Shown here: positions 1-50,529 of the stretch, in pieces
Layout of the letters: each line of letters opens with the position of its first letter
Position numbering within the stretch: the stretch's first letter is position 1
Virus record (IMG/VR): IMGVR_UViG_3300033146_000636
Location: 1-50,529 of that record
DNA length: 50,529 nucleotides
Origin: a virus
Direction: 5' to 3' (one strand)
Program-made: the position numbers and the translations under genes
The notes under the pieces: generated by a model
The model's input: only the letters and a program-made list of their open reading frames with translations
Told to the model about the DNA's origin: nothing
Databases searched by the model: none

Positions 1-2
1 GA

Positions 3-26
3 TTTAACACTAAAGTGTGGTATAAT
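3..26 (+). promoter_or_regulatory. early-type promoter (AACACT-N9-TATAAT)
   Basis: The sequence has AACACT at 6-11, then TAAAGTGTGG-type spacing and a perfect TATAAT at 21-26 with an extended -10 (TGG before TATAAT). The same layout (ACACT, nine bases, TATAAT) recurs at 2121, 3283, 5289 and 19825 on the plus strand and before 6547 and 8504 on the minus strand. Here an ordinary leader with AGGAG (32-37) lies before the first gene. Confidence 0.75.
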
Positions 27-43
27 ATAGACAGGAGATAAGA

Positions 44-214
44 ATGGAGAGAGTATATTTAGAATTGGTATGGTTGTGTCCTAAGTGTAAAACTTATAAT
101 AATTCTACAGTTAAAAAATGTAATTGTTGTGGAGTAGAAGTAGAGATTGAAGAGTTGGACGAAGTAGATATTCAACAATTTATGTATGAATTAAAAGAAG
201 ATGGGAGTATGTAG
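44..214 (+). CDS. small zinc-ribbon protein
   Basis: 56 aa, too short for most gene callers. It starts at ATG 44 behind AGGAGATA and directly downstream of a promoter. Residues 12-15 are CPKC and residues 26-29 are CNCC, so two cysteine knuckles form a rubredoxin-like or zinc-ribbon fold; the C-terminal half is acidic (EVEIEELDEVD). Such proteins usually bind zinc and contact nucleic acid or protein. No specific function is recognised. A 13-codon reading frame (216-257) follows at once and is probably not a gene. Confidence 0.65.
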   Translation: MERVYLELVWLCPKCKTYNNSTVKKCNCCGVEVEIEELDEVDIQQFMYELKEDGSM

Positions 215-294
215 AATGAGTAATATAAATGAGATGTCTGAATTTGAAAAGGAATAGAATAGAAGATTTCTGTGGATGAAAATGCGAGTGAATA

Positions 295-507
295 ATGAAA
301 ATTTTTATGAATGATTTAAAATTTATATTGGTTAGTTATTATACGGCAACCTTATTAATTATATTTACAAGTGTGTTTGGTTTATTAATATATGGGGCTT
401 TGTTACCCTTCTCATTATTCTTATTAATAGTCCCAGCAATTATATTTGTATCCTATAAATTAGTTGTTAGTATATACAATAAGATTGAGAGGTTCCTAAC
501 GGGTTAA
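295..507 (+). CDS. two-TM small membrane protein, paralogue of 3556-3789
   Basis: 70 aa with two hydrophobic segments (about residues 10-32 and 36-57), followed by YKLVVSIYNKIERFL. The gene at 3556 has the same plan and a matching tail (YKLVGTIYDKLVGF), so the two are paralogues. The product should sit in the host inner membrane with a short cytoplasmic tail. No strong ribosome binding site is visible; ATG 310 is an alternative start. The last codons lie in a copy of the dispersed AACGGGTT element. Function unknown; nothing specific supports a holin call. Confidence 0.6.
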   Translation: MKIFMNDLKFILVSYYTATLLIIFTSVFGLLIYGALLPFSLFLLIVPAIIFVSYKLVVSIYNKIERFLTG

Positions 508-522
508 ACAAAAGGAGATACT

Positions 523-744
523 ATGAAAGATTTCACAGGTAAAGAATTAAAAATAGGTCAAGTTGTAATATGTATAACTGGAAAATATAAGGAATTTAAG
601 GTTGGAATAGTTACAAATATTACAAGTTATATGGTGTTGGTAGATTTTGGGTTTAAAAGTACAAGAATATTCCCAAGTCAAACCATTATAGCTGATAAGG
701 AAATAACACTAAAATATAAGTTAGGGGGATTTAATGGCAGATAA
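523..744 (+). CDS. KYKLG-tail family protein
   Basis: 73 aa behind a strong AAGGAGATACT site. The plan is F-x-G-K-x-L-x-x-G-(D/Q)-x-V near the N terminus, alternating hydrophobic residues (likely beta strands, SH3-like), and a C-terminal LKYKLG. The same plan is seen in genes at 1108, 4326 (by frameshift) and 5552, so the phage carries at least four paralogues. Overlaps the next gene by 11 nt, which implies translational coupling. Function unknown. Confidence 0.65.
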   Translation: MKDFTGKELKIGQVVICITGKYKEFKVGIVTNITSYMVLVDFGFKSTRIFPSQTIIADKEITLKYKLGGFNGR

Positions 745-1111
745 CATTATAGCCGTAGATTTTGATGGTACTTGTGTATCCCACGAGTATCCAAAAATGG
801 GTAAGGATATAGGGGCTGTTCCTATATTAAAGTCTTTAATTCAGAACGGGTTCAAATTAATTCTATTTACTATGAGAACTAATAATGAGTTGAAGGCTGC
901 TGTAAAGTGGTTTAAAGATAATGGGATAGAGTTATGGGGTATTAATGAGAACCCTACTCAGAGGCGTTGGAATAGCAGTAGAAAGGTATATGCGAATTTA
1001 TATATAGATGACTTAGGTTTGGGTATTCCGTTAACCTATGATGGAGATAGACCCTATGTGAATTGGTTAGAGGTAGAGAAGCTTCTAAAATCTGGGGGTG
1101 TTATAAAATGA
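734..1111 (+). CDS. HAD-superfamily phosphatase
   Basis: 125 aa. Motif I is DFDGT (residues 9-13) with the nucleophile Asp9 and acid/base Asp11; motif II is the Thr of LFTMRT (about residue 46); an acidic motif (YIDD, about residues 93-96) supplies the Mg2+ ligands. The size fits a compact HAD hydrolase with little or no cap. Substrate unknown; nucleotide or polynucleotide 3'-phosphate is possible for a phage enzyme. Starts at ATG 734 behind AGGGGG inside the end of the preceding gene, and its stop overlaps the next start (ATGATGA). Confidence 0.8.
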   Translation: MADNIIAVDFDGTCVSHEYPKMGKDIGAVPILKSLIQNGFKLILFTMRTNNELKAAVKWFKDNGIELWGINENPTQRRWNSSRKVYANLYIDDLGLGIPLTYDGDRPYVNWLEVEKLLKSGGVIK

Positions 1112-1347
1112 TGAAAAAAGATATATTAATGAATGAGCTTTTTGTTGGTGATTTAGTGTTAGTTCCTTACGGGTCAACATTTTCAGTCCGATTAATTAAG
1201 AAGATTACTCCGAAGATGTTAAAGCTCGCTACTGATAGTGGTGAGATATATTATAATTATCCTTTGAGTGTTATTAAATTAAAGGGTGAGTTATTGTTAA
1301 AGTATAAGTTGGGGTGGAGAATTGATGAGAATGGATGGTATAAATAA
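1108..1347 (+). CDS. KYKLG-tail family protein
   Basis: 79 aa. ATG 1108 overlaps the stop of the phosphatase gene and has GGGGGTG upstream. Pattern: LFVGDLVLV near residue 13, then VIKLKGELLLKYKLGW, matching the C-terminal motif of the paralogues at 523 and 5552. A TATAAATA sequence lies in its last codons (1339-1346) and could act as a T4-type late promoter for the thioredoxin, although it also simply encodes WYK-stop. Function unknown. Confidence 0.65.
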   Translation: MMKKDILMNELFVGDLVLVPYGSTFSVRLIKKITPKMLKLATDSGEIYYNYPLSVIKLKGELLLKYKLGWRIDENGWYK

Positions 1348-1361
1348 GAGGAGGATATAAA

Positions 1362-1715
1362 ATGGAATTTTTAAGTAGAGAGAGTTTCAAGGAAAAGGTA
1401 TTTGATTACGAGAAAGGAGAGGAGTGGAATTATAAGGGTGAGTTACCCTGTATAATTGATTTCTATGCAGATTGGTGTGGTCCCTGTAAAATGGTAGCTC
1501 CTATATTAGAGCAGTTATCAGAAGAGTATAAGGGTAAGGTTAACATTTACAAGATTGATACTGAGAAGGAGCAGGAGCTTGCTGGTGTTTTTCAGATTAA
1601 GAGCATCCCATCGATTCTTTTTTGTCCTAAGGGTGAGAAGCCACAGATGTCAATGGGTGCATTACCTAAGGAATCGTTTGTTGAAGCGATAGAGGATATT
1701 TTAAAGGTTAAGTAG
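1362..1715 (+). CDS. thioredoxin
   Basis: 117 aa, full length for a thioredoxin. The redox-active motif WCGPC is at residues 38-42, preceded by FYAD; the cis-proline loop is present as SIPSILF (about residues 79-85). A dithiol-disulfide reductant in the cytoplasm; phage thioredoxins commonly supply ribonucleotide reductase or act as polymerase processivity factors. No such partner lies in this window. RBS GAGGAGGATATAAA. A perfect hairpin follows the stop codon. Confidence 0.95.
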   Translation: MEFLSRESFKEKVFDYEKGEEWNYKGELPCIIDFYADWCGPCKMVAPILEQLSEEYKGKVNIYKIDTEKEQELAGVFQIKSIPSILFCPKGEKPQMSMGALPKESFVEAIEDILKVK

Positions 1716-1763
1716 TATTCTAACGGGTTCGAATTGTATAACGGGTTCGAACCCGTTAGAATA
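1716..1763 (+). terminator. 18-bp inverted repeat built from the dispersed palindrome
   Basis: TATTCTAACGGGTTCGAA (1716-1733) and its exact reverse complement (1746-1763) flank 12 bases, giving an 18-bp stem right after the thioredoxin stop. The right half also contains a self-complementary copy AACGGGTTCGAACCCGTT at 1740-1757. There is no U-tract, so intrinsic termination is uncertain; RNA processing or protein binding are alternatives. This is the longest copy of the element in the window. Confidence 0.6.
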
Positions 1764-1787
1764 AGCAGTATATTAGGAGTAAATAAA

Positions 1788-1925
1788 ATGAAATTAACTA
1801 ACGAAGATATTAAGAAGTATGGTACATTGAAAGAACAGAAGATACTTAATGAAGCTTTTACAGTTTTTGATAAGGATGTTCGACCCTATATGAAAGAATT
1901 GTATAGTGTAGTATTTAAGACATAA
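1788..1925 (+). CDS. small unknown protein
   Basis: 45 aa from ATG 1788 behind TTAGGAGTAAATAAA; an upstream in-frame ATG lies inside the hairpin and is rejected. Mostly helical and charged (MKLTNEDIKKYGTLKEQ at the N terminus). The following frame (1963-2103) is open in +1 and may be the second half of the same gene after an indel. Function unknown. Confidence 0.5.
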   Translation: MKLTNEDIKKYGTLKEQKILNEAFTVFDKDVRPYMKELYSVVFKT

Positions 1926-1962
1926 TACTTTTAATTCTTATGACTCAGCACTTAATGATAGT

Positions 1963-2103
1963 ATGATAGAATATTGGAAAGCTATCATCGAAAAACTTAA
2001 TGACTCAATTCAATCATATGAAGAACTTGACGTGGATACATTAAAAAAATTATACGTAGATGCATCGAGTTCCACATCCGGACTATTAAAAGTTTATAAA
2101 TAA
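1963..2103 (+). CDS. possible small helical protein or 3' half of a broken gene
   Basis: 46 aa, MIEYWKAIIEKLNDSIQSYE at the start, with heptad-like spacing. The open frame reaches upstream of the ATG to about 1909, overlapping the end of the 45-aa gene in another phase, and no ribosome binding site is seen. Two readings are possible: a separate short gene, or the C-terminal half of the 1788 gene after a one-base change. Codon use looks like coding sequence. Confidence 0.3.
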   Translation: MIEYWKAIIEKLNDSIQSYEELDVDTLKKLYVDASSSTSGLLKVYK

Positions 2104-2120
2104 CAAAAGTTTTTAACCAG

Positions 2121-2144
2121 TTTAACACTATTCTGTGTTATAAT
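2121..2144 (+). promoter_or_regulatory. early-type promoter, leaderless start at 2151
   Basis: AACACT (2124-2129), nine bases ATTCTGTGT, then TATAAT at 2139-2144. Only six bases separate TATAAT from ATG 2151, placing the start codon at the expected transcription start. Confidence 0.75.
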
Positions 2145-2150
2145 ATATTT

Positions 2151-2330
2151 ATGAGAAGGACATATGACAAGCGAGGCGAATTTGTGAGGGCTGGGGATTA
2201 TATTATGTGTTATGCTGAATTATATTTAACTCACGGGATTTCCAATATCAAGAATTCTGGATATCGTGAAAATTCTAAAGATGGTAAGACTATAATGATT
2301 AGGATTTTAAATCCTAAGGTTTCAGATTAG
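2151..2330 (+). CDS. 59-aa unknown protein on a leaderless mRNA
   Basis: 59 aa, short and basic at the N terminus (MRRTYDKRGEFVRAGDYIM), ending ILNPKVSD. The start ATG is seven bases downstream of TATAAT, so no room exists for a Shine-Dalgarno. An alternative ATG at 2164 with AGAAGGA upstream gives only seven codons; it could be a regulatory minicistron but is more likely chance. RAGDY resembles the G-D-x-V entry strand of the KYKLG proteins, but the tail motif is missing. Function unknown. Confidence 0.6.
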   Translation: MRRTYDKRGEFVRAGDYIMCYAELYLTHGISNIKNSGYRENSKDGKTIMIRILNPKVSD

Positions 2331-2364
2331 AAGTTGGTAGAAATAAATTAGAGTGGGTGAGAGG

Positions 2365-2856
2365 ATGAAATTAAAGTTGAATGATTTGTATAAGTTTTCA
2401 TATAATGATGAATACCGTAGTAATAACATGTATAGTAATCATTGTTTTGATGGTCAGTTATTAGTCAAAGCGGGTTCGAACGGGTTAATATTGGTTGACA
2501 CTTATTGGGGATCTGGTATGGAATCCAAGACATTTACTCTGGAGAGGGCTTTAGATGTTGGAGTCTTGAACTTTGTGTGTAATTTGGATGATGTTGAAGA
2601 GGTTTGTGAAGGTGAGCGTTTTTATTATGAGGAAGAAGATTTTTTTAATATCAGTTCACATCATGGTTATTCCAAGAAGTTTGTAATTAAGAAGGGTGCT
2701 GTTCGTAGTAAGGAAGTTATGTTGCGGAGGTTAAAGTATAATCACAAGGCTATAGTTGGTAAGATAAGGAGTCTTGAGAATGATTTGAATATGATATCTG
2801 GGGACATGAAGAAGGTTCTCGATGGTGATCTAAATGTTTATATTCAGGATATTTAG
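2365..2856 (+). CDS. unknown protein with C-terminal helical segment
   Basis: 163 aa from ATG 2365; an in-frame GTG at 2353 is less likely. The N-terminal half looks like a beta-rich fold (NDLYKFSYNDEY, LLVKAGSNGLILVDTYW), followed by an acidic stretch (EVCEGERFYYEEEDFF) and a C-terminal basic helix (about residues 118-150). A double copy of the dispersed element (CGGGTTCGAACGGGTT, 2471-2486) is read as AGSNGLI in the middle of the protein, suggesting the element can be tolerated as coding sequence. The gene converges with a minus-strand gene and overlaps its stop. Function unknown. Confidence 0.6.
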   Translation: MKLKLNDLYKFSYNDEYRSNNMYSNHCFDGQLLVKAGSNGLILVDTYWGSGMESKTFTLERALDVGVLNFVCNLDDVEEVCEGERFYYEEEDFFNISSHHGYSKKFVIKKGAVRSKEVMLRRLKYNHKAIVGKIRSLENDLNMISGDMKKVLDGDLNVYIQDI

Positions 2857-3157
2857 ATTAAGTTATTTAGACCTCTGAACCCCAGTTTCCCCATTTTGTG
2901 GTAAATTTTGAATTTTCTTATGTCATTATTAAACCGCAAGATTGTGTTTATAATTTCAGATCCTCTCTCTAGATTTAGACGTTCATCAGTTATAAAGTGA
3001 TCCACACTCCCATCTCTGAATATCTTATATACTTCAAACTTATATGAATTAGATAGTCTTTCGACGGCTATGCACCATCGTTAAATATATCAACTTTTTC
3101 ACCACTATCTATATCGTTGGAAGATGTCTGATAAGATTCTAATATTGTAAATTTCAT
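2853..3157 (-). pseudogene. tagged internal-protein candidate, frameshifted
   Basis: Reading the minus strand from ATG 3157 gives MKFTILESYQ and 19 more residues, then TAG at 3070-3068. The adjacent frame then stays open to TAA at 2855-2853 with protein-like sequence (KFEVYKIFRDGSVDHFITDE and onward, about 75 residues). Joining the two gives a protein of about 100 residues that resembles the tagged gene at 3923 (both have an F-x-V/I-x-(I/K)-(F/Y)-x-DG-(S/E) segment). Either one base was lost near 3075 (a true lesion or a sequencing error) or expression needs a shift; no slippery motif is visible. The N terminus is the (I/L)-x-E tag of this phage. Confidence 0.55.
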
Positions 3158-3258
3158 AAACAGCCCGAATATTTAACTTTCTTTAATTTTTCTTTTTGTT
3201 CATCCATATACTTCCAAAAAATTGTATAAATTTCTTGTAGTTCTTTTTTATCTAACAT
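3154..3258 (-). CDS. 34-aa helical protein
   Basis: Begins at ATG 3258 behind a strong AGGAGAGAAT site on the minus strand; product MLDKKELQEIYTIFWKYMDE plus a Lys-rich end. Its TGA overlaps the ATG of the tagged gene (ATGA at 3157-3154), so it is the first cistron of a two-gene minus-strand operon. A TATTAT about 10 bases upstream of the RBS could be its -10. Function unknown. Confidence 0.5.
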   Translation of the reverse strand: MLDKKELQEIYTIFWKYMDEQKEKLKKVKYSGCL

Positions 3259-3282
3259 ATTCTCTCCTGATAATACTTATTA

Positions 3283-3306
3283 TTTGTAACTAAAGTGTGT
3301 TATAAT
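3283..3306 (+). promoter_or_regulatory. early-type promoter, leaderless start at 3313
   Basis: TAACTAAAGTGTGT followed by TATAAT at 3301-3306. The first box is degenerate (AACT instead of CACT). Six bases separate the -10 from ATG 3313. Confidence 0.7.
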
Positions 3307-3312
3307 ATAGTT

Positions 3313-3537
3313 ATGAAAAAAGTTTGGTATTTGTTAGATGTTGGCAATGAACGCATAACGGGTTTAATAGATGGTCACGGAGTTGGATTTGGGAGTAATA
3401 TTGATAGTGGAAAAGGTTACGGGGTTGGTGAAGGTGTGGGTAGTGGATTTAAGAGTGGGTCTGGATTGGGTCATGGATACTTTAAGCGTTATGATGACAA
3501 TTTTGAAGAGTGGGTTGAAAAGGAGGAATTAAAATGA
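3313..3537 (+). CDS. Gly-rich small protein on a leaderless mRNA
   Basis: 74 aa. The correct start is ATG 3313; a longer frame from 3295 begins inside the promoter and is not used. The middle (about residues 20-56) is rich in Gly with alternating Gly-x dipeptides (GHGVGFGSNIDSGKGYGVGE), and the end is acidic (DDNFEEWVEKEE). It may form an extended structure. No family recognised. Confidence 0.55.
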   Translation: MKKVWYLLDVGNERITGLIDGHGVGFGSNIDSGKGYGVGEGVGSGFKSGSGLGHGYFKRYDDNFEEWVEKEELK

Positions 3538-3555
3538 AATGTAGGGAGGTTTATT

Positions 3556-3789
3556 ATGTTTGATGATGAAATGGATAAATTTATAGTGAAGACATATTAT
3601 ACAATAGTTTCATTTATTGTATTTATGGCTATAGTTAATTTTTTAATTTGTGGTAGGTTAATATTAATTCCTCTATCAATATTTTTTTTAATAGCACCAT
3701 TTATTTATATAATTTTATATAAATTAGTTGGTACAATATATGATAAGTTGGTGGGGTTTGCCAAAATAGGAGGTAATGATGAATTGTGA
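3556..3789 (+). CDS. two-TM small membrane protein, paralogue of 295-507
   Basis: 77 aa behind GGGAGG. Two hydrophobic helices at about residues 14-34 and 38-57, then YKLVGTIYDKLVGFAKIGG. Topology and tail match the gene at 295. The stop overlaps the start of the zinc-ribbon gene, whose RBS lies in its last codons. Function unknown. Confidence 0.6.
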   Translation: MFDDEMDKFIVKTYYTIVSFIVFMAIVNFLICGRLILIPLSIFFLIAPFIYIILYKLVGTIYDKLVGFAKIGGNDEL

Positions 3790-3919
3790 GAGCTGTGGGA
3801 AAGAAGTTGAAATATTAATATGTTCTAGGTTTTCAGATGCTATGATATGTAATCCTTGTAATATAAAAGAGATAGAGCATCCAGATTTCGAAAAATTGGT
3901 TAAAGATAATAATAAGTAG
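3779..3919 (+). CDS. small zinc-finger protein (C-x2-C ... C-x2-C)
   Basis: 46 aa, start ATG 3779 (or 3776) behind AGGAGGT. CESC at residues 3-6 and CNPC at residues 23-26, then IKEIEHPDFEKL. The spacing suits one treble-clef or ribbon-type zinc site. Short phage proteins with an N-terminal CxxCG and a distal CxxC followed by E-x-x-HP are common, but their job is usually unknown. Lies between a membrane-protein gene and a tagged gene on one transcript. Confidence 0.65.
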   Translation: MNCESCGKEVEILICSRFSDAMICNPCNIKEIEHPDFEKLVKDNNK

Positions 3920-3922
3920 TTT

Positions 3923-4309
3923 ATGGAATTTAAAATATTAGAAAGTGAGAACGAGACATTCTGGAATAGTTTCAAAATGAATAGAGACGGAAATTTTCAG
4001 AGTGATATAAATGTTGAAAATATAACGATAAGTTTCATTGAAGACTGGTTTAGCCCGGTCCATCTGAAGAACTCTGAATTTGTTATTAATATATATAAAG
4101 ATGGTGAGTTAGTCGATATATTCCACGGTATGTTTAAGGATGAGATTGAGACTATATTTTTAGCCAATTTAGCTGGTCTTGGTATATATAATGAAGAACC
4201 TGAAGAATGGTTAGGGATGAGTAAAAAAGAAAAGTTGAGAAGTAAGTTAAGTGGTACTGAATACGAAGTTAATTATGATAGGGGTGGGTTTTACTACGAA
4301 GAAGTTTAG
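3923..4309 (+). CDS. tagged protein, candidate internal head protein
   Basis: 128 aa starting MEFKILES. The first seven residues match the tag shared by about twelve genes here; the predicted prohead-protease cut would be after Glu7 (I-L-E/S). The rest is acidic and beta-rich (FVINIYKDGELVDIFHG in the middle) and resembles the frameshifted gene on the minus strand at 2853-3157. No Shine-Dalgarno precedes ATG 3923; instead TAATAAGTA lies four bases after-spaced upstream (3910-3918), a one-base variant of the candidate late promoter. Function after delivery unknown. Confidence 0.65.
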   Translation: MEFKILESENETFWNSFKMNRDGNFQSDINVENITISFIEDWFSPVHLKNSEFVINIYKDGELVDIFHGMFKDEIETIFLANLAGLGIYNEEPEEWLGMSKKEKLRSKLSGTEYEVNYDRGGFYYEEV

Positions 4310-4325
4310 AACGAAGGGGAGTGTT

Positions 4326-4508
4326 ATGAATAAAGGATATTTTGGAAAAGATTTAGATGTTGGTGATGTTATATACGAGTCTAGTTTTTATGGGAAATTT
4401 GGTGAGATTAAATCAATCAATCAAGAAATAGCATCTTTCATTGATGAGAATAATTTTATCAGAACTGCACATTGTGTAATACTTGTATTAAGGTTGGGAA
4501 AGAGTTGA
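4326..4508 (+). CDS. KYKLG-family protein with possible -1 frameshift
   Basis: 60 aa in frame 0 from ATG 4326 behind AAGGGGAGTG; an upstream in-frame start overlapping the previous gene is rejected. Frame 0 stops at 4506-4508 just before the family's C-terminal motif. In the -1 frame the sequence continues ELKLKHKLSSYN and on to TGA at 4607-4609, which restores the LKxKL tail of the paralogues at 523, 1108 and 5552. The junction is G-GGA-AAG (4496-4502). The fused product would be 94 aa, close to the 93-aa paralogue. Either programmed frameshifting or a one-base lesion explains this. Confidence 0.6.
   Translation: MNKGYFGKDLDVGDVIYESSFYGKFGEIKSINQEIASFIDENNFIRTAHCVILVLRLGKS
4496..4502 (+). 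promoter_or_regulatory. slippery heptamer GGGAAAG (candidate -1 frameshift site)
   Basis: The heptamer lies in the X-XXY-YYZ phase relative to the zero frame (G GGA AAG) and one codon before the stop. GGGAAAG is the same heptamer used by the phage lambda G-T tail genes. No clear stimulatory pseudoknot was identified by eye. Confidence 0.45.
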
Positions 4509-4580
4509 AATTAAAGCATAAACTTAGTAGTTATAATCTACTCAGAAGAATGATTGATGTGAAGAAAAGGGGGTTATTAA

Positions 4581-4778
4581 ATGAGTTATTCCAATCAATT
4601 GCAGAATGATAGAAAATTTATGTTGATTCATAAACTGACTGGATTAACTCCAGATTGCCATACCTGTGACAAAATGTCAGAGAATACTAACTGTTGGATA
4701 TATTCTAATGGTATAATATATAGCAACAATATTTTATATTCAATTTGTGACAATTTCCGTCCTAAAAAGAGTACATAA
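4581..4778 (+). CDS. four-cysteine CD-(N/D)-(F/W) family protein
   Basis: 65 aa behind AGGGGGTTATTAA. Cysteines: CHTC at residues 26-29, then C38, then ICDNF at residues 56-60. The pattern C-x2-C, C, about 18 residues, C-D-N-F recurs in small genes at 6315, 7934 and 8640, with looser forms at 5320 and 19863. Four cysteines suggest one structural zinc. Function unknown. Confidence 0.6.
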   Translation: MSYSNQLQNDRKFMLIHKLTGLTPDCHTCDKMSENTNCWIYSNGIIYSNNILYSICDNFRPKKST

Positions 4779-4817
4779 TGATTGGCATTAATGTTGTATG
4801 ATACTATTGGAGGTAAT

Positions 4818-5276
4818 ATGAAAAAGATATTATTAATAGTTTTAATGTTGATGTTATCCATGAGCATCTATTCACAGTACAAGAGGTACACACCAACGGG
4901 TTATGATCACAACGGGTTCGAATTCTTCAGATTCTATGATGGTCCAATAAGTTATTGGTTTGATAATTGGAATAATTATTATGTTTACATTAATAAGAAT
5001 GTGTATATAATGTCAGAAGTCGTTTGGTTGGGTTATAGTGAGTTGAATTGGGTTCGAATGATTAACATACCTATTTGGAGTATCAAACCTTATTGTAGAG
5101 AAAAGAGGTTTAAGAAGCGTTATATTTTCAAGAAGTCAGGAATTTACAAACATAACCGAAAGAATCGCAAAAAATATAGAATTTACAAACATAACCGTAA
5201 GATTTATAAGAAGCGTTATAAGTTTAGAAGTAGAAGTTTTGACAGTAGATTCAAAAAGTTCAAGAAAAAATCTTAA
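4818..5276 (+). CDS. secreted or periplasmic protein with very basic C-terminal repeats
   Basis: 152 aa from ATG 4818 behind TTGGAGGTAAT. Residues 1-20 form a signal peptide (KK, a run of Leu/Ile/Met, then Ser-rich SMSIYSQ). The middle is aromatic (PISYWFDNWNNYYVY). The last 60 residues are extremely basic, with the repeat YKHNRK-x-(R/I)-x-KKxR-(Y)-(I/R). Two element copies (4895-4902, 4911-4922) encode TG and NGFE near the mature N terminus. It probably acts in the envelope, perhaps binding lipopolysaccharide, peptidoglycan or nucleic acid there. No homologue recognised. Confidence 0.6.
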   Translation: MKKILLIVLMLMLSMSIYSQYKRYTPTGYDHNGFEFFRFYDGPISYWFDNWNNYYVYINKNVYIMSEVVWLGYSELNWVRMINIPIWSIKPYCREKRFKKRYIFKKSGIYKHNRKNRKKYRIYKHNRKIYKKRYKFRSRSFDSRFKKFKKKS

Positions 5277-5288
5277 TTTTTTAACCCG

Positions 5289-5313
5289 TTTGGACACTGA
5301 AGTGTGTTATAAT
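5289..5313 (+). promoter_or_regulatory. early-type promoter, leaderless start at 5320
   Basis: GACACT, nine bases GAAGTGTGT, TATAAT at 5308-5313. Six bases lie between TATAAT and ATG 5320. An AACCCGTTT half-copy of the dispersed element (5283-5291) sits just upstream. Confidence 0.75.
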
Positions 5314-5319
5314 GTAGGT

Positions 5320-5559
5320 ATGGATAATAAACTTAAATTTATGATAAAGATGAGCAACATACCTACGTCACCATGTGTTGACTGCAAACACTTTATGCTT
5401 AAATATTCGACTCAACATGAACATTTTGATTTAGGTATATATGGTGTTTACATATGCAAACGACAAAAAAGTGACTGTAAAGTTTGGAACAGGTTCAAGC
5501 GGGTTAATAACATTAGAGATGAGCGACATTACAGACTCATTGTGAATAAAAATGTCTGA
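5320..5559 (+). CDS. cysteine-rich small protein on a leaderless mRNA
   Basis: 79 aa from ATG 5320; longer frames start inside the previous gene and promoter. Cysteines: CVDC (residues 19-22), YICKRQ, and SDCKVW. It is a divergent member of the four-cysteine set, with C-K-V-W where others have C-D-N-F/W. A half-copy of the dispersed element (AAGCGGGTT near 5490) encodes KRV near the end. Overlaps the next gene by eight bases. Confidence 0.55.
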   Translation: MDNKLKFMIKMSNIPTSPCVDCKHFMLKYSTQHEHFDLGIYGVYICKRQKSDCKVWNRFKRVNNIRDERHYRLIVNKNV

Positions 5560-5833
5560 TAAAGAAATAAGAGATTTTAATGGTGACATCCTCACTAATG
5601 GTGATTGGGTATTTGTAACTACATATGATGGGGGCATTTTAAAATACTTCTTATTGAAATATCTGAATACTAGTTCTAGGAATTCATATTACTATTTTGA
5701 AGATCTTGATAATAACATGGCACATTTAGATTTTAATCATGATAAGACGTCACTCACAAAACTCACGACTGAAGATTTAGTTAAGCATAAGTTAGGTTGT
5801 AAATTTAAAAAGTTCGAAGGTTGGTCTAAATAA
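5552..5833 (+). CDS. KYKLG-tail family protein
   Basis: 93 aa, the longest intact paralogue of this family. N terminus IRDFNGDILTNGDWVFV, C terminus LVKHKLGCKFKKFEGW. The start overlaps the preceding gene, whose stop is in its third codon, so translation is probably coupled. Function unknown. Confidence 0.65.
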   Translation: MSDKEIRDFNGDILTNGDWVFVTTYDGGILKYFLLKYLNTSSRNSYYYFEDLDNNMAHLDFNHDKTSLTKLTTEDLVKHKLGCKFKKFEGWSK

Positions 5834-5839
5834 TAAATA
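5831..5839 (+). promoter_or_regulatory. candidate T4-like late promoter TAATAAATA
   Basis: TAATAAATA, then GTTATTAGGAG, ahead of a tagged gene at 5857. The first TAA is also the preceding stop codon. Eleven such 9-mers precede genes in this window; T4 late promoters are TATAAATA. Confidence 0.45.
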
Positions 5840-5856
5840 AGTTATTAGGAGATCAA

Positions 5857-6318
5857 ATGGTTAAATTTAAGATTATTGAAAGTATCACAGATGCAACAGG
5901 TGGACACCGTGGTAATGTTTCCAAGAGTGGTTATGGTATAAATAAACATGATGATGTTAATAATAGAGTAATCGATAATTCACAAGTTGAGACTAAGATT
6001 GATAGTGATTTAGAAATGGATCTTCTAAAGGCAATGGCTGCTGAGAAAGAGAAGGGTACGTACAAAACTGAGGTTGTAGAGGTTAACAAGTTCAAGAATA
6101 ATTTCATGGTTGGTAAAAAAGTAGGTTATTTCAATTTAAACATACCAATTGCTGTTATACTCAATAAGAGGATTGGTGGTGAAAAGTTTAAAAATTTACC
6201 TGATGTATATTTATCCACTAGTTTATATGATGCAATTAAAGATGGTAAAATTGATAAGGTAGAATATAAAATTTTCAATTATGAAATGTTTATAAAATCT
6301 AAATTAAAGCGAAATTAA
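5857..6318 (+). CDS. tagged protein, candidate internal head protein
   Basis: 153 aa starting MVKFKIIES; predicted processing after I-I-E. Residues 10-45 are polar and likely disordered (ATGGHRGNVSKSGYGINKH), followed by a charged helix (DLEMDLLKAMAAEKEKGTYK) and a C-terminal domain with mixed structure. RBS TTAGGAGATCAA; a candidate late promoter lies 17 bases upstream. The size, basic/acidic mix and lack of enzyme motifs fit an injected internal protein. Confidence 0.65.
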   Translation: MVKFKIIESITDATGGHRGNVSKSGYGINKHDDVNNRVIDNSQVETKIDSDLEMDLLKAMAAEKEKGTYKTEVVEVNKFKNNFMVGKKVGYFNLNIPIAVILNKRIGGEKFKNLPDVYLSTSLYDAIKDGKIDKVEYKIFNYEMFIKSKLKRN

Positions 6319-6488
6319 TCAGTTTTCACGTAATCATCACACACATAATATTTACCGATGTCTAATTTATCATATATTATCCTATAGGTTACTTTTCTTC
6401 CACATTTTCTAAAATATACACATTTTTCACACATTGAGTATTCGTTCAATAATTTGGCTTTCAGTTTAAATTCTTTTATTTTTGTCAC
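6315..6488 (-). CDS. four-cysteine CD-(N/D)-(F/W) family protein (GTG start)
   Basis: 57 aa on the minus strand, GTG 6488 overlapping the TGA of the 20-codon leader frame (GTGA). N terminus IKEFKLKAKL is nearly the same as LSEFKLKFKL in the gene at 8640, and the cysteines follow the same plan: CEKC (20-23), C29, then VCDDY (49-53). The GTG/TGA overlap means translation depends on ribosomes finishing the leader frame. Transcribed from the minus-strand early promoter at 6554. Converges with the tagged gene (overlap 4 nt). Confidence 0.6.
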   Translation of the reverse strand: MTKIKEFKLKAKLLNEYSMCEKCVYFRKCGRKVTYRIIYDKLDIGKYYVCDDYVKTD

Positions 6489-6547
6489 AACAACCCTTTA
6501 GACCCCAACGGGTTAACAAATCGTTTTATGTAATTATTTTTTTTCAT
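6485..6547 (-). CDS. 20-aa leaderless leader peptide
   Basis: ATG 6547 lies six bases downstream of a minus-strand TATAAT, so it is the first codon of the transcript. It encodes 20 residues (MKKNNYIKRF then VNPLGSKGLL) and stops at TGA 6487-6485 overlapping the GTG of the four-cysteine gene. Part of it is written by the dispersed element (AACGGGTT at 6507-6514, read in reverse as VNPLG). Probably a coupling peptide for the next gene. Confidence 0.45.
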   Translation of the reverse strand: MKKNNYIKRFVNPLGSKGLL

Positions 6548-6553
6548 AATCAT

Positions 6554-6577
6554 ATTATACCACAGAATGGTGTTATT
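6554..6577 (-). promoter_or_regulatory. early-type promoter, minus strand
   Basis: On the minus strand: AACACC, nine bases ATTCTGTGG, TATAAT (6559-6554). The leaderless ATG follows after six bases. It lies back to back with the late promoter at 6579. Confidence 0.7.
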
Positions 6578-6578
6578 T

Positions 6579-6587
6579 TAATAAATA
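6579..6587 (+). promoter_or_regulatory. candidate T4-like late promoter TAATAAATA
   Basis: TAATAAATAGTATATTAAGG upstream of the tagged repeat protein at 6606; divergent from the minus-strand early promoter, so this 40-bp gap holds both classes. Confidence 0.5.
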
Positions 6588-6605
6588 GTATATTAAGGTG
6601 ATAAG

Positions 6606-7937
6606 ATGAGATTTAGAATAATAGAGGCTCAATTAAATGAAAAGTTAAGTCTAGATTTAGCTAGACGTATTACCAGAGATTATGGTTGGGATAGAAATCT
6701 TTATGATGATATGTTTGGTAAAGGGATATGGAGAGTTAATATACCTTTAGGTGAAGTTAATCCTTGGAATGATATTGAAGATGCACTTGAAAGAGGTGGT
6801 TATTCAGTTAAAGATGGTAAAGCAATAAAGGGTGAACAAGAGACTAAAATAGGTAAAGCACTTGGTAAATTAAAAATTGACAAGGGTACTATAAGTACAT
6901 TACAAAAAAAATATGCAACTCTTTCAGATGAAAGTAGTAAATCTGGGAAAGAACAATCTGAATATAATGTAATTATTTCTAGACACCCATATGATATAAT
7001 AGGGATGTCCGCAGATAGGTCATGGACATCAGATAGTTGTATGAGGGTTGATGGAAAAACCGGTGAATGTTTAACTAATCAAGCACAATCTGCATATAAA
7101 CATGTTAAAATTAATTCTTTGATTGCTTATGTTGTTAAGAGTACAGATACTAATATAAATAATCCTATAGGGCGATATCTGATAACTCCATATGAAAATA
7201 ATGATGGTGTATATTTAAAACGTAATAGCAGTGTATATGGGAAAACAGTTGAAGGTTTTGAAGACGCAATAGATGATTGGTTAAATGAGAACCAGAAAGA
7301 ATTATCAGGAATTTTTAATTTTCCAGATGTATATAATGATGGTGACGCCGAAAGTATTTCTCGTGTGGGTGAAGAATATAGATTAAAAACTATAAATGAG
7401 TTAAAAGAATATGGTGTTATTAAATGTGATATCAAAGACGAAGGTTATGGTAATTGGTTTATAGAAGATCTATTGAATGGTTACATCAAAGTAACAGATG
7501 CTATTATAGATATAACCACTGAATATTCTATAATTTTTAAATCTGGGACTTGGGAAAAGGGAATCTGGGAATACGGGGAATGGATAGATGGAACTTGGAA
7601 AGATGGAACTTGGGTAGATGGAACTTGGAAAGGTGGAACTTGGATAGATGGAGTTTGGGAAGATGGAATTTGGAGAGGTGGAGTTTGGAAAGGTGGAACT
7701 TGGGAAGATGGAGTTTGGAAAGGTGGAACTTGGAAAGATGGAACTTGGAAAGATGGAGTTTGGGAAGATGGAGTTTGGGAAGGTGGAATTTGGAGAGGTG
7801 GAATTTGGGAAGGTGGAGTTTGGGAAAAAGGTGAAATTGAATATGCCCGAGATTATTCAAATATGGAAGGGAAGACGGCTACAAGTTATGAAGATCCCAA
7901 TACATTCAAACTAAAAATCGAACAAAAAATTGTTTAA
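6606..7937 (+). CDS. tagged protein with C-terminal Trp-pentapeptide repeats
   Basis: 443 aa, starting MRFRIIEA (processing predicted after I-I-E, before Ala). Residues 10-310 form a polar domain containing the segment SRHPYDIIGMSADRSWTSDS, a pattern found in uncharacterised phage proteins. Residues about 314-408 hold some 19 tandem pentamers of the type G-(T/V/I)-W-(K/E/R/I/V)-(D/G), predicted to build a long regular beta structure with stacked tryptophans. A short tail follows. RBS AAGGTGATAAG; a late-promoter candidate is 19 bases upstream. Tag and promoter suggest a virion protein, perhaps injected. Function unknown. Confidence 0.75.
   Translation: MRFRIIEAQLNEKLSLDLARRITRDYGWDRNLYDDMFGKGIWRVNIPLGEVNPWNDIEDALERGGYSVKDGKAIKGEQETKIGKALGKLKIDKGTISTLQKKYATLSDESSKSGKEQSEYNVIISRHPYDIIGMSADRSWTSDSCMRVDGKTGECLTNQAQSAYKHVKINSLIAYVVKSTDTNINNPIGRYLITPYENNDGVYLKRNSSVYGKTVEGFEDAIDDWLNENQKELSGIFNFPDVYNDGDAESISRVGEEYRLKTINELKEYGVIKCDIKDEGYGNWFIEDLLNGYIKVTDAIIDITTEYSIIFKSGTWEKGIWEYGEWIDGTWKDGTWVDGTWKGGTWIDGVWEDGIWRGGVWKGGTWEDGVWKGGTWKDGTWKDGVWEDGVWEGGIWRGGIWEGGVWEKGEIEYARDYSNMEGKTATSYEDPNTFKLKIEQKIV
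7545..7831 (+). repeat. 15-bp tandem repeats encoding Trp pentamers
   Basis: About 19 units of the 15-mer pattern GGA-(A/G)(C/T)T-TGG-(A/G)AA-(A/G)(A/G)T encode the pentamers. The repeat leaves several other reading frames open on both strands; those are by-products. Unit number is likely to vary by slippage. Confidence 0.9.
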
Positions 7938-8119
7938 TTAATCTTTTTAAAGTCATCACACACCTCGGTTTCTGCATATTCGTCTGAGTTAGAATATTTA
8001 TATTTTATCTTATATTTTCTTTTATTACAACCACCATAATTATATCTACAATTGTGACACATTGCGAATTCATTTTTTAGTATTCTTCTTAAGACAAAGG
8101 CTTTTCTATTCTTTAACAT
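7934..8119 (-). CDS. four-cysteine CD-(N/D)-(F/W) family protein
   Basis: 61 aa, minus strand, basic N terminus (MLKNRKAFVLRRILK), then CHNC (21-24), GGC (about 30), and EVCDDF (51-56). Its start overlaps the end of the upstream minus-strand gene, so both are read from the promoter at 8511. Converges on the repeat-protein gene with a 4-nt overlap. Confidence 0.6.
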   Translation of the reverse strand: MLKNRKAFVLRRILKNEFAMCHNCRYNYGGCNKRKYKIKYKYSNSDEYAETEVCDDFKKIN

Positions 8120-8504
8120 TTGGAATCCCCCATGTAACGTTATCTTTAAGTTCGACTTTATTCAATTTTACTAACAATCTCAATTTATTATTTGGAAATG
8201 TATCAATTAATTTTTTATCGTATATTGTTATTTTCTCAACATATTCTAGACTCTTAAAATTCTGTAGAGTTTGTAAATCGTTGGTTATGATTACTAACTC
8301 TTCCACATATTGTAAATTCTCTAAACCCGTTATTATTCCAGGTCCATCAACATGTAGTTCTATTTTACCATCGAAAACTTCGAGTTCGTCAAAATTGTGC
8401 ATTCTATCCAAACCTAGTACTAAGAACCCTTCCATATATTTAGATATTTCGGATTCTTTAATTACTAACCCGTTGTAATACATTGCATCGTGTAGTTGTT
8501 TCAT
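8106..8504 (-). CDS. leucine-rich-repeat-like protein on a leaderless mRNA
   Basis: 132 aa. The middle has spaced hydrophobics of the LRR type: LENLQYVEELVIITNDLQTL, then SLEYVEKITIYDKKL, each unit about 22-24 residues with an L-x-x-(V/L)-x-x-L-x-(I) face. The fold would be a short solenoid for protein binding. ATG 8504 is six bases from TATAAT on the minus strand, with no Shine-Dalgarno. First cistron of a two-gene minus-strand operon. The LRR call is from pattern only. Confidence 0.55.
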   Translation of the reverse strand: MKQLHDAMYYNGLVIKESEISKYMEGFLVLGLDRMHNFDELEVFDGKIELHVDGPGIITGLENLQYVEELVIITNDLQTLQNFKSLEYVEKITIYDKKLIDTFPNNKLRLLVKLNKVELKDNVTWGIPNVKE

Positions 8505-8510
8505 AGATAT

Positions 8511-8534
8511 ATTATAACATATAATAGTGTTTAA
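8511..8534 (-). promoter_or_regulatory. early-type promoter, minus strand
   Basis: Minus strand: AACACT, nine bases ATTATATGT, TATAAT (8516-8511). Six bases separate it from ATG 8504. Confidence 0.7.
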
Positions 8535-8549
8535 ACAATAAGTAATTGT

Positions 8550-8609
8550 ATGAAATTTAGATTATTATTATCTAAAAGTAATGAAGAGTTTTACAATACT
8601 TACAAATGA
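8550..8609 (+). CDS. 19-codon frame resembling the start of a tagged gene (remnant?)
   Basis: MKFRLLLSKSNEEFYNTYK then stop. The first residues look like the tag (MKFR-x-L-x-S) but lack the Glu at position 7. No ribosome binding site is visible. It could be the stub of a deleted tagged gene, or chance. Confidence 0.2.
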   Translation: MKFRLLLSKSNEEFYNTYK

Positions 8610-8638
8610 GGGAATAAGTGAGGGAATAAGTGAGGGAA
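8608..8638 (+). repeat. 12-bp tandem repeat carrying a Shine-Dalgarno
   Basis: GAGGGAATAAGT is repeated exactly twice (8608-8619, 8620-8631) plus GAGGGAA (8632-8638), ending directly before ATG 8640. Each unit carries a GAGGG ribosome-binding core; the last serves the four-cysteine gene. Confidence 0.75.
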
Positions 8639-8639
8639 C

Positions 8640-8798
8640 ATGAAGAGGTTATCTGAATTCAAATTAAAGTTTAAATTAACTGAGTATAAATCTGTTTGTG
8701 TTAATTGCGAAAAATACAGATGTTATTCAGGATACAAAAAGATAAACTATAATGGTGATTATGACAGAGTTTGTGATAACTGGGAAAAGAAGAAGTAA
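8640..8798 (+). CDS. four-cysteine CD-(N/D)-(F/W) family protein
   Basis: 52 aa, MKRLSEFKLKFKLTEYKS at the N terminus, CVNC (20-23), C28, then VCDNW (44-48) and a Lys-rich end. Closest to the minus-strand gene at 6315. ATG 8640 is preceded by the GAGGG of the tandem repeat. No promoter of the common type is seen upstream. Function unknown. Confidence 0.6.
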   Translation: MKRLSEFKLKFKLTEYKSVCVNCEKYRCYSGYKKINYNGDYDRVCDNWEKKK

Positions 8799-8799
8799 A

Positions 8800-8937
8800 A
8801 TGGGTTGTCAGGAAAATACAAAACAGAAAATAATTAAAAACAATAATCATTTCCACATTTCCACATTATTATTTATTTTATCAATCCCTGTCGAATTTAT
8901 TGTATTGTTAATAATGTTAGTAATATCTTTGTTCTAA
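8800..8937 (+). CDS. single-TM small protein
   Basis: 45 aa; ATG 8800 follows AGAAGAAGTAAA just after the previous stop. Residues 1-20 are polar; residues 22-45 are one long hydrophobic helix ending at the C terminus (FIVLLIMLVISLF). A tail-anchored inner-membrane protein; a longer frame from 8752 overlaps the previous gene and is rejected. Function unknown. Confidence 0.45.
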   Translation: MGCQENTKQKIIKNNNHFHISTLLFILSIPVEFIVLLIMLVISLF

Positions 8938-8946
8938 TAATAAATA
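8938..8946 (+). promoter_or_regulatory. candidate late promoter TAATAAATA, leaderless start
   Basis: TAATAAATA is followed by five bases (GTAAT) and ATG 8952. If the motif occupies -14 to -6 as in T4, transcription starts on the ATG. No Shine-Dalgarno is present. Confidence 0.5.
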
Positions 8947-8951
8947 GTAAT

Positions 8952-9281
8952 ATGGATAAGACTATAGAAGATAGAATTGATGAAAAAGTTAAATTAATAA
9001 GAGAATTAGATTCACAACTTGTAATGACCCAGGATTTATATCAAAGTATGACTAGTAATTATAAGGATCTATATGAGACTAATAAGGCCAACGTTAACTC
9101 ACAACATATAAATGGTTTCGCTAGTTTATTAAAAGCTATGAATGATTTATTCAAACAGAAGGGTCTATTGCAGAATGAGATCAATGATTTAATAGATTCC
9201 GATGGTATAGTAATAAACGAAAATGAAGATGAGTTAACTGGTAGTAAAGAAGATATATTAAAATTGATTAAAAATGGTTAA
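8952..9281 (+). CDS. coiled-coil protein, possibly small terminase (gp16-like)
   Basis: 109 aa, almost entirely helical and charged (IDEKVKLIRELDSQLVMTQD; LLKAMNDLFKQKGLLQNEIN), with an acidic stretch before the end. In T4-like phages a small coiled-coil terminase subunit (gp16) precedes gp17; here a large PAS gene and a membrane-protein gene intervene before terminase. The size is somewhat below gp16. The gp16 call is inference from position and coil content only. Overlaps the next gene by 8 nt. Confidence 0.45.
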   Translation: MDKTIEDRIDEKVKLIRELDSQLVMTQDLYQSMTSNYKDLYETNKANVNSQHINGFASLLKAMNDLFKQKGLLQNEINDLIDSDGIVINENEDELTGSKEDILKLIKNG

Positions 9282-11322
9282 GTTTTTATTTAATAAAGAA
9301 AAGAAGATAAAACATAGGGATGATTTTCTATATGACAAAAAACCTGTGAGGTGGTATGATACTCTACTCTCATACAGATTATTGGTACTTCTGACATTTA
9401 TGGTATTTTTCATATCAACACAATTGATATTATTTGGTGCAACTGTATCAATAGTTATGAAAATACTCATGGTTATTATATTAGGTTTAGTATCTTCAGT
9501 GTTATTGATATTGTCTAGTTTTATAATAATAAATGGTCACTATAAGATATTTACAAAAGATGTAAAAATTAAAAATAGAGAATTAATTAGTAACAAGGAA
9601 ACAATACACAATCTTGAGATATCTGAAAATAAAAATCGTAAACAATTTGAGACAATATTCAACAAGTCCCCTGATATGTATTATATAATAAATCTAGAAT
9701 CAGGTGTTATAATAGATGTTAATCAGCAAGCCATAAATCAATTAGGGTATAATAAGAAGGAAGACATTGTTGGTTCAGACGCTAAAAAGATATTTGTACA
9801 CCCAGATAGTTATAGTAAATTTGAAGATCAATGGAATGATATCAAAAAACAAAAAAGATTGATACACAAATTAAAATTCCAAAAGGTTACTAAATCTGGA
9901 GATAAAATAGATGTCATAGAGAGTGCAATAGTTTTAAAGAATGGTATAGAAAAGGTATTGCTAATATGTAGAGATATAACAAAAGACTTGAGACTAAGAA
10001 GTGAATTGAGAGAAAGTAAAAATGCCATGAACACTATCATCGAGCAAGATAATAGATCAATAATAATATTAAATGATGATAATAAGAAAGTAGATTTTGT
10101 GAACACATCAACACTGAAATACTTTGGTTATAACATAGATGAATTTCTAAAACTAAACCTCAATGATATATTCATCATAAATGATGTTAGATTCAAATCA
10201 ATATTCGACATCATAGATACAGGATTAAATAATGGTAGGATCTATAAAGAGATTATAGGTGTTAAGAATAGTGGTGACGAAATCAATATAGCCCTATTAG
10301 TTATAAAACTAATAATCGAACAAGGTGAACACGCACTCATGATAATGGATGATATAACGGAGAAAATAAAAACAAGTAAGAAGTTAACCGAGGCTAAACA
10401 CAATATTAAATCATTAATAGATTATTCACCTAATGGTATATTAATACTAGAAAATATGAAAATAAAGGAAGTCAATCCAATATTCCAAAAAATGTTTGGA
10501 GTTAATAACTTAGATATAATAAACAAAGATGTTGAGCACATGATTGATGAATATAAGATTTTCGAAGATACAGAGATAATATGTAACCATAAAAATGATG
10601 AATCAATAACAAGTATGTTATATTCATTAAACCGCGGGGAGTATAAACAAAAAAACCTGAAATTGAGACATATTGATAGATCTGGTACTAAGAAATGGTT
10701 AAGTGTAACTGGTTATAATACTTATATAAGTGGGAATATATATAATACAATGATAATAATCACAGATATAACAGAATTAATGGATATGAGTCTAAAACTG
10801 AAAATGAACACTTATAATTTAGAACATTTCTTCGATATAACAACAGATGCAATATATGAAACAGATAAAGATTTTAATATATTAAATGTTAATGGTAATT
10901 TTAAAAAATTGGTTGGGGATACTGAATCAGATTATGTAGGTAGATATATATATGATTTCGTTTCAGATAAGAGTAGAAACGAATTAATTGGTAAAAACAT
11001 ACAAAGGATAAGAGATGTTAATAAAAATGTAGTTGAGAAAAAAATAATAATTACGGATGCAACAGGTAAAGAACATCTGATAAACGTTTCATCTGTATTC
11101 AAATTCGACGAAAAAGATAATTTTACCGGGTCGTTTGGTATAATAAAGGATATATCTATTACAATAGATGAATATAAACAAGAAGTAAATAAACTGGATA
11201 AACTCACAGAAGGACTGAATGACATCTTAGAGGATAGTGCAATATCAAACCATTTGAAGGATATAAATAAACTTATGAGTAGAAACCTAAATTTAGAAGA
11301 GACTATTATTGAGGAATTATAA
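9274..11322 (+). CDS. membrane-anchored multi-PAS sensor without output domain
   Basis: 682 aa. Two TM helices (about residues 34-56 and 62-87) with no sizeable periplasmic loop, a short coil, then four PAS domains: about 122-240 (FNKSPDMYYIINLESGVIID), 250-365, 375-500 (YSPNGILILENMKIKEVNPI) and 515-630 (TTDAIYETDKDFNILNVNGN). Each ends in a D-I-(T/S) linker typical of PAS chains. The last 50 residues are helical. No histidine-kinase, GGDEF, EAL or methyl-accepting domain follows. It should sit in the inner membrane with PAS domains in the cytoplasm, and might bind and interfere with host sensor proteins. Followed after 1 nt by a membrane coiled-coil gene, a possible partner. Confidence 0.8.
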   Translation: MVKFLFNKEKKIKHRDDFLYDKKPVRWYDTLLSYRLLVLLTFMVFFISTQLILFGATVSIVMKILMVIILGLVSSVLLILSSFIIINGHYKIFTKDVKIKNRELISNKETIHNLEISENKNRKQFETIFNKSPDMYYIINLESGVIIDVNQQAINQLGYNKKEDIVGSDAKKIFVHPDSYSKFEDQWNDIKKQKRLIHKLKFQKVTKSGDKIDVIESAIVLKNGIEKVLLICRDITKDLRLRSELRESKNAMNTIIEQDNRSIIILNDDNKKVDFVNTSTLKYFGYNIDEFLKLNLNDIFIINDVRFKSIFDIIDTGLNNGRIYKEIIGVKNSGDEINIALLVIKLIIEQGEHALMIMDDITEKIKTSKKLTEAKHNIKSLIDYSPNGILILENMKIKEVNPIFQKMFGVNNLDIINKDVEHMIDEYKIFEDTEIICNHKNDESITSMLYSLNRGEYKQKNLKLRHIDRSGTKKWLSVTGYNTYISGNIYNTMIIITDITELMDMSLKLKMNTYNLEHFFDITTDAIYETDKDFNILNVNGNFKKLVGDTESDYVGRYIYDFVSDKSRNELIGKNIQRIRDVNKNVVEKKIIITDATGKEHLINVSSVFKFDEKDNFTGSFGIIKDISITIDEYKQEVNKLDKLTEGLNDILEDSAISNHLKDINKLMSRNLNLEETIIEEL

Positions 11323-11323
11323 G

Positions 11324-11914
11324 ATGTATAAGATACTAGCGATATTAATAATTATAATTATAATGTTGAATTTGAACATAATGTCACAAATTAAACCAAA
11401 TGATATTATAAATACAGGAAGTAAAGTAGAAAATAAAATTACAAATGATGGTAAATTAACATCAGGATCACTAATATGGACTATCACATATGTAATAGTC
11501 ATAATATTAGCAGTGTTTTTTGTTATAATGTTCACATTGAGTAAATTTGGAAATAGAAAAGATGGTGGTAAAACTATCAACCCTGCAGACAATAAACAAA
11601 TAGATAATATATATACAGAATCTAAAAACATAAATAACCTGGTAAATTCAATAAACACATCAGTAAACAATTTAACTACCGGGCAAATAGATACAATAAT
11701 AGAGAACATCCAGAAAATATTGGAAAACCTTAGTGCAATAACAAATGATATTACTACAATAAGCAGTAAAACTGTTGATTATGATAAACAAATAAGTAAA
11801 GTTGTTACATTGATAGAAAGTTTAGTCAAGTTACAAGAAAAATTAGATAGTTCACAACAAGAAATAGTAGGTAAGATGATAACACTAATAGGTATTGTCA
11901 AGAATAGTTTGTAA
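11324..11914 (+). CDS. membrane protein with C-terminal coiled coil
   Basis: 196 aa from ATG 11324 (GAGG nine bases upstream, in the end of the PAS gene). An N-terminal hydrophobic helix (residues 3-20) could be a signal anchor; a second TM lies at about residues 50-72 (IVIILAVFFVIMFTL). Residues 85-196 are low-complexity helical heptads rich in Asn, Ile and Thr (NINNLVNSINTSVNNLTTGQ). Topology resembles a chemoreceptor-like or spanin-like protein, but no signature hairpin or lipobox is present. Co-transcribed with the PAS gene and may act with it; holin or spanin remain alternatives. Confidence 0.55.
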   Translation: MYKILAILIIIIIMLNLNIMSQIKPNDIINTGSKVENKITNDGKLTSGSLIWTITYVIVIILAVFFVIMFTLSKFGNRKDGGKTINPADNKQIDNIYTESKNINNLVNSINTSVNNLTTGQIDTIIENIQKILENLSAITNDITTISSKTVDYDKQISKVVTLIESLVKLQEKLDSSQQEIVGKMITLIGIVKNSL

Positions 11915-11942
11915 TTAAAAATCTTAAGGTTTGAATAATTTT

Positions 11943-11962
11943 AACCCGTTCGAACCCGTTGG
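11943..11962 (+). repeat. dispersed element: tandem AACCCGTT copies
   Basis: AACCCGTTCGAACCCGTT followed by GGGG, in the gap before the terminase gene. The GGGG probably doubles as the ribosome binding site for ATG 11971. Confidence 0.75.
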
Positions 11963-11970
11963 GGATAAAA

Positions 11971-13809
11971 ATGAATAAGAAATTTGATACAAGAAGGAAT
12001 ATATTCACCAAGAAACAAGGTGAAATAATGAAAAAGTGTTCAGAGGACATATTAGAATTTGTTAAATATGTTCATATATTCCACCCAAAAAAAGGTTGGA
12101 TTTTAGCAGGTGATAATTTATATGATAAACAAAAAGAAGTATTAAAAGAACTGTCATTAAATTGGGATTCTAAGTATCACGTTGTACTATCAGCTAGACA
12201 GTCAGGAAAGTCAACATTAATACTACTATTATCACTATGGATAATAACTTTTTCATCTGGTAGAGTAATAGCTATACTAGCACATAAACAAAAAGCTGCT
12301 CAAGGTTTATTTAAAAGATTCAGTATAATGTATCATAAATTAGAACCATTCTTTAGATTATCCCAAGAGATTGGAGATAGTAAAGTAGAACTACAATTAG
12401 CAGATGGTACCACAGTATTTTGTGGAACAACAACCCCAACGGGTTTAAGGTCAGAATCGCTTTCACTTTTGATAACCGATGAGTTCGCATTTGTTCCTGA
12501 GACAGTTGCTGAAGAATTTTACTATGCTAATATGCCTACTTTAGAACAGATGAATGGTGGTTACATAGCTATATCAACACCTAATGGTAAAGGTAATATA
12601 TTCTATGATTTGTATAAAAAAGCAAAAAATTGGAAAGATAAGAAGTGGGGCTTATTAGAAATTGGTTGGCGGGATGTATTTGATAGAGATATCAAATGGA
12701 AGAATGAGAAGATAAAAGAACTGTCTATACAAGGTAAAAGTGGACAAGAGGCATTCGATAGAGAATATGGAAATAGTTTCGACGTTCTTGATGATGGAGT
12801 AAAGTTTTTCGATCAAAGAGTTTTAGCTGAAATGAAACAATCCAATTTGATGGATGTGTACACATATAACGATTTTACAATAGATATATTCAATGATTTA
12901 ATAACATCAAACCCATATGTTGTTGGTGTAGATCTAGCAGAGGGGAAAGGTAACAATTTCTCAGTCTTAGCAGGATTTGAAATTAACTCACAACGAAATG
13001 AATATGGTGAGATATACAATTTAAATCATGCATTTCATTTTTTGGAATCAGGTATAAAGATTGACGAGTTCTTTAATTTAACATTTAAATTTTTGATTGG
13101 TGAATTAAATGATAAATGGTTTATGGTATTCGAGACTAATGATATAGGTAGAAACTGGGATATGAGGTTTAGATATTTATTAGATGAATTAGTGGCAGGA
13201 ACATTATCAAATAAGAATAGAGTATTTATAGACTTATTAACTGATAAGTTTGAAGGTGACACCACTCTGATGGTTGATTACCTATCACAACGTGTATTCA
13301 GAAGAGTTGATAAAAGTGGAGACTATGAATATGGTATGAAAGCTGATGTTAAAACTGTCCCGTTATTAAAATCTACTATGAAGAGGATGGTTGATGATGA
13401 AGAAATTATATTCAAAGATGGTAGATTAATACTGGAAGCCAGACAGTATGAAGATAAGGGTGGGAGAATAAAACCAGTCAAATTCGATACTAAGGTAGGT
13501 AATAGTAATTACGATAATCTAGCGGCAGTTAGAACGAGTTTATTACCATTTACAGAATTGAGTTTATTACAAACTGTTATGGGGTTACAACCATTGACAA
13601 GAGAATCAACTATAAAGAATAAAGCTAGCCAGATGTTAGATGTTATAGCCCGCGTCAGACAAACGACGAGAAGTACAGACCGGATGGAGGCTATGATGAT
13701 GATAGACGAATTTGAAAAACAATTTGGTATACCAGGAACTGTTCCGTTATCCATCTCAATCCCTGATAGTACCAGTGGTTGGAAGAACAGGCGTGGATAC
13801 TTTAAATAA
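11971..13809 (+). CDS. terL: terminase large subunit (gp17-like)
   Basis: 612 aa, near the T4 gp17 length. The N-terminal packaging ATPase has Walker A SARQSGKST (about residues 74-82) and Walker B LLITDEF (about 166-172, catalytic Glu). The C-terminal RNase H-like nuclease starts around residue 317 with VVGVDLAEGKGNN (first metal-binding Asp), and its distal acidic residue lies in NYDNLAAVRTS. The protein pumps and cuts DNA at the prohead portal. ATG 11971 is chosen over an upstream TTG in the palindromic element. Followed by a truncated paralogue. Confidence 0.95.
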   Translation: MNKKFDTRRNIFTKKQGEIMKKCSEDILEFVKYVHIFHPKKGWILAGDNLYDKQKEVLKELSLNWDSKYHVVLSARQSGKSTLILLLSLWIITFSSGRVIAILAHKQKAAQGLFKRFSIMYHKLEPFFRLSQEIGDSKVELQLADGTTVFCGTTTPTGLRSESLSLLITDEFAFVPETVAEEFYYANMPTLEQMNGGYIAISTPNGKGNIFYDLYKKAKNWKDKKWGLLEIGWRDVFDRDIKWKNEKIKELSIQGKSGQEAFDREYGNSFDVLDDGVKFFDQRVLAEMKQSNLMDVYTYNDFTIDIFNDLITSNPYVVGVDLAEGKGNNFSVLAGFEINSQRNEYGEIYNLNHAFHFLESGIKIDEFFNLTFKFLIGELNDKWFMVFETNDIGRNWDMRFRYLLDELVAGTLSNKNRVFIDLLTDKFEGDTTLMVDYLSQRVFRRVDKSGDYEYGMKADVKTVPLLKSTMKRMVDDEEIIFKDGRLILEARQYEDKGGRIKPVKFDTKVGNSNYDNLAAVRTSLLPFTELSLLQTVMGLQPLTRESTIKNKASQMLDVIARVRQTTRSTDRMEAMMMIDEFEKQFGIPGTVPLSISIPDSTSGWKNRRGYFK

Positions 13810-13827
13810 TAGAATAAGGAGAATACA

Positions 13828-14436
13828 ATGAAAGAATTAAAATTTATGAATCAAGCTCGGGGAATAATACAAACAACTGATAATTTATATCCAAAACAAA
13901 GAGAAATTATTGAAGAATTAATTAAAAATTATAACAAATTCAAATACATTATAACAGGAAGTAGACAAACTGGGAAAAGTTTAATGATGTTATTGTTGTC
14001 CATCAATTTAAAAGATGTGAAAATAACAATAATGTCAGTTAATAAAAGAAATAGTAAAAACTTACAAGATAATTATATGCGAATTATACAAAGATCTGAA
14101 GATGTTGTTGATACCAAAAATGTAAAATTCATATCTTTTAATAATGAAATCCCAGATGATACGGAATTGTTAATATTAGATGAAATGGGATTCTACACCA
14201 ATGATGGATTTGAATACGAAAAATACTTAAATGAATATGATGGTAGGTTTATTGCAATATCTACGAGTGGGACTAATTCATTATTCAATCAATTCGTTGA
14301 AGATTCTAAACATTCAGATAAATGGAAATTATTAACTATAAATTGGGATGAAGTTTTTGGACATGACCAAGAATGGAAAAATGAACAAATTAGACATCTA
14401 GGTGAAGAAACATTTAAAAAATATTATGAATTATGA
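13828..14436 (+). CDS. terminase-like ATPase domain without nuclease
   Basis: 202 aa behind AAGGAGAATAC. It aligns by eye with the first half of the adjacent terminase: YPKQREIIEEL near residue 20, Walker A TGSRQTGKS (43-51), Walker B LLILDEMGF (114-122), IAISTSGTN, and NWDEVFGHDQEWKNEQIR matching WRDVFDRDIKWKNEKIK. The protein stops exactly where the terminase nuclease domain would begin; an HNH gene overlaps its end in the +1 frame. The motor residues look intact, so it may be functional. Likely a duplicated terminase whose nuclease half was lost or replaced by HNH; decay after homing-endonuclease insertion is the alternative. Confidence 0.8.
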   Translation: MKELKFMNQARGIIQTTDNLYPKQREIIEELIKNYNKFKYIITGSRQTGKSLMMLLLSINLKDVKITIMSVNKRNSKNLQDNYMRIIQRSEDVVDTKNVKFISFNNEIPDDTELLILDEMGFYTNDGFEYEKYLNEYDGRFIAISTSGTNSLFNQFVEDSKHSDKWKLLTINWDEVFGHDQEWKNEQIRHLGEETFKKYYEL

Positions 14437-14680
14437 TGACAAAAGATTAGTACTCATAGAAAGAAAGGGTGGTAAATGTCAAATATGCGGATATAATAAA
14501 TGTAAATCAGCTTTAGATTTTCACCACATTGACCCGAATACTAAGAAATTTAACATCTCTGGGAGTTCATTGAATAACCCACCAGTCGTTATTTTAAATG
14601 AGTTAGAAAAGACGGTATTGTTGTGTAAGAATTGTCATGCTGAAACACACCAACGTTTAAGTATTGAAAATAATAAATAA
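14426..14680 (+). CDS. HNH endonuclease
   Basis: 84 aa from ATG 14426 (an in-frame GTG at 14402 would add eight residues and overlap more). Zinc knuckles CQIC (about 19-22) and CKNC (about 68-71) frame the HNH core DFHHIDP and the final CHAETH. Small HNH proteins are homing endonucleases or packaging nucleases that work next to terminases in many phages. Here it overlaps the end of a nuclease-less terminase-like ATPase in another frame, which suggests either homing into the duplicate or a split ATPase/HNH module. Confidence 0.85.
   Translation: MNYDDKRLVLIERKGGKCQICGYNKCKSALDFHHIDPNTKKFNISGSSLNNPPVVILNELEKTVLLCKNCHAETHQRLSIENNK
14671..14679 (+). promoter_or_regulatory. candidate late promoter TAATAAATA
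   Basis: TAATAAATA overlaps the end of the HNH gene and lies 21 bases before the neck-protein ATG, with ATGAGGATTAG between. Confidence 0.4.
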
Positions 14681-14700
14681 TAACATGAGGATTAGATAAT

Positions 14701-15330
14701 ATGCCAGAAAAGTTGAATACAGAGTTACCCTTAGAATTCGATTATTTCGGAATTGGTGAGTCTTGGGATACAGAGACAGTTAGAGGTTTTTTAAACGAAT
14801 TCAACCAAATCGGGGGAATTCGTTGTAATTATTATCACTTACAAGACGCTGGATTACATATGGACCCTGTATTCTTGGAGAAATCGAAGAAAAGATTTGA
14901 ATATCCAATATCTATAAAATTTGTACTTTCTTATATAGAAGAGATTATAGAAAACATGAATGCAGGTATAACATTATTGGATACTATAGATATGACTATC
15001 GAAATGTCATATTTCAAAGATGTTACTAAATTTAAGAAACCAATAATAGGAAGTCTAATACAAATACCATACGCTGGGTTATTTTTTGAAGTTGAGAATG
15101 TTGTAGACTCTGACGCTATTTTTTTCGGGCATAAAATGACATGGAAATTAACTTGTAAAGTTTATCAAGAATCATTTGAAGATGATGACATTACCAATGA
15201 AGTATATACACCAGATACAGCTCCAGGTGAAGATAATAACTTTATGGACAATCTAACCGATGAAATAGAAGAAAAATCAGAAGAGGGTTATACATATAAG
15301 AAAGGTGATAACCCGTTTGGCGATTATTAA
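14701..15330 (+). CDS. neck protein (gp14-like)
   Basis: 209 aa. The diagnostic stretch is IGSLIQIPYAGLFFEVENVV followed by FFGHKMTWKLTCKVYQESFE, which matches the T4 gp14 pattern (G-x-L-(I)-x-x-P..LFE(V/I)..V...F..LG....W.L.C.(V/L)(Y/F)). gp14 joins the filled head to the tail. Shorter than T4 gp14 (256 aa); the acidic C terminus (DEIEEKSEEG) is not expected to be structured. gp13 is not found next to it, so neck genes are rearranged. Ends in a half-copy of the dispersed element (DNPFGDY). Confidence 0.65.
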   Translation: MPEKLNTELPLEFDYFGIGESWDTETVRGFLNEFNQIGGIRCNYYHLQDAGLHMDPVFLEKSKKRFEYPISIKFVLSYIEEIIENMNAGITLLDTIDMTIEMSYFKDVTKFKKPIIGSLIQIPYAGLFFEVENVVDSDAIFFGHKMTWKLTCKVYQESFEDDDITNEVYTPDTAPGEDNNFMDNLTDEIEEKSEEGYTYKKGDNPFGDY

Positions 15331-15347
15331 TATATTAGGAGTAAGAT

Positions 15348-15668
15348 ATGAAGTTTAAAATTTTAGAAAGTGTTGACAATTTTGAAGAGATCAAACGACT
15401 CTTGGATCAGGCTGCAAAAGAGTTAGCTGTATCAAATATCAAGAATGACCAAGATTATATGCCAGAGATCACACAAATCCTTAGTGATATATTCGAAGAT
15501 GATGATTCTGGATATTCCACATGGGAGTTATCAGATAGATTAGACGAAGTTGCTGATTATTTCAACAAAAGTTATGATATGATATATTCAGAATTAACTA
15601 ATTCTAATTATGACCCAGAAGGTGATAAGGCAGATGATAAAATTATGATGAAAAAAGAGGAATTTTAA
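15348..15668 (+). CDS. tagged protein, candidate internal head protein
   Basis: 106 aa starting MKFKILES, the consensus form of the tag. The body is acidic and helical (DNFEEIKRLLDQAAKELAV; ILSDIFEDDDSGYSTWELSD). RBS TTAGGAGTAAG. Its TAA overlaps the ATG of the next tagged gene (TAATG), so two internal-protein candidates are translated together. No enzyme motif seen. Confidence 0.65.
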   Translation: MKFKILESVDNFEEIKRLLDQAAKELAVSNIKNDQDYMPEITQILSDIFEDDDSGYSTWELSDRLDEVADYFNKSYDMIYSELTNSNYDPEGDKADDKIMMKKEEF

Positions 15669-15919
15669 TGAAATTTAAAATAGTTGAAACAGAACAAGTT
15701 TATTTCTCAGATTTAGATAGAGAATTCAACGAAGATGTTGATAGATTACAACATGATGATATGCCACACGGTGAACAAGAGATAGACGAATTCATTAAGA
15801 AATATAAATCATTAACAAAATGGTTCCCTAAGAAACCACTAGACCCTAAAGAGTTAAATGGTTGGATGAGGGAAGTGATAAGAAACATACATAACATAAT
15901 AGACGATAACATAAATTAA
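15668..15919 (+). CDS. tagged protein, candidate internal head protein
   Basis: 83 aa starting MKFKIVET; cleavage predicted after I-V-E. The body is helical and acidic (FSDLDREFNEDVDRLQHDD). RBS AAAGAGGAATTT in the previous gene. The stop codon (15917-15919) shares bases with the flagellin promoter, so the flagellin unit was inserted or fused exactly at its end. Confidence 0.65.
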   Translation: MKFKIVETEQVYFSDLDREFNEDVDRLQHDDMPHGEQEIDEFIKKYKSLTKWFPKKPLDPKELNGWMREVIRNIHNIIDDNIN

Positions 15920-15943
15920 AGTTTACAAAATATTCTCCGATAT
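15917..15943 (+). promoter_or_regulatory. sigma-28 (FliA)-type flagellar promoter
   Basis: TAAAGTTT (15917-15924), 11 bases, TCCGATAT (15936-15943). The enterobacterial/epsilon consensus is TAAAGTTT-N11-GCCGATAA: the -35 is 8/8, the spacing exact and the -10 6/8. It points at the flagellin gene 50 bases downstream and shares no feature with the phage promoters of this window. Confidence 0.8.
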
Positions 15944-15952
15944 ATTAAACAT

Positions 15953-15970
15953 GAAAGCAAGGATGCTTTC
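15953..15970 (+). promoter_or_regulatory. hairpin in the flagellin leader
   Basis: GAAAGCA (15953-15959), loop AGGA, TGCTTTC (15964-15970): a perfect 7-bp stem in the 5' leader, close to the expected transcript start. The ribosome binding site CGGAGG lies 12 bases further on. May protect the mRNA end or regulate translation. Confidence 0.55.
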
Positions 15971-15993
15971 AAAATTATATCACGGAGGATATT

Positions 15994-16824
15994 ATGAGTT
16001 TTTCAGTTTTAAACAACATTTCTGGGATGAATGCCCAGAGAAATCTTTATTCAACAGAGTTAGGCTTAAACAAGACAATCTCTAGATTGTCTAGTGGTTT
16101 ACGTATCGTTGATGCTGGTGATGACGCATCTGGATTAGCAATCGCAAACAGCCTCAATGCAGATTATCACGCATTAACACAAGCAGTAAGAAATGCAACT
16201 GATGGTAAATCAATACTAAATGTTGCAGATGGTGCACTATCCAAAATCAGTGACCTACTCACTAGAGCGGTTACATTAGCTGAACAAAGTGCGTCGGAAA
16301 CTGTTGGGTCTGAAGAAAGAGTAACAATCAACGAGGAGTATCAAAGTCTATTATCTGAGATAGATAGAGTTGTATCTGTTACTAACTTCAAAGGGTCAAG
16401 ATTGTTCGATGAATCAGGGACTGTATCAAAGAGTATTTTTGTTGGTGATACCAATTTTGCATCAACAATTAACATTTCAATAGGTGGAGCTTCAGGAAGC
16501 AACTCAACATCTCTGGGATTAACAACGGACTTAACAACAGCGTCTAATGCACAGGATGTATTAGGTGAACTCAACAGTGCTATTGGTTCAGTATCGAGTT
16601 GGAGAGGTAGTTTAGGAGCACAATCAAACAGGCTGACAAATGCAGTATCTGTTATCAAGGTTCAAGCTCAGAACATTCTTGCTGCAAAGTCAAACATCCT
16701 AGATGCAGACATCGCACAGGAGATAAGCAACATGAACAAATTTCAAATTCTAATGCAGTCAGGTATGAGCTCTTTGGCTCAGGCTAACGCATCCTCACAG
16801 TTAGTAATGTCGTTATTCAAATAA
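15994..16824 (+). CDS. fliC: flagellin
   Basis: 276 aa, complete and intact. Residues 1-140 are the D0/D1 domain (LNNISGMNAQRNLYSTELGL; RLSSGLRIVDAGDDASGLAI; LLTRAVTLAEQSAS at 88-101, the segment matching the TLR5-binding helix; NFKGSRLFDE at 131-140). A short variable centre (about 141-195) is followed by the C-terminal D1/D0 (about 196-276: RLTNAVSVIKVQAQNILAAK; DADIAQEISNMNKFQILMQS; ends VMSLFK). Codon use is richer in C and G than its neighbours, which points to recent transfer from a host. It should be exported by the host flagellar type III system and polymerise. Own sigma-28 promoter; strong CGGAGGATATT site. Confidence 0.97.
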   Translation: MSFSVLNNISGMNAQRNLYSTELGLNKTISRLSSGLRIVDAGDDASGLAIANSLNADYHALTQAVRNATDGKSILNVADGALSKISDLLTRAVTLAEQSASETVGSEERVTINEEYQSLLSEIDRVVSVTNFKGSRLFDESGTVSKSIFVGDTNFASTINISIGGASGSNSTSLGLTTDLTTASNAQDVLGELNSAIGSVSSWRGSLGAQSNRLTNAVSVIKVQAQNILAAKSNILDADIAQEISNMNKFQILMQSGMSSLAQANASSQLVMSLFK

Positions 16825-16835
16825 CACGTTCAAGG

Positions 16836-16915
16836 TCCCAACGGGTTCGAACTTTAAAATGGGTTCGAACTTTAAAACGGGTTCGAACTTTAAAATGGTT
16901 TCGAACCCGTTGGGA
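16836..16915 (+). repeat. 18-bp tandem array inside an inverted repeat
   Basis: GGGTTCGAACTTTAAAA(T/C) is repeated three times (16843-16860, 16861-16878, 16879-16896). The array is bounded by TCCCAACGGGTTCGAA (16836-16851) and its exact reverse complement (16900-16915). It is built from the dispersed element plus a TTTAAAA spacer and lies 12 bases after the flagellin stop; as RNA it can fold in several registers and may end the flagellin transcript. Confidence 0.85.
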
Positions 16916-16949
16916 TTAAAATCAAATATTTCAATATAAACTCGTCATT

Positions 16950-16958
16950 TAATAAATA
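16950..16958 (+). promoter_or_regulatory. candidate late promoter TAATAAATA
   Basis: TAATAAATAACATATTAGGAG in front of a tagged gene at 16976; its presence lets late phage transcription restart after the flagellin unit. Confidence 0.5.
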
Positions 16959-16975
16959 ACATATTAGGAGAATGT

Positions 16976-17182
16976 TTGAAGTTTATAATATTATCAGAGG
17001 CTAAACGGGTTCGAATGGGTTGGAAGGCCCGAATCAGAGTCGATGGTACTAGTATACCGGTTGATATTTTCCATGATGTAAAAGACTACAATAGTTTCGA
17101 TAAGTTAATAAAGTCTACATATGGTCAATCTTTTAAAGGTTATGTATCTTATCCGAAACCAAATTACGGGAGCAAAGCATGA
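16976..17182 (+). CDS. tagged protein (TTG start), candidate internal head protein
   Basis: 68 aa read from TTG 16976 five bases after TTAGGAG; the ATG at 16972 is out of frame and gives only ten codons. N terminus MKFIILSEA: the tag is one residue longer, and L-S-E/A still fits the prohead-protease rule. Residues 10-15 (KRVRMGW) are written by a copy of the dispersed element (17004-17021). The body is small and basic with a beta-rich part (ARIRVDGTSIPVDIFHD). Its end overlaps the next gene (ATGA). Confidence 0.6.
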   Translation: MKFIILSEAKRVRMGWKARIRVDGTSIPVDIFHDVKDYNSFDKLIKSTYGQSFKGYVSYPKPNYGSKA

Positions 17183-17523
17183 GATTTAAAATTTTAGAAG
17201 GAAGACCTGGAGATATTAGAGACTATTTGAAGCCAAAAGTTAAATTGGGTAGACCTAAAAATTTCAACATAAAAGGTGATAAGAATAAGAAAAAACCTGT
17301 AAATGGTAATACTGAACACAAAGATGTTGATGACATTGCAATGATAGAATTAAAGAAAGAGCAAGAAAAGTGGGACAAAATAAATAAAGATAGACAAAAT
17401 GCTTCATTAAAGTATATGGAAAAACCGGTAAAGAGATTCGACTTTGAGGATAGTAACAACAAGAGAATACATAAAGGTTTAAATAAACCAGCTAAGTTTG
17501 GTAATCCAAGGAATAGAGGATAA
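17179..17523 (+). CDS. tagged basic protein, candidate internal head protein
   Basis: 114 aa starting MRFKILEG (cut predicted after I-L-E, before Gly). Very Lys/Arg-rich and low in hydrophobics (KPKVKLGRPKNFNIKGDKNK), probably disordered, with the basic charge expected of a DNA-binding internal protein such as T4 IPs. Start overlaps the previous stop (ATGA). Confidence 0.65.
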   Translation: MRFKILEGRPGDIRDYLKPKVKLGRPKNFNIKGDKNKKKPVNGNTEHKDVDDIAMIELKKEQEKWDKINKDRQNASLKYMEKPVKRFDFEDSNNKRIHKGLNKPAKFGNPRNRG

Positions 17524-17524
17524 T

Positions 17525-17791
17525 ATGAATTTTAAAATTTTAGAAAACATTGGTAGTTGGGATGATAACCCAGATAATTGGGCTGAGCAGAGACAAGAAG
17601 AGTTGATGCCTATGTTAGATGAAGATTTAACAATCGGAGAGTTCTGTAGGTTTAAAGGTATAGATACTGAATATCTATTATCTTATATAAGAGATTATAA
17701 TAAAAACCCAGATGTGAATAGTGATACTTTGTACCCAACAGATGAATTAGAAAAATTACTAAACATGGCACAATTGTCGGCAGGAGAATAA
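17525..17791 (+). CDS. tagged protein, candidate internal head protein
   Basis: 88 aa from ATG 17525 behind AGAGGATAAT; a longer in-frame start at 17498 would bury the tag and is rejected. Begins MNFKILEN. The body is acidic and helical (WAEQRQEELMPMLDEDLTIG). Followed one base later by another tagged gene. Confidence 0.65.
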   Translation: MNFKILENIGSWDDNPDNWAEQRQEELMPMLDEDLTIGEFCRFKGIDTEYLLSYIRDYNKNPDVNSDTLYPTDELEKLLNMAQLSAGE

Positions 17792-17792
17792 G

Positions 17793-18095
17793 ATGTTATT
17801 TAGAATATTTGAAAATGTGAATGATGGTGTATACCATGAATCATATTCATCAGCAGTTCAATATGCAAGAACACAAGCAGAGAGTAGAGGATACGAAATA
17901 ACAGATGATGAATGGTTTAATGTAGTTAATACAGGACCAGCTAAACCTTCACCAGGTGAACACAATAGTCTACACCTAGAATTACACAAAGATGGTAAGT
18001 TGAAGAAGGAAAATCTACATATAATAGTAACCAACATAGACAATAATGCAAGAACTATTAAAACACCATATGAATTAGTATTTTATATAAGTTAG
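17793..18095 (+). CDS. tagged conserved phage protein
   Basis: 100 aa starting MLFRIFEN. After the tag comes a recognisable phage pattern: AVQYARTQAESRGYEITDDE, then TGPAKPSPGEHNSLHLEL, KDGKLKKENLHIIVTN and a final YELVFYIS. Proteins with this G-x-x-KPxxG...H..L.K.GK..K..LH..V.N order are found in many large myoviruses without assigned function. Here it carries the tag, which suggests a head location. RBS CAGGAGAATAAG. Confidence 0.65.
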   Translation: MLFRIFENVNDGVYHESYSSAVQYARTQAESRGYEITDDEWFNVVNTGPAKPSPGEHNSLHLELHKDGKLKKENLHIIVTNIDNNARTIKTPYELVFYIS

Positions 18096-18104
18096 GAGAA
18101 TGAA

Positions 18105-18554
18105 ATGATATTAAAACAAGGAAATAACATAGTAAACATATATGAAGTTGATAGTATATCATTGACACCAAGTACAGCAATACAATTTAACTTAGCGTCC
18201 GGAAATATAACATTTAACTATTCTACACCCTTAGAATATGATACAGATCTTGAAAAAGTGGAGAGTGTTCTCGGTGGGAGATCACCACAAAAAATGGTTA
18301 ATAGAGTATCTAAGTGGAAAGCCAATGCTAATCATCTAATAGGTGATTGGGTATACCCCACAGTTGCAAATGGTTATAGGTATAAATGTACTACAGCTGG
18401 AACATCAGGTGGGGTCGAACCCGTTTGGAATGAAACCCCAGGTATTTGGGACCCAACTAGTGGTGGTTCATGGACAACACCAGCAGGAACAACAGCTGAC
18501 GGTACTGTAGTATTTGACACTTGGGGAGAATATAAATCAGGTTATACAGTATAA
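18105..18554 (+). CDS. virion protein with carbohydrate-binding-like module
   Basis: 149 aa behind TTAGGAGAATGAA. The C-terminal half (about residues 68-145) is the module W-x-(A)-x..G-D-x-V-x-P....NGY.YKCTTAGTSGGVEPVW...DGTVVFDTWGE, frequent in phage tail fibres and head-decoration proteins and similar to chitin/carbohydrate-binding domains. The N terminus (MILKQGNNIVNIYEVDSISL) is beta-rich. A half-copy of the dispersed element (18415-18426) encodes VEPVW. It has no tag; probably exposed on the virion surface. Confidence 0.65.
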   Translation: MILKQGNNIVNIYEVDSISLTPSTAIQFNLASGNITFNYSTPLEYDTDLEKVESVLGGRSPQKMVNRVSKWKANANHLIGDWVYPTVANGYRYKCTTAGTSGGVEPVWNETPGIWDPTSGGSWTTPAGTTADGTVVFDTWGEYKSGYTV

Positions 18555-19513
18555 TGAAGTTTAAAGTTTTAATATTAGAGGAGTTAACAGAAGATGACTT
18601 AACAAATCTATATACTCTGAATTACAAATATGATATAATGAGATCTTCCAAACCTAAAAGGTTTGATTCAGAAGATGCTTTCAGAAAAAAACAAATTAAA
18701 ACTAATGAATTGGGTAGAGCATATCTAGACCCATTAGAAAATGATATAATTGATGAACTACTGTTAGTATTCAATTCCTGGTTAGAATCACACGCGATCA
18801 CAGAACCTAAAAAATGGGCAGCGGCCAGAGTTAAGTTCCTCGAAGGGTTTGAACCCGTTGAGATTCTTGAATCAATAACATCTGAATACATCAATTATAG
18901 TGTATATAATAAAAAGAATTTCGATGAGTTAAGTCTTTCAGAATTATATAATGAACAACTTGGAGATGTTAGTGGTAGTGAATTAAATACATTTATAAAT
19001 GAGCACCTGAAAGATGATGAAATAAATAGAATTATGAATGATATTGAATATTATAAGGGGCAAGATGTAGATTACTCTGAAGATATTAAGCAATTAGAGG
19101 AGGATTTAGAACATATAGAAAATAATGAGTTTGATGATATATATGTTGATGTGCACACTATATTATATGCACAAGATATGGGTTATGATGTATTCGAGGA
19201 AATGTATGAACATTTAGTATTCCCACTGTGGTTTGAACATTGGGGACCAAGAGGTATAGAAGACACCAGAAACAGAATCGAAAGGGTTGCGAATCAATTA
19301 ACACATGCTAGAGGGTTAAAATTCACAGAAAAGAATATAAGAGAGAAGAACATAATAATCAATTCAGCACTAGGTGCAGTTCACCAGACTGGTGGAATGA
19401 TGGATTATATTGAGAGTGAAAATCCAGAGATAACTAATGAATTGTTATCAAGGTTATCAGACATGGATGTCGAACATTTGAATAAAGAATTGGAAAAAGA
19501 TGGCTATATCTAG
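18554..19513 (+). CDS. large tagged protein, candidate internal head protein
   Basis: 319 aa starting MKFKVLILEELTEDDL, a variant tag with the E at residue 9 (I-L-E/E). The remainder is acidic and alpha-helical, with a long coiled segment (about residues 150-205, YYKGQDVDYSEDIKQLEEDL) and a C-terminal globular part (EMYEHLVFPLWFEHWGPRGI). The dispersed element (18845-18859) reads as GFEPVEILE. Overlaps the previous stop by 1 nt (TAATGA). No enzyme motif recognised. Confidence 0.6.
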   Translation: MKFKVLILEELTEDDLTNLYTLNYKYDIMRSSKPKRFDSEDAFRKKQIKTNELGRAYLDPLENDIIDELLLVFNSWLESHAITEPKKWAAARVKFLEGFEPVEILESITSEYINYSVYNKKNFDELSLSELYNEQLGDVSGSELNTFINEHLKDDEINRIMNDIEYYKGQDVDYSEDIKQLEEDLEHIENNEFDDIYVDVHTILYAQDMGYDVFEEMYEHLVFPLWFEHWGPRGIEDTRNRIERVANQLTHARGLKFTEKNIREKNIIINSALGAVHQTGGMMDYIESENPEITNELLSRLSDMDVEHLNKELEKDGYI

Positions 19514-19820
19514 ATTTAGAATAATCGAAGATTTAGATAATCTTACAATTACACAATCACATTTAAATAGCCATAATGACCAACATGATTACAGAATAGA
19601 TGCTTATCACAATAATATACATGTTGGATATGCAGACATTGTACTATACGATGGTGAGTTAACTATTTCATATATCGAAGTAGATGAAAAATCTAGACGA
19701 TTAGGAATAGGTTCTAACATTATAAATTATATTAAAAATAATCCTGAATTCGAGGGTTATGAATACGTACAAAGTTGGAAGACTGAATTAGGTTCTAAAT
19801 TTAGACCAATACATAACTAA
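19500..19820 (+). CDS. tagged GNAT-type acetyltransferase
   Basis: 106 aa. The core has the GNAT motif A: ISYIEVDEKSRRLGIGSNII (R-R-x-G-x-G, acetyl-CoA pyrophosphate loop, about residues 60-79) followed by a helix INYIKNN. The N terminus MAISRFRIIED carries the tag shifted by three residues (I-I-E/D). If packaged and injected it could modify host proteins, as T4 Alt does by ADP-ribosylation; target unknown. Overlaps the previous gene by 14 nt. Somewhat short for a GNAT (usual 140-180), so strand/helix elements at the C-terminal end may be missing. Confidence 0.7.
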   Translation: MAISRFRIIEDLDNLTITQSHLNSHNDQHDYRIDAYHNNIHVGYADIVLYDGELTISYIEVDEKSRRLGIGSNIINYIKNNPEFEGYEYVQSWKTELGSKFRPIHN

Positions 19821-19824
19821 GTTC

Positions 19825-19846
19825 CAACACTATTCTGTGGTATAAT
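19825..19846 (+). promoter_or_regulatory. early-type promoter
   Basis: AACACT, nine bases ATTCTGTGG, TATAAT at 19841-19846. A normal leader with GGGAGGA follows (ATG 19860 or 19863). It opens an early-type gene block after the tagged-protein cluster. Confidence 0.75.
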
Positions 19847-19862
19847 TATACCGGGAGGAATG

Positions 19863-20135
19863 ATGCTAAGTATAAATAAAAATAAGATATTATTAGAACA
19901 GAAAGAATTAAATCATTCAGTGATACCATTTTATGTCAATTGTATGACTTGTAGACTGAAAGATAAAGATGAGTGTGTGGATGACACGATTAAAATTAAA
20001 CGTAAATTTAACACTACTGTAATACAATCTAATATATGTACTAATTGGGTTTTGAATAGTAGTATATTAAAATTGATAACAGTAAAGAGTGGTAAAAATG
20101 ATAATTCCTATAATAACAAGAAAAGAAAAAATTAA
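19863..20135 (+). CDS. cysteine-rich small protein, divergent four-cysteine family
   Basis: 90 aa from ATG 19863 (or 19860) behind GGGAGGA. CMTC at about residues 28-31, EC around 39, NICTNW around 60, then a Lys/Asn-rich tail. Same order C-x2-C, C, C-x-N-W as the small genes at 4581, 6315, 7934 and 8640, with T replacing D. Function unknown; overlaps the next gene. Confidence 0.55.
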   Translation: MLSINKNKILLEQKELNHSVIPFYVNCMTCRLKDKDECVDDTIKIKRKFNTTVIQSNICTNWVLNSSILKLITVKSGKNDNSYNNKKRKN

Positions 20136-20337
20136 ATTAGATGAACACATCAAGGACCAACGTAGACTCAGACACATAGGTAAGAATCTGTCTAAAGAAG
20201 ACGTAGAATTAGTAATGTCTGATATAATTGAACGAAGTTATTGGATGATGGTCGACTTCTTGAAAAAAGAGAAATTTACAGAAAATAAAAGGAAATTAAA
20301 GAAGGCATGGAAGTATTTAAAAGAGGGTTTAAAATGA
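20098..20337 (+). CDS. basic helical protein
   Basis: 79 aa from ATG 20098 (GTG 20089 is an alternative) with AGAGTGG upstream. Charged helices throughout (KIKLDEHIKDQRRLRHIGKN; KKEKFTENKRKLKKAWKYLK). It could bind nucleic acid by charge; no motif. ATGA overlap with the next gene. Confidence 0.55.
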   Translation: MIIPIITRKEKIKLDEHIKDQRRLRHIGKNLSKEDVELVMSDIIERSYWMMVDFLKKEKFTENKRKLKKAWKYLKEGLK

Positions 20338-20606
20338 GTGGTGGACACTATGATTACAAATATTTTAGAATATCTGATTTAGTAGATGATATAAAAAATG
20401 ACTATAATAGTGGTCTAGTAATAGATTACATTAAAGACGCAACGACCACGGACAAAACAATAATTATGAACGAAGTTAATAGTTTAATTAGAGATTTGGA
20501 TAGATGTGCAAAAAGAGCGAGAGCATTAGAATACTTTATGTCTGGAGACTATGGACCTGAATCATATATCGAGAATCTAAATGAAAATAGTGATGATAAT
20601 TCTTAA
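20334..20606 (+). CDS. conserved phage protein of the MSGGHYDY type
   Basis: 90 aa. The N terminus MSGGHYDYKYFRISDLVDDI is a well-known signature of a conserved hypothetical family in large phages; the rest is helical (IRDLDRCAKRARALEYFMSG) and ends in an acidic Asn/Asp tail. RBS AGAGGG inside the previous gene. Function unknown. Confidence 0.7.
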   Translation: MSGGHYDYKYFRISDLVDDIKNDYNSGLVIDYIKDATTTDKTIIMNEVNSLIRDLDRCAKRARALEYFMSGDYGPESYIENLNENSDDNS

Positions 20607-20751
20607 AGTAATAGGGATACTGTCTCTATTCATTCACATAACATTAGTAATGATTATGTTTACACTTTATTACATTTATTTTAAATTTTACACCCAAAGT
20701 CTCACTAACCTATGGTGTGGTATAAAAAAAATAATAATGTTAAAAAAATAG
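20593..20751 (+). CDS. possible single-TM protein
   Basis: 52 aa from ATG 20593, overlapping the previous gene by 14 nt. Residues 3-31 form a hydrophobic helix (LSLFIHITLVMIMFTLYYIY) followed by a basic tail. A weak promoter-like sequence (GGTGTGGTATAAAA, to 20726) lies in its end. No clear Shine-Dalgarno. Function unknown. Confidence 0.35.
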   Translation: MIILKVIGILSLFIHITLVMIMFTLYYIYFKFYTQSLTNLWCGIKKIIMLKK

Positions 20752-20862
20752 TTGACAAATTTAATATTTTATACTAATGATATGAAAGATGAATGGGTTA
20801 AATGTGAAAAATGAAGAATTAATAATAAAAATCATAACATAATGTTACTAGGAGGAAGCAAA

Positions 20863-22080
20863 ATGATTATAGATATAATAGAACAAATAAAAAAAACTAG
20901 TAGTAAAAATGAGAAAGTGCAGATATTGAAAGATAATGAAAGTGTAGTATTGAAAGATATACTGTTCTACACATATAACCCATTTTACCAATTTAATATT
21001 AAGAAAATAAAGGGTAATGTTGATGTGGGAGCTATAAGTTTCAACGATAATATAGAGACAGGTTGGATTACTTTGAGAAAGTTACTAAATGATTTAAGAC
21101 TAAGAAATATAACAGGTAACAATGCGTCAGATGCAGTTAGAGAGCTTCTAGAGATATATAATGAAGAATCCCAGGAGTTTATACTCAATATAATAAAAAA
21201 GGACTTGAGAGCTAATTTCAGTGCATCAACTTGTAACAAAGCGTTTCCTAAATTAGTCCCAGAATTCAAGACACAACTGGCAAATACTTATAAAAAAGAT
21301 AAAGATTACAAAACTGATAAATTCTATGCCAGTGCTAAATTGGATGGTCTCAGATGTCTATTTATGAATGGTAAATTATATACAAGAGGTGGTAAAGAGA
21401 TCCTGGGTTTCGATCACATAATAGAAGAATTGAATAATACATGTAAACACGAACTAATAGATGGTGAACTATATAACCACGATATACCATTCCAACAGAT
21501 TCAAGGAATTGTAATTAGAGGTAAAAACATTGTAGAAGCTGATAAGAAGAAAATAAAATTTAATATATTTGCAGTGGTAGATGATGAAATTAAAGATACC
21601 CACGAAATGGTTAATAAAATAAACGGATATAGACTAAATAATTATGATTATATAACTTTTTTAGAATATAAACTAATAAACAACAATTATGATGAAATAA
21701 TTAAAACACACGATGAATATGTAAAACTAGGTTATGAAGGAATAATGATGAGAAGCACTACAAAACAATATGACTGGAAAAGGAGTGACGCATTACTTAA
21801 ATATAAAAACTTCTTAGAGTCAGACTTTGAAATCACTGGTGTATTCTTAGGTGAAGGTAAATATGAAGGTATTGCCGGAGGTTTAGAAGTAAAAGGTGTT
21901 GTAAACGGAAACAATATAACCTCAAGAGTAGGTTCTGGGTTTTCAGATAATGAAAGAGAATATATGTGGAAGAATAGAGACGAATTAGTCGGAGAAATGG
22001 TAGAGCTTAAATATCAAGGATTGACAGATAACTTTGAATCTCTAAGATTCCCAGTTTATCTAAAGTTAAAACTTTTATGA
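20863..22080 (+). CDS. lig: ATP-dependent DNA ligase (T4 gp30-like)
   Basis: 405 aa (T4 ligase 487) from ATG 20863 behind AGGAGG. Nucleotidyltransferase motifs: I AKLDGLR with catalytic Lys at about 159, III ELIDGELY, IIIa FNIFAVVDD, IV YEGIMMRS, V LLKYKNF, then an OB-fold domain with FEITGVFLGEGKYEGIAGGL and a final LRFPVYLKL. Seals nicks during replication and recombination, probably needed for the phage's own DNA. The N-terminal region (1-150) is the helical DNA-binding part. A hairpin of the dispersed element follows the stop. Confidence 0.93.
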   Translation: MIIDIIEQIKKTSSKNEKVQILKDNESVVLKDILFYTYNPFYQFNIKKIKGNVDVGAISFNDNIETGWITLRKLLNDLRLRNITGNNASDAVRELLEIYNEESQEFILNIIKKDLRANFSASTCNKAFPKLVPEFKTQLANTYKKDKDYKTDKFYASAKLDGLRCLFMNGKLYTRGGKEILGFDHIIEELNNTCKHELIDGELYNHDIPFQQIQGIVIRGKNIVEADKKKIKFNIFAVVDDEIKDTHEMVNKINGYRLNNYDYITFLEYKLINNNYDEIIKTHDEYVKLGYEGIMMRSTTKQYDWKRSDALLKYKNFLESDFEITGVFLGEGKYEGIAGGLEVKGVVNGNNITSRVGSGFSDNEREYMWKNRDELVGEMVELKYQGLTDNFESLRFPVYLKLKLL

Positions 22081-22083
22081 TAA

Positions 22084-22121
22084 AAACGGGTTAGAGATGC
22101 ATAAACTTCTCAAACCCGTTT
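22084..22121 (+). terminator. bidirectional terminator-like hairpin from the dispersed element
   Basis: AAACGGGTTAGAG (22084-22096) and CTCAAACCCGTTT (22109-22121) pair at 12 of 13 positions with a 12-base loop. It sits between the ligase gene and a converging minus-strand gene and shows that the element can be used as a terminator stem. Confidence 0.65.
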
Positions 22122-22440
22122 AAATCATCATTAATATAAGTAAAACAATCAAGAAAATTAAACAAATCTTTATACATATCATCACATTGTTAATAATAGG
22201 ATGATGGGATTTAAACTCTAATTCACCGAAAAGATAATCATCCATGTCTTTATATTTCTGTAACTCGTTAAATACATCAACATAATCACCGAATAAAAAA
22301 TATAATCTAAATATAGATTTATTAAATCCGTTCCACTCATCAATAGATTTACCATTAGTCCCAGTAATTAACATTAAGATATCAACACAATCACTCTTAA
22401 AATCGTGAAAGTAGAACTTCAATAATAAGTAATATTTCAT
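22120..22440 (-). CDS. tail-anchored membrane protein
   Basis: 106 aa on the minus strand. Residues 1-85 are soluble (KSIDEWNGFNKSIFRLYFLF; KYKDMDDYLFGELEFKS), and the last 20 residues are a TM helix (CLIFLIVLLILMMI at the very C terminus). The N terminus MKYYLLLKFYF is aromatic. No promoter of the common type and no clear ribosome binding site were found in front of it. Function unknown. Confidence 0.5.
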   Translation of the reverse strand: MKYYLLLKFYFHDFKSDCVDILMLITGTNGKSIDEWNGFNKSIFRLYFLFGDYVDVFNELQKYKDMDDYLFGELEFKSHHPIINNVMICIKICLIFLIVLLILMMI

Positions 22441-22460
22441 GTAATTATTTATGTTTTATG

Positions 22461-22500
22461 AACCCGTTTGAACCAGCTTTCAAGATTCGAACTTTTTAAC
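22461..22500 (+). repeat. degenerate copies of the dispersed element
   Basis: AACCCGTTTGAACC (22461-22474), then TTCGAACTTTTTAACCC (from 22487) with the same TTCGAACTTT as the array after flagellin. The 116-bp gap 22441-22556 holds these copies and a late-promoter candidate and no gene. Confidence 0.55.
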
Positions 22501-22542
22501 CCATTTAGTTTAAAAATATTATTTTTGTATACATAGGGAGAA

Positions 22543-22551
22543 TAATAAATA
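22543..22551 (+). promoter_or_regulatory. candidate late promoter TAATAAATA, leaderless start
   Basis: TAATAAATA, five bases (GATAT), ATG 22557. A GGGAG lies upstream of the motif, too far from the ATG to serve as a Shine-Dalgarno. Confidence 0.5.
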
Positions 22552-22556
22552 GATAT

Positions 22557-22811
22557 ATGGAACAGAATGTAAAAGATAAAATAACCGATATACTGAATAA
22601 TGATTTAAGAACTCAGAATATTGATAACATCAATGGGTTATTACTTAGTTTAGAACCTATGTTCAAAAACTACTCTAAAATAATGTATCGTAATAACATC
22701 TCAGATATCGATGGCTTAAAGTCTACTTATAATGTAACAGATGAAGAAATATTTGTTGAAATTAAAACACAACTAACATCCAAAATATTAGAAATAATGA
22801 AGAGTTTATAA
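22557..22811 (+). CDS. small helical protein upstream of gp15
   Basis: 84 aa, alpha-helical with alternating charges (MEQNVKDKITDILNNDLRTQ; EEIFVEIKTQLTSKILEIMK). First gene of the tail block, separated from gp15 by one base. In T4 relatives short genes near gp15 include gp3 (tail terminator), which is larger; identity is not established. Confidence 0.55.
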   Translation: MEQNVKDKITDILNNDLRTQNIDNINGLLLSLEPMFKNYSKIMYRNNISDIDGLKSTYNVTDEEIFVEIKTQLTSKILEIMKSL

Positions 22812-22812
22812 T

Positions 22813-24255
22813 ATGGCTGAGAACCCTAGATACTTTTATTGGTCTTGTACTAAAGATTTGATTATCGGATTTCTTGATATTTTCAATGAGTTTAAAGTCA
22901 AAAGGTGGGACCCAGAAACTAATAACATAACAAATATAATTGATGCAGTTCCAGTTATATATGGAGCAATGGAGCGATCAAGTTTCGTCGAAGATGATAA
23001 AGTAAACCGTTATTTGAGACTACCAATGATACATGTGGATTTGAAGAGTATGGAGTTAGATACAAAGAGAACGTTCTCAATGAAATCACACAGGAATGTT
23101 GATGTTATTCGTGACGAATTGAGAGATGAATACCCTAATGCGGTTTATTCTAATCTATACCCATCACCATATAAATTTAAATTCAACGTCACCGTGTTAG
23201 CTAAATTCCAAGAGGACATATACCAGCTTCTGGAACAGATTTTACCAATTTGGAACTTCGAACGGGTTATATTAGTTAAACACCCAGTCCATAAATACAT
23301 ATTATCGAATTGGGCATTTATGACAAGTGATGCTTCAATAGATTTTAATACCGATTATTCTGCTGAAGATAGACGTGGGATACTTAGTGTACCATTATCA
23401 TTTGAAGTTGAGGGTTGGCTCACTAGAGATATTGTGAATGAGAATAGAATGATAACTGATATAATCAGTAATTATTTTATAAACAGAACGAAAGAAGTCA
23501 CACACGAGTTGACTGGAGACCCAACAATTCAGAAAATTGTGTTCAATACTTTATATGGTAAGGAACTAACATCTGGTGATATAATTACAAATGGTGATAT
23601 TAATGCAGAAGTTATAAGTATTGGTATAGATGATGATTATGAATACAATAAAATTGACCATTTTGTAGCCCCGAATAGAATAGTATTTACTTCAAACGTA
23701 CCAACATGGAAACCTGGTGAAAGCATATTCATAGAGAATGATATAAATAAAGGGTTGTTTACAATATCTAATAATAATGCTGGTGATATAACATTAAAAG
23801 AAAATACAATAATAGGTGTTACAACAACTGGTTATGCTTATAAAATGGCATATAGACATTTACAGTTTCCAGAAATATTTAATATAGAAAGATGTATTGC
23901 AACTGATACAATTAAATTAGTAGAGACAAATAATTGGAAGGTTGGAGATATAGTTGAAATCAAAGACCACGAATTAAATAATGGTAAGTATACAATAAAG
24001 AAAAATAAAAATGGATATATAACTTTCGATGAATCTCTAATATTAGAGGATGTAAATGTTAGAGGTGTGTGTTATTTAGATAACTATAAGAAGTCAGAAG
24101 GTAATTATATAATAGTCAAATATGATAATATCGACAAATACTTTGAATCAGGTGATGAAATTACCTTTGAAAACATGAGAAAATTTGAAGTTTCTAACTC
24201 ATCACCATATAACGGGCAGTTTTATAAAGAGGAAATTACGCAAATTAATAAATAA
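22813..24255 (+). CDS. 15: tail sheath stabiliser / completion protein (gp15-like), extended
   Basis: 480 aa. The N-terminal 225 residues follow T4 gp15: YFYWSCTKDLIIGFLDIFNE, then VPVIYGAMERSSF, YPSPYKFKFNVTVLAKFQED and IYQLLEQILPIWNF, matching gp15's NPSPIKMIYELSIFTRYEDD and QIVEQILPYF. gp15 caps the tail and joins it to the neck. T4 gp15 is 272 aa; the extra 220 residues here (ELTSGDIITNGDINAEVISI and onward) are beta-rich with repeated W-K-(V/P)-G-(D/E) turns and look like two small beta-domains, possibly decorating the connector. Confidence 0.75.
   Translation: MAENPRYFYWSCTKDLIIGFLDIFNEFKVKRWDPETNNITNIIDAVPVIYGAMERSSFVEDDKVNRYLRLPMIHVDLKSMELDTKRTFSMKSHRNVDVIRDELRDEYPNAVYSNLYPSPYKFKFNVTVLAKFQEDIYQLLEQILPIWNFERVILVKHPVHKYILSNWAFMTSDASIDFNTDYSAEDRRGILSVPLSFEVEGWLTRDIVNENRMITDIISNYFINRTKEVTHELTGDPTIQKIVFNTLYGKELTSGDIITNGDINAEVISIGIDDDYEYNKIDHFVAPNRIVFTSNVPTWKPGESIFIENDINKGLFTISNNNAGDITLKENTIIGVTTTGYAYKMAYRHLQFPEIFNIERCIATDTIKLVETNNWKVGDIVEIKDHELNNGKYTIKKNKNGYITFDESLILEDVNVRGVCYLDNYKKSEGNYIIVKYDNIDKYFESGDEITFENMRKFEVSNSSPYNGQFYKEEITQINK
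24246..24254 (+). promoter_or_regulatory. candidate late promoter TAATAAATA
   Basis: TAATAAATAACTATATGG at the end of the gp15-like gene, before a short gene and the sheath gene. ACTATAT after the core resembles the T4 late extension ACTATT. Confidence 0.5.
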
Positions 24256-24282
24256 CTATATGGTATATAATTGGAGGATTAA

Positions 24283-24528
24283 ATGACAACTGTAAATTTA
24301 ATAAATAAGGGATACAACCCAACAAACATAACTTATATTAGTAGCTTCGGGTCAAGAAGTGTTGTGGTTAATGGGGGAGCTTCATTGGCGATAGTTAATA
24401 CAGCTAGTGCAGAAGATCCAACTAAACCAGATAATCAATTGAATTTAGACCCGATTGACCATAAAGTTAATAAAAGTAATTTTAGATACGATAAATCAGC
24501 AGTTTCAATTTCTATTGATACTGTATAA
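24283..24528 (+). CDS. short unknown protein before tail sheath
   Basis: 81 aa behind TTGGAGGATTAA. Polar and beta-rich (NPTNITYISSFGSRSVVVNG; GGASLAIVNTASAEDPTKPD). Sits between tail completion and sheath genes and is separated from sheath by 12 bases holding AAGGAGATAAATA, so it is probably a structural tail component. No homologue recognised. Confidence 0.55.
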   Translation: MTTVNLINKGYNPTNITYISSFGSRSVVVNGGASLAIVNTASAEDPTKPDNQLNLDPIDHKVNKSNFRYDKSAVSISIDTV

Positions 24529-24540
24529 AGGAGATAAATA

Positions 24541-27330
24541 ATGGCAGATTATATACATCCTGGAGTTTACATTTCAGAATATGATAAAACCAACTATGTT
24601 GGTCAGGGGAGTAGCACATCAACAGGTATTGTTGGGACTGCTTCAAAGGGTGAATCAAATACAATAAAATTCATCAGCACTTACGATGATTACAAATTAG
24701 AATATGGACAGGATGGTGGATACTTAGACCACAGTGCTCGTTATTTCTTTAAGAATGGTGGAAACAAACTAAGAGTTGTTAGGGTAACAGATAACTTTAG
24801 GTATGCTGGTTTGGGAGTTGTGTGTGGAGCCAAATCAATGATGAATACTCCTGGACCTACAATTTACAACAAAACTGGTGAATTAGTAGAAACAGCAGAT
24901 GGTATTAGAACTGGATATGTTAGTATTTTGGATGAAGTACCAACGATTGTTGATGGTACATTAAATCTTTATTGGGAAGGTAGAGACTTAGGAACATTAA
25001 CAATCACAGACTTCACGATAACAGAGACTTGGGCATATGCTGGAGTTAATGTTGATTTAGTACTTATCGATACTGGCCTTGCTGGATTTGCAGGTGAAGA
25101 TTTAACTAGTGGAACAGTAACTATAAATATAGACGGCGCTGGTAATGGTGATACTACTACAACTACTGATATTGTTAATTTAATAAATGGTAATTCAGTC
25201 ATGTTGTCAGCTTCAGGTGGAACTGTTGCAGTTGGTAACGTCGCAGGAACACATACTTGTGTTGGTGGAAACAATGCAGCAGCTAGAACAGCTTTAGGTG
25301 TTGATGCAGGTGGTGTTCTTGGTATGAGTGATGAACTAACAGGTGGAACTATAAATTACACAAATGGTACACTAACACTAGTATTTAATAATCCACCAAA
25401 TAATGGAACATTGATAGAAGTAGACTATGACCAATCTTATACTGGATTGAGAAAAGAGGATACAACATTAACAGTTAGTACAGTATCAGCAGATGTTGAT
25501 GGTTTAGCATTAGCTGACTACCCAGATAGTGGTATAATTAAAATAGAAGATGAACTGATTAGATACGGTGAAATGAATGCGACAACAGGTACATTCTCAC
25601 AACTAACAAGGGGTATTAAATCAACATCAGCAGTTCACCACTATACAGATAAAACTAAGGTTAAATTAGTATCTGAAATAGTTAGTGGTAAAATAGACGC
25701 TTCATCATTCGGTACAGATGTTTCTATAGGAACAACGAACTTACCATTTAAAAATCTTAAAGATGGTATGTTAACAGACAGTGGAACAATTTATGTTATA
25801 AATGGTACGGCTACAGCTTATTCTTATAGTTCGATATTATATACAGATACAGATAAAACAGAAGGTTATATTGTTCTGGATTCAGTAACAACAGCTTTAA
25901 TACCAAATGATTCTCATCTATTCCTAGATGTTGAAAGATATGGTGAATTTGGTGATTCCAGTTATGAAAAATATATGGAATTTGATAAATGGGGCGAACC
26001 TAATTACGATAACAGCGGAGCACTTGTTAATGCCGGTGGTGTAGAAGACCCATCAGAAAATTACTTATTCTTTAATATAATTTCAGCTTACCCAGGAACA
26101 TTAGCAAATACAGAAATTAGAGTTTCATTGTATAATAAAACAGATTGGAATGATTCTACAAATATTCCATATTATAAAAACAAGGTAGATAAATTTCCAA
26201 TAACAAATGATGAATTATTAATCATCATAGAAAATGCTTTAACTAATGAAGTACTGGAAAGTTACAATGTGTCATTGTTATTCACATCAAAAGATGAATT
26301 CGGGAAATCGAAATGGATTATTGATGTAATTAATCAATATTCGAGTTATATAAAGATATTCTTAAATTCATCATTCATGTCACAAACAAAAGAAAATTTT
26401 GATGATGGAACTGCTATATTACCAAAATCATTTGAAAGATTATATCTTGGTGGTGGAACAGATGGTGATAATGATGGATTTGTTGATGATGGAACAGTAA
26501 TAACAGGGTATGACTTATTTAGAAATAAAATGGATGTTGAAATAGATTTGATTTCAGCAGGTGGATTCACATCAATACCAATTCAAAATAACATAATATC
26601 GATCTGTGAAAGTAGAAGGGATTGTTTTGGAATATTAAGTATCCCATTCGGATTAGATGTTGACGAAGCGGTATCATTCAAGGAGTCATTAACATCTTCT
26701 AGTTTCTCTGCTATATATTTTAATACATTTCAGTATTTAGACCCGATAACAAATACTCTGATTTGGTTACCACCAGCAGTCCAAGTGGGTTCGATTTTCA
26801 TAAAAAATGATACTATTGCGAAACCTTGGAATGCACCAGCTGGTTATGAACGTGCAGCAATGACCGAAGTGGTTAAACTAGAGAATATATTATCTGAGGG
26901 TGATATGGATGTATTATATATGAATTCGATTAACCCAATAGTTAATGAATCTGCGGGTCCTGTTGTATGGGGTAATAAAACATTACAATTTGGAGCGTCA
27001 GCATTCCAAAAAATTAACATTAGGAGATTAATGTTAGTGATAGAGAAGGATATCTCGAAATCACTAAAACCATATATGTTCAAACAGAATACTTCTAGTT
27101 TAAGAACACAAATCAAAATGATGATAACACCTTATTTAGAGAATGTAATAGCTGGTGATGGAATTAAAGAAGCTCTTGTAGTTTGTGATAGTTCTAATAA
27201 TACAGATGAGACGGAATTACAGGGTAAGGTAATAGTCGATATTTACATTAAACCAATATATGCTACAGAGTATATAATAGCTAACTTTACAGTTACTAAA
27301 GATCTAATATCGTCTGTAGTAAATGCTTAA
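24541..27330 (+). CDS. 18: tail sheath protein (gp18-like) with large insertion
   Basis: 929 aa against 659 in T4. N-terminal sheath signature: YIHPGVYISEYDKTNYVGQG, then GTASKGESNTIKFISTYDDY and NGGNKLRVVRVTDN. C-terminal sheath domain: GYERAAMTEVVKLENILSEG (the conserved sheath motif), KPYMFKQNTSSLRTQIK, and the linker strand ELQGKVIVDIYIKP. In between (about residues 100-400) is an insertion of beta-domains including a module GIIKIEDELIRYGE...LTRGIKSTSAVHH (about 313-383) that recurs in the gp7-like protein. Insertions in this place are normally surface-exposed on the tail. Sheath contracts to drive the tube into the host. Confidence 0.93.
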   Translation: MADYIHPGVYISEYDKTNYVGQGSSTSTGIVGTASKGESNTIKFISTYDDYKLEYGQDGGYLDHSARYFFKNGGNKLRVVRVTDNFRYAGLGVVCGAKSMMNTPGPTIYNKTGELVETADGIRTGYVSILDEVPTIVDGTLNLYWEGRDLGTLTITDFTITETWAYAGVNVDLVLIDTGLAGFAGEDLTSGTVTINIDGAGNGDTTTTTDIVNLINGNSVMLSASGGTVAVGNVAGTHTCVGGNNAAARTALGVDAGGVLGMSDELTGGTINYTNGTLTLVFNNPPNNGTLIEVDYDQSYTGLRKEDTTLTVSTVSADVDGLALADYPDSGIIKIEDELIRYGEMNATTGTFSQLTRGIKSTSAVHHYTDKTKVKLVSEIVSGKIDASSFGTDVSIGTTNLPFKNLKDGMLTDSGTIYVINGTATAYSYSSILYTDTDKTEGYIVLDSVTTALIPNDSHLFLDVERYGEFGDSSYEKYMEFDKWGEPNYDNSGALVNAGGVEDPSENYLFFNIISAYPGTLANTEIRVSLYNKTDWNDSTNIPYYKNKVDKFPITNDELLIIIENALTNEVLESYNVSLLFTSKDEFGKSKWIIDVINQYSSYIKIFLNSSFMSQTKENFDDGTAILPKSFERLYLGGGTDGDNDGFVDDGTVITGYDLFRNKMDVEIDLISAGGFTSIPIQNNIISICESRRDCFGILSIPFGLDVDEAVSFKESLTSSSFSAIYFNTFQYLDPITNTLIWLPPAVQVGSIFIKNDTIAKPWNAPAGYERAAMTEVVKLENILSEGDMDVLYMNSINPIVNESAGPVVWGNKTLQFGASAFQKINIRRLMLVIEKDISKSLKPYMFKQNTSSLRTQIKMMITPYLENVIAGDGIKEALVVCDSSNNTDETELQGKVIVDIYIKPIYATEYIIANFTVTKDLISSVVNA

Positions 27331-27342
27331 AGGAGATAACAA

Positions 27343-27888
27343 ATGGCAGTAAAAGATAATAGCAATCATGTAATCAACCCGTATGATTTTTTTTTACGGA
27401 CACTGGGTAATAGATATACTGATTATAAAAGGGTTTACTTATTCAAGGCTATATTCCCAGCCCTAACTAATACAGATAGTGCAATGGTGACATACTTTGT
27501 TGCTGAAACATCAACACCTGAGGAGACAACAGAGAAGATTGATGTTGCTTGGATGAATAGTGACACTAAGATAGGTGGTAGAACTAATTACGGCCCATGG
27601 ACTGTTACTATGAGGGATGACCACAAGAATACAGTTCATAACTATATGAAAGTTTGGAAGAATATGGTTTATGATAGAGATGCAGGAACATCTGAGATCC
27701 CAGCTTTATATAAAATGAGTATTTCTTTAGAATTGTTACATGAGAATGGTGAGACATTGCAGCAATATATGATGAAGGGTGCTTTCCCAGTTAAAATCGG
27801 GGCATCAACTTTAAACTACGCAACAAACGAAATTATAACATTTCCTGTTGATTTCGAATATGATATGTTCAATAATATCACACAGTAA
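27343..27888 (+). CDS. 19: tail tube protein (gp19-like)
   Basis: 181 aa, close to T4 gp19 (163). Pattern NPYDFFLRTLGNRYTDYKRV, ATFPALTN-like IFPALTNTDSAMVTYFVAET, and GPWTVTMRDDHKNTVHNYMK, typical of the T4 tube fold; C-terminal VKIGASTLNYATNEIITFPV. Forms the inner tube under the sheath. RBS AAGGAGATAAC. A GC hairpin follows within 25 bases. Confidence 0.88.
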   Translation: MAVKDNSNHVINPYDFFLRTLGNRYTDYKRVYLFKAIFPALTNTDSAMVTYFVAETSTPEETTEKIDVAWMNSDTKIGGRTNYGPWTVTMRDDHKNTVHNYMKVWKNMVYDRDAGTSEIPALYKMSISLELLHENGETLQQYMMKGAFPVKIGASTLNYATNEIITFPVDFEYDMFNNITQ

Positions 27889-27908
27889 AGTAAAAAAAAA
27901 TAATTAAT

Positions 27909-27928
27909 TGCCCCCTTGAATGGGGGCA
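27909..27928 (+). promoter_or_regulatory. GC-rich hairpin between tube and gp26-like genes
   Basis: TGCCCCC (27909-27915), 6-nt loop, GGGGGCA (27922-27928); a 7-bp stem with no U-tract on the plus strand (an A/T-run precedes it). It may trim or attenuate the very abundant tube transcript relative to downstream genes. It is the most GC-rich short stretch in the tail block. Confidence 0.6.
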
Positions 27929-27946
27929 CAAATAAAGGAGAGGAAT

Positions 27947-28738
27947 ATGAATGAAGTGAAGGAAGAAATCCAAGGAATTGATTTAGATTCCATTTTAGAC
28001 AAATTGAGAAATGATAATGAGGATGTTTGGTTTGATCTCGAATTACCTTCTAATGGTGTACCTTACCCAAAAGAAGTACAGATTAAAGAAATGAAAACTA
28101 AACACCAGAAGAAGCTATTGAAAGAGTTATTCGCTAACAAAGACAAAGCATTTTCTAATTTATTGTCTGAGTGTGTTAAGTGTGACACTAAGATTGAAGA
28201 TATGACACCATTTGACCAGGAATTTTTATTACTGGAATTATCATGTATAACGTTCCCTGAACCTCAGGTATATACGCAACAATTAGATGACGGTAGCAGC
28301 ATAGATATAACTATAGATAAGAAGGAACTGAAATTGAACAAGGTTGATGATGGTACAGAATACCCATTCAAAAAAGAACTTTCAAAATCCGGATTAACAT
28401 TCTACCTAAATTTTAATTCATCAAAAAAAACAGAGAAGGTTAATGATCACGCACAACATTACAAGGGTGATATAATGAAACGTAGCCTAATAGACATTGC
28501 AATGTGTACAGAAAAGGTGACTTATAAAGATCAGATTGTAGCTGCTAAATCATGGCTAGATTATCTAAGTTTATTAGAGACTCTAAAAACATCAGATAAT
28601 GCAGAGATAATTGATTACCACGATGAAATATCGAATAAGTATGGATATAAGCTAAAAAAAGAAGTTTATAACCCTAATACAATGACAACTATGGAATTGG
28701 ATTTAGACCCGTTAAATTTCTTTCGGCTGGTTATATAA
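27947..28738 (+). CDS. baseplate hub assembly protein (gp26-like), frame 0 part
   Basis: 263 aa from ATG 27947 behind AGGAGAGGAAT. N-terminal DLELPSNGVPYPKEVQIKEM is the typical opening of T4 gp26-type hub proteins, and a helical all-alpha core (SLIDIAMCTEKVTYKDQIVA; KSWLDYLSLLETLKTSDNAE) follows. Frame 0 ends DPLNFFRLVI-stop. In relatives the text after LNFF continues without a stop as (F/V)xxx(I/L)YNxxL...Y; here that continuation lies in the +1 frame (28725-28967). TTC-TTT-CGG at 28718-28726 is a possible +1 slip site, giving a 339-aa fusion. Confidence 0.7.
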   Translation: MNEVKEEIQGIDLDSILDKLRNDNEDVWFDLELPSNGVPYPKEVQIKEMKTKHQKKLLKELFANKDKAFSNLLSECVKCDTKIEDMTPFDQEFLLLELSCITFPEPQVYTQQLDDGSSIDITIDKKELKLNKVDDGTEYPFKKELSKSGLTFYLNFNSSKKTEKVNDHAQHYKGDIMKRSLIDIAMCTEKVTYKDQIVAAKSWLDYLSLLETLKTSDNAEIIDYHDEISNKYGYKLKKEVYNPNTMTTMELDLDPLNFFRLVI

Positions 28739-28967
28739 TGGGGAAAGCCTGGCAGTAGAATATAGAAGGTTAATAGAAGAAATATTTAATCTATCTTACT
28801 ATGGTAAGTTGGGTGGTATTAGAGACATATTAGAACTTACAGTTAATGATAGAAATATATTTTTCCGAATTCTAGAGGAAACTAAAGCTGAGGAAGGTAA
28901 AGACGAAGAAGAAATTGATACATCACAATTAGAAAATATCAATACCGTGCCGTTGTTTAATAAATAA
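28725..28967 (+). CDS. C-terminal part of gp26-like protein in the +1 frame
   Basis: 80 codons with no ATG, no good alternative start and no Shine-Dalgarno: GWLYNGESLAVEYRRLIEEI, then YYGKLGGIRDILELTVNDRN and an acidic end. It matches the helical C terminus that normally follows FF in gp26-type proteins. It is thus most easily explained as the continuation of the preceding gene, through a +1 shift at TTT-C or a single-base lesion. A late-promoter candidate overlaps its stop. Confidence 0.55.
   Translation, partial: GWLYNGESLAVEYRRLIEEIFNLSYYGKLGGIRDILELTVNDRNIFFRILEETKAEEGKDEEEIDTSQLENINTVPLFNK
28958..28966 (+). promoter_or_regulatory. candidate late promoter TAATAAATA
   Basis: TAATAAATAATAATATAGGG at the end of the +1 frame, 47 bases before the tape-measure candidate. 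Confidence 0.4.
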
Positions 28968-29012
28968 TAATATAGGGTTGCATGACAACCCTAATTATCA
29001 AAAGGAATTAAT

Positions 29013-31112
29013 ATGGCAAATGAAAATCAAGCATCTGTAGGTGAAATAAATAATGTTTTAAAAGAATCTAAACCTACACCCCAAAAGACAAGCTCAGTTG
29101 GTGTAAAATCAACGTCCTCAGTATTACTTAGAGGTATAAAAAATAGTATAGATAGATTAAATAAATCAACAGTGATGTCACAAAGTAGCTTGAAGAATTC
29201 CAAAGTTACTAATAATAAAGATAAGTTTGATATAAGTAATTGGAGTAGTGTGAGTAAGATTGGAAACAATATAATAAATAAAACTATCAGTAAATTCAAA
29301 GACAAAAAAGATGAAAAAAATAAGGTTTTTGGCCCATTACAAAATAGTAATGGTGTTAAAGATAAGAGTACGAAATTAGACCTAAAAATAGAGAAAGAAA
29401 AAAATAAAGTACAGAGTAAGATTAGTAAAGATAATAGAGATTTATTGAAACTACAAAAACATAGACTGAAACTCGATAAGAAAGAGGCTAAAGAATTAAA
29501 AAAGTTTAGAAAAGCTCAAATGAAATATTGGAAAAAATCACTCAAGGCGAGTGGAGGTTTCAGCATACTAACATTTTTACCGATAATATTAGGAGTAGTT
29601 TCCACATTTTTTGGTAATATAAAAGGTATATTACTTGGAGCTCTGAAAGGTCTTGGGAAGCTTGCGTGGAGTGCGATTAAAGGTTTAGGTAAATTAGCAA
29701 TAAATGGTTTAAAATATGTAACATCTAAAGCTTGGAATGGTATAAAATTTATTGCTAAGAAATCATGGGGTGGATTAAAAAATATAGCTCAGAAAGCTTG
29801 GGGTGGATTAAAAAATATAGCCCAGAAATCATGGGGTGGATTAAAAAATATAGCCCAGAAATCATGGGGTGGAGTTAAAAACGTTGGAAGTAAAGCTTTA
29901 AATGTTGCGAAAAATGTTGGAAGCAAAGCTTTAGATATTGGTAAATCTGGATTGAGTATGGCCAAGAATTTTGTCAGAAGTCCGGCTATGAAAAGTATAG
30001 GTAGATTCATAGGTAAAAATTTCTTGAAAATCGCAACTGGGCCAGTTGGTATAGGTGTTGCGATAGGGTCAGCAGTAAAACTTGGTATTGATGCATTTGC
30101 AGCATCAGTGGATAAGAAATCTGCTGCATTACAAAAAATTATAGATAGAGAACAATCAGATAAAGGGAAACAAAGTACAATACTTAATAGTGGTTCATAC
30201 AAAGATAAATTAGATGCTGTAGGTCTTAGATGGGATAGTAAGACTTCAAAGGGTAGTACAGTATACAAGGATGTCAAACAAAGAGCACTAGAAAACTGGA
30301 AAAATAAAAAAGGTAATGAAGACAAAGATATGAACGATTTCAACCTGGAGACTTCAGTAACATCAAAATATTTATCAGAAGCAGTTACACAGGGAATTAA
30401 AGAAGGTTGGTTGGCTGGAAAAAAAGGTAATGTTGCGGACAATCTAAAAAAGGTTAACGCAGTAGATGAAAAAACAAATTTTGTAAATAAACAAATCAAC
30501 AAATACAGAGATGATAATAAAGGTACTGCCGGGAAATTAAGTTCTGGTGAAATTAAAAGATTAAAGATAAAATTTAGTTCTGAATATGAAAAGAAGTTAA
30601 TTGAAAACACTAAAGCTATCACTGATAATAGTAAAGTCATAGAAGAAGAAGATAAATTAAGTGGTACAGCATTTTCTGGATTGTCATCTATATTAAATAC
30701 ATTTTCAAAAACTATAGGTTCATTAGATACTAAACCTAAAACGAGTACGAAAACCATCAAAGATGTAAAAAAAAATGAAACCAACAAAAAAACAATAGTT
30801 AATACACAAACGACAAAAAAACCAATAACAAACCTAAATAAATCAGAGAGTAAGAAACCCAATAAAACAAATTTCAATAAGATCGAATCTGATAAAGATA
30901 ATAAAACAGCTAATAATATGATGGAAACTTTTAAATCAGCAATGGCTCCAATTCTAGATAAAATGGGTAGCAACACAGAGACTAAGACTATGGTATCTAA
31001 AGAGACAAACACAGATTCATCACAACCATCTAGATTGGGTTCACCAGAGGAACTAAGTATGATACCTATGGAAAATATGTTAAGTTTTCAATATTCTCAA
31101 TTAATGGGGTAA
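29013..31112 (+). CDS. tail tape-measure candidate (gp29-like position)
   Basis: 699 aa, T4 gp29 is 590. Long charged helices with few aromatics, a central hydrophobic region (about residues 180-225, FSILTFLPIILGVVSTFFGN and LGALKGLGKLAWSAIKGLGK), and 11-residue repeats KSWGGLKNIAQ (about 248-290), then a second hydrophobic segment (GPVGIGVAIGSAVKLGIDAF). The C terminus is Lys/Thr/Asn-rich and low in complexity. Lies after gp26 and before the tube-cap gene, the tape-measure slot. Length and repeats should set tail length. No sequence motif proves it. Confidence 0.6.
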   Translation: MANENQASVGEINNVLKESKPTPQKTSSVGVKSTSSVLLRGIKNSIDRLNKSTVMSQSSLKNSKVTNNKDKFDISNWSSVSKIGNNIINKTISKFKDKKDEKNKVFGPLQNSNGVKDKSTKLDLKIEKEKNKVQSKISKDNRDLLKLQKHRLKLDKKEAKELKKFRKAQMKYWKKSLKASGGFSILTFLPIILGVVSTFFGNIKGILLGALKGLGKLAWSAIKGLGKLAINGLKYVTSKAWNGIKFIAKKSWGGLKNIAQKAWGGLKNIAQKSWGGLKNIAQKSWGGVKNVGSKALNVAKNVGSKALDIGKSGLSMAKNFVRSPAMKSIGRFIGKNFLKIATGPVGIGVAIGSAVKLGIDAFAASVDKKSAALQKIIDREQSDKGKQSTILNSGSYKDKLDAVGLRWDSKTSKGSTVYKDVKQRALENWKNKKGNEDKDMNDFNLETSVTSKYLSEAVTQGIKEGWLAGKKGNVADNLKKVNAVDEKTNFVNKQINKYRDDNKGTAGKLSSGEIKRLKIKFSSEYEKKLIENTKAITDNSKVIEEEDKLSGTAFSGLSSILNTFSKTIGSLDTKPKTSTKTIKDVKKNETNKKTIVNTQTTKKPITNLNKSESKKPNKTNFNKIESDKDNKTANNMMETFKSAMAPILDKMGSNTETKTMVSKETNTDSSQPSRLGSPEELSMIPMENMLSFQYSQLMG
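29758..29890 (+). repeat. 33-bp tandem repeats in the tape-measure candidate
   Basis: About four copies of a 33-bp unit encoding (K)(S/A)WGGLKNIAQ, two nearly identical, then a degenerate tail (NVGSKALNVAKNVGSKALDI). Such in-frame repeats can change the tail length. Confidence 0.8.
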
Positions 31113-31118
31113 TAAAAT

Positions 31119-32555
31119 ATGAGTTCAGTAAATAATACGTCAAATACATTTCTAGGTAATAGAAATGTTATGAACAACAATCCAACTTCTATATATTCTG
31201 AAGGTATGACACAACAATACCATAATATGAGATCGACAATAACCTCATATTCAAGACTGTTTGGAGATTTAGAACGAATTGGAGTCTTAAATTCAGATGA
31301 ATTGAATTATCTAAATACTAAGATGCAAGATTTCCAAAATAAGATAAAGAGCTACAAAGATAAGGTTGATGCTGTGATGAATGATGTGAACCGCATATCT
31401 TTAGATGTACAAACAGCCTATAGAAATACTGCGCTGGCTATTGAGAAGGCTAGAAGAACTTGGAATAAGATTTCAAACTTTCTTAGAGGTCCAAGTAGAT
31501 TGGCAAAGGATGCTAAGGATAAATTAAATAAAATGAAACAGATATTTGATTTGAGAAGGACCATAGCATCAGCACGCAGATTTAGTTTACTGAGTGAACA
31601 TTTACAACTGAAGGCAGTACTTGGTGTAGCCAATACTGTGTTTAATGCTCAATTTTCGTTACTAGACCCAGGTGGTGGATCCCTTGGAAATTATGACAAC
31701 ACTTTAAATAATAGTAATAGAAACGCATTATCAATTCTTGGGTTTACAAACCCAGATTCATTACCACAAATAGGTAATCAAATCGCAAATTACAAAGGTG
31801 GAAAACTATCAGCTGGCTCAGATAACGCAATACACGTTAGAAATGAGACAATTGTACTTACTTATATAGGAAAAAAAAATAAAAAAGAATCAATAAGAGG
31901 TTTTATAGATGTAGATAGTTTAGACTTATCTATAGTCAATAAATATGAACCTTTATTCGGACAAGGTATATTTGGACAACTAGGTAAAGCATTACAACAA
32001 GGTAAGGCTATAGCGTCAGTACTCACTAACTCAGATAATAAAGCTAAATTTGGAAAATTCGATACTAATAAACCAGGTGGATTAGCTACAGGATTAATTG
32101 ATGCAATATCAGACACTGAATTGTCGATAGGTATGTCTAGTAGTGGATACCAGGGTATAGTATTGAATTCACCTTATATATATCAAGGTTCAGAACCAAT
32201 GAAGTTGACGTTCGCATTCAAAACTATTGCTAAAACTAAAGGTGATGTGTGGGATCAATATTATAAAATATTAAGGGCTGTATCCCCGAATTATGGAAAA
32301 GAAACGTTATTACAGATAGGTGGTAATATTGCACCATCGACGGTTAGTGTTAAAATATGGAACTCAATAGAACTAAAGAATTTATTTGTGAATAATGTAG
32401 TGTGTAAAGTAAAATCAGTGTTTGATAAAAACAATTCACCTATAATAGGAGTATTTACATTCACATGCACAACAGATAGAATGGTTACTAAAGAGCGAAT
32501 CGATGAACTGTTTTCAACCACAAGAATGAAATATAACGCTGGTAATATACGATGA
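31119..32555 (+). CDS. baseplate tube-cap protein (gp48/gp54-like)
   Basis: 478 aa. N-terminal 160 residues form a coiled coil (LNTKMQDFQNKIKSYKDKVD; AYRNTALAIEKARRTWNKIS). The C-terminal domain has the gp48-type order: NSPYIYQGSEPMKLTFAFKT, then DVWDQYYKILRAVSPN, followed by a beta domain ending in TTDRMVTKERIDELFSTTR. In T4, gp48 and gp54 initiate tube growth on the baseplate. Position between tape measure and gp53/gp27 fits. Which of the two it is cannot be told. Confidence 0.55.
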   Translation: MSSVNNTSNTFLGNRNVMNNNPTSIYSEGMTQQYHNMRSTITSYSRLFGDLERIGVLNSDELNYLNTKMQDFQNKIKSYKDKVDAVMNDVNRISLDVQTAYRNTALAIEKARRTWNKISNFLRGPSRLAKDAKDKLNKMKQIFDLRRTIASARRFSLLSEHLQLKAVLGVANTVFNAQFSLLDPGGGSLGNYDNTLNNSNRNALSILGFTNPDSLPQIGNQIANYKGGKLSAGSDNAIHVRNETIVLTYIGKKNKKESIRGFIDVDSLDLSIVNKYEPLFGQGIFGQLGKALQQGKAIASVLTNSDNKAKFGKFDTNKPGGLATGLIDAISDTELSIGMSSSGYQGIVLNSPYIYQGSEPMKLTFAFKTIAKTKGDVWDQYYKILRAVSPNYGKETLLQIGGNIAPSTVSVKIWNSIELKNLFVNNVVCKVKSVFDKNNSPIIGVFTFTCTTDRMVTKERIDELFSTTRMKYNAGNIR

Positions 32556-32923
32556 TAAAAACAAATAAAAATATAAAAGACTTTTATAATAAAGCAATAG
32601 ACCCAGCTAATAAATTAATGGGTTTAATATATTTAGATGAAGAAACTAATAGTTATTATCAAAATATCGAATATAATTACAATATCAGTAGAAATTCAAT
32701 ACAAGCAAATTATATGTTGATTACTGAAGAAACACAATATAGACCTGATAAGATAGCACACATGTTATATGGTGATGAAAGATTATATTGGTTAGTTTTG
32801 ATACATAATAATATTGTTGACCCGTTTGAATTGGAAATTGGAACAGAAATAGAAATATTAGATATCAGTGTATTGATACAATACATTAATAGTCTATCAG
32901 ATTATTTAAAATTGAAAAGATAA
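32552..32923 (+). CDS. 53: baseplate wedge protein (gp53-like, LysM-like)
   Basis: 123 aa. The LysM-like core is TEETQYRPDKIAHMLYGDER-LYWLVLIHNNIVDPFEL, then EIGTEIEILDISVLI; this RPD-x-(I)A-x-x-(L)YGD..LYW pattern is the mark of gp53-type wedge proteins. T4 gp53 is 196 aa, so this is a compact form. ATG overlaps the stop of the previous gene (ATGA) and the next gene starts right after its own stop. Confidence 0.75.
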   Translation: MIKTNKNIKDFYNKAIDPANKLMGLIYLDEETNSYYQNIEYNYNISRNSIQANYMLITEETQYRPDKIAHMLYGDERLYWLVLIHNNIVDPFELEIGTEIEILDISVLIQYINSLSDYLKLKR

Positions 32924-34324
32924 ATGATACCAGTAGGGAAAATTAAAGATGTTTTAGATAAGGCAACTACCAACATATTTGCTGATTCTTTAGCTGCATT
33001 CGGAAATACTTTTGGTGTACCGTGGGCATCATTAATGGATTACATACCGGCGGAATTCGAACCAAAACAGATTGAAGAAAAAACAGATTTAACTGTAAAT
33101 AGAAGATGGGAGACTGATATTTACATTGAATTGTCAAATGGTCAGATGATGGATATCTCAGCTGAGATATTAATGTTGACATATACTGAGGATATTAATC
33201 TAGGTTATCCTATGTTAGAAATAATAATTCAAGATTCAGCTTTCATATTATTCGATACTAGTTTGATCGGTGGTGAAGTAATACATATTAAAAAATATAA
33301 ATGGAAAGATTTTGAGATTAATGATAAGAAATTTAAAGTTAATTTATATGGGTTAACACCAAGTAATACAAGCAAAATTGGTAATACACAATTTATAAAA
33401 ATAATAGCGTCTGATATGGTTTATACAAATATTAGAAATGATAAAAATTCAATATATTTTAAGGATAAAGAAATAAAGGATATATCAGCATTGATATCCA
33501 AGGTATTTATGAATGAAGACCCAAATATTGTAAATATAGAGGCAACTAAACCAATAAGGGAATTAGGTTTCAATAACTTATATATACCATACACAATTGA
33601 TACGTATTCAATTATAAGAAAATTAACAAGATACGCATTGAGTAAAAAGGGTAAAGGTGGTTATATATTTTTCACAAATAGAAATGGTATATATTTTATA
33701 CCATTACATAACATTATAGATATCAATGATATAAAATTAGAAATGGATATAGGTGAAAATCAAAAATATAATATCTTAGATTTTAAATTGTCACCAAATA
33801 GTTCAACTGACGCTGATATATTAGGTGGAGCCAAACGGATATTTGGATTCAATTATGCTGAAAAGGAAATGAATTACATTGAACACACAATGGATAAAAA
33901 ATATTCAGGATTTTATGACCAATCAGATTGGATTAAGAAAGATGCATTTATAAAAACTACGGGGAATTACCAAGGTGTTAGAGTTGATGATGTAGACAAC
34001 AACCCGGTTAGCTATTTCACACCTTTAGACAATGGAGAAAGTTTAAAAGCTTTCGGGGACACACTTTATTATAATCAAGCATTCAATACACGATTAGATT
34101 TATCACTAAATTGTATTGATAATCTCGCTAATTTCACAATTGGTGATATTATGAAATTAAATGTACACGCATCTACTGAAAAGCCAATGAAATATGAAAA
34201 TATAAGTGGGAAATGGTTAATAAAAAGTTTAAAATTAACAACTACAGATTCAGGGACAAAGATAGATTTAAAATTGATAAGATCGGGGTTTGAATATGCA
34301 AATGATAAATATGTTAGGGATTAA
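32924..34324 (+). CDS. baseplate hub protein (gp27-like)
   Basis: 466 aa, against 391 in T4 gp27. The order gp53, hub, gp5 fits. Residues 60-160 look like the first barrel (WETDIYIELSNGQMMDISAE; LGYPMLEIIIQDSAFILFD), and the C-terminal third has FTIGDIMKLNVHASTEKPMK and a closing beta segment (GKWLIKSLKLTTTDSGTKID). These are the V/I-G-D..(L/V) and SGxWLI features of hub proteins in contractile systems. The assignment rests on fold pattern plus position. Confidence 0.6.
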   Translation: MIPVGKIKDVLDKATTNIFADSLAAFGNTFGVPWASLMDYIPAEFEPKQIEEKTDLTVNRRWETDIYIELSNGQMMDISAEILMLTYTEDINLGYPMLEIIIQDSAFILFDTSLIGGEVIHIKKYKWKDFEINDKKFKVNLYGLTPSNTSKIGNTQFIKIIASDMVYTNIRNDKNSIYFKDKEIKDISALISKVFMNEDPNIVNIEATKPIRELGFNNLYIPYTIDTYSIIRKLTRYALSKKGKGGYIFFTNRNGIYFIPLHNIIDINDIKLEMDIGENQKYNILDFKLSPNSSTDADILGGAKRIFGFNYAEKEMNYIEHTMDKKYSGFYDQSDWIKKDAFIKTTGNYQGVRVDDVDNNPVSYFTPLDNGESLKAFGDTLYYNQAFNTRLDLSLNCIDNLANFTIGDIMKLNVHASTEKPMKYENISGKWLIKSLKLTTTDSGTKIDLKLIRSGFEYANDKYVRD

Positions 34325-34327
34325 AGA

Positions 34328-36709
34328 ATGTTTGATATAGATGTAATTAAATTAACTAAAGACCACCACAGATCTAACTTTTATAGGGCCAAAGTTATGA
34401 ATGTTGATGACCCTATGAAAATAGGTAGAATACAGATAAACATATATGGATTCACTGATGATTTCGGTTATTCCGGGGCATTCCCATGGTGTGAGTTACA
34501 ATTTCAATCCCAACTAATATCATTTCCAAATGTTGGTGATATAATATGGATTTATTTTGATAATCATGATATATTCAGGCCAGTATATCTAAGTACTATA
34601 TATTCAGGTATGAAAATTGGCCCAACTGAATTAGAAAAAGCTATAAAATCGAAGACTGACGATATAGGTGAAATGACCGAAGATGATGTATCTGAAGATG
34701 CAGTTGTTACTTATGATGATGGACAACCAGCTACTGTAACCGAACCAATTGTCGAAGATGTTGAACCTGAAAAAGATGAAAATGTATCATTTGTTAACCC
34801 AATGAGCATACATATAGTAACATCACCATTTGGTAATAGGGTACACCCTGTAACAGGAGTTGTTAAATTACACAACGGTATAGATTTGAGAACAAATCCT
34901 GGAGGTGGACCAGATGATGGTATAGAAGTTATGGCTATGGCTGCGGGGAATGTGTTTCAAGTTGAACCTAGAGGTGGGTTAGGTCTAACTGTTAAAATAT
35001 CACATGATAATGGATATGTAACATTTTATGGACACTTACATGAGAGTAAAGTCGTCGTTGGTCAGAACGTTTCTGCGGGTGAAGTTATAGCTATATCTGG
35101 TGGGCACAAGGACGATGATTCATTATTGAAAGGTTCCAGTAGTGGACCACATTTACATTTAAGTATATTAAAAGATTGGAAATTCATAGACCCAGAACAA
35201 GTTATGGAATCGGGGCTCATAATAACAAACCCATCAAATAAGAATGGATATTCTATAGAGCCAACTATAGAAACAACAAAATCAATGTTGGATATGAACG
35301 ATAACAACCCTATAATATCAGACGCACCAAATGGTTCATTTAGGACGATATTTAGTAAAGATGATTTATTTAAGGTTAATATAACAGGACAAGAGACATC
35401 AAACGTGAATATATCATATGATGAAGACAAAAACTCCTTTGAATTTGAAGAAGGTAATGTTTATGGGATTGCGTCATATTATGACCCAATAACTGCTGGT
35501 TATATACAAGGGTTTAGGGGTCGACCTGGTATGTATTATAATTGGTACAATCCAGATGAAGGTAAATGGTTAATGTGGCACGAAGATGATATTGATGATG
35601 TACTCAGTAAAAAAAATAAAATAATATTACCAGATGATACATCAGATACACAATATCAAAGATATATGAAATGGTTGGACAACTTCAGAGAGTCTGTGAC
35701 AATACCAGCTGGTGGTGCTATTAAAAAGGCTGTTGATTCAAAACCTTACCCTTGGGATAGTTTATACATGCCATCTAATTTCTATTGGAACCCAGAGATG
35801 CATCACCCAACATCTGCAGAAATAGAAGATGTAATTAGTGGACCACCAAACCCAATAGCTAAATTAAAGATTGATGGTAGGGAATATTTCAAACAAACCA
35901 CATTGAGATCGTTCACTGGTATATCGGCACTTGAATTGGACGACAACAACGGGTTCGAACGGGTTCGACTGGATTACAATCACGGTGATGGTTATTTAGA
36001 ATTTTCGAATAAAGGATGGCAAGGTTTAGATGTATTCACGAAGGGTGTGTTTAAACTACAAGCGCACGGTAAAAAGGAAGATGAAACAGATATGAATTCA
36101 CACCGTTTAGATTTCGCAGGAGATAGAGGTGCAGAATTTGCAGCTGGTGATGGACCTGCTTTATTCCGAGGTGCTAAGAAGGTAACAATACAATCATTCT
36201 TCAAGGATGTTGCTATACGTGGTAGGGGTGGAATAGAGTTAGCCTCCGATAATACATGGATAGGTAGTTTTGCTAATTATAAGATAGTTAAGGGTTTTGG
36301 TGTTGGTACTGGTGACGCGGGTGTTGACGCTTCAATAAACGATGCTTATATGGAAGGTGCACCTATATTAACTAATGGTATGGGTAAGGATACACCAGAT
36401 GGTGCAGGTGCAGTTTTAGGTTTGGAGAGTGCCGATGGTATTAGTGGTTTACTTGAAGACACAATCAGTATAAATGAGATGTTTAAGGCAATATCAAAGT
36501 TCACTAAAATGTTACAGAGTTTAGTAGTTGGTAACCCAACCTCTGAGCCAGGTTATAATGCATTTTACACTAAAGTAAATGCAATGAAAAACGATTTAGA
36601 TAAAATTATTGAAGGTGCTGATATAATGACAGAAAAATTAGGACATTTACCAATAACTACTGCTGGTACGTGTACTATGGAAGCTAGTCAATTGGCAGGG
36701 AGTTTATAA
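34328..36709 (+). CDS. central spike / hub lysin (gp5-like) with M23 peptidase domain
   Basis: 793 aa (T4 gp5 575). N-terminal OB-fold (residues 10-95: YRAKVMNVDDPMKIGRIQIN; NVGDIIWIYFDNHDIFRPVY). After an acidic linker, an M23/LytM domain at about 160-300: Zn ligands HNGID (His about 181, Asp 185) and GPHLHL (about 272-277), with FYGHLHES between. M23 enzymes cut peptidoglycan cross-bridges. This replaces the T4 lysozyme domain. The rest (about 400-700) is a beta-rich stalk leading to the spike. A double copy of the dispersed element (35948-35968) reads NNGFERVRL. Acts in the host periplasm during DNA injection. Confidence 0.88.
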   Translation: MFDIDVIKLTKDHHRSNFYRAKVMNVDDPMKIGRIQINIYGFTDDFGYSGAFPWCELQFQSQLISFPNVGDIIWIYFDNHDIFRPVYLSTIYSGMKIGPTELEKAIKSKTDDIGEMTEDDVSEDAVVTYDDGQPATVTEPIVEDVEPEKDENVSFVNPMSIHIVTSPFGNRVHPVTGVVKLHNGIDLRTNPGGGPDDGIEVMAMAAGNVFQVEPRGGLGLTVKISHDNGYVTFYGHLHESKVVVGQNVSAGEVIAISGGHKDDDSLLKGSSSGPHLHLSILKDWKFIDPEQVMESGLIITNPSNKNGYSIEPTIETTKSMLDMNDNNPIISDAPNGSFRTIFSKDDLFKVNITGQETSNVNISYDEDKNSFEFEEGNVYGIASYYDPITAGYIQGFRGRPGMYYNWYNPDEGKWLMWHEDDIDDVLSKKNKIILPDDTSDTQYQRYMKWLDNFRESVTIPAGGAIKKAVDSKPYPWDSLYMPSNFYWNPEMHHPTSAEIEDVISGPPNPIAKLKIDGREYFKQTTLRSFTGISALELDDNNGFERVRLDYNHGDGYLEFSNKGWQGLDVFTKGVFKLQAHGKKEDETDMNSHRLDFAGDRGAEFAAGDGPALFRGAKKVTIQSFFKDVAIRGRGGIELASDNTWIGSFANYKIVKGFGVGTGDAGVDASINDAYMEGAPILTNGMGKDTPDGAGAVLGLESADGISGLLEDTISINEMFKAISKFTKMLQSLVVGNPTSEPGYNAFYTKVNAMKNDLDKIIEGADIMTEKLGHLPITTAGTCTMEASQLAGSL

Positions 36710-36948
36710 TGGGAATATTTACGATGGGTGAAGTTGAGAAAGATGAGACAAGTTTTGAACCTACACCAGCACCACCTTGTGATTCATTTTGTAAATGGGA
36801 GGATTACATAGGTGGGGAATTCGATAGTGTTAGATCACAAAATGCTGTGAATGAAACAAATATAAATAATGCTATAAACACAACAAATTCAAACTCAAGT
36901 AATATATTAGATTTGATTGAGAGGGTTGACAATCTGGAGAATCCATAA
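36709..36948 (+). CDS. small unknown baseplate-region protein
   Basis: 79 aa overlapping the stop of the gp5-like gene by one base (TAATG). Proline/cysteine-rich start (FEPTPAPPCDSFCKW), then an Asn/Ser/Ile helix (NETNINNAINTTNSNSSNIL) that could form a trimeric coil. Perhaps a spike-tip or connector piece; not a recognisable PAAR. RBS is inside gp5. Confidence 0.5.
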   Translation: MGIFTMGEVEKDETSFEPTPAPPCDSFCKWEDYIGGEFDSVRSQNAVNETNINNAINTTNSNSSNILDLIERVDNLENP

Positions 36949-36950
36949 AA

Positions 36951-37397
36951 ATGGGACTATACACTAAACTAGGGCGAGCTATAACATTAAAAGATATTAA
37001 TGATGATGGGGCAACAACTCGTGATAACATTACATATAGTGATATAACTCACGACTTGAGGATCGAAGATGGTGATTTGAATATTGTTACTAATTATAAT
37101 AGCATATTACAGAGTATCAATAATATTATAAATACTAAAAAGACGGAAATGCCTATGGCTTGTGATTTTGGTACAGATAAAGAAGCATTCATGTTTGAAC
37201 AGAACACACAAGAGGTTTTCGAAAAATTGAAAGATGAATTAATCACATCTATAGAGAGATGGGAACCACGTGTTAATGTTGAAATTTTAGAAGTCGAAGA
37301 GATTACTGGTACCGATGTATTAAAGATTAATATAACTTTTAGAATGTATAAGAGTCTGGAGAGTATTAATAGTTCGTTCTTAATCAACAATGGTTAA
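36951..37397 (+). CDS. 25: baseplate wedge protein gp25
   Basis: 148 aa (T4 132). Diagnostic IEDGDLNIVTNYNSILQSIN, KTEMPMACDFGTDKEAFMFE and WEPRVNVEILEVEEI, the lysozyme-like gp25 fold conserved in contractile injection systems. RBS CTGGAGAATCC. Part of the inner wedge with gp6 and gp53. Confidence 0.88.
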   Translation: MGLYTKLGRAITLKDINDDGATTRDNITYSDITHDLRIEDGDLNIVTNYNSILQSINNIINTKKTEMPMACDFGTDKEAFMFEQNTQEVFEKLKDELITSIERWEPRVNVEILEVEEITGTDVLKINITFRMYKSLESINSSFLINNG

Positions 37398-37403
37398 CAT
37401 GGA

Positions 37404-37412
37404 TAATAAATA
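37404..37412 (+). promoter_or_regulatory. candidate late promoter TAATAAATA
   Basis: TAATAAATAACTATATAG in the 61-bp gap between gp25 and gp6; ACTATAT again follows the core. Confidence 0.55.
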
Positions 37413-37458
37413 ACTATATAGCAAAGAATGTATATTTGAAATTTAACAGGAGTGAATA

Positions 37459-38949
37459 ATGTCTGATAGGATTAATACTATATCTGGTGACTTTGATACA
37501 ATAAGAGTTGAACTATTTAATAAATTAAGATCAATGCCATCTTGGGGAGACACAACAGAAAGTGGTGTTGGTAACACATTAATCAGGTTATATGCATATG
37601 TCGCGGATTTACTGATGTATAAGATGAATATGCTATCAAATGAAAATTATATAGATACAGTTAGAATAAAAGATAATATGTTGAAAATAATTAAATTACT
37701 CAACTATAAACAAAGAAGATCAACAGCAGCACACGGTGATGTAACATTCTTTATAAATGAGCCACATCCACAAAATGTAGTAATACCAAGTAACACTAGA
37801 CTAGTCAGTATAAATGGGATATCTTTCTACACAACAAAAACTGTGGAATTAGTTGCCGGTGAAACTGCTATAAATGCTAAAGTTATTCAAGGTGTACAAG
37901 ACGAGATACACTACACATCTACAGGTCTAGCAAATCAAACATTTAATCTGAATACAGAAGATAAACAATATTATTTAGGCACAGATATATATAGAGGAAC
38001 AGACAACGAACATCTAGGAGTTAAACTATTTGTAAATAATGAGGAGTGGTTAGAAGTAGACAGTTTAGTAGAGGCCAAATCAACAGATAAAATGTATTAT
38101 CTAGAATCACTCACTGATTATGCCTGTACAATTACACTAGGTGATAATAACTTCGGAGCGATACCAAATTCAGGGGATGATATACATTTTAAGTTTAACC
38201 TTAATATAGGAAGACACGGAAATGTAACAAAAGAAACTATAATTAGTATAGAAGACACAATAAATGATGCAACCGGGGCACCAGTAAACATAGGTGTATA
38301 TAATGAAGCAGATTTTATAAATGGTGACAACCCGGAAGACATCGAATCGATAAGACAAAATGCACCGAAATACTTCAAAGCCGGTGACAGAGGTGTTACA
38401 CATGAAGATTTTGAGACATTGGTATATTCATTATTCCCAAATTTATTAGATGTTCACGTGTGGGCGGAAGAAGACTTAAACCCCGCAAACTTTAAAGAAT
38501 TTAACCAGGTAAGTTTATGTGTATTATTGAATGATGGGACTGGGAACGCATTAATACCAAACGATACAAACTATAGAGAATATTACGAAGAGATAGATTA
38601 CCTGATAAAAGAAAAACGAAGTCTCACGGTGTGGAGACGGTATATCGACCCAACTCCAATCTATATAGACGTTAATGTTAAGTATAGAAAATACCCTTCA
38701 TACACGAATGCAGAAGTGCAAGCAAGTATAAATAGTGTAATATCAGAATACTTTACATCAATCGGAAGACTATCGAACGATGTAACCCATTCTGACATGG
38801 TTAGGATAATAGAGAATGTTGATGGTGTTGATTACTGTTTTGTCGAAATGAAATTGATAACAGATATTGAGTATTTTTCAGAAAATAATATTAGTATAGA
38901 CCATAATGAATTTCCAGTTATGGCATCATTGAATACGATAATAATATAA
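37459..38949 (+). CDS. 6: baseplate wedge protein gp6 (BPJ-like)
   Basis: 496 aa (T4 660). N terminus LRSMPSWGDTTESGVGNTLI and RLYAYVADLLMYKMNMLSNE, core NGDNPEDIESIRQNAPKYFK-AGDRGVTHEDFETLVYSLFP, C terminus RIIENVDGVDYCFVEMKL: the gp6/J domain order. It forms the ring that holds the baseplate together. RBS CAGGAGTGAATA. Shorter N-terminal wedge portion than T4. Confidence 0.9.
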   Translation: MSDRINTISGDFDTIRVELFNKLRSMPSWGDTTESGVGNTLIRLYAYVADLLMYKMNMLSNENYIDTVRIKDNMLKIIKLLNYKQRRSTAAHGDVTFFINEPHPQNVVIPSNTRLVSINGISFYTTKTVELVAGETAINAKVIQGVQDEIHYTSTGLANQTFNLNTEDKQYYLGTDIYRGTDNEHLGVKLFVNNEEWLEVDSLVEAKSTDKMYYLESLTDYACTITLGDNNFGAIPNSGDDIHFKFNLNIGRHGNVTKETIISIEDTINDATGAPVNIGVYNEADFINGDNPEDIESIRQNAPKYFKAGDRGVTHEDFETLVYSLFPNLLDVHVWAEEDLNPANFKEFNQVSLCVLLNDGTGNALIPNDTNYREYYEEIDYLIKEKRSLTVWRRYIDPTPIYIDVNVKYRKYPSYTNAEVQASINSVISEYFTSIGRLSNDVTHSDMVRIIENVDGVDYCFVEMKLITDIEYFSENNISIDHNEFPVMASLNTIII

Positions 38950-38951
38950 AC

Positions 38952-41900
38952 ATGAATAAGTTTAGAAAAATATTACCGACTTTATTACCTAAACATTTTA
39001 AGGTTAAACCATTAGAACGCTATGTGACATTAGCAGAACCAATACCAGTTAATACAGGTCTGGCAGACGCTAGATTGGTTGGATATTTGGAAGAAAGTGC
39101 AACGGAACTAATATATGATAATCTAAGCTACACATTCAAGGATTACGGCGTCATAAAAATAGATGATGAATATATAAAATATACAGGAAATACAGGAAGT
39201 AAATTAACCGGATTGACAAGAGGATGGAGGAACTCAAGAAATGAATTCCATTACAATGATATTGTATTCGAGGGTGTATTAATAAACGACATAGACTTAA
39301 ATGACCAAGAAATAGAGATTGGTAATATTAAAGGTGAACCAAATAGAGTTGGTGGTTTTATAATAAATGGTGAATATATAAAATACAGAGAATATAAAAA
39401 AACACATTACACACACACATTCTTTAATTGTATAAGAGGGTCTGGAGGTACTGTAATAAGAGAACACGCAGCTATGAGCAAAGCTGTTGAATCTGAAGGG
39501 TCTGTGATAGAAGAAATACAAACAATAAGATATGATTCTGATAATTTTAGTTGCATATTATCTAATGATTTAAATGCTGTAGATACCGATATATATTTTA
39601 CAGATTTAGATTCGTTTATTGAAATGGATGGAAGTATAAAGATAGACGATGAATACATAAGATTTGAAAACATAGAGTATACGAATGGTGAAATGACAGA
39701 GGGTTATTTCACATCATTAACACAAACTGAGACTAGATTTAATAAAGAAGTAACTACAAACATTAAAACATTACTAAGAGGAACTTTAGGTAGTAAACCA
39801 AAACAACACGTTGCTGGTACAATCATTAATGAAAATAGACTAACAGAGTTCCAGAAATCTGGAATATTGGGTATTGGTTCAGAATTAATTAAATACTATG
39901 ATGTTGACTCTGAATTCTTTTATATATCAAGACGTGGGGTTAGTAACACTGAAAGTGGAGAACACATTATAGGAGATTCAATAGTTGAATTTTTCTTTGA
40001 TAATGATAATCAGACACTAATTGAATTATTAGATGTCATTGGTGAACATCTAGATGTTGGTATAGAGGGAGCAATTGTTGAGTTCTCTAAACTTAATGAT
40101 GTAGATGAGACCCATGAAGATTATTTAAGGATATTGGTTAAAAGTATAGGTGAAGATATAGATGATTATAGATGGTTAGACATAAAATCCAGACTATTCT
40201 CAAAAAATTTAACTAGTTTATATAAAACTAAGGGTACATTAAACACATTAAAGACTTGGAATACACTAATAAACCAACCATTGAAATCTGAGATAGATTT
40301 ATGGACATATAATTATTGTGATTTTTACAGTCTCCCATTATTAGCATTGTGGTGTTATATAGATGAAAAAACACACACACCAAGAAATTATTATTTTCCA
40401 CAAATATCTAAGAATGTATATACTGAGTTATTAACACACTACACGACAGTTGAGATTAATGGATTAACCGCCGATAATTTCAAATTATTAATAAAGAGTT
40501 GGAATTATATAAACATGTCTGATGATGATAAACTGTCAGACTCAGGATTTAAATTTGATGATAGATTGGCACCTTGTAATAACACAGGCGAAGTTACTAT
40601 CAGGGTTAATAACCCAGAATTGGATGAAAATTATGATGATAGTGTAGAAGGTGATACTATACACGTAACAGACTTTGGTGGGAATTACTATACTGAATAT
40701 GCAGTCCCAGATCTAATAATGGACTATGATATAGACTTATTTAAATCCGAAGATGATATAATGAACCCGACATCATTATTAGTAAATTCAATAGATAAAG
40801 ATTCAACAACAATAATCATAAACAATCTATCAAATACATTTTATAATCCATATGATTATTTCAAAGATGATATAGAGACAATAAAACCAATACACAGACC
40901 ACTTGGGTTTATAAAGATAGAAGACGAATTAATATCATATGTCAATATAACAGAAACGTCACCAAATACATTCACACTAACAGATTGTACACGTGGTATA
41001 CATGGTACGAATAACATTAATCATAACATAACACCATTTTCAGATACAACAATACTACAAAATAGAACAATAACAGAAATAGGTATATCTGGGAATTATA
41101 GATTGAACCTAAACAGAGATGTTGACGACTATAAATTTATTTTTAATATAGACACAATAACTATAGAATGTACAACACCAACACATGATGGAACATACAC
41201 AATAACCAATTATTACAAAGTATTTGATGTTATCAACAATACTTGGAATTATGGTATAGAGTATTCTGATGTTGCTGGGAAGGGTGATAATACGTCACTA
41301 ACAACATCAAATACAGTAATAACAAGATATATATCAGTCGAGAATAGCATATATAATCAGAATAAACATTTGTTATGGAGATTACAGAATGAAGTAAATG
41401 GATTGGATAAAGAATTTGTTTACAAATTAGAACAATCACACCCTGATTATGAGTATATCAATGAGTATACGAATTTGGAGAAATCTATAATATTCCCAAC
41501 TCCACACTTTGAATATAATGTTAATATTAATCCACCTAGTAACACAGATTTCACACTCATAGATTTACTAGATACATTGGTTAAAAAAATAAAGGAATAT
41601 AAACCTAAACACACAGTTATGCACTTATTATATGATTATGATTTAGGTGAAGTTTCTTTAGAATTACAAGCATTATTAACTCAATTTTATCTAATGTTAT
41701 CTATAGATGTTGATTTAATACATTGGAGCACTTGGCAAGATTATATAACCTTTGATGGTGGGTATGTTGGAGATGGACCAACAGAAAGTGATGAAACTGA
41801 AATATATACAGGTTGGAGATTTATGGAAGCATATGGTGATTGGAATAGTGGGGACTGGGATATAAATGTATCATTGTCACTAATCACAACCGTTGTTGAT

Positions 41901-42107
41901 ATTGATTTACATTTAGACCAAACTATATTAACAGTAACCCCAGAAATAACATCTGTGATTTATAAATTTTTAGATAACTATAACGCAGAATTAATAAACA
42001 CAGTCGCGTATAGGTGTGACAATGGACACCTAGTAGATGATACAATAACAACAGATGATACAACAACAAGATGGATGGAAGTAGATATAAAAATAGAGAC
42101 TGATTAA
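38952..42107 (+). CDS. baseplate wedge protein (gp7-like)
   Basis: 1051 aa, the size of T4 gp7 (1032) and in its place after gp6. It contains at least five copies of a beta-module (G-x-I-K-I-(D/E)-D-E-x-I-x-Y ... RG...(G)T...H), at about residues 55-105, 115-175, 215-295, 300-340 and 645-700; e.g. YGVIKIDDEYIKYTGNTGSK and LGFIKIEDELISY. Between them is a gp I-like segment (SRLFSKNLTSLYKTKGTLNT). The modules may build the outer wedge. The match to gp7 is based on size and order. Confidence 0.65.
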   Translation: MNKFRKILPTLLPKHFKVKPLERYVTLAEPIPVNTGLADARLVGYLEESATELIYDNLSYTFKDYGVIKIDDEYIKYTGNTGSKLTGLTRGWRNSRNEFHYNDIVFEGVLINDIDLNDQEIEIGNIKGEPNRVGGFIINGEYIKYREYKKTHYTHTFFNCIRGSGGTVIREHAAMSKAVESEGSVIEEIQTIRYDSDNFSCILSNDLNAVDTDIYFTDLDSFIEMDGSIKIDDEYIRFENIEYTNGEMTEGYFTSLTQTETRFNKEVTTNIKTLLRGTLGSKPKQHVAGTIINENRLTEFQKSGILGIGSELIKYYDVDSEFFYISRRGVSNTESGEHIIGDSIVEFFFDNDNQTLIELLDVIGEHLDVGIEGAIVEFSKLNDVDETHEDYLRILVKSIGEDIDDYRWLDIKSRLFSKNLTSLYKTKGTLNTLKTWNTLINQPLKSEIDLWTYNYCDFYSLPLLALWCYIDEKTHTPRNYYFPQISKNVYTELLTHYTTVEINGLTADNFKLLIKSWNYINMSDDDKLSDSGFKFDDRLAPCNNTGEVTIRVNNPELDENYDDSVEGDTIHVTDFGGNYYTEYAVPDLIMDYDIDLFKSEDDIMNPTSLLVNSIDKDSTTIIINNLSNTFYNPYDYFKDDIETIKPIHRPLGFIKIEDELISYVNITETSPNTFTLTDCTRGIHGTNNINHNITPFSDTTILQNRTITEIGISGNYRLNLNRDVDDYKFIFNIDTITIECTTPTHDGTYTITNYYKVFDVINNTWNYGIEYSDVAGKGDNTSLTTSNTVITRYISVENSIYNQNKHLLWRLQNEVNGLDKEFVYKLEQSHPDYEYINEYTNLEKSIIFPTPHFEYNVNINPPSNTDFTLIDLLDTLVKKIKEYKPKHTVMHLLYDYDLGEVSLELQALLTQFYLMLSIDVDLIHWSTWQDYITFDGGYVGDGPTESDETEIYTGWRFMEAYGDWNSGDWDINVSLSLITTVVDIDLHLDQTILTVTPEITSVIYKFLDNYNAELINTVAYRCDNGHLVDDTITTDDTTTRWMEVDIKIETD

Positions 42108-42108
42108 T

Positions 42109-43176
42109 ATGGCATATACAGGAATAATACAATCAACAATAACTTACAACGGGTTCGATACACTCACAAATGCGATTATGAATGTTGATACCCATAACGT
42201 ATTAACATTTAGAGTTGGAATTGGCGTTAACGACCCATATAATATTTCAGAAGGTGTGAATCATCCGAGTCTACCAATAGACTTATCTAGTGCTGGAATA
42301 GGTATTGTTGGTGGTTACATACCAATAACGACTATAACTAAAATTAGTAATGACACTATCAGATTTCAATGTTATATACCAAGTGGTGCAGGGACTGCTT
42401 TCACTTGTAATGAATTAGTATTATATAATGACCCAAACCCACTTAGTGTTGACGGAGATGAAAAATCTTTCATATATTTAGTATTTCCAGATATTGTAAA
42501 AAATGACACAACTGGGTTATATTTTGATATACTTTTAACTGTGGACACACCATCAACACCATCAACACAATTAGCGGTTACAACCGAAGCTGTAACCGGA
42601 ATTTCTGCATCTGGCACAGATATATACGCAACGTTTAATGGGACGATTGTAAGCTTGGGTGCAACTGATCCAACACAACATGGTTTCGTTTATGGGGAGA
42701 ACCCAGCACCTGAATTAAACCCTCCAGATAGCGATAGTTACGATACTAACCAAGGAGCAGTTAGTGTTGTAGGACCATATACATCAACTGATACAGGTGG
42801 GTTATTACTTAATAACACTTATTATGTTAGAGCATATGCAGTTGATGTCGACAGTGGAAGGGTTTATGGTAACGAAGTCACATTCGATACTCCAGATTGT
42901 ACAGAGGCGTATAACGATGGGTATGACAATGGGTATAATGCCGGCTGTGAAGATGGTGACGATGATCTCTACGGTGAGAGTGGTTGTGGAGGCGATTATA
43001 GTCAAGGTTGGCAAGATGGGCATGATGATCGGACTATGGAAATATACGACGAAGGTTATGACAGTTTTGTAGATTGTGTAACACCAATTAGCAACCCATA
43101 TGATGGTTGTCCAAATGGATGGGATACTGAATTTGAAGATGGTTTTAATAATGCAAGATCAGACAATGGGTGTTAA
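42109..43176 (+). CDS. fibre/baseplate-associated protein with FN3-like and DG-rich parts
   Basis: 355 aa. Residues 1-145 are a domain duplicated in the gene at 43744 (YIPITTITKI, FQCYIPSGAGTA, CNE, and DEKSF...FPDI.KNDTTGL in both). Residues 150-265 look like a fibronectin-III-type domain (GLLLNNTYYVRAYAVDVDSG), and the last 90 residues are Cys-, Asp-, Gly- and Tyr-rich (AYNDGYDNGYNAGCEDGDDD), a possible calcium-binding region. Likely a receptor-binding or adaptor protein at the tail tip. Confidence 0.6.
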   Translation: MAYTGIIQSTITYNGFDTLTNAIMNVDTHNVLTFRVGIGVNDPYNISEGVNHPSLPIDLSSAGIGIVGGYIPITTITKISNDTIRFQCYIPSGAGTAFTCNELVLYNDPNPLSVDGDEKSFIYLVFPDIVKNDTTGLYFDILLTVDTPSTPSTQLAVTTEAVTGISASGTDIYATFNGTIVSLGATDPTQHGFVYGENPAPELNPPDSDSYDTNQGAVSVVGPYTSTDTGGLLLNNTYYVRAYAVDVDSGRVYGNEVTFDTPDCTEAYNDGYDNGYNAGCEDGDDDLYGESGCGGDYSQGWQDGHDDRTMEIYDEGYDSFVDCVTPISNPYDGCPNGWDTEFEDGFNNARSDNGC

Positions 43177-43194
43177 TAATAATGGAGAAAAATA

Positions 43195-43695
43195 ATGAGT
43201 AAATATGTAGAAAGTGATAGTCAAAGTTTAATTTGGCATTATAGAATAAGTATGGATAGCGATGTTCTAGGTTTAATGTTTAAAGATATATTAAATCCAG
43301 GGGTACTCAAATTCGAATATAACATTGCTGATATAGGGACAACAAGTATAACAATACCTACAGGGTCATCATTCTTATTAAGACCAAGTAATTCACCATA
43401 CGATACACTAATCGGAAAATGTGATATAATAACTAACAACTCTATAGATATTAGTTCAGAGGCAGACGGGACTTATTTTATAATAGGGGAATGGATATAT
43501 CAAGCAGACTCTACGGCTGGTGTTAGTTTCAATGTAGTATCAACATTACCAGGAACTAATCATATAGTATTAGGTGTTGTTGTAAAAAATTCAAATATAA
43601 CAAGCATTACAACATTAAATAGAATAGATGTAGATATGAACGATAATATAAAGACAAATAGTAAGTATACTAAACATTTTTTATTTATGTCATAA
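43195..43695 (+). CDS. short fibre-adaptor paralogue
   Basis: 166 aa. The N terminus (SQSLIWHYRISMDSDVLGLM, NPGVLKFEYN) is a diverged copy of the QALN-x-HY domain that opens the three longer fibre genes downstream; its C-terminal shaft is missing. RBS TGGAGAAAA. May be a truncated fibre or a capping subunit. Confidence 0.5.
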   Translation: MSKYVESDSQSLIWHYRISMDSDVLGLMFKDILNPGVLKFEYNIADIGTTSITIPTGSSFLLRPSNSPYDTLIGKCDIITNNSIDISSEADGTYFIIGEWIYQADSTAGVSFNVVSTLPGTNHIVLGVVVKNSNITSITTLNRIDVDMNDNIKTNSKYTKHFLFMS

Positions 43696-43715
43696 ATAGA
43701 TAGTTTTGATACGAA

Positions 43716-43724
43716 TAATAAATA
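43716..43724 (+). promoter_or_regulatory. candidate late promoter TAATAAATA
   Basis: TAATAAATAATTATAAAGGAG ahead of the second adaptor gene. Confidence 0.5.
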
Positions 43725-43743
43725 ATTATAAAGGAGAACAAAT

Positions 43744-44181
43744 ATGGCATATTCAGGGGTAGTCCAAGCAACAGTAACTGATGATGGTAGAGGTGTAATT
43801 ATAGACGCATTAAATAATAACACAAATATGAATATATTAACATTCAGAATAGGTGACGGTATAAATGATCCATATACATTAGCTAGTACAGTAACAGATT
43901 TAACTTCACCAATAGATCTATCAGCAGCTGGTATTGGTGGTAGTGGTGGTTATATACCAATAACGACTATAACTAAAATAGATTATAGAACAATTAAATT
44001 TCAATGTTATATACCAAGTGGTGCAGGAACTGCAATAACATGTAATGAGATTATGATATATAGTGACCCAAATCCTGTTAGTGTAGATCTTGATGAAAAA
44101 TCATTCATATGTGCAGTATTCCCAGATATATCTAAAAATGATACAACTGGTCTAAATTTTGAAATAACTTTAACAATATAA
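43744..44181 (+). CDS. fibre adaptor protein, paralogue of 42109
   Basis: 145 aa, equivalent to residues 1-145 of the 355-aa protein; MAYSGVVQATVTDDGRGVII against MAYTGIIQSTITYNGFDTL. It stops where that protein continues into its FN3-like part. RBS AAAGGAGAACAA. A stand-alone domain probably joins a fibre to the baseplate. Confidence 0.6.
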   Translation: MAYSGVVQATVTDDGRGVIIDALNNNTNMNILTFRIGDGINDPYTLASTVTDLTSPIDLSAAGIGGSGGYIPITTITKIDYRTIKFQCYIPSGAGTAITCNEIMIYSDPNPVSVDLDEKSFICAVFPDISKNDTTGLNFEITLTI

Positions 44182-44190
44182 GAGGTAAAA

Positions 44191-45654
44191 ATGAGTAATT
44201 ATGGTGGTCCAGGAAATCAAGCGTTAAATTATCATTACCAGACAGATTTCATTAGCAGTTATCAAAATAAATTATTATATAATGTATTCGAACCCGGTGT
44301 AGTTAATAATTATAACGATGCCGAAATTTGCAATGTCGATGGTATAACATCAACAGAAGACACTTATATAAAGATAAACTACCCACTATCTTTATTTATA
44401 GAACCAAATAATAGAAATTCTAGTACACCATCAATCATCACAGCCTTTAACTCACTATCAACATTAGACCAGACTATATTAGAATCACAAATTTTAAAAT
44501 GTGACACTACATCAAATATTATAATAGAAAGGCCAACGGGTTCAACAAATCAAATATTGTATCTGAATGCAGAATTTAGTTGGTTAGAAGATGAAGTAAA
44601 TTCAGTTGTATTTGATTTTTCAACATCATTACCATCTAATAATATCATAAACATATTAACAGTTCAAATCAATGCTTCTGGTAATATAAGTTCAATTACA
44701 TATGGTGAACAAACACAATGTTTATTCAACAGTAATATAGATATAGAAGTTAATGTCGATCTTGTAAATGGTAGACATGCAGGGAATGATGTTGGTAACG
44801 TTGCTGTTAGTAATCTAGTTTTAAATTCGAGTTTAAATGCTGAGATGTTAGATGGATATACATCATCACAATTAGGTATTAAAAATAATATAAATAATGT
44901 AAATTTGAATGCTGAATATATAGGAACTGGTAATATAAGTTCACCGACACTATATACACCAAACAGCTCTGGTGTCATAGATGACAATAGAATACCTTTG
45001 AGTGCTGGTAGTGGTATATTGAATCAATATTTGAATGCCAACTATTTGAATGGTGAAACGCAGATACCAACAACAACACACGACCACAGATTTGGTGGTG
45101 TAGATACATCATCTGGTGGTGGTGAAATAATTGATGGTGCTACATATATTAGGGTTGGTAGTGTAAATGCTAGTAATTTAGTAATGCATAATAGTTTTGA
45201 AACATCATCAATAACTAAGGATAAAATAGAAAGTGGTGCACTTTTGACAGACGCCACAGATGGTAGTTCACCAGCTACTGGAAGTATATTAAGGGTAGAA
45301 TGTGGTAGATTAGCTCTTGGTAACACGAGAATTAATGACGCATCTTACCCAGCAGATGCCAGCGGTATACATTTAAACGTTAGATACACATTCAAACGTT
45401 GGACATTAGCAGCTAATTATACGGAACAACCAAAAATATTACTAGATTTTGACAACCCTGGCCATTTTCTCAGTAATAATCAATTTTTAATATATACTAT
45501 ATCAATCAAACAAATTGGTGGTTATTGGAGAGACGTCATAGTGACAACTAGACAATTCAGCATGGGTGTTCATAATTCAAGTTGGTTAAATGGTTGCTAC
45601 ACCGATATAATATTTGATTGGGTTGCCATGGGCCCAGCAACAGGAGCATTTTAA
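44191..45654 (+). CDS. tail fibre protein with LNAEY/LDG repeats
   Basis: 487 aa. N-terminal domain GNQALNYHYQTDFISSYQNK, shared with the next two genes. The middle holds (L)NA(E/N)(M/Y)(L/I)(D/N)G repeats (LNAEMLDGYTSSQL; LNAEYIGTGN; LNANYLNGETQI) and TTTHDHRFGG, typical of phage fibre shafts; the C-terminal 130 residues are a head domain (TFKRWTLAANYTEQPKILLD). Overlaps the next ATG. Role: host recognition. Confidence 0.75.
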   Translation: MSNYGGPGNQALNYHYQTDFISSYQNKLLYNVFEPGVVNNYNDAEICNVDGITSTEDTYIKINYPLSLFIEPNNRNSSTPSIITAFNSLSTLDQTILESQILKCDTTSNIIIERPTGSTNQILYLNAEFSWLEDEVNSVVFDFSTSLPSNNIINILTVQINASGNISSITYGEQTQCLFNSNIDIEVNVDLVNGRHAGNDVGNVAVSNLVLNSSLNAEMLDGYTSSQLGIKNNINNVNLNAEYIGTGNISSPTLYTPNSSGVIDDNRIPLSAGSGILNQYLNANYLNGETQIPTTTHDHRFGGVDTSSGGGEIIDGATYIRVGSVNASNLVMHNSFETSSITKDKIESGALLTDATDGSSPATGSILRVECGRLALGNTRINDASYPADASGIHLNVRYTFKRWTLAANYTEQPKILLDFDNPGHFLSNNQFLIYTISIKQIGGYWRDVIVTTRQFSMGVHNSSWLNGCYTDIIFDWVAMGPATGAF

Positions 45655-46955
45655 TGAGTTTATATATAGGACAAGGTGCACAGGCGTTGAATGTACATTA
45701 CCAACAAGATATATCATCTAAATATTTAAACAAACAATTCCAACAAGTTTTTAATCCAGGTGTCATCTATGATGGTACAAATCATGATTCAATAATAAAT
45801 AATGGGACGTCCATAGAAATTGGAAAAATATCATTGTTTATAACACCATCAAACCTCAGTGATACATTGTTAAAGGTCGATACAACTACCAATTTTACAA
45901 TAAATATAATGACACAAACTGCCACATCATTAATAGCCAGATACACATGGGTTGAGGATGAAAATACAGCCACAGAATTTACACTTGTTGAACCAGGAAA
46001 TGTAAATAGTACAGATGTGTTGATATGTGAATTAACAATAAACACAAGTAATAATATAACTGCAATCACTTTCGATAATCAATCAACACCATATACAACA
46101 TTAATACAGCCAGGTACTGTATATACAGACGCTAATAAATTAGATTGTAGAGAACCTGGACATTTCGACACACAAATACCTATTAATGATGGTACATTAA
46201 ATATAAATTCAATCTCGGAATTCATAAATGGTACGACATTATCAGAAATGAGTGTAAATAATGGTACAATACAAGAAGGTTTAGTCTCCGGTATAATTGC
46301 TGGTTATTCACAACAACCTCAGGATGGGGTAACTTCACCTGGTTCTAATGATAGGATACCATTGAATAATGGGATGCTACAGATTGGGTTGAATGCCCAA
46401 TATCTAAACGGGTTAGAAAGTACGAATTTCGCACTATCTACACACTCACACAATCTAAGTAATATAATAGACAACTCATTAGGTGAATATAAAAGAGTTG
46501 CTAATGTATCACCATCTGGTGAAGTAACTTCAACTTCAATTATAAATGACGATATAGGTAGATCTAAATTAAGCACACTGTTTTATGACCACACACATGA
46601 TGTATCATTTAAACCATTTATACAAAGTGGTGAGATAGATATACCACAGGGTACATATGGAGATTTGGGTAACCATATAATAACATTTCCAACACTTTTC
46701 GCTAATACACCTAGGATATTCGTACAAGTTGTTAGAACACTTAATATAGCTGCAAAAATGCAAGGTTTCTATAATTATTATGCAGACAAAAACAGTATAA
46801 GTAATAGTGGGTGTACTATAAGGTTGGCAAGTGGAATTGACGCTGGATATGAACCTACTTCATGCCCTGGAGATGAAATTATTGTAAGAATGCCTAATAG
46901 TCAACCAATTAACCAACATACAATATACTGGATAGCAATAGGACAAGGGGTATAA
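45654..46955 (+). CDS. tail fibre protein, paralogue
   Basis: 433 aa from ATG 45654, overlapping the previous stop (TAATG). N terminus YIGQGAQALNVHYQQDISSK; central LNAQYLNGLESTNFALSTHS and HTHDV, then a C-terminal head that begins with GEIDIPQGTYGDLGNHIITF. A longer in-frame start inside the previous gene is rejected. Differs from its neighbours mainly in the C-terminal head, as expected of tips with different receptors. Confidence 0.72.
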   Translation: MSLYIGQGAQALNVHYQQDISSKYLNKQFQQVFNPGVIYDGTNHDSIINNGTSIEIGKISLFITPSNLSDTLLKVDTTTNFTINIMTQTATSLIARYTWVEDENTATEFTLVEPGNVNSTDVLICELTINTSNNITAITFDNQSTPYTTLIQPGTVYTDANKLDCREPGHFDTQIPINDGTLNINSISEFINGTTLSEMSVNNGTIQEGLVSGIIAGYSQQPQDGVTSPGSNDRIPLNNGMLQIGLNAQYLNGLESTNFALSTHSHNLSNIIDNSLGEYKRVANVSPSGEVTSTSIINDDIGRSKLSTLFYDHTHDVSFKPFIQSGEIDIPQGTYGDLGNHIITFPTLFANTPRIFVQVVRTLNIAAKMQGFYNYYADKNSISNSGCTIRLASGIDAGYEPTSCPGDEIIVRMPNSQPINQHTIYWIAIGQGV

Positions 46956-46958
46956 TAT

Positions 46959-48359
46959 ATGAGCACATACATAGGGCAGGGTAATCAAGCTATAAATTGG
47001 CATTTTAGGACAGGTTTACTAGGATCATACCAGAATAAGATACTATATAAATTATTTCAAAATCATGGTGTGTTAAATGGTGATAGTAGTATAATTTCAG
47101 TGGTATCAACATCATCGATAACTATTGGTTCAGGTTTATCTTTATTAATAACACCAATAAATGAAGAAGAGACAATAGCTAAACTAGATACAATGGAAAG
47201 TTACACACTAACAGGTTTAACTAATATTAATGAAACTAAACTAATAGCCAGATACACATGGTTAAACGTTGATACACAGTATGTTGATTTTTTAACAATA
47301 GAGCCCGTTGATTTATTAACAAACGATGTTGTAATTTGTGACATAATTTATACAGCAGGTAATATAACTGGTTTAAACTTTACAACACAAACTATAGCTA
47401 AATTATCAGATAATATGATAGCCTACACTAACCAATCAGGCTGTAATGTTCTAGAAGATTCAACAGCAACATCAGTTCAAGGTTATATACCAGGAGTTAA
47501 TGTTGGAAATTTAGCCATAAATACAGGAACCATAAACACAACATTAAATGTCGATTTATTGGGTGATGGTGTAATTTCGAGACATGCAAGTCACTCAGCA
47601 GGTGATTATATATCAATAGCTGATGGTACAATAAATAACAATTTAGTTACTGAATTCTTCAATTCAAATGGGTTGACAGTTGGTAATACCAATGGTAGTA
47701 TACCAATATGTAATGGTATTTTAAATACTAATTTAAATGCCGAATATATAAATGGTTCACCACTGTCAAATTTCTCTGTATGGGGACACAACCACTCTTT
47801 AGATGATATTGATGACGCTGGTGGTTGGTATAAAGTTAGAAATGTAAATGCAAACCACACATTATCTACAAGTTCAATTGAAGATGAGGCATTTCAATAC
47901 ACACACCAATATTCAGAGCCTACTGGTGGTGATTTAACGAAATCAATTTGGATACACAAAGCAGCAAATGGACAAGTCAGTAGTAGAAAACTACACATCA
48001 GAACTTGTAAAATCGGAATGACACCAAGTAACACATTTGATTGTGTGGCTAATGATAATACACCAAATAAACTACCATTCTCTAATTTACCAAGTGGTAC
48101 ATTCGAGAGTAGTTTTTTCGTATTTTCTGACGTACCAACATTAGATATGTGGGTTGGTGAAAGTCTACCATATGGGATAATTGATATGCATAAACCACAT
48201 ATATTTAATTATCCAGGTTCAGATTGCTCACAAACTACTGGTGGAAATGGTGGTGTATCTGTGTCTAAAAATTGGTTTGACGATTCATCACCTTGTGATG
48301 GATACCCAGCATCAGGACCAGGTTACTCATCTGCTACATTCATAACAATCGGGGAATAA
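46959..48359 (+). CDS. tail fibre protein, paralogue
   Basis: 466 aa, N terminus YIGQGNQAINWHFRTGLLGS, central LNAEYINGSPLSNFSVWGHN and a C-terminal head with several cysteines (KLHIRTCKIGMTPSNTF; YPGSDCSQTTGGNGGVSVSK). Third member of the tandem fibre set. Cysteines in the head are unusual next to its paralogues and may bind metal. Confidence 0.72.
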   Translation: MSTYIGQGNQAINWHFRTGLLGSYQNKILYKLFQNHGVLNGDSSIISVVSTSSITIGSGLSLLITPINEEETIAKLDTMESYTLTGLTNINETKLIARYTWLNVDTQYVDFLTIEPVDLLTNDVVICDIIYTAGNITGLNFTTQTIAKLSDNMIAYTNQSGCNVLEDSTATSVQGYIPGVNVGNLAINTGTINTTLNVDLLGDGVISRHASHSAGDYISIADGTINNNLVTEFFNSNGLTVGNTNGSIPICNGILNTNLNAEYINGSPLSNFSVWGHNHSLDDIDDAGGWYKVRNVNANHTLSTSSIEDEAFQYTHQYSEPTGGDLTKSIWIHKAANGQVSSRKLHIRTCKIGMTPSNTFDCVANDNTPNKLPFSNLPSGTFESSFFVFSDVPTLDMWVGESLPYGIIDMHKPHIFNYPGSDCSQTTGGNGGVSVSKNWFDDSSPCDGYPASGPGYSSATFITIGE

Positions 48360-48376
48360 TTTTTTAGGAGAAAAAA

Positions 48377-48751
48377 ATGAGCGAAAAATTAATAAAATTA
48401 AATTCTATACAAGGTTCAGGAATAGGAGCCGGAAACTATGTATCTGTTTATAATTCAGATTCAGATACTAATGTTGTTGTTTCTAGTATAATAGTATGTA
48501 ATTCAGGTGGTACAGTAATACCTTTCTCATTATGGCAAATAGATGACGCAGATTGGACAGGTGATTGGAATTCTGGTAGTGTAGCTGAACCAGCTTCTGC
48601 TAATAAAGGTAGAATATTTTTTAATAATAATATTCCAAGCAATACAACATTCACAACTTCATTAGGTATAGTATTAGAACCAAACCAAAGATTAATATTT
48701 GAAGGTTCAACATTATTGAATATAATTTCTTGGGGTGTAGAGAATAAATAG
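48377..48751 (+). CDS. fibre-region small beta protein
   Basis: 124 aa behind TTAGGAGAAAAAA. Beta-rich (YVSVYNSDSDTNVVVSSIIV; FEGSTLLNIISWGVENK), of the kind found as decoration or adaptor proteins after fibre genes. No family recognised. Followed by a 14-codon frame and the next fibre-region gene. Confidence 0.55.
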   Translation: MSEKLIKLNSIQGSGIGAGNYVSVYNSDSDTNVVVSSIIVCNSGGTVIPFSLWQIDDADWTGDWNSGSVAEPASANKGRIFFNNNIPSNTTFTTSLGIVLEPNQRLIFEGSTLLNIISWGVENK

Positions 48752-48767
48752 TTAATTAGGGAATGTT

Positions 48768-48812
48768 ATGTTTAATATATTAAAGTACATACCCAATGGC
48801 GAGGTAGCATAA
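48768..48812 (+). CDS. 14-codon frame, possible coupling leader
   Basis: MFNILKYIPNGEVA then stop, behind TTAGGGAATGTT; the next start codon is one base after its stop and that gene's GAGGT site lies inside the frame. Perhaps translationally coupled, perhaps chance. Confidence 0.25.
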   Translation: MFNILKYIPNGEVA

Positions 48813-48813
48813 T

Positions 48814-49272
48814 ATGAAAAAATATTCAGTACCATCGAATCCACATTTAATACCACTAGTGGATTTAAGAGATGTAAATATATCAAATTTCCAAAACGGA
48901 TGGGTTGTAACTTATAATAGTTCAACAGAAACATTCGACTTAACTGAAAAGACTAGTGGAGCGTCAGGTAAATCTACACTTTTAAACAACACAACCATTC
49001 CTACCCCGTTGGAATCATTTAATACTGGAACATATCGTGGTGCAGTTATAGATTACATGGTATATAGGGACTTGAATGTAGAGAGTGGACAAATATTCAT
49101 AGCTCACAATAGCAACTCACAAGCTAAAATAAGTTCAATTGCACACGGTGATGAAGTAGGAACAATATTCTCAGCTGACATAAGTTCTGGTGATGTTAGG
49201 CTTTTATATACTACTACAAATACTGGACAAGATGCAACTTTTTATTACTTTATTAGAAGGATGACCTTATGA
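48814..49272 (+). CDS. fibre-region virion protein
   Basis: 152 aa from ATG 48814. A short N-terminal stem (VPSNPHLIPLVDLRDVNISN) leads into a beta-sandwich-like domain (GTYRGAVIDYMVYRDLNVES; GDVRLLYTTTNTGQDATFYY). The motif D-Y-x-(V/I)-Y-R occurs in many phage head-fibre and tail-tip proteins. Its stop overlaps the next ATG (ATGA). Receptor-binding or decoration role is inferred. Confidence 0.6.
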   Translation: MKKYSVPSNPHLIPLVDLRDVNISNFQNGWVVTYNSSTETFDLTEKTSGASGKSTLLNNTTIPTPLESFNTGTYRGAVIDYMVYRDLNVESGQIFIAHNSNSQAKISSIAHGDEVGTIFSADISSGDVRLLYTTTNTGQDATFYYFIRRMTL

Positions 49273-49652
49273 GAATTTATCAAAATGGTTTATTGCAATT
49301 AGAATTAGAAGAAAATGGTAGAATAGTTTCACACACTCCAAATTATGAAACACTAGTCAGTACAGACCAGACGATTGTAAATAAAAAATACCACGATGAT
49401 AATGACGCAACAGGTGGTAGTAGTGTCAATTGGGTAAAAGAACAATTCTTAGCAGATACCGCTATAGTTACAGCTGGACAAGTGAATCTATTGAATAACC
49501 CAACAGCTAATTCAGAGATAATATCAGTCAATGGTGTTGTCATGAGACCTGGTATTACTGAAGATTATAATGTATCTGCACCTGGAGATATAATATCATT
49601 CAATTTCACATTAAATATTAATGATACTATAATGGTACAATATACAATTTAA
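49269..49652 (+). CDS. fibre-region virion protein
   Basis: 127 aa. The middle matches common fibre text: VSTDQTIVNKKYHDDNDATG, and the C-terminal half is a small beta-domain (VNGVVMRPGITEDYNVSAPG; FNFTLNINDTIMVQYTI) often found at the ends of phage structural proteins. Its last 31 bases are repeated downstream (49681-49711). Confidence 0.6.
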   Translation: MRIYQNGLLQLELEENGRIVSHTPNYETLVSTDQTIVNKKYHDDNDATGGSSVNWVKEQFLADTAIVTAGQVNLLNNPTANSEIISVNGVVMRPGITEDYNVSAPGDIISFNFTLNINDTIMVQYTI

Positions 49653-49711
49653 TCCAATTTTCAATTTTCAAAAATTAACAATACTATAATGGTACAATAT
49701 ACAATTTAATC
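49624..49711 (+). repeat. 31-bp direct repeat of a gene 3' end
   Basis: The 31 bases at 49624-49654 (ATACTATAATGGTACAATAT and the next 11) recur exactly at 49681-49711, 26 bases after the first copy ends. The second copy is non-coding. Suggests a tandem duplication or a recombination scar at the end of the fibre gene. Confidence 0.85.
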
Positions 49712-49740
49712 AAAATTTTAATTTTTTTTAAACCCCAGAA

Positions 49741-49749
49741 TAATAAATA
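49741..49749 (+). promoter_or_regulatory. candidate late promoter TAATAAATA
   Basis: TAATAAATATTATATTAGGAGG 21 bases before the last fibre gene. Confidence 0.5.
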
Positions 49750-49770
49750 TTATATTAGGAGGATACAAAT

Positions 49771-50529
49771 ATGGCAGTTACACAAATAAGGAATAAAACA
49801 CAATCAATGGAAACTTTGATATATGCTGATGGTTCACAGAACTTCACGGCTGATCAAAGTATGAACTCAAACAAACTTACTGGTTTGGCTAATGGTACAG
49901 TATCTACAGACGCTGTAAACTTAGGGCAATTAGAATCAGCACTATCAGGTTTAGATTTTCAACCTGATATACTTAATGTACAAACGGACGCCACGTTAGA
50001 CCCAGGTGGTACACCAACAACAGGTGATAGGTATATAATCACAGATTCAGGAACACTACATGCGAACTTTGGGGCAATTACTGGAGTTGGGGATGATGAT
50101 ATCGTAGAATATGATGGATCTAATTTCGTAGTCTCGTATGACGTATCTGTACAAGGTGAAGGAGCTATTTGTTGGAATAGAGCAGACAATAATTGGGAAC
50201 AATGGAATGGAACTGTATGGTCAGATTTCGGTGGACTTTCAGAAGTTACAGCTGGTACTGGTTTAACAAAAACCGGAAACACTATTGATGTTGTTGGCGG
50301 AACACTAATCACAGCTAACGCCAATGATATTGCACTTTCAAATGGTGCTTCAGCTCAGATCATAGTTGCAAATGCTGGCGGTACACCTGCTTATGTAGAT
50401 GTTACTGGAGATGTGCTTATTTCAAATGCTGGAGCTACAACAATTCAAGCTGCTGCTGTCGAAGCCGCAATGCTTGATTCAAGTAATGCTGCCGCTTCTG
50501 GTACAGATGGATATGTATTGTCTTGGAAT
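49771..50529 (+). CDS. tail fibre protein, partial (3' end beyond window)
   Basis: 253 codons open to the window edge. N terminus MAVTQIRNKTQSMETLIYAD; then the fibre signature MNSNKLTGLANGTVSTDAVN-LGQLESA; a globular part with GDRYIITDSGTLHANFGAIT and WNRADNNWEQWNGTVWSDFG; then Ala/Gly/Asn repeats (ANDIALSNGASAQIIVANAG). Codon use is richer in GC towards the edge, hinting at a horizontally acquired shaft. RBS TTAGGAGGATA. Receptor-binding long fibre or its proximal part. Confidence 0.8.
   Translation, partial: MAVTQIRNKTQSMETLIYADGSQNFTADQSMNSNKLTGLANGTVSTDAVNLGQLESALSGLDFQPDILNVQTDATLDPGGTPTTGDRYIITDSGTLHANFGAITGVGDDDIVEYDGSNFVVSYDVSVQGEGAICWNRADNNWEQWNGTVWSDFGGLSEVTAGTGLTKTGNTIDVVGGTLITANANDIALSNGASAQIIVANAGGTPAYVDVTGDVLISNAGATTIQAAAVEAAMLDSSNAAASGTDGYVLSWN

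What the first reader, a model, noticed from the sequence alone, without database searches (positions are those of the whole stretch)
3068..19820. Shared N-terminal M-x-F-K-I-L-E tag on about twelve otherwise unrelated proteins
Genes at 3157 (minus), 3923, 5857, 6606, 15348, 15668, 16976, 17179, 17525, 17793, 18554 and 19500 begin MKFTILES, MEFKILES, MVKFKIIES, MRFRIIEA, MKFKILES, MKFKIVET, MKFIILSEA, MRFKILEG, MNFKILEN, MLFRIFEN, MKFKVLILEE and (MAIS)RFRIIED. The bodies differ in size (83-443 aa), charge and domains. The end of the tag obeys the T4 prohead protease (gp21) rule (I/L)-x-E before a small or polar residue. T4 internal proteins and Alt carry comparable short capsid-targeting sequences. 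I infer a large set of packaged and injected internal proteins, including a GNAT enzyme and a Trp-repeat protein. Several of these genes follow a late-promoter candidate.
Basis: partly seen in the sequence, partly recalled or inferred. Interest (0 to 1): 0.92.

Follow-up and report, generated by a model that had tools for sequence, protein, structure and literature searches.

The report
Phage address tag for capsid cargo
A T4-like virus of bacteria puts the same seven-letter start (MKFKILE and variants) on at least eleven otherwise unrelated proteins, and comparison with related viruses indicates that this is an address tag, cut off by the virus's head protease, that loads a mixed set of enzymes into the virus head for delivery into the next cell.

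Summary
The shared N-terminal tag is real: 11 intact ORFs, plus one short, probably broken ORF (3157 minus). The motif F[KR][IV][LIVF]E occurs 11 times in all six frames of the window, 9 of them at an N-terminus; for a looser form, 8 genes are seen against 0.19 expected. Tag-bearing bodies are mutually unrelated. Relatives show what it is. Two large clade members (169 and 223 kb) encode a gp21-type S77 protease and a gp23 capsid protein whose LRE|S aligns exactly with T4's known LTE65|A66 cut site. In the clade, body families keep the tag across deep divergence, while homologous bodies in other phages carry a different tag: MRWEQLTE in Atu_ph07, where the tagged run lies inside a mass-spectrometry-supported virion-protein cluster; MKTFxELQE in marine T4-likes; MKIQLAVA in Lu11. 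Cargo in the clade includes GNAT, ART-PolyVal, T4-type RNA ligase, zeta-type kinase and DUF5661/5662/6876 proteins. Best reading: a short capsid-targeting sequence cut by gp21, marking packaged and probably injected effectors: a known T4 principle with a new tag and a much larger cargo. Virion presence, cleavage and injection remain untested.

The parts
3923..4309 (+). tagged ORF, 128 aa, MEFKILE|S; no domain match; no clear ribosome site
5857..6318 (+). tagged ORF, 153 aa, MVKFKIIE|S; no domain match
6606..7937 (+). tagged ORF, 443 aa, MRFRIIE|A; body homologous to tagged proteins of Atu_ph07, HRDY3, Lu11, Dickeya and Erwinia jumbo phages; C-terminal 15-nt-period W-x-x-G repeats
15348..15668 (+). 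tagged ORF, 106 aa, MKFKILE|S
15668..15919 (+). tagged ORF, 83 aa, MKFKIVE|T; weak phrog_3576 match (E 0.002) from residue 20
16976..17182 (+). tagged ORF, 68 aa, TTG start, MKFIILSE|A (variant also seen as MKFIILSE|S in G027 58527)
17179..17523 (+). tagged ORF, 114 aa, basic, MRFKILE|G
17525..17791 (+). tagged ORF, 88 aa, MNFKILE|N
17793..18095 (+). tagged ORF, 100 aa, MLFRIFE|N
18554..19513 (+). tagged ORF, 319 aa, MKFKVLILE|E (lengthened variant)
19500..19820 (+). tagged ORF, 106 aa, MAISRFRIIE|D, GNAT acetyltransferase domain (PF00583, 23.0 bits, cut-off 20.7) starting at residue 24
3068..3157 (-). 29-codon ORF MKFTILE|S; open stretch continues in another frame to 2853: broken tagged gene or chance match
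11959..13809 (+). T4-type large terminase (gp17), anchor used to find the clade
14701..15330 (+). head-closure (Hc2) protein; tagged clusters lie beside this gene or the terminase in relatives
15994..16824 (+). flagellin-like gene (untagged) inside the tagged cluster

Best explanation
The N-terminal M-x-F-[KR]-[IL]-x-E peptide is this phage clade's capsid-targeting sequence and gp21 (S77) prohead-protease site. Late in infection each tagged protein is drawn into the prohead core by the first residues (aromatic at residue 3), the head protease cuts after the Glu (residue 7-10) when it also trims the capsid protein at LRE|S, and the freed enzyme stays among the packaged DNA and is probably injected with it to act on the next host. 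Shown here: the tag, its protein-level conservation, the body-independent distribution, the protease and the matching capsid site in relatives, and replacement by other tags on homologous bodies elsewhere. Inferred: packaging, cutting, injection and what the cargo does.
For: (1) Non-random N-terminal position. (2) Clade-restricted: 9/15 ORFs in L063, 5/37 L164, 3/6 L076, 2/7 L171, 16/347 G027 and 11/263 G026 by an automatic count that includes a few chance hits, against 0/133 in phiM12, OC and S-CRM01 stretches and 1/804 in 80 other T4-like terminase loci. (3) Bodies found in several clade genomes (HEFIH-motif protein, DUF5661, DUF6876, RNA ligase, ART-PolyVal and others) keep the tag in all cases but one, and recognised domains begin after it. 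(4) Third codon positions vary synonymously while amino acids stay. (5) Relatives G026 and G027 have gp21 (E 2e-26), portal (9e-73, G027) and gp23 (1e-82); capsid LRE|S aligns with T4 LTE65|A66, phiM12 LQE|A, S-CRM01 LAE|A; gp21 itself begins MSKQVLME|T. (6) Tag replacement on homologous bodies: P-loop kinase family MKFKIAE|S in L063 against MKTFxELQE|G in marine T4-likes, where 51 of 51 distinct N-termini have E|G and 49 have L or I at P3; in Atu_ph07 the same kinase is an internal domain preceded by VTE|G. YRG family: MKFKILE in L063, MRWEQLTE in Atu_ph07. Window 6606 family: MRFRIIE|A, Atu_ph07 MQYTDLIE|A. (7) The ten-gene MKW/MRW run of Atu_ph07 (41.8-49.5 kb) is CDS 53-62 by position, inside CDS 31-76, a cluster with 29 proteins found by virion mass spectrometry (PMC6102473); its capsid protein reads LME|N near the cut position. 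(8) T4 precedent: a 10-residue CTS suffices for packaging, propeptides start at 7 residues (Alt), and CTS fusions deliver foreign proteins (PMC9026906).
Against: No virion proteomics for this clade. The window fragment lacks gp21 and gp23, so these come from relatives with about 41% terminase identity. P1' is broad in the clade (S, N, D, E, K and others), broader than expected from T4. 16976 and 18554 are lengthened variants. A low-confidence single-sequence model of 17793 puts the tag in a beta strand, so in some proteins it could be part of the fold. Which Atu_ph07 proteins of the cluster were detected could not be read (supplement not available).
Confidence: 0.82

Rival explanations
1. The tag is a targeting peptide for something other than the capsid (replication compartment, membrane, scaffold or tail assembly) or a capsid tag that is not cut.
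For: Targeting and cleavage are separable in T4: an Asp at CTS position 10 blocks processing but not targeting (PMC9026906). Tail, sheath and baseplate proteins of the window are untagged, so the tag marks a class.
Against: The Glu with I/L two residues before it is what gp21 needs; the capsid protein has the same kind of site; the kinase family keeps E|G and L/I in 51 and 49 of 51 N-termini while other tag positions drift.
Confidence: 0.1
2. A shared DNA or RNA element at the start codon (translation enhancer, operator or recombination hotspot), not a peptide signal.
For: Nucleotide similarity reaches into the ribosome site for some copies (families D3 and D9).
Against: Codon third positions vary synonymously (TTT/TTC, ATA/ATT/ATC, TTA/CTA/CTT, GAA/GAG); upstream sequences differ; tags in other phages differ in DNA but keep the peptide rule.
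Confidence: 0.03
3. Chance or convergent N-terminal beta strands; small MKFKIxx starts are common in alpha/beta proteins.
For: A weak model of 17793 shows a strand at residues 2-7; some listed genes in G026 and G027 (for example an HNH-like protein starting MKFILLE) look like chance hits.
Against: Permutation and control counts, sharp peak with Glu at residue 7, recognised domains starting after the tag.
Confidence: 0.03

Closest known systems
T4 internal proteins IPI-IPIII and Alt with their capsid-targeting sequences, cut by gp21 (PMC9026906, PMC3012670)
   Same: Short N-terminal peptide shared by otherwise unrelated proteins, ending at a gp21-type Glu site; gp21 and gp23 orthologues in the clade; cargo includes an ADP-ribosyltransferase-type domain in relatives
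   Different: Tag is MKFKILE (usually 7 residues), not the 10-residue T4 CTS; 11 cargo genes in 16 kb here and at least 14 in G027 against three IPs plus Alt in T4; no homology of the cargo bodies to T4 internal proteins appeared in the family searches; packaging not demonstrated
Inner-body and ejection proteins of phiKZ-like giant phages (SPN3US, PMC5694885)
   Same: Head proteins with N-terminal propeptides cut after Glu by a diverged gp21-type protease; two paralogues share an identical N-terminus
   Different: Propeptides mostly longer than 100 residues with motif AxE or SxE; here 7-10 residues with (I/L)xE on unrelated bodies
Atu_ph07 MKW/MRW-xx-L-x-E paralogue run
   Same: Same tag architecture and homologous cargo (YRG, kinase and 6606 families), gp21 and gp23 present, gene run in a mass-spectrometry-supported virion cluster
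   Different: Tag sequence differs (W at residue 3); several cargo genes are fused paralogues
Polyvalent proteins of phages (PMC5512222)
   Same: ART-PolyVal-type domain predicted to be injected
   Different: Polyvalent proteins are single large multidomain proteins; here separate small proteins share an address tag

Membership tests
T4-type CTS-bearing internal proteins | short N-terminal peptide shared by otherwise unrelated proteins | tested here: met
T4-type CTS-bearing internal proteins | peptide ends in (L/I)-x-E, the gp21 rule | tested here: met
   9 of 11 intact window ORFs strictly, 2 as lengthened variants; in the clade P3 is I 34, L 12, V 5, F 1 in a set chosen by motif
T4-type CTS-bearing internal proteins | phage encodes a gp21 (S77) protease | tested here: met
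   in relatives G026 and G027; the window fragment does not reach the head module
T4-type CTS-bearing internal proteins | major capsid protein with a matching cut site | tested here: met
   LRE|S in G027 gp23 (same N-terminus in G026) aligned with T4 LTE65|A66
T4-type CTS-bearing internal proteins | genes placed with late or structural genes | tested here: met
   beside terminase and Hc2 in window, L063, L164, L076 and G027
T4-type CTS-bearing internal proteins | T4 late promoter upstream | tested here: not met
   no exact TATAAATA just upstream of tagged starts; not a strict requirement, and this clade's promoters are unknown
T4-type CTS-bearing internal proteins | protein present in virion, N-terminus cut after Glu, injected into host | not testable with these tools
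   needs proteomics; indirect support from Atu_ph07 (PMC6102473)
phiKZ/SPN3US-type propeptides | AxE or SxE motif and long propeptide | tested here: not met
   tag is 7-10 residues with I/L at P3

The most novel reading that the evidence does not exclude
Short phage-specific address tags are a general, swappable code across large phages: the same cargo classes (GNAT, ADP-ribosyltransferase-like, the 6606 family, P-loop kinase) carry MKF[KR][IL]xE in this clade, M[KR]WxxLxE in Atu_ph07, MKTFxELQE in marine T4-likes, and MKIQLAVA, MEMMLALA or MEIxVSLS in Lu11, HRDY3 and Erwinia/Dickeya phages. The last residues follow the head-maturation protease: Glu where S77 and gp23 are found, (A/S)x(A/S) where neither is detected. 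If so, packaged effectors of uncultured phages can be read from sequence alone.
Probability: 0.55. Interest if true: 0.85.

Novelty: new variant of a known kind. Interest (0 to 1): 0.76.

Why it matters
Which phage proteins enter the cell with the DNA, before any phage gene is expressed, is known for only a few model phages, although these are the first responders against host defences (T4 IPI blocks GmrSD; IPIII is needed to infect strain ECOR17; PMC9391042). A tag readable from sequence turns a long list of anonymous late genes into predicted injected effectors, here including an acetyltransferase, an ART, an RNA ligase, a zeta-type kinase and many new families, and each prediction is testable by N-terminal proteomics.

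Tried and rejected
Single-sequence scans of viral contigs with the window's terminase and sheath found nothing; a broad terminase alignment returned only distant T4-likes, used as controls. A DNA-level element was rejected on codon variation. AlphaFold models of the L063 YRG family (mean pLDDT 42) and of window 17793 (65) were too weak for fold searches, so the YRG family is not claimed to be an ADP-ribosyltransferase. A genome scan for the flagellin's closest bacterial source found nothing. Homologues of window 15668 and of the DUF6876 cargo were not found in the phage collection. Lu11 8-57 kb was read for a capsid protein with an AVA|A-type site, but no annotated capsid protein lies there; the related phage PaBG has a processed HK97-type capsid protein (PMC7412058).
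Full report
OBSERVATION. The window is a complete IMG/VR record of 50,529 bases, a fragment of a divergent T4-like myovirus: large terminase at 11959 (26% identity to cyanophages), head-closure protein at 14701, sheath stabiliser, sheath, tube and baseplate genes from 22813 onward. Eleven intact ORFs begin with the stated tag; the twelfth (3157, minus) is a 29-codon ORF whose continuation lies in another frame. The strict motif F[KR][IV][LIVF]E occurs 11 times in the six-frame translation, 9 of them directly after a start codon. Shuffling each gene's first 40 residues gives 0.19 tagged genes on average against 8 seen (maximum 3 in 5000). In the two large relatives the count of [ILV]xE by position peaks at Glu7: 22 genes in G027 and 15 in G026 against about 5 and 4 at other positions. 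The bodies of the window's tagged ORFs have no similarity to each other.

RELATIVES. A scan of viral contigs for the DNA of MKFKILE found L063, a 9.25 kb contig with a related terminase and nine tagged ORFs. Terminase alignments then gave L076, L164 and two large contigs, G026 (168,828 bp) and G027 (222,974 bp); the head-closure protein added L171. All carry the tag. In other T4-like sequence it is almost absent: 0 of 133 ORFs in phiM12, OC and S-CRM01 stretches, 1 of 804 in 80 other T4-like loci. Many tagged genes cluster beside the terminase and head-closure genes.

WHAT TRAVELS WITH THE TAG. In the window: a GNAT domain (19500, PF00583), a W-x-x-G repeat protein whose N-terminal part belongs to a family found in jumbo phages (6606), and unknowns. 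In relatives: T4-type RNA ligase 1 (PF09511, E 2e-24), ART-PolyVal (E 9e-7, 30.1 bits, just under the 31.2-bit cut-off), DUF5661, DUF5662, DUF6876, a zeta-toxin/kinase P-loop protein, HEFIH-motif proteins read as metallopeptidases from the motif only, and a protein I read as a GNAT without a database match (G027 137594). Recognised domains begin after the tag. Body families shared between clade genomes keep the tag in all cases but one (G026 80247 against G027 137247).

WHY A CAPSID TAG. In T4 the first ten residues of IPIII suffice for packaging; residues 4 and 7 serve targeting, 8 and 10 processing, and gp21 removes 7 (Alt) to 65 (gp23) residues (PMC9026906). The clade encodes gp21 (PF03420, E 2e-26; phrog_207, 2e-42), portal (9e-73) and gp23 (1e-82). 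Its gp23 carries LRE|S exactly where T4 gp23 carries the known LTE65|A66, and its gp21 begins MSKQVLME|T, comparable to T4's LIE-9. Third codon positions in the tag vary synonymously, so selection acts on the peptide.

TAG REPLACEMENT. The strongest evidence is that homologous bodies carry different tags in different phages. The P-loop kinase is MKFKIAE|S in L063, MIPFILKE|G in HTVC008M, MKTFAELQE|G in Melnitz-3, and in 51 distinct N-termini from marine contigs Glu and Gly are invariant, L or I stands at P3 in 49, and the rest drifts. In Atu_ph07 the kinase is an internal domain preceded by VTE|G. The YRG family is MKFKILE in L063 and M[KR]WxxLxE in Atu_ph07, where ten adjacent genes carry that tag. 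By counting annotated CDS these are CDS 53-62, inside CDS 31-76, where virion mass spectrometry identified 29 proteins (PMC6102473); which ones could not be read. Atu_ph07 also has gp21 and gp23, with LME|N near the cut position.

AN UNEXPECTED EXTENSION. Homologues of the window's 6606 protein occur in further jumbo phages; in the eight records read, each body is preceded by a short 7-10 residue stretch. Where gp23 and an S77 protease are detected it ends in Glu: Atu_ph07 MQYTDLIE|A, LR756504 MKAIVKLHE|I, LR756502 MRITDFKKFE|A (P3 is K in the last; starts in the two unannotated records are my choice, and their S77 matches are weak, E 4e-6 and 2e-5). Where neither is detected (Lu11, HRDY3, Alexandra, Yoloswag, JA13) it ends (A/S)x(A/S): MRIQLAVA|A, MELQLALA|A, MELMVSLS|A, MEIVVSLS|A, MKTVVSIS|A. 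In Lu11, nine of the fourteen genes 0200-0213 start M[KR]I[QM]LA[LVTI]A, among them 6606 homologues, a relative of an HRDY3 protein annotated as GNAT, and HGT-motif proteins, while only 3 of 66 genes in another Lu11 region match even a loose form. A Lu11 relative, PaBG, processes its HK97-type capsid protein (PMC7412058). This suggests a general code whose last residues follow the head protease, but it rests on few independent groups.

LIMITS. No virion data exist for this clade; the window lacks the head module; injection and cargo function are inferred from T4. The late-promoter remark was not reproduced. Structure predictions were too weak to use. I searched only open-access papers; the concept that T4-like phages load varied proteins through a CTS is published (PMC9026906, PMC3012670), but I found no description of this tag, of its cargo set, or of the cross-phage comparison.

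Noticed in passing
window 15994-16824: Complete short flagellin (both Pfam ends, E 2e-34 and 1e-20) inside the tagged late-gene cluster; untagged; only weak matches in the phage collection and no source found in a genome scan.
   Followed up: partly
window 845, 1722-1757, 2469, 4911, 11949, 16840-16911, 17004, 18414, 18848, 35948-35969, 42148, 44287, 46407: 12-mer AACGGGTTCGAA (half of the palindrome AACGGGTTCGAACCCGTT) has 19 matches with up to 1 mismatch against 0.08 expected, both between and inside genes; the exact 12-mer is absent from the relatives. Unexplained.
   Followed up: partly
window 13828-14680: Truncated second terminase-like ATPase (202 aa) directly after the full terminase, followed by an HNH endonuclease-like ORF.
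   Followed up: no
window 9274-11322; L164 4193-5083; Atu_ph07 36599-38209: Multi-PAS protein just upstream of the terminase; a receiver-plus-PAS-like ORF near the tagged cluster in L164 and a 'multi-sensor' protein next to the tagged run in Atu_ph07.
   Followed up: no
window 14, 2132, 3294, 5301: Repeated promoter-like element AGTGTGNTATAATATA before small ORFs; exact or near-exact copies at these places, overall count only modestly above chance.
   Followed up: no
Pseudomonas phage Lu11 156980-169839 (L298): Nine of fourteen consecutive genes share the N-terminus M[KR]I[QM]LA[LVTI]A, an analogous tag set in a phage without a detected gp21 or gp23.
   Followed up: partly
window 34328-36709: gp5-like baseplate protein with an M23 peptidase domain in place of the T4 lysozyme.
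   Followed up: no

Follow-up and report, generated by a model that had tools for sequence, protein, structure and literature searches.

Why a tailed phage should carry a flagellin gene, and whether this gene comes with host-type control signals, is the question raised by this locus. The analysed stretch, here called the window, is a virus record of 50,529 bases that probably represents a genome fragment. The locus comprises the following features, all on the plus strand:

15668..15919, + strand: upstream phage gene with an MKFKIVE- N-terminus (flank)
15917..15943, + strand: sigma-28 (FliA)-type promoter TAAAGTTT-N11-TCCGATAT (14/16; same box in Aminicenantia)
15952..15971, + strand: leader hairpin 1, TGAAAGC-AAGGAT-GCTTTCA (7 bp, loop AAGGAT), proposed upstream CsrA site
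15977..15992, + strand: leader hairpin 2, ATATC-ACGGAG-GATAT, containing the Shine-Dalgarno (SD) sequence, proposed second CsrA site
15994..16824, + strand: flagellin, 276 aa, Aminicenantia type (Pfam, tree, identity, fold)
16836..16915, + strand: large palindromic hairpin formed by GGTTCGAA, a repeat of the phage itself; may mark the 3' end of the unit (putative role)
16976..17182, + strand: downstream phage gene with TTG start and KFIIL- N-terminus (flank)

The surrounding genes are those of a T4-like block, with two gp17-type terminase ORFs, a neck protein, gp15, a gp18-like sheath, baseplate wedge and hub proteins and a tape measure, and the flagellin gene is located within the head/neck gene block. 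Every match of the contig to known phages was distant. By its genes, the virus is a very divergent T4-like myovirus. The adjacent terminase ORFs (11959-13809 and 13828-14436) both match the T4-like large subunit and may be read as a duplicated or split gp17. An N-terminal motif of the M-x-F-[KRI]-[IV] type is common to genes on both sides of the flagellin (15348, 15668, 16976, 17179, 17525 and 17793). With the ORFs at 5857 and 6606, eight ORFs have an M-x-F-[KRI]-[IV]-x-E-like start, as in MKFKILE, MRFKILE and MNFKILE; this shared start may be reminiscent of the leaders that target the internal head proteins of T4 to the capsid. The palindromic repeat GGTTCGAA, which directly follows the flagellin gene, is present in 15 copies in the contig against 0.5 expected, with strong hairpins at 1715-1765, 11945-11960, 16836-16915 and 17004-17015. 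These repeats are possibly terminators or a phage-specific regulatory repeat. Elsewhere in the window, positions 9274-11322 encode a 682-aa protein (617 aa from 9469) that has four PAS domains and what looks like a membrane segment. PHROG gave no match for it and the phage records contained no relative; by its domains it would be a sensor of bacterial type carried by a T4-like phage. A repetitive stretch at 7640-7914, within the 443-aa ORF 6606-7937, is open in more than one frame.

The flagellin ORF 15994-16824 is intact. Its Pfam matches to Flagellin_N (positions 2-139 of 139, E 2e-34) and Flagellin_C (positions 4-86 of 86, E 1e-20) both exceed the curated cut-offs, and the N- and C-terminal D0/D1 regions are complete, as the sequence-only reading of this DNA had stated for an undamaged gene with both conserved ends. 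The best matches by sequence and fold comparison were flagellins only: the structural model (pLDDT 75) has the flagellin fold, with flagellar filaments as top PDB matches (TM about 0.75). The protein is of the short type without an outer domain. The differing codon use claimed earlier was also found, since this gene was the most atypical of those tested, with a mean log synonymous-codon probability of -1.16 compared to -1.04 to -0.72 in the 29 other window genes of at least 120 codons, although its GC3 of 0.30 lies inside the range of the other genes.

Comparison with bacterial flagellins, which had been suggested as a check, placed the gene with the Aminicenantia. The nearest relatives belong to Candidatus Aminicenantes (Acidobacteriota), with about 60-64% identity. 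In a scan of 84,980 species genomes, which was productive with a two-sequence alignment and yielded nothing with single-protein patterns, Aminicenantes flagellins were 59-62% identical over the full length, and those of other Acidobacteriota reached at most 48%. Such a flagellin was present in 8 of 142 Aminicenantia genomes, with identities of up to 64%. In a tree of 54 proteins, the phage protein and 12 Aminicenantia proteins formed one clade (support 100/96), in which the phage flagellin was sister to all 12 (89/94; tip branch 0.19). The gene was thus grouped with bacterial flagellins rather than inside a phage-only clade, which, combined with no sigma-28 dependence, had been named as a refutation of the earlier reading. 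The flagellins of other viral contigs fell elsewhere in this tree. On this placement, the donor was probably an unsampled relative of the Aminicenantia.

From the flagellin, the Aminicenantia, a group of little-known bacteria, are probably the host of this phage. The tail sheath matches in Aminicenantia genomes were too weak for host assignment, since they were about 30% identical or short. Queries with the flagellin, tail sheath, baseplate and terminase returned no close phage relatives among viral contigs, a collection from which near-identical records may be left out. A search with an alignment of the phage and host flagellins added one further viral flagellin, 36% identical. Flagellin matches among 'phage' database records were set aside as unannotated and in many cases short.

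The box TAAAGTTT-N11-TCCGATAT at 15917-15943 matches the consensus TAAAGTTT-N11-GCCGATAA at 14 of 16 positions with correct spacing, in agreement with the earlier description. No other sigma-28 match in the window is as good, the next one being 12/16, and about 0.05 matches of at least 14/16 would be expected per window by chance. As also noted before, the box starts inside the stop codon of the phage gene ending at 15919. Aminicenantia flagellin genes are preceded by the same box at the same place (12-13/16), in the main genes as TAAAG[TC]TT-N11-xxCGA, and FliA is encoded in 8/8 tested Aminicenantia genomes, one of them partial. If the promoter is used, the transcript would begin near 15950, just 5' of hairpin 1. 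The sole match of a sigma-70 scan of the 74-nt gap was 9/12 and overlapped the leader and the SD, a result to be read with the reservation that the phage's own promoters may differ. T4 late-promoter TATAAATA sites were not found in the flagellin leader. Since read-through from the upstream co-directional genes is possible, expression may not be confined to flagellated cells as had been proposed.

The leader hairpin of the sequence-only reading is present at 15952-15971. What had been missed is that this hairpin, to judge from its loop, is of the CsrA type and paired with a second hairpin on the SD, so that the unit would also carry translational control signals. The consensus site for CsrA is a hairpin whose loop contains GGA, ideally as the hexaloop ANGGAN, and in Bacillus subtilis CsrA blocks flagellin translation via two leader sites, one of them over the SD, while FliW removes CsrA and is itself titrated by flagellin (PMC7652899; PMC6070490). 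Both phage hairpins carry ANGGAN hexaloops with GGA in the loop, and the two-hairpin arrangement is the predicted layout of a CsrA-repressed flagellin leader of the hag type. Hairpins with such a loop and at least 5 bp occurred three times in the whole window, two of them in this leader; a pair was seen in none of 200,000 simulated 78-nt stretches. In the main Aminicenantia flagellin genes, the sigma-28 box is followed by a hairpin with an A[AT]GGAT loop and then by a second hairpin that encloses the SD, which is the order seen in the phage. Examples are GGGC-AAGGAT-GCCC with ACCTT-AAGGAG-GAGGT, and GAGC-AAGGAT-GCTC with TTAAATC-ATGGAG-GATTTAA. Three other Aminicenantia paralogues (L127-L129) are without the double-hairpin layout.

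A covariance model built from bacterial leaders only scored the phage leader at 40.8 bits and the next site at 7.9; its five leaders, four of them from close relatives, had been typed in from the loci and picked for this layout. Across the leader alignment, 54 of 54 cells were paired, compared to less than 50% when the partner was shifted by one column. Both-side, i.e., compensatory, changes were found in 5 of 9 pairs and in both stems, and the loops were nearly fixed. Thus, the structure was kept while its letters changed. CsrA and FliW were encoded close together in 5/5 tested Aminicenantia genomes, the presumed host group. An Rfam search of the leader returned no known RNA family. The hairpin as a terminator was ruled out, as no T run follows on the plus strand and it was listed for the minus strand only. 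A CsrA-type brake would act on read-through transcripts too.

Taken together, these data support a phage flagellin that is intact and under constraint, with conserved host-type control signals, and the earlier claim of a host-derived flagellar transcription unit is borne out by the shared box and leader and by the tree. We consider it fairly probable that a T4-like phage took over the flagellin transcription unit of an Aminicenantia-like host that was flagellated, that selection kept the unit intact and that it serves a regulated supply of filament protein. When the flagellar regulon is on in the infected cell, host FliA would transcribe the phage flagellin. CsrA would bridge the two leader hairpins and block the SD until FliW removes it. 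The phage flagellin would bind FliW and FliS, be exported and enter the filament; when in surplus it would, via FliW and CsrA, switch off its own translation. The likely gain would be continued, regulated filament protein, and hence motility, after phage damage to host gene expression; the benefit to motility is a guess. The control signals suggest that the virus feeds into the host swimming machinery rather than bypassing it. The explanation is limited by the single phage sequence, from which selection inside the phage would not be directly measurable.

Flagellin was also found on other viral contigs (including L087, L088, L107, L091, L097 and L112), the phage status of which was partly checked. 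L087, L088 and L107 are phage-like contigs of 122-146 kb, each with flagellin and the filament cap FliD; L087 also encodes RNA ligase, polynucleotide kinase and PhoH, L107 RNA ligase and L088 a phage-type DNA polymerase. By inspection, double hairpins are present in the L087 and L088 leaders, and TTGACA-N17-TATAAT lies upstream of the L088 flagellin. In L095 and L097 a Pfam-confirmed csrA is located just upstream of flagellin, and CsrA is also encoded on the record of L112, which has a 14/16 sigma-28 box, and on those of L091, L099, L103 and L105, in these four apparently just upstream of flagellin. The csrA-flagellin pair of L091 and L097 sits behind an endolysin gene. Further flagellins occur on contigs of 53-301 kb (L089/L090, L092-L094, L136). 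FliW was absent from all 14 records tested, the window included. A broader, tentative reading, to which we give less than even chances, is that several phage lineages infecting different bacterial phyla captured flagellin with FliA/CsrA control recurrently and independently, some taking the double CsrA hairpin and some FliD or CsrA itself, and thereby steer the FliW-CsrA switch and motility during infection.

Other explanations have to be weighed. The unit may act as a regulatory decoy that shifts host translation during infection, through binding of FliW by the phage flagellin or of CsrA by the leader RNA, with assembly into filaments being secondary. Both flagellin and leader are expected ligands of the FliW-CsrA switch, and csrA is also present on some other flagellin-bearing viral contigs. 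However, with just one leader of two sites on each transcript, the RNA would make a weak sponge, and the whole protein is conserved including the D0 ends, which titration alone would not need. Since the whole protein is constrained, filament supply and motility are preferred over an effect on the switch, and we regard the decoy as unlikely. An unselected passenger, i.e., a recently acquired host segment with no selected role, is in our view improbable as well. The atypical codon use and the self-contained position of the unit between phage genes fit such a passenger, and recent acquisition from an unsampled donor would look identical. Against this stands that the ORF, the promoter and both hairpins are intact and the stem changes are paired, although known donors reach only 60-64% identity.

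A swap of the filament surface that excludes competitor phages dependent on the flagellum or conceals the cell, as proposed earlier together with immune disguise, found no support and is very unlikely here. A precedent exists in FliCP, a prophage flagellin that takes the place of the host filament (PMC13418256). The protein here, though, is short and lacks outer domains. Its central region shares 51-65% identity with host flagellins, as against 54-57% between the central regions within two pairs of host flagellins. The central, surface-facing part of the phage flagellin is therefore no more diverged than hosts are among themselves. Moreover, a TldR-type gene is absent from the fragment: no PF07282 match to a TnpB/TldR-type gene was obtained in the 50,529-base window, which is a fragment only. 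Lastly, assembly chimerism around 15917-16830, which had been named as a possible refutation and is conceivable for a metagenome contig, is the most improbable account, since a join of phage and bacterial contigs would need two joins within about 1 kb, one exactly in the stop codon, whereas both flanks share the N-terminal motif, the phage's own repeat lies directly 3' of the flagellin, and the FlaG-like and FliD-like genes that come next in the bacteria are missing.

With regulated filament supply as the favoured explanation, the locus places a T4-like phage of an uncultivated phylum beside the temperate enterobacterial prophages as a carrier of flagellin. It suggests that the virus leaves a host gene subject to the post-transcriptional brake of the host instead of bringing it under phage control, and makes testable whether infection needs or alters flagellar output via the FliW-CsrA switch. 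The flagellin also gives a host lead, the Aminicenantia, for a phage without close relative among the searched phage records and viral contigs. In the literature, nothing direct was found on flagellin in large phages or together with FliD, although earlier reports in subscription journals may be missed.

Compared to the Aminicenantes genes (L008-L011, L030), the phage gene has 60-64% protein identity and the same promoter and leader layout. Downstream of those genes lie FlaG-like and FliD-like ones (by inspection), whereas the phage flagellin stands alone, which rules out that a whole host flagellar locus was carried over. Several of the other viral flagellin contigs resemble it in their CsrA-type leader hairpins; they are, however, unrelated phages whose flagellins are of other types and no more than 42% identical, and some of them also carry FliD or CsrA. 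The leader resembles that of B. subtilis hag in its two CsrA-type sites, one over the SD, with the difference that the predicted sites are phage-borne and that CsrA and FliW would be supplied by the host. Phage-borne flagellin is known from prophage FliCP with TldR, in the 'flagellin remodeling' phages of Enterobacter, and CsrA has been reported with chromosomal TldR-fliC loci (PMC13418256). As in the present locus, a tailed phage there carries an intact flagellin gene, the product of which is expected to enter the host filament. FliCP-TldR belongs to temperate lambda-like prophages; its flagellin has large outer domains, and the host flagellin is repressed by an RNA-guided mechanism. Here, the phage, the flagellin and the control are all of another type: the gene block is T4-like, the flagellin is short, and the signals are of the host FliA and CsrA type.
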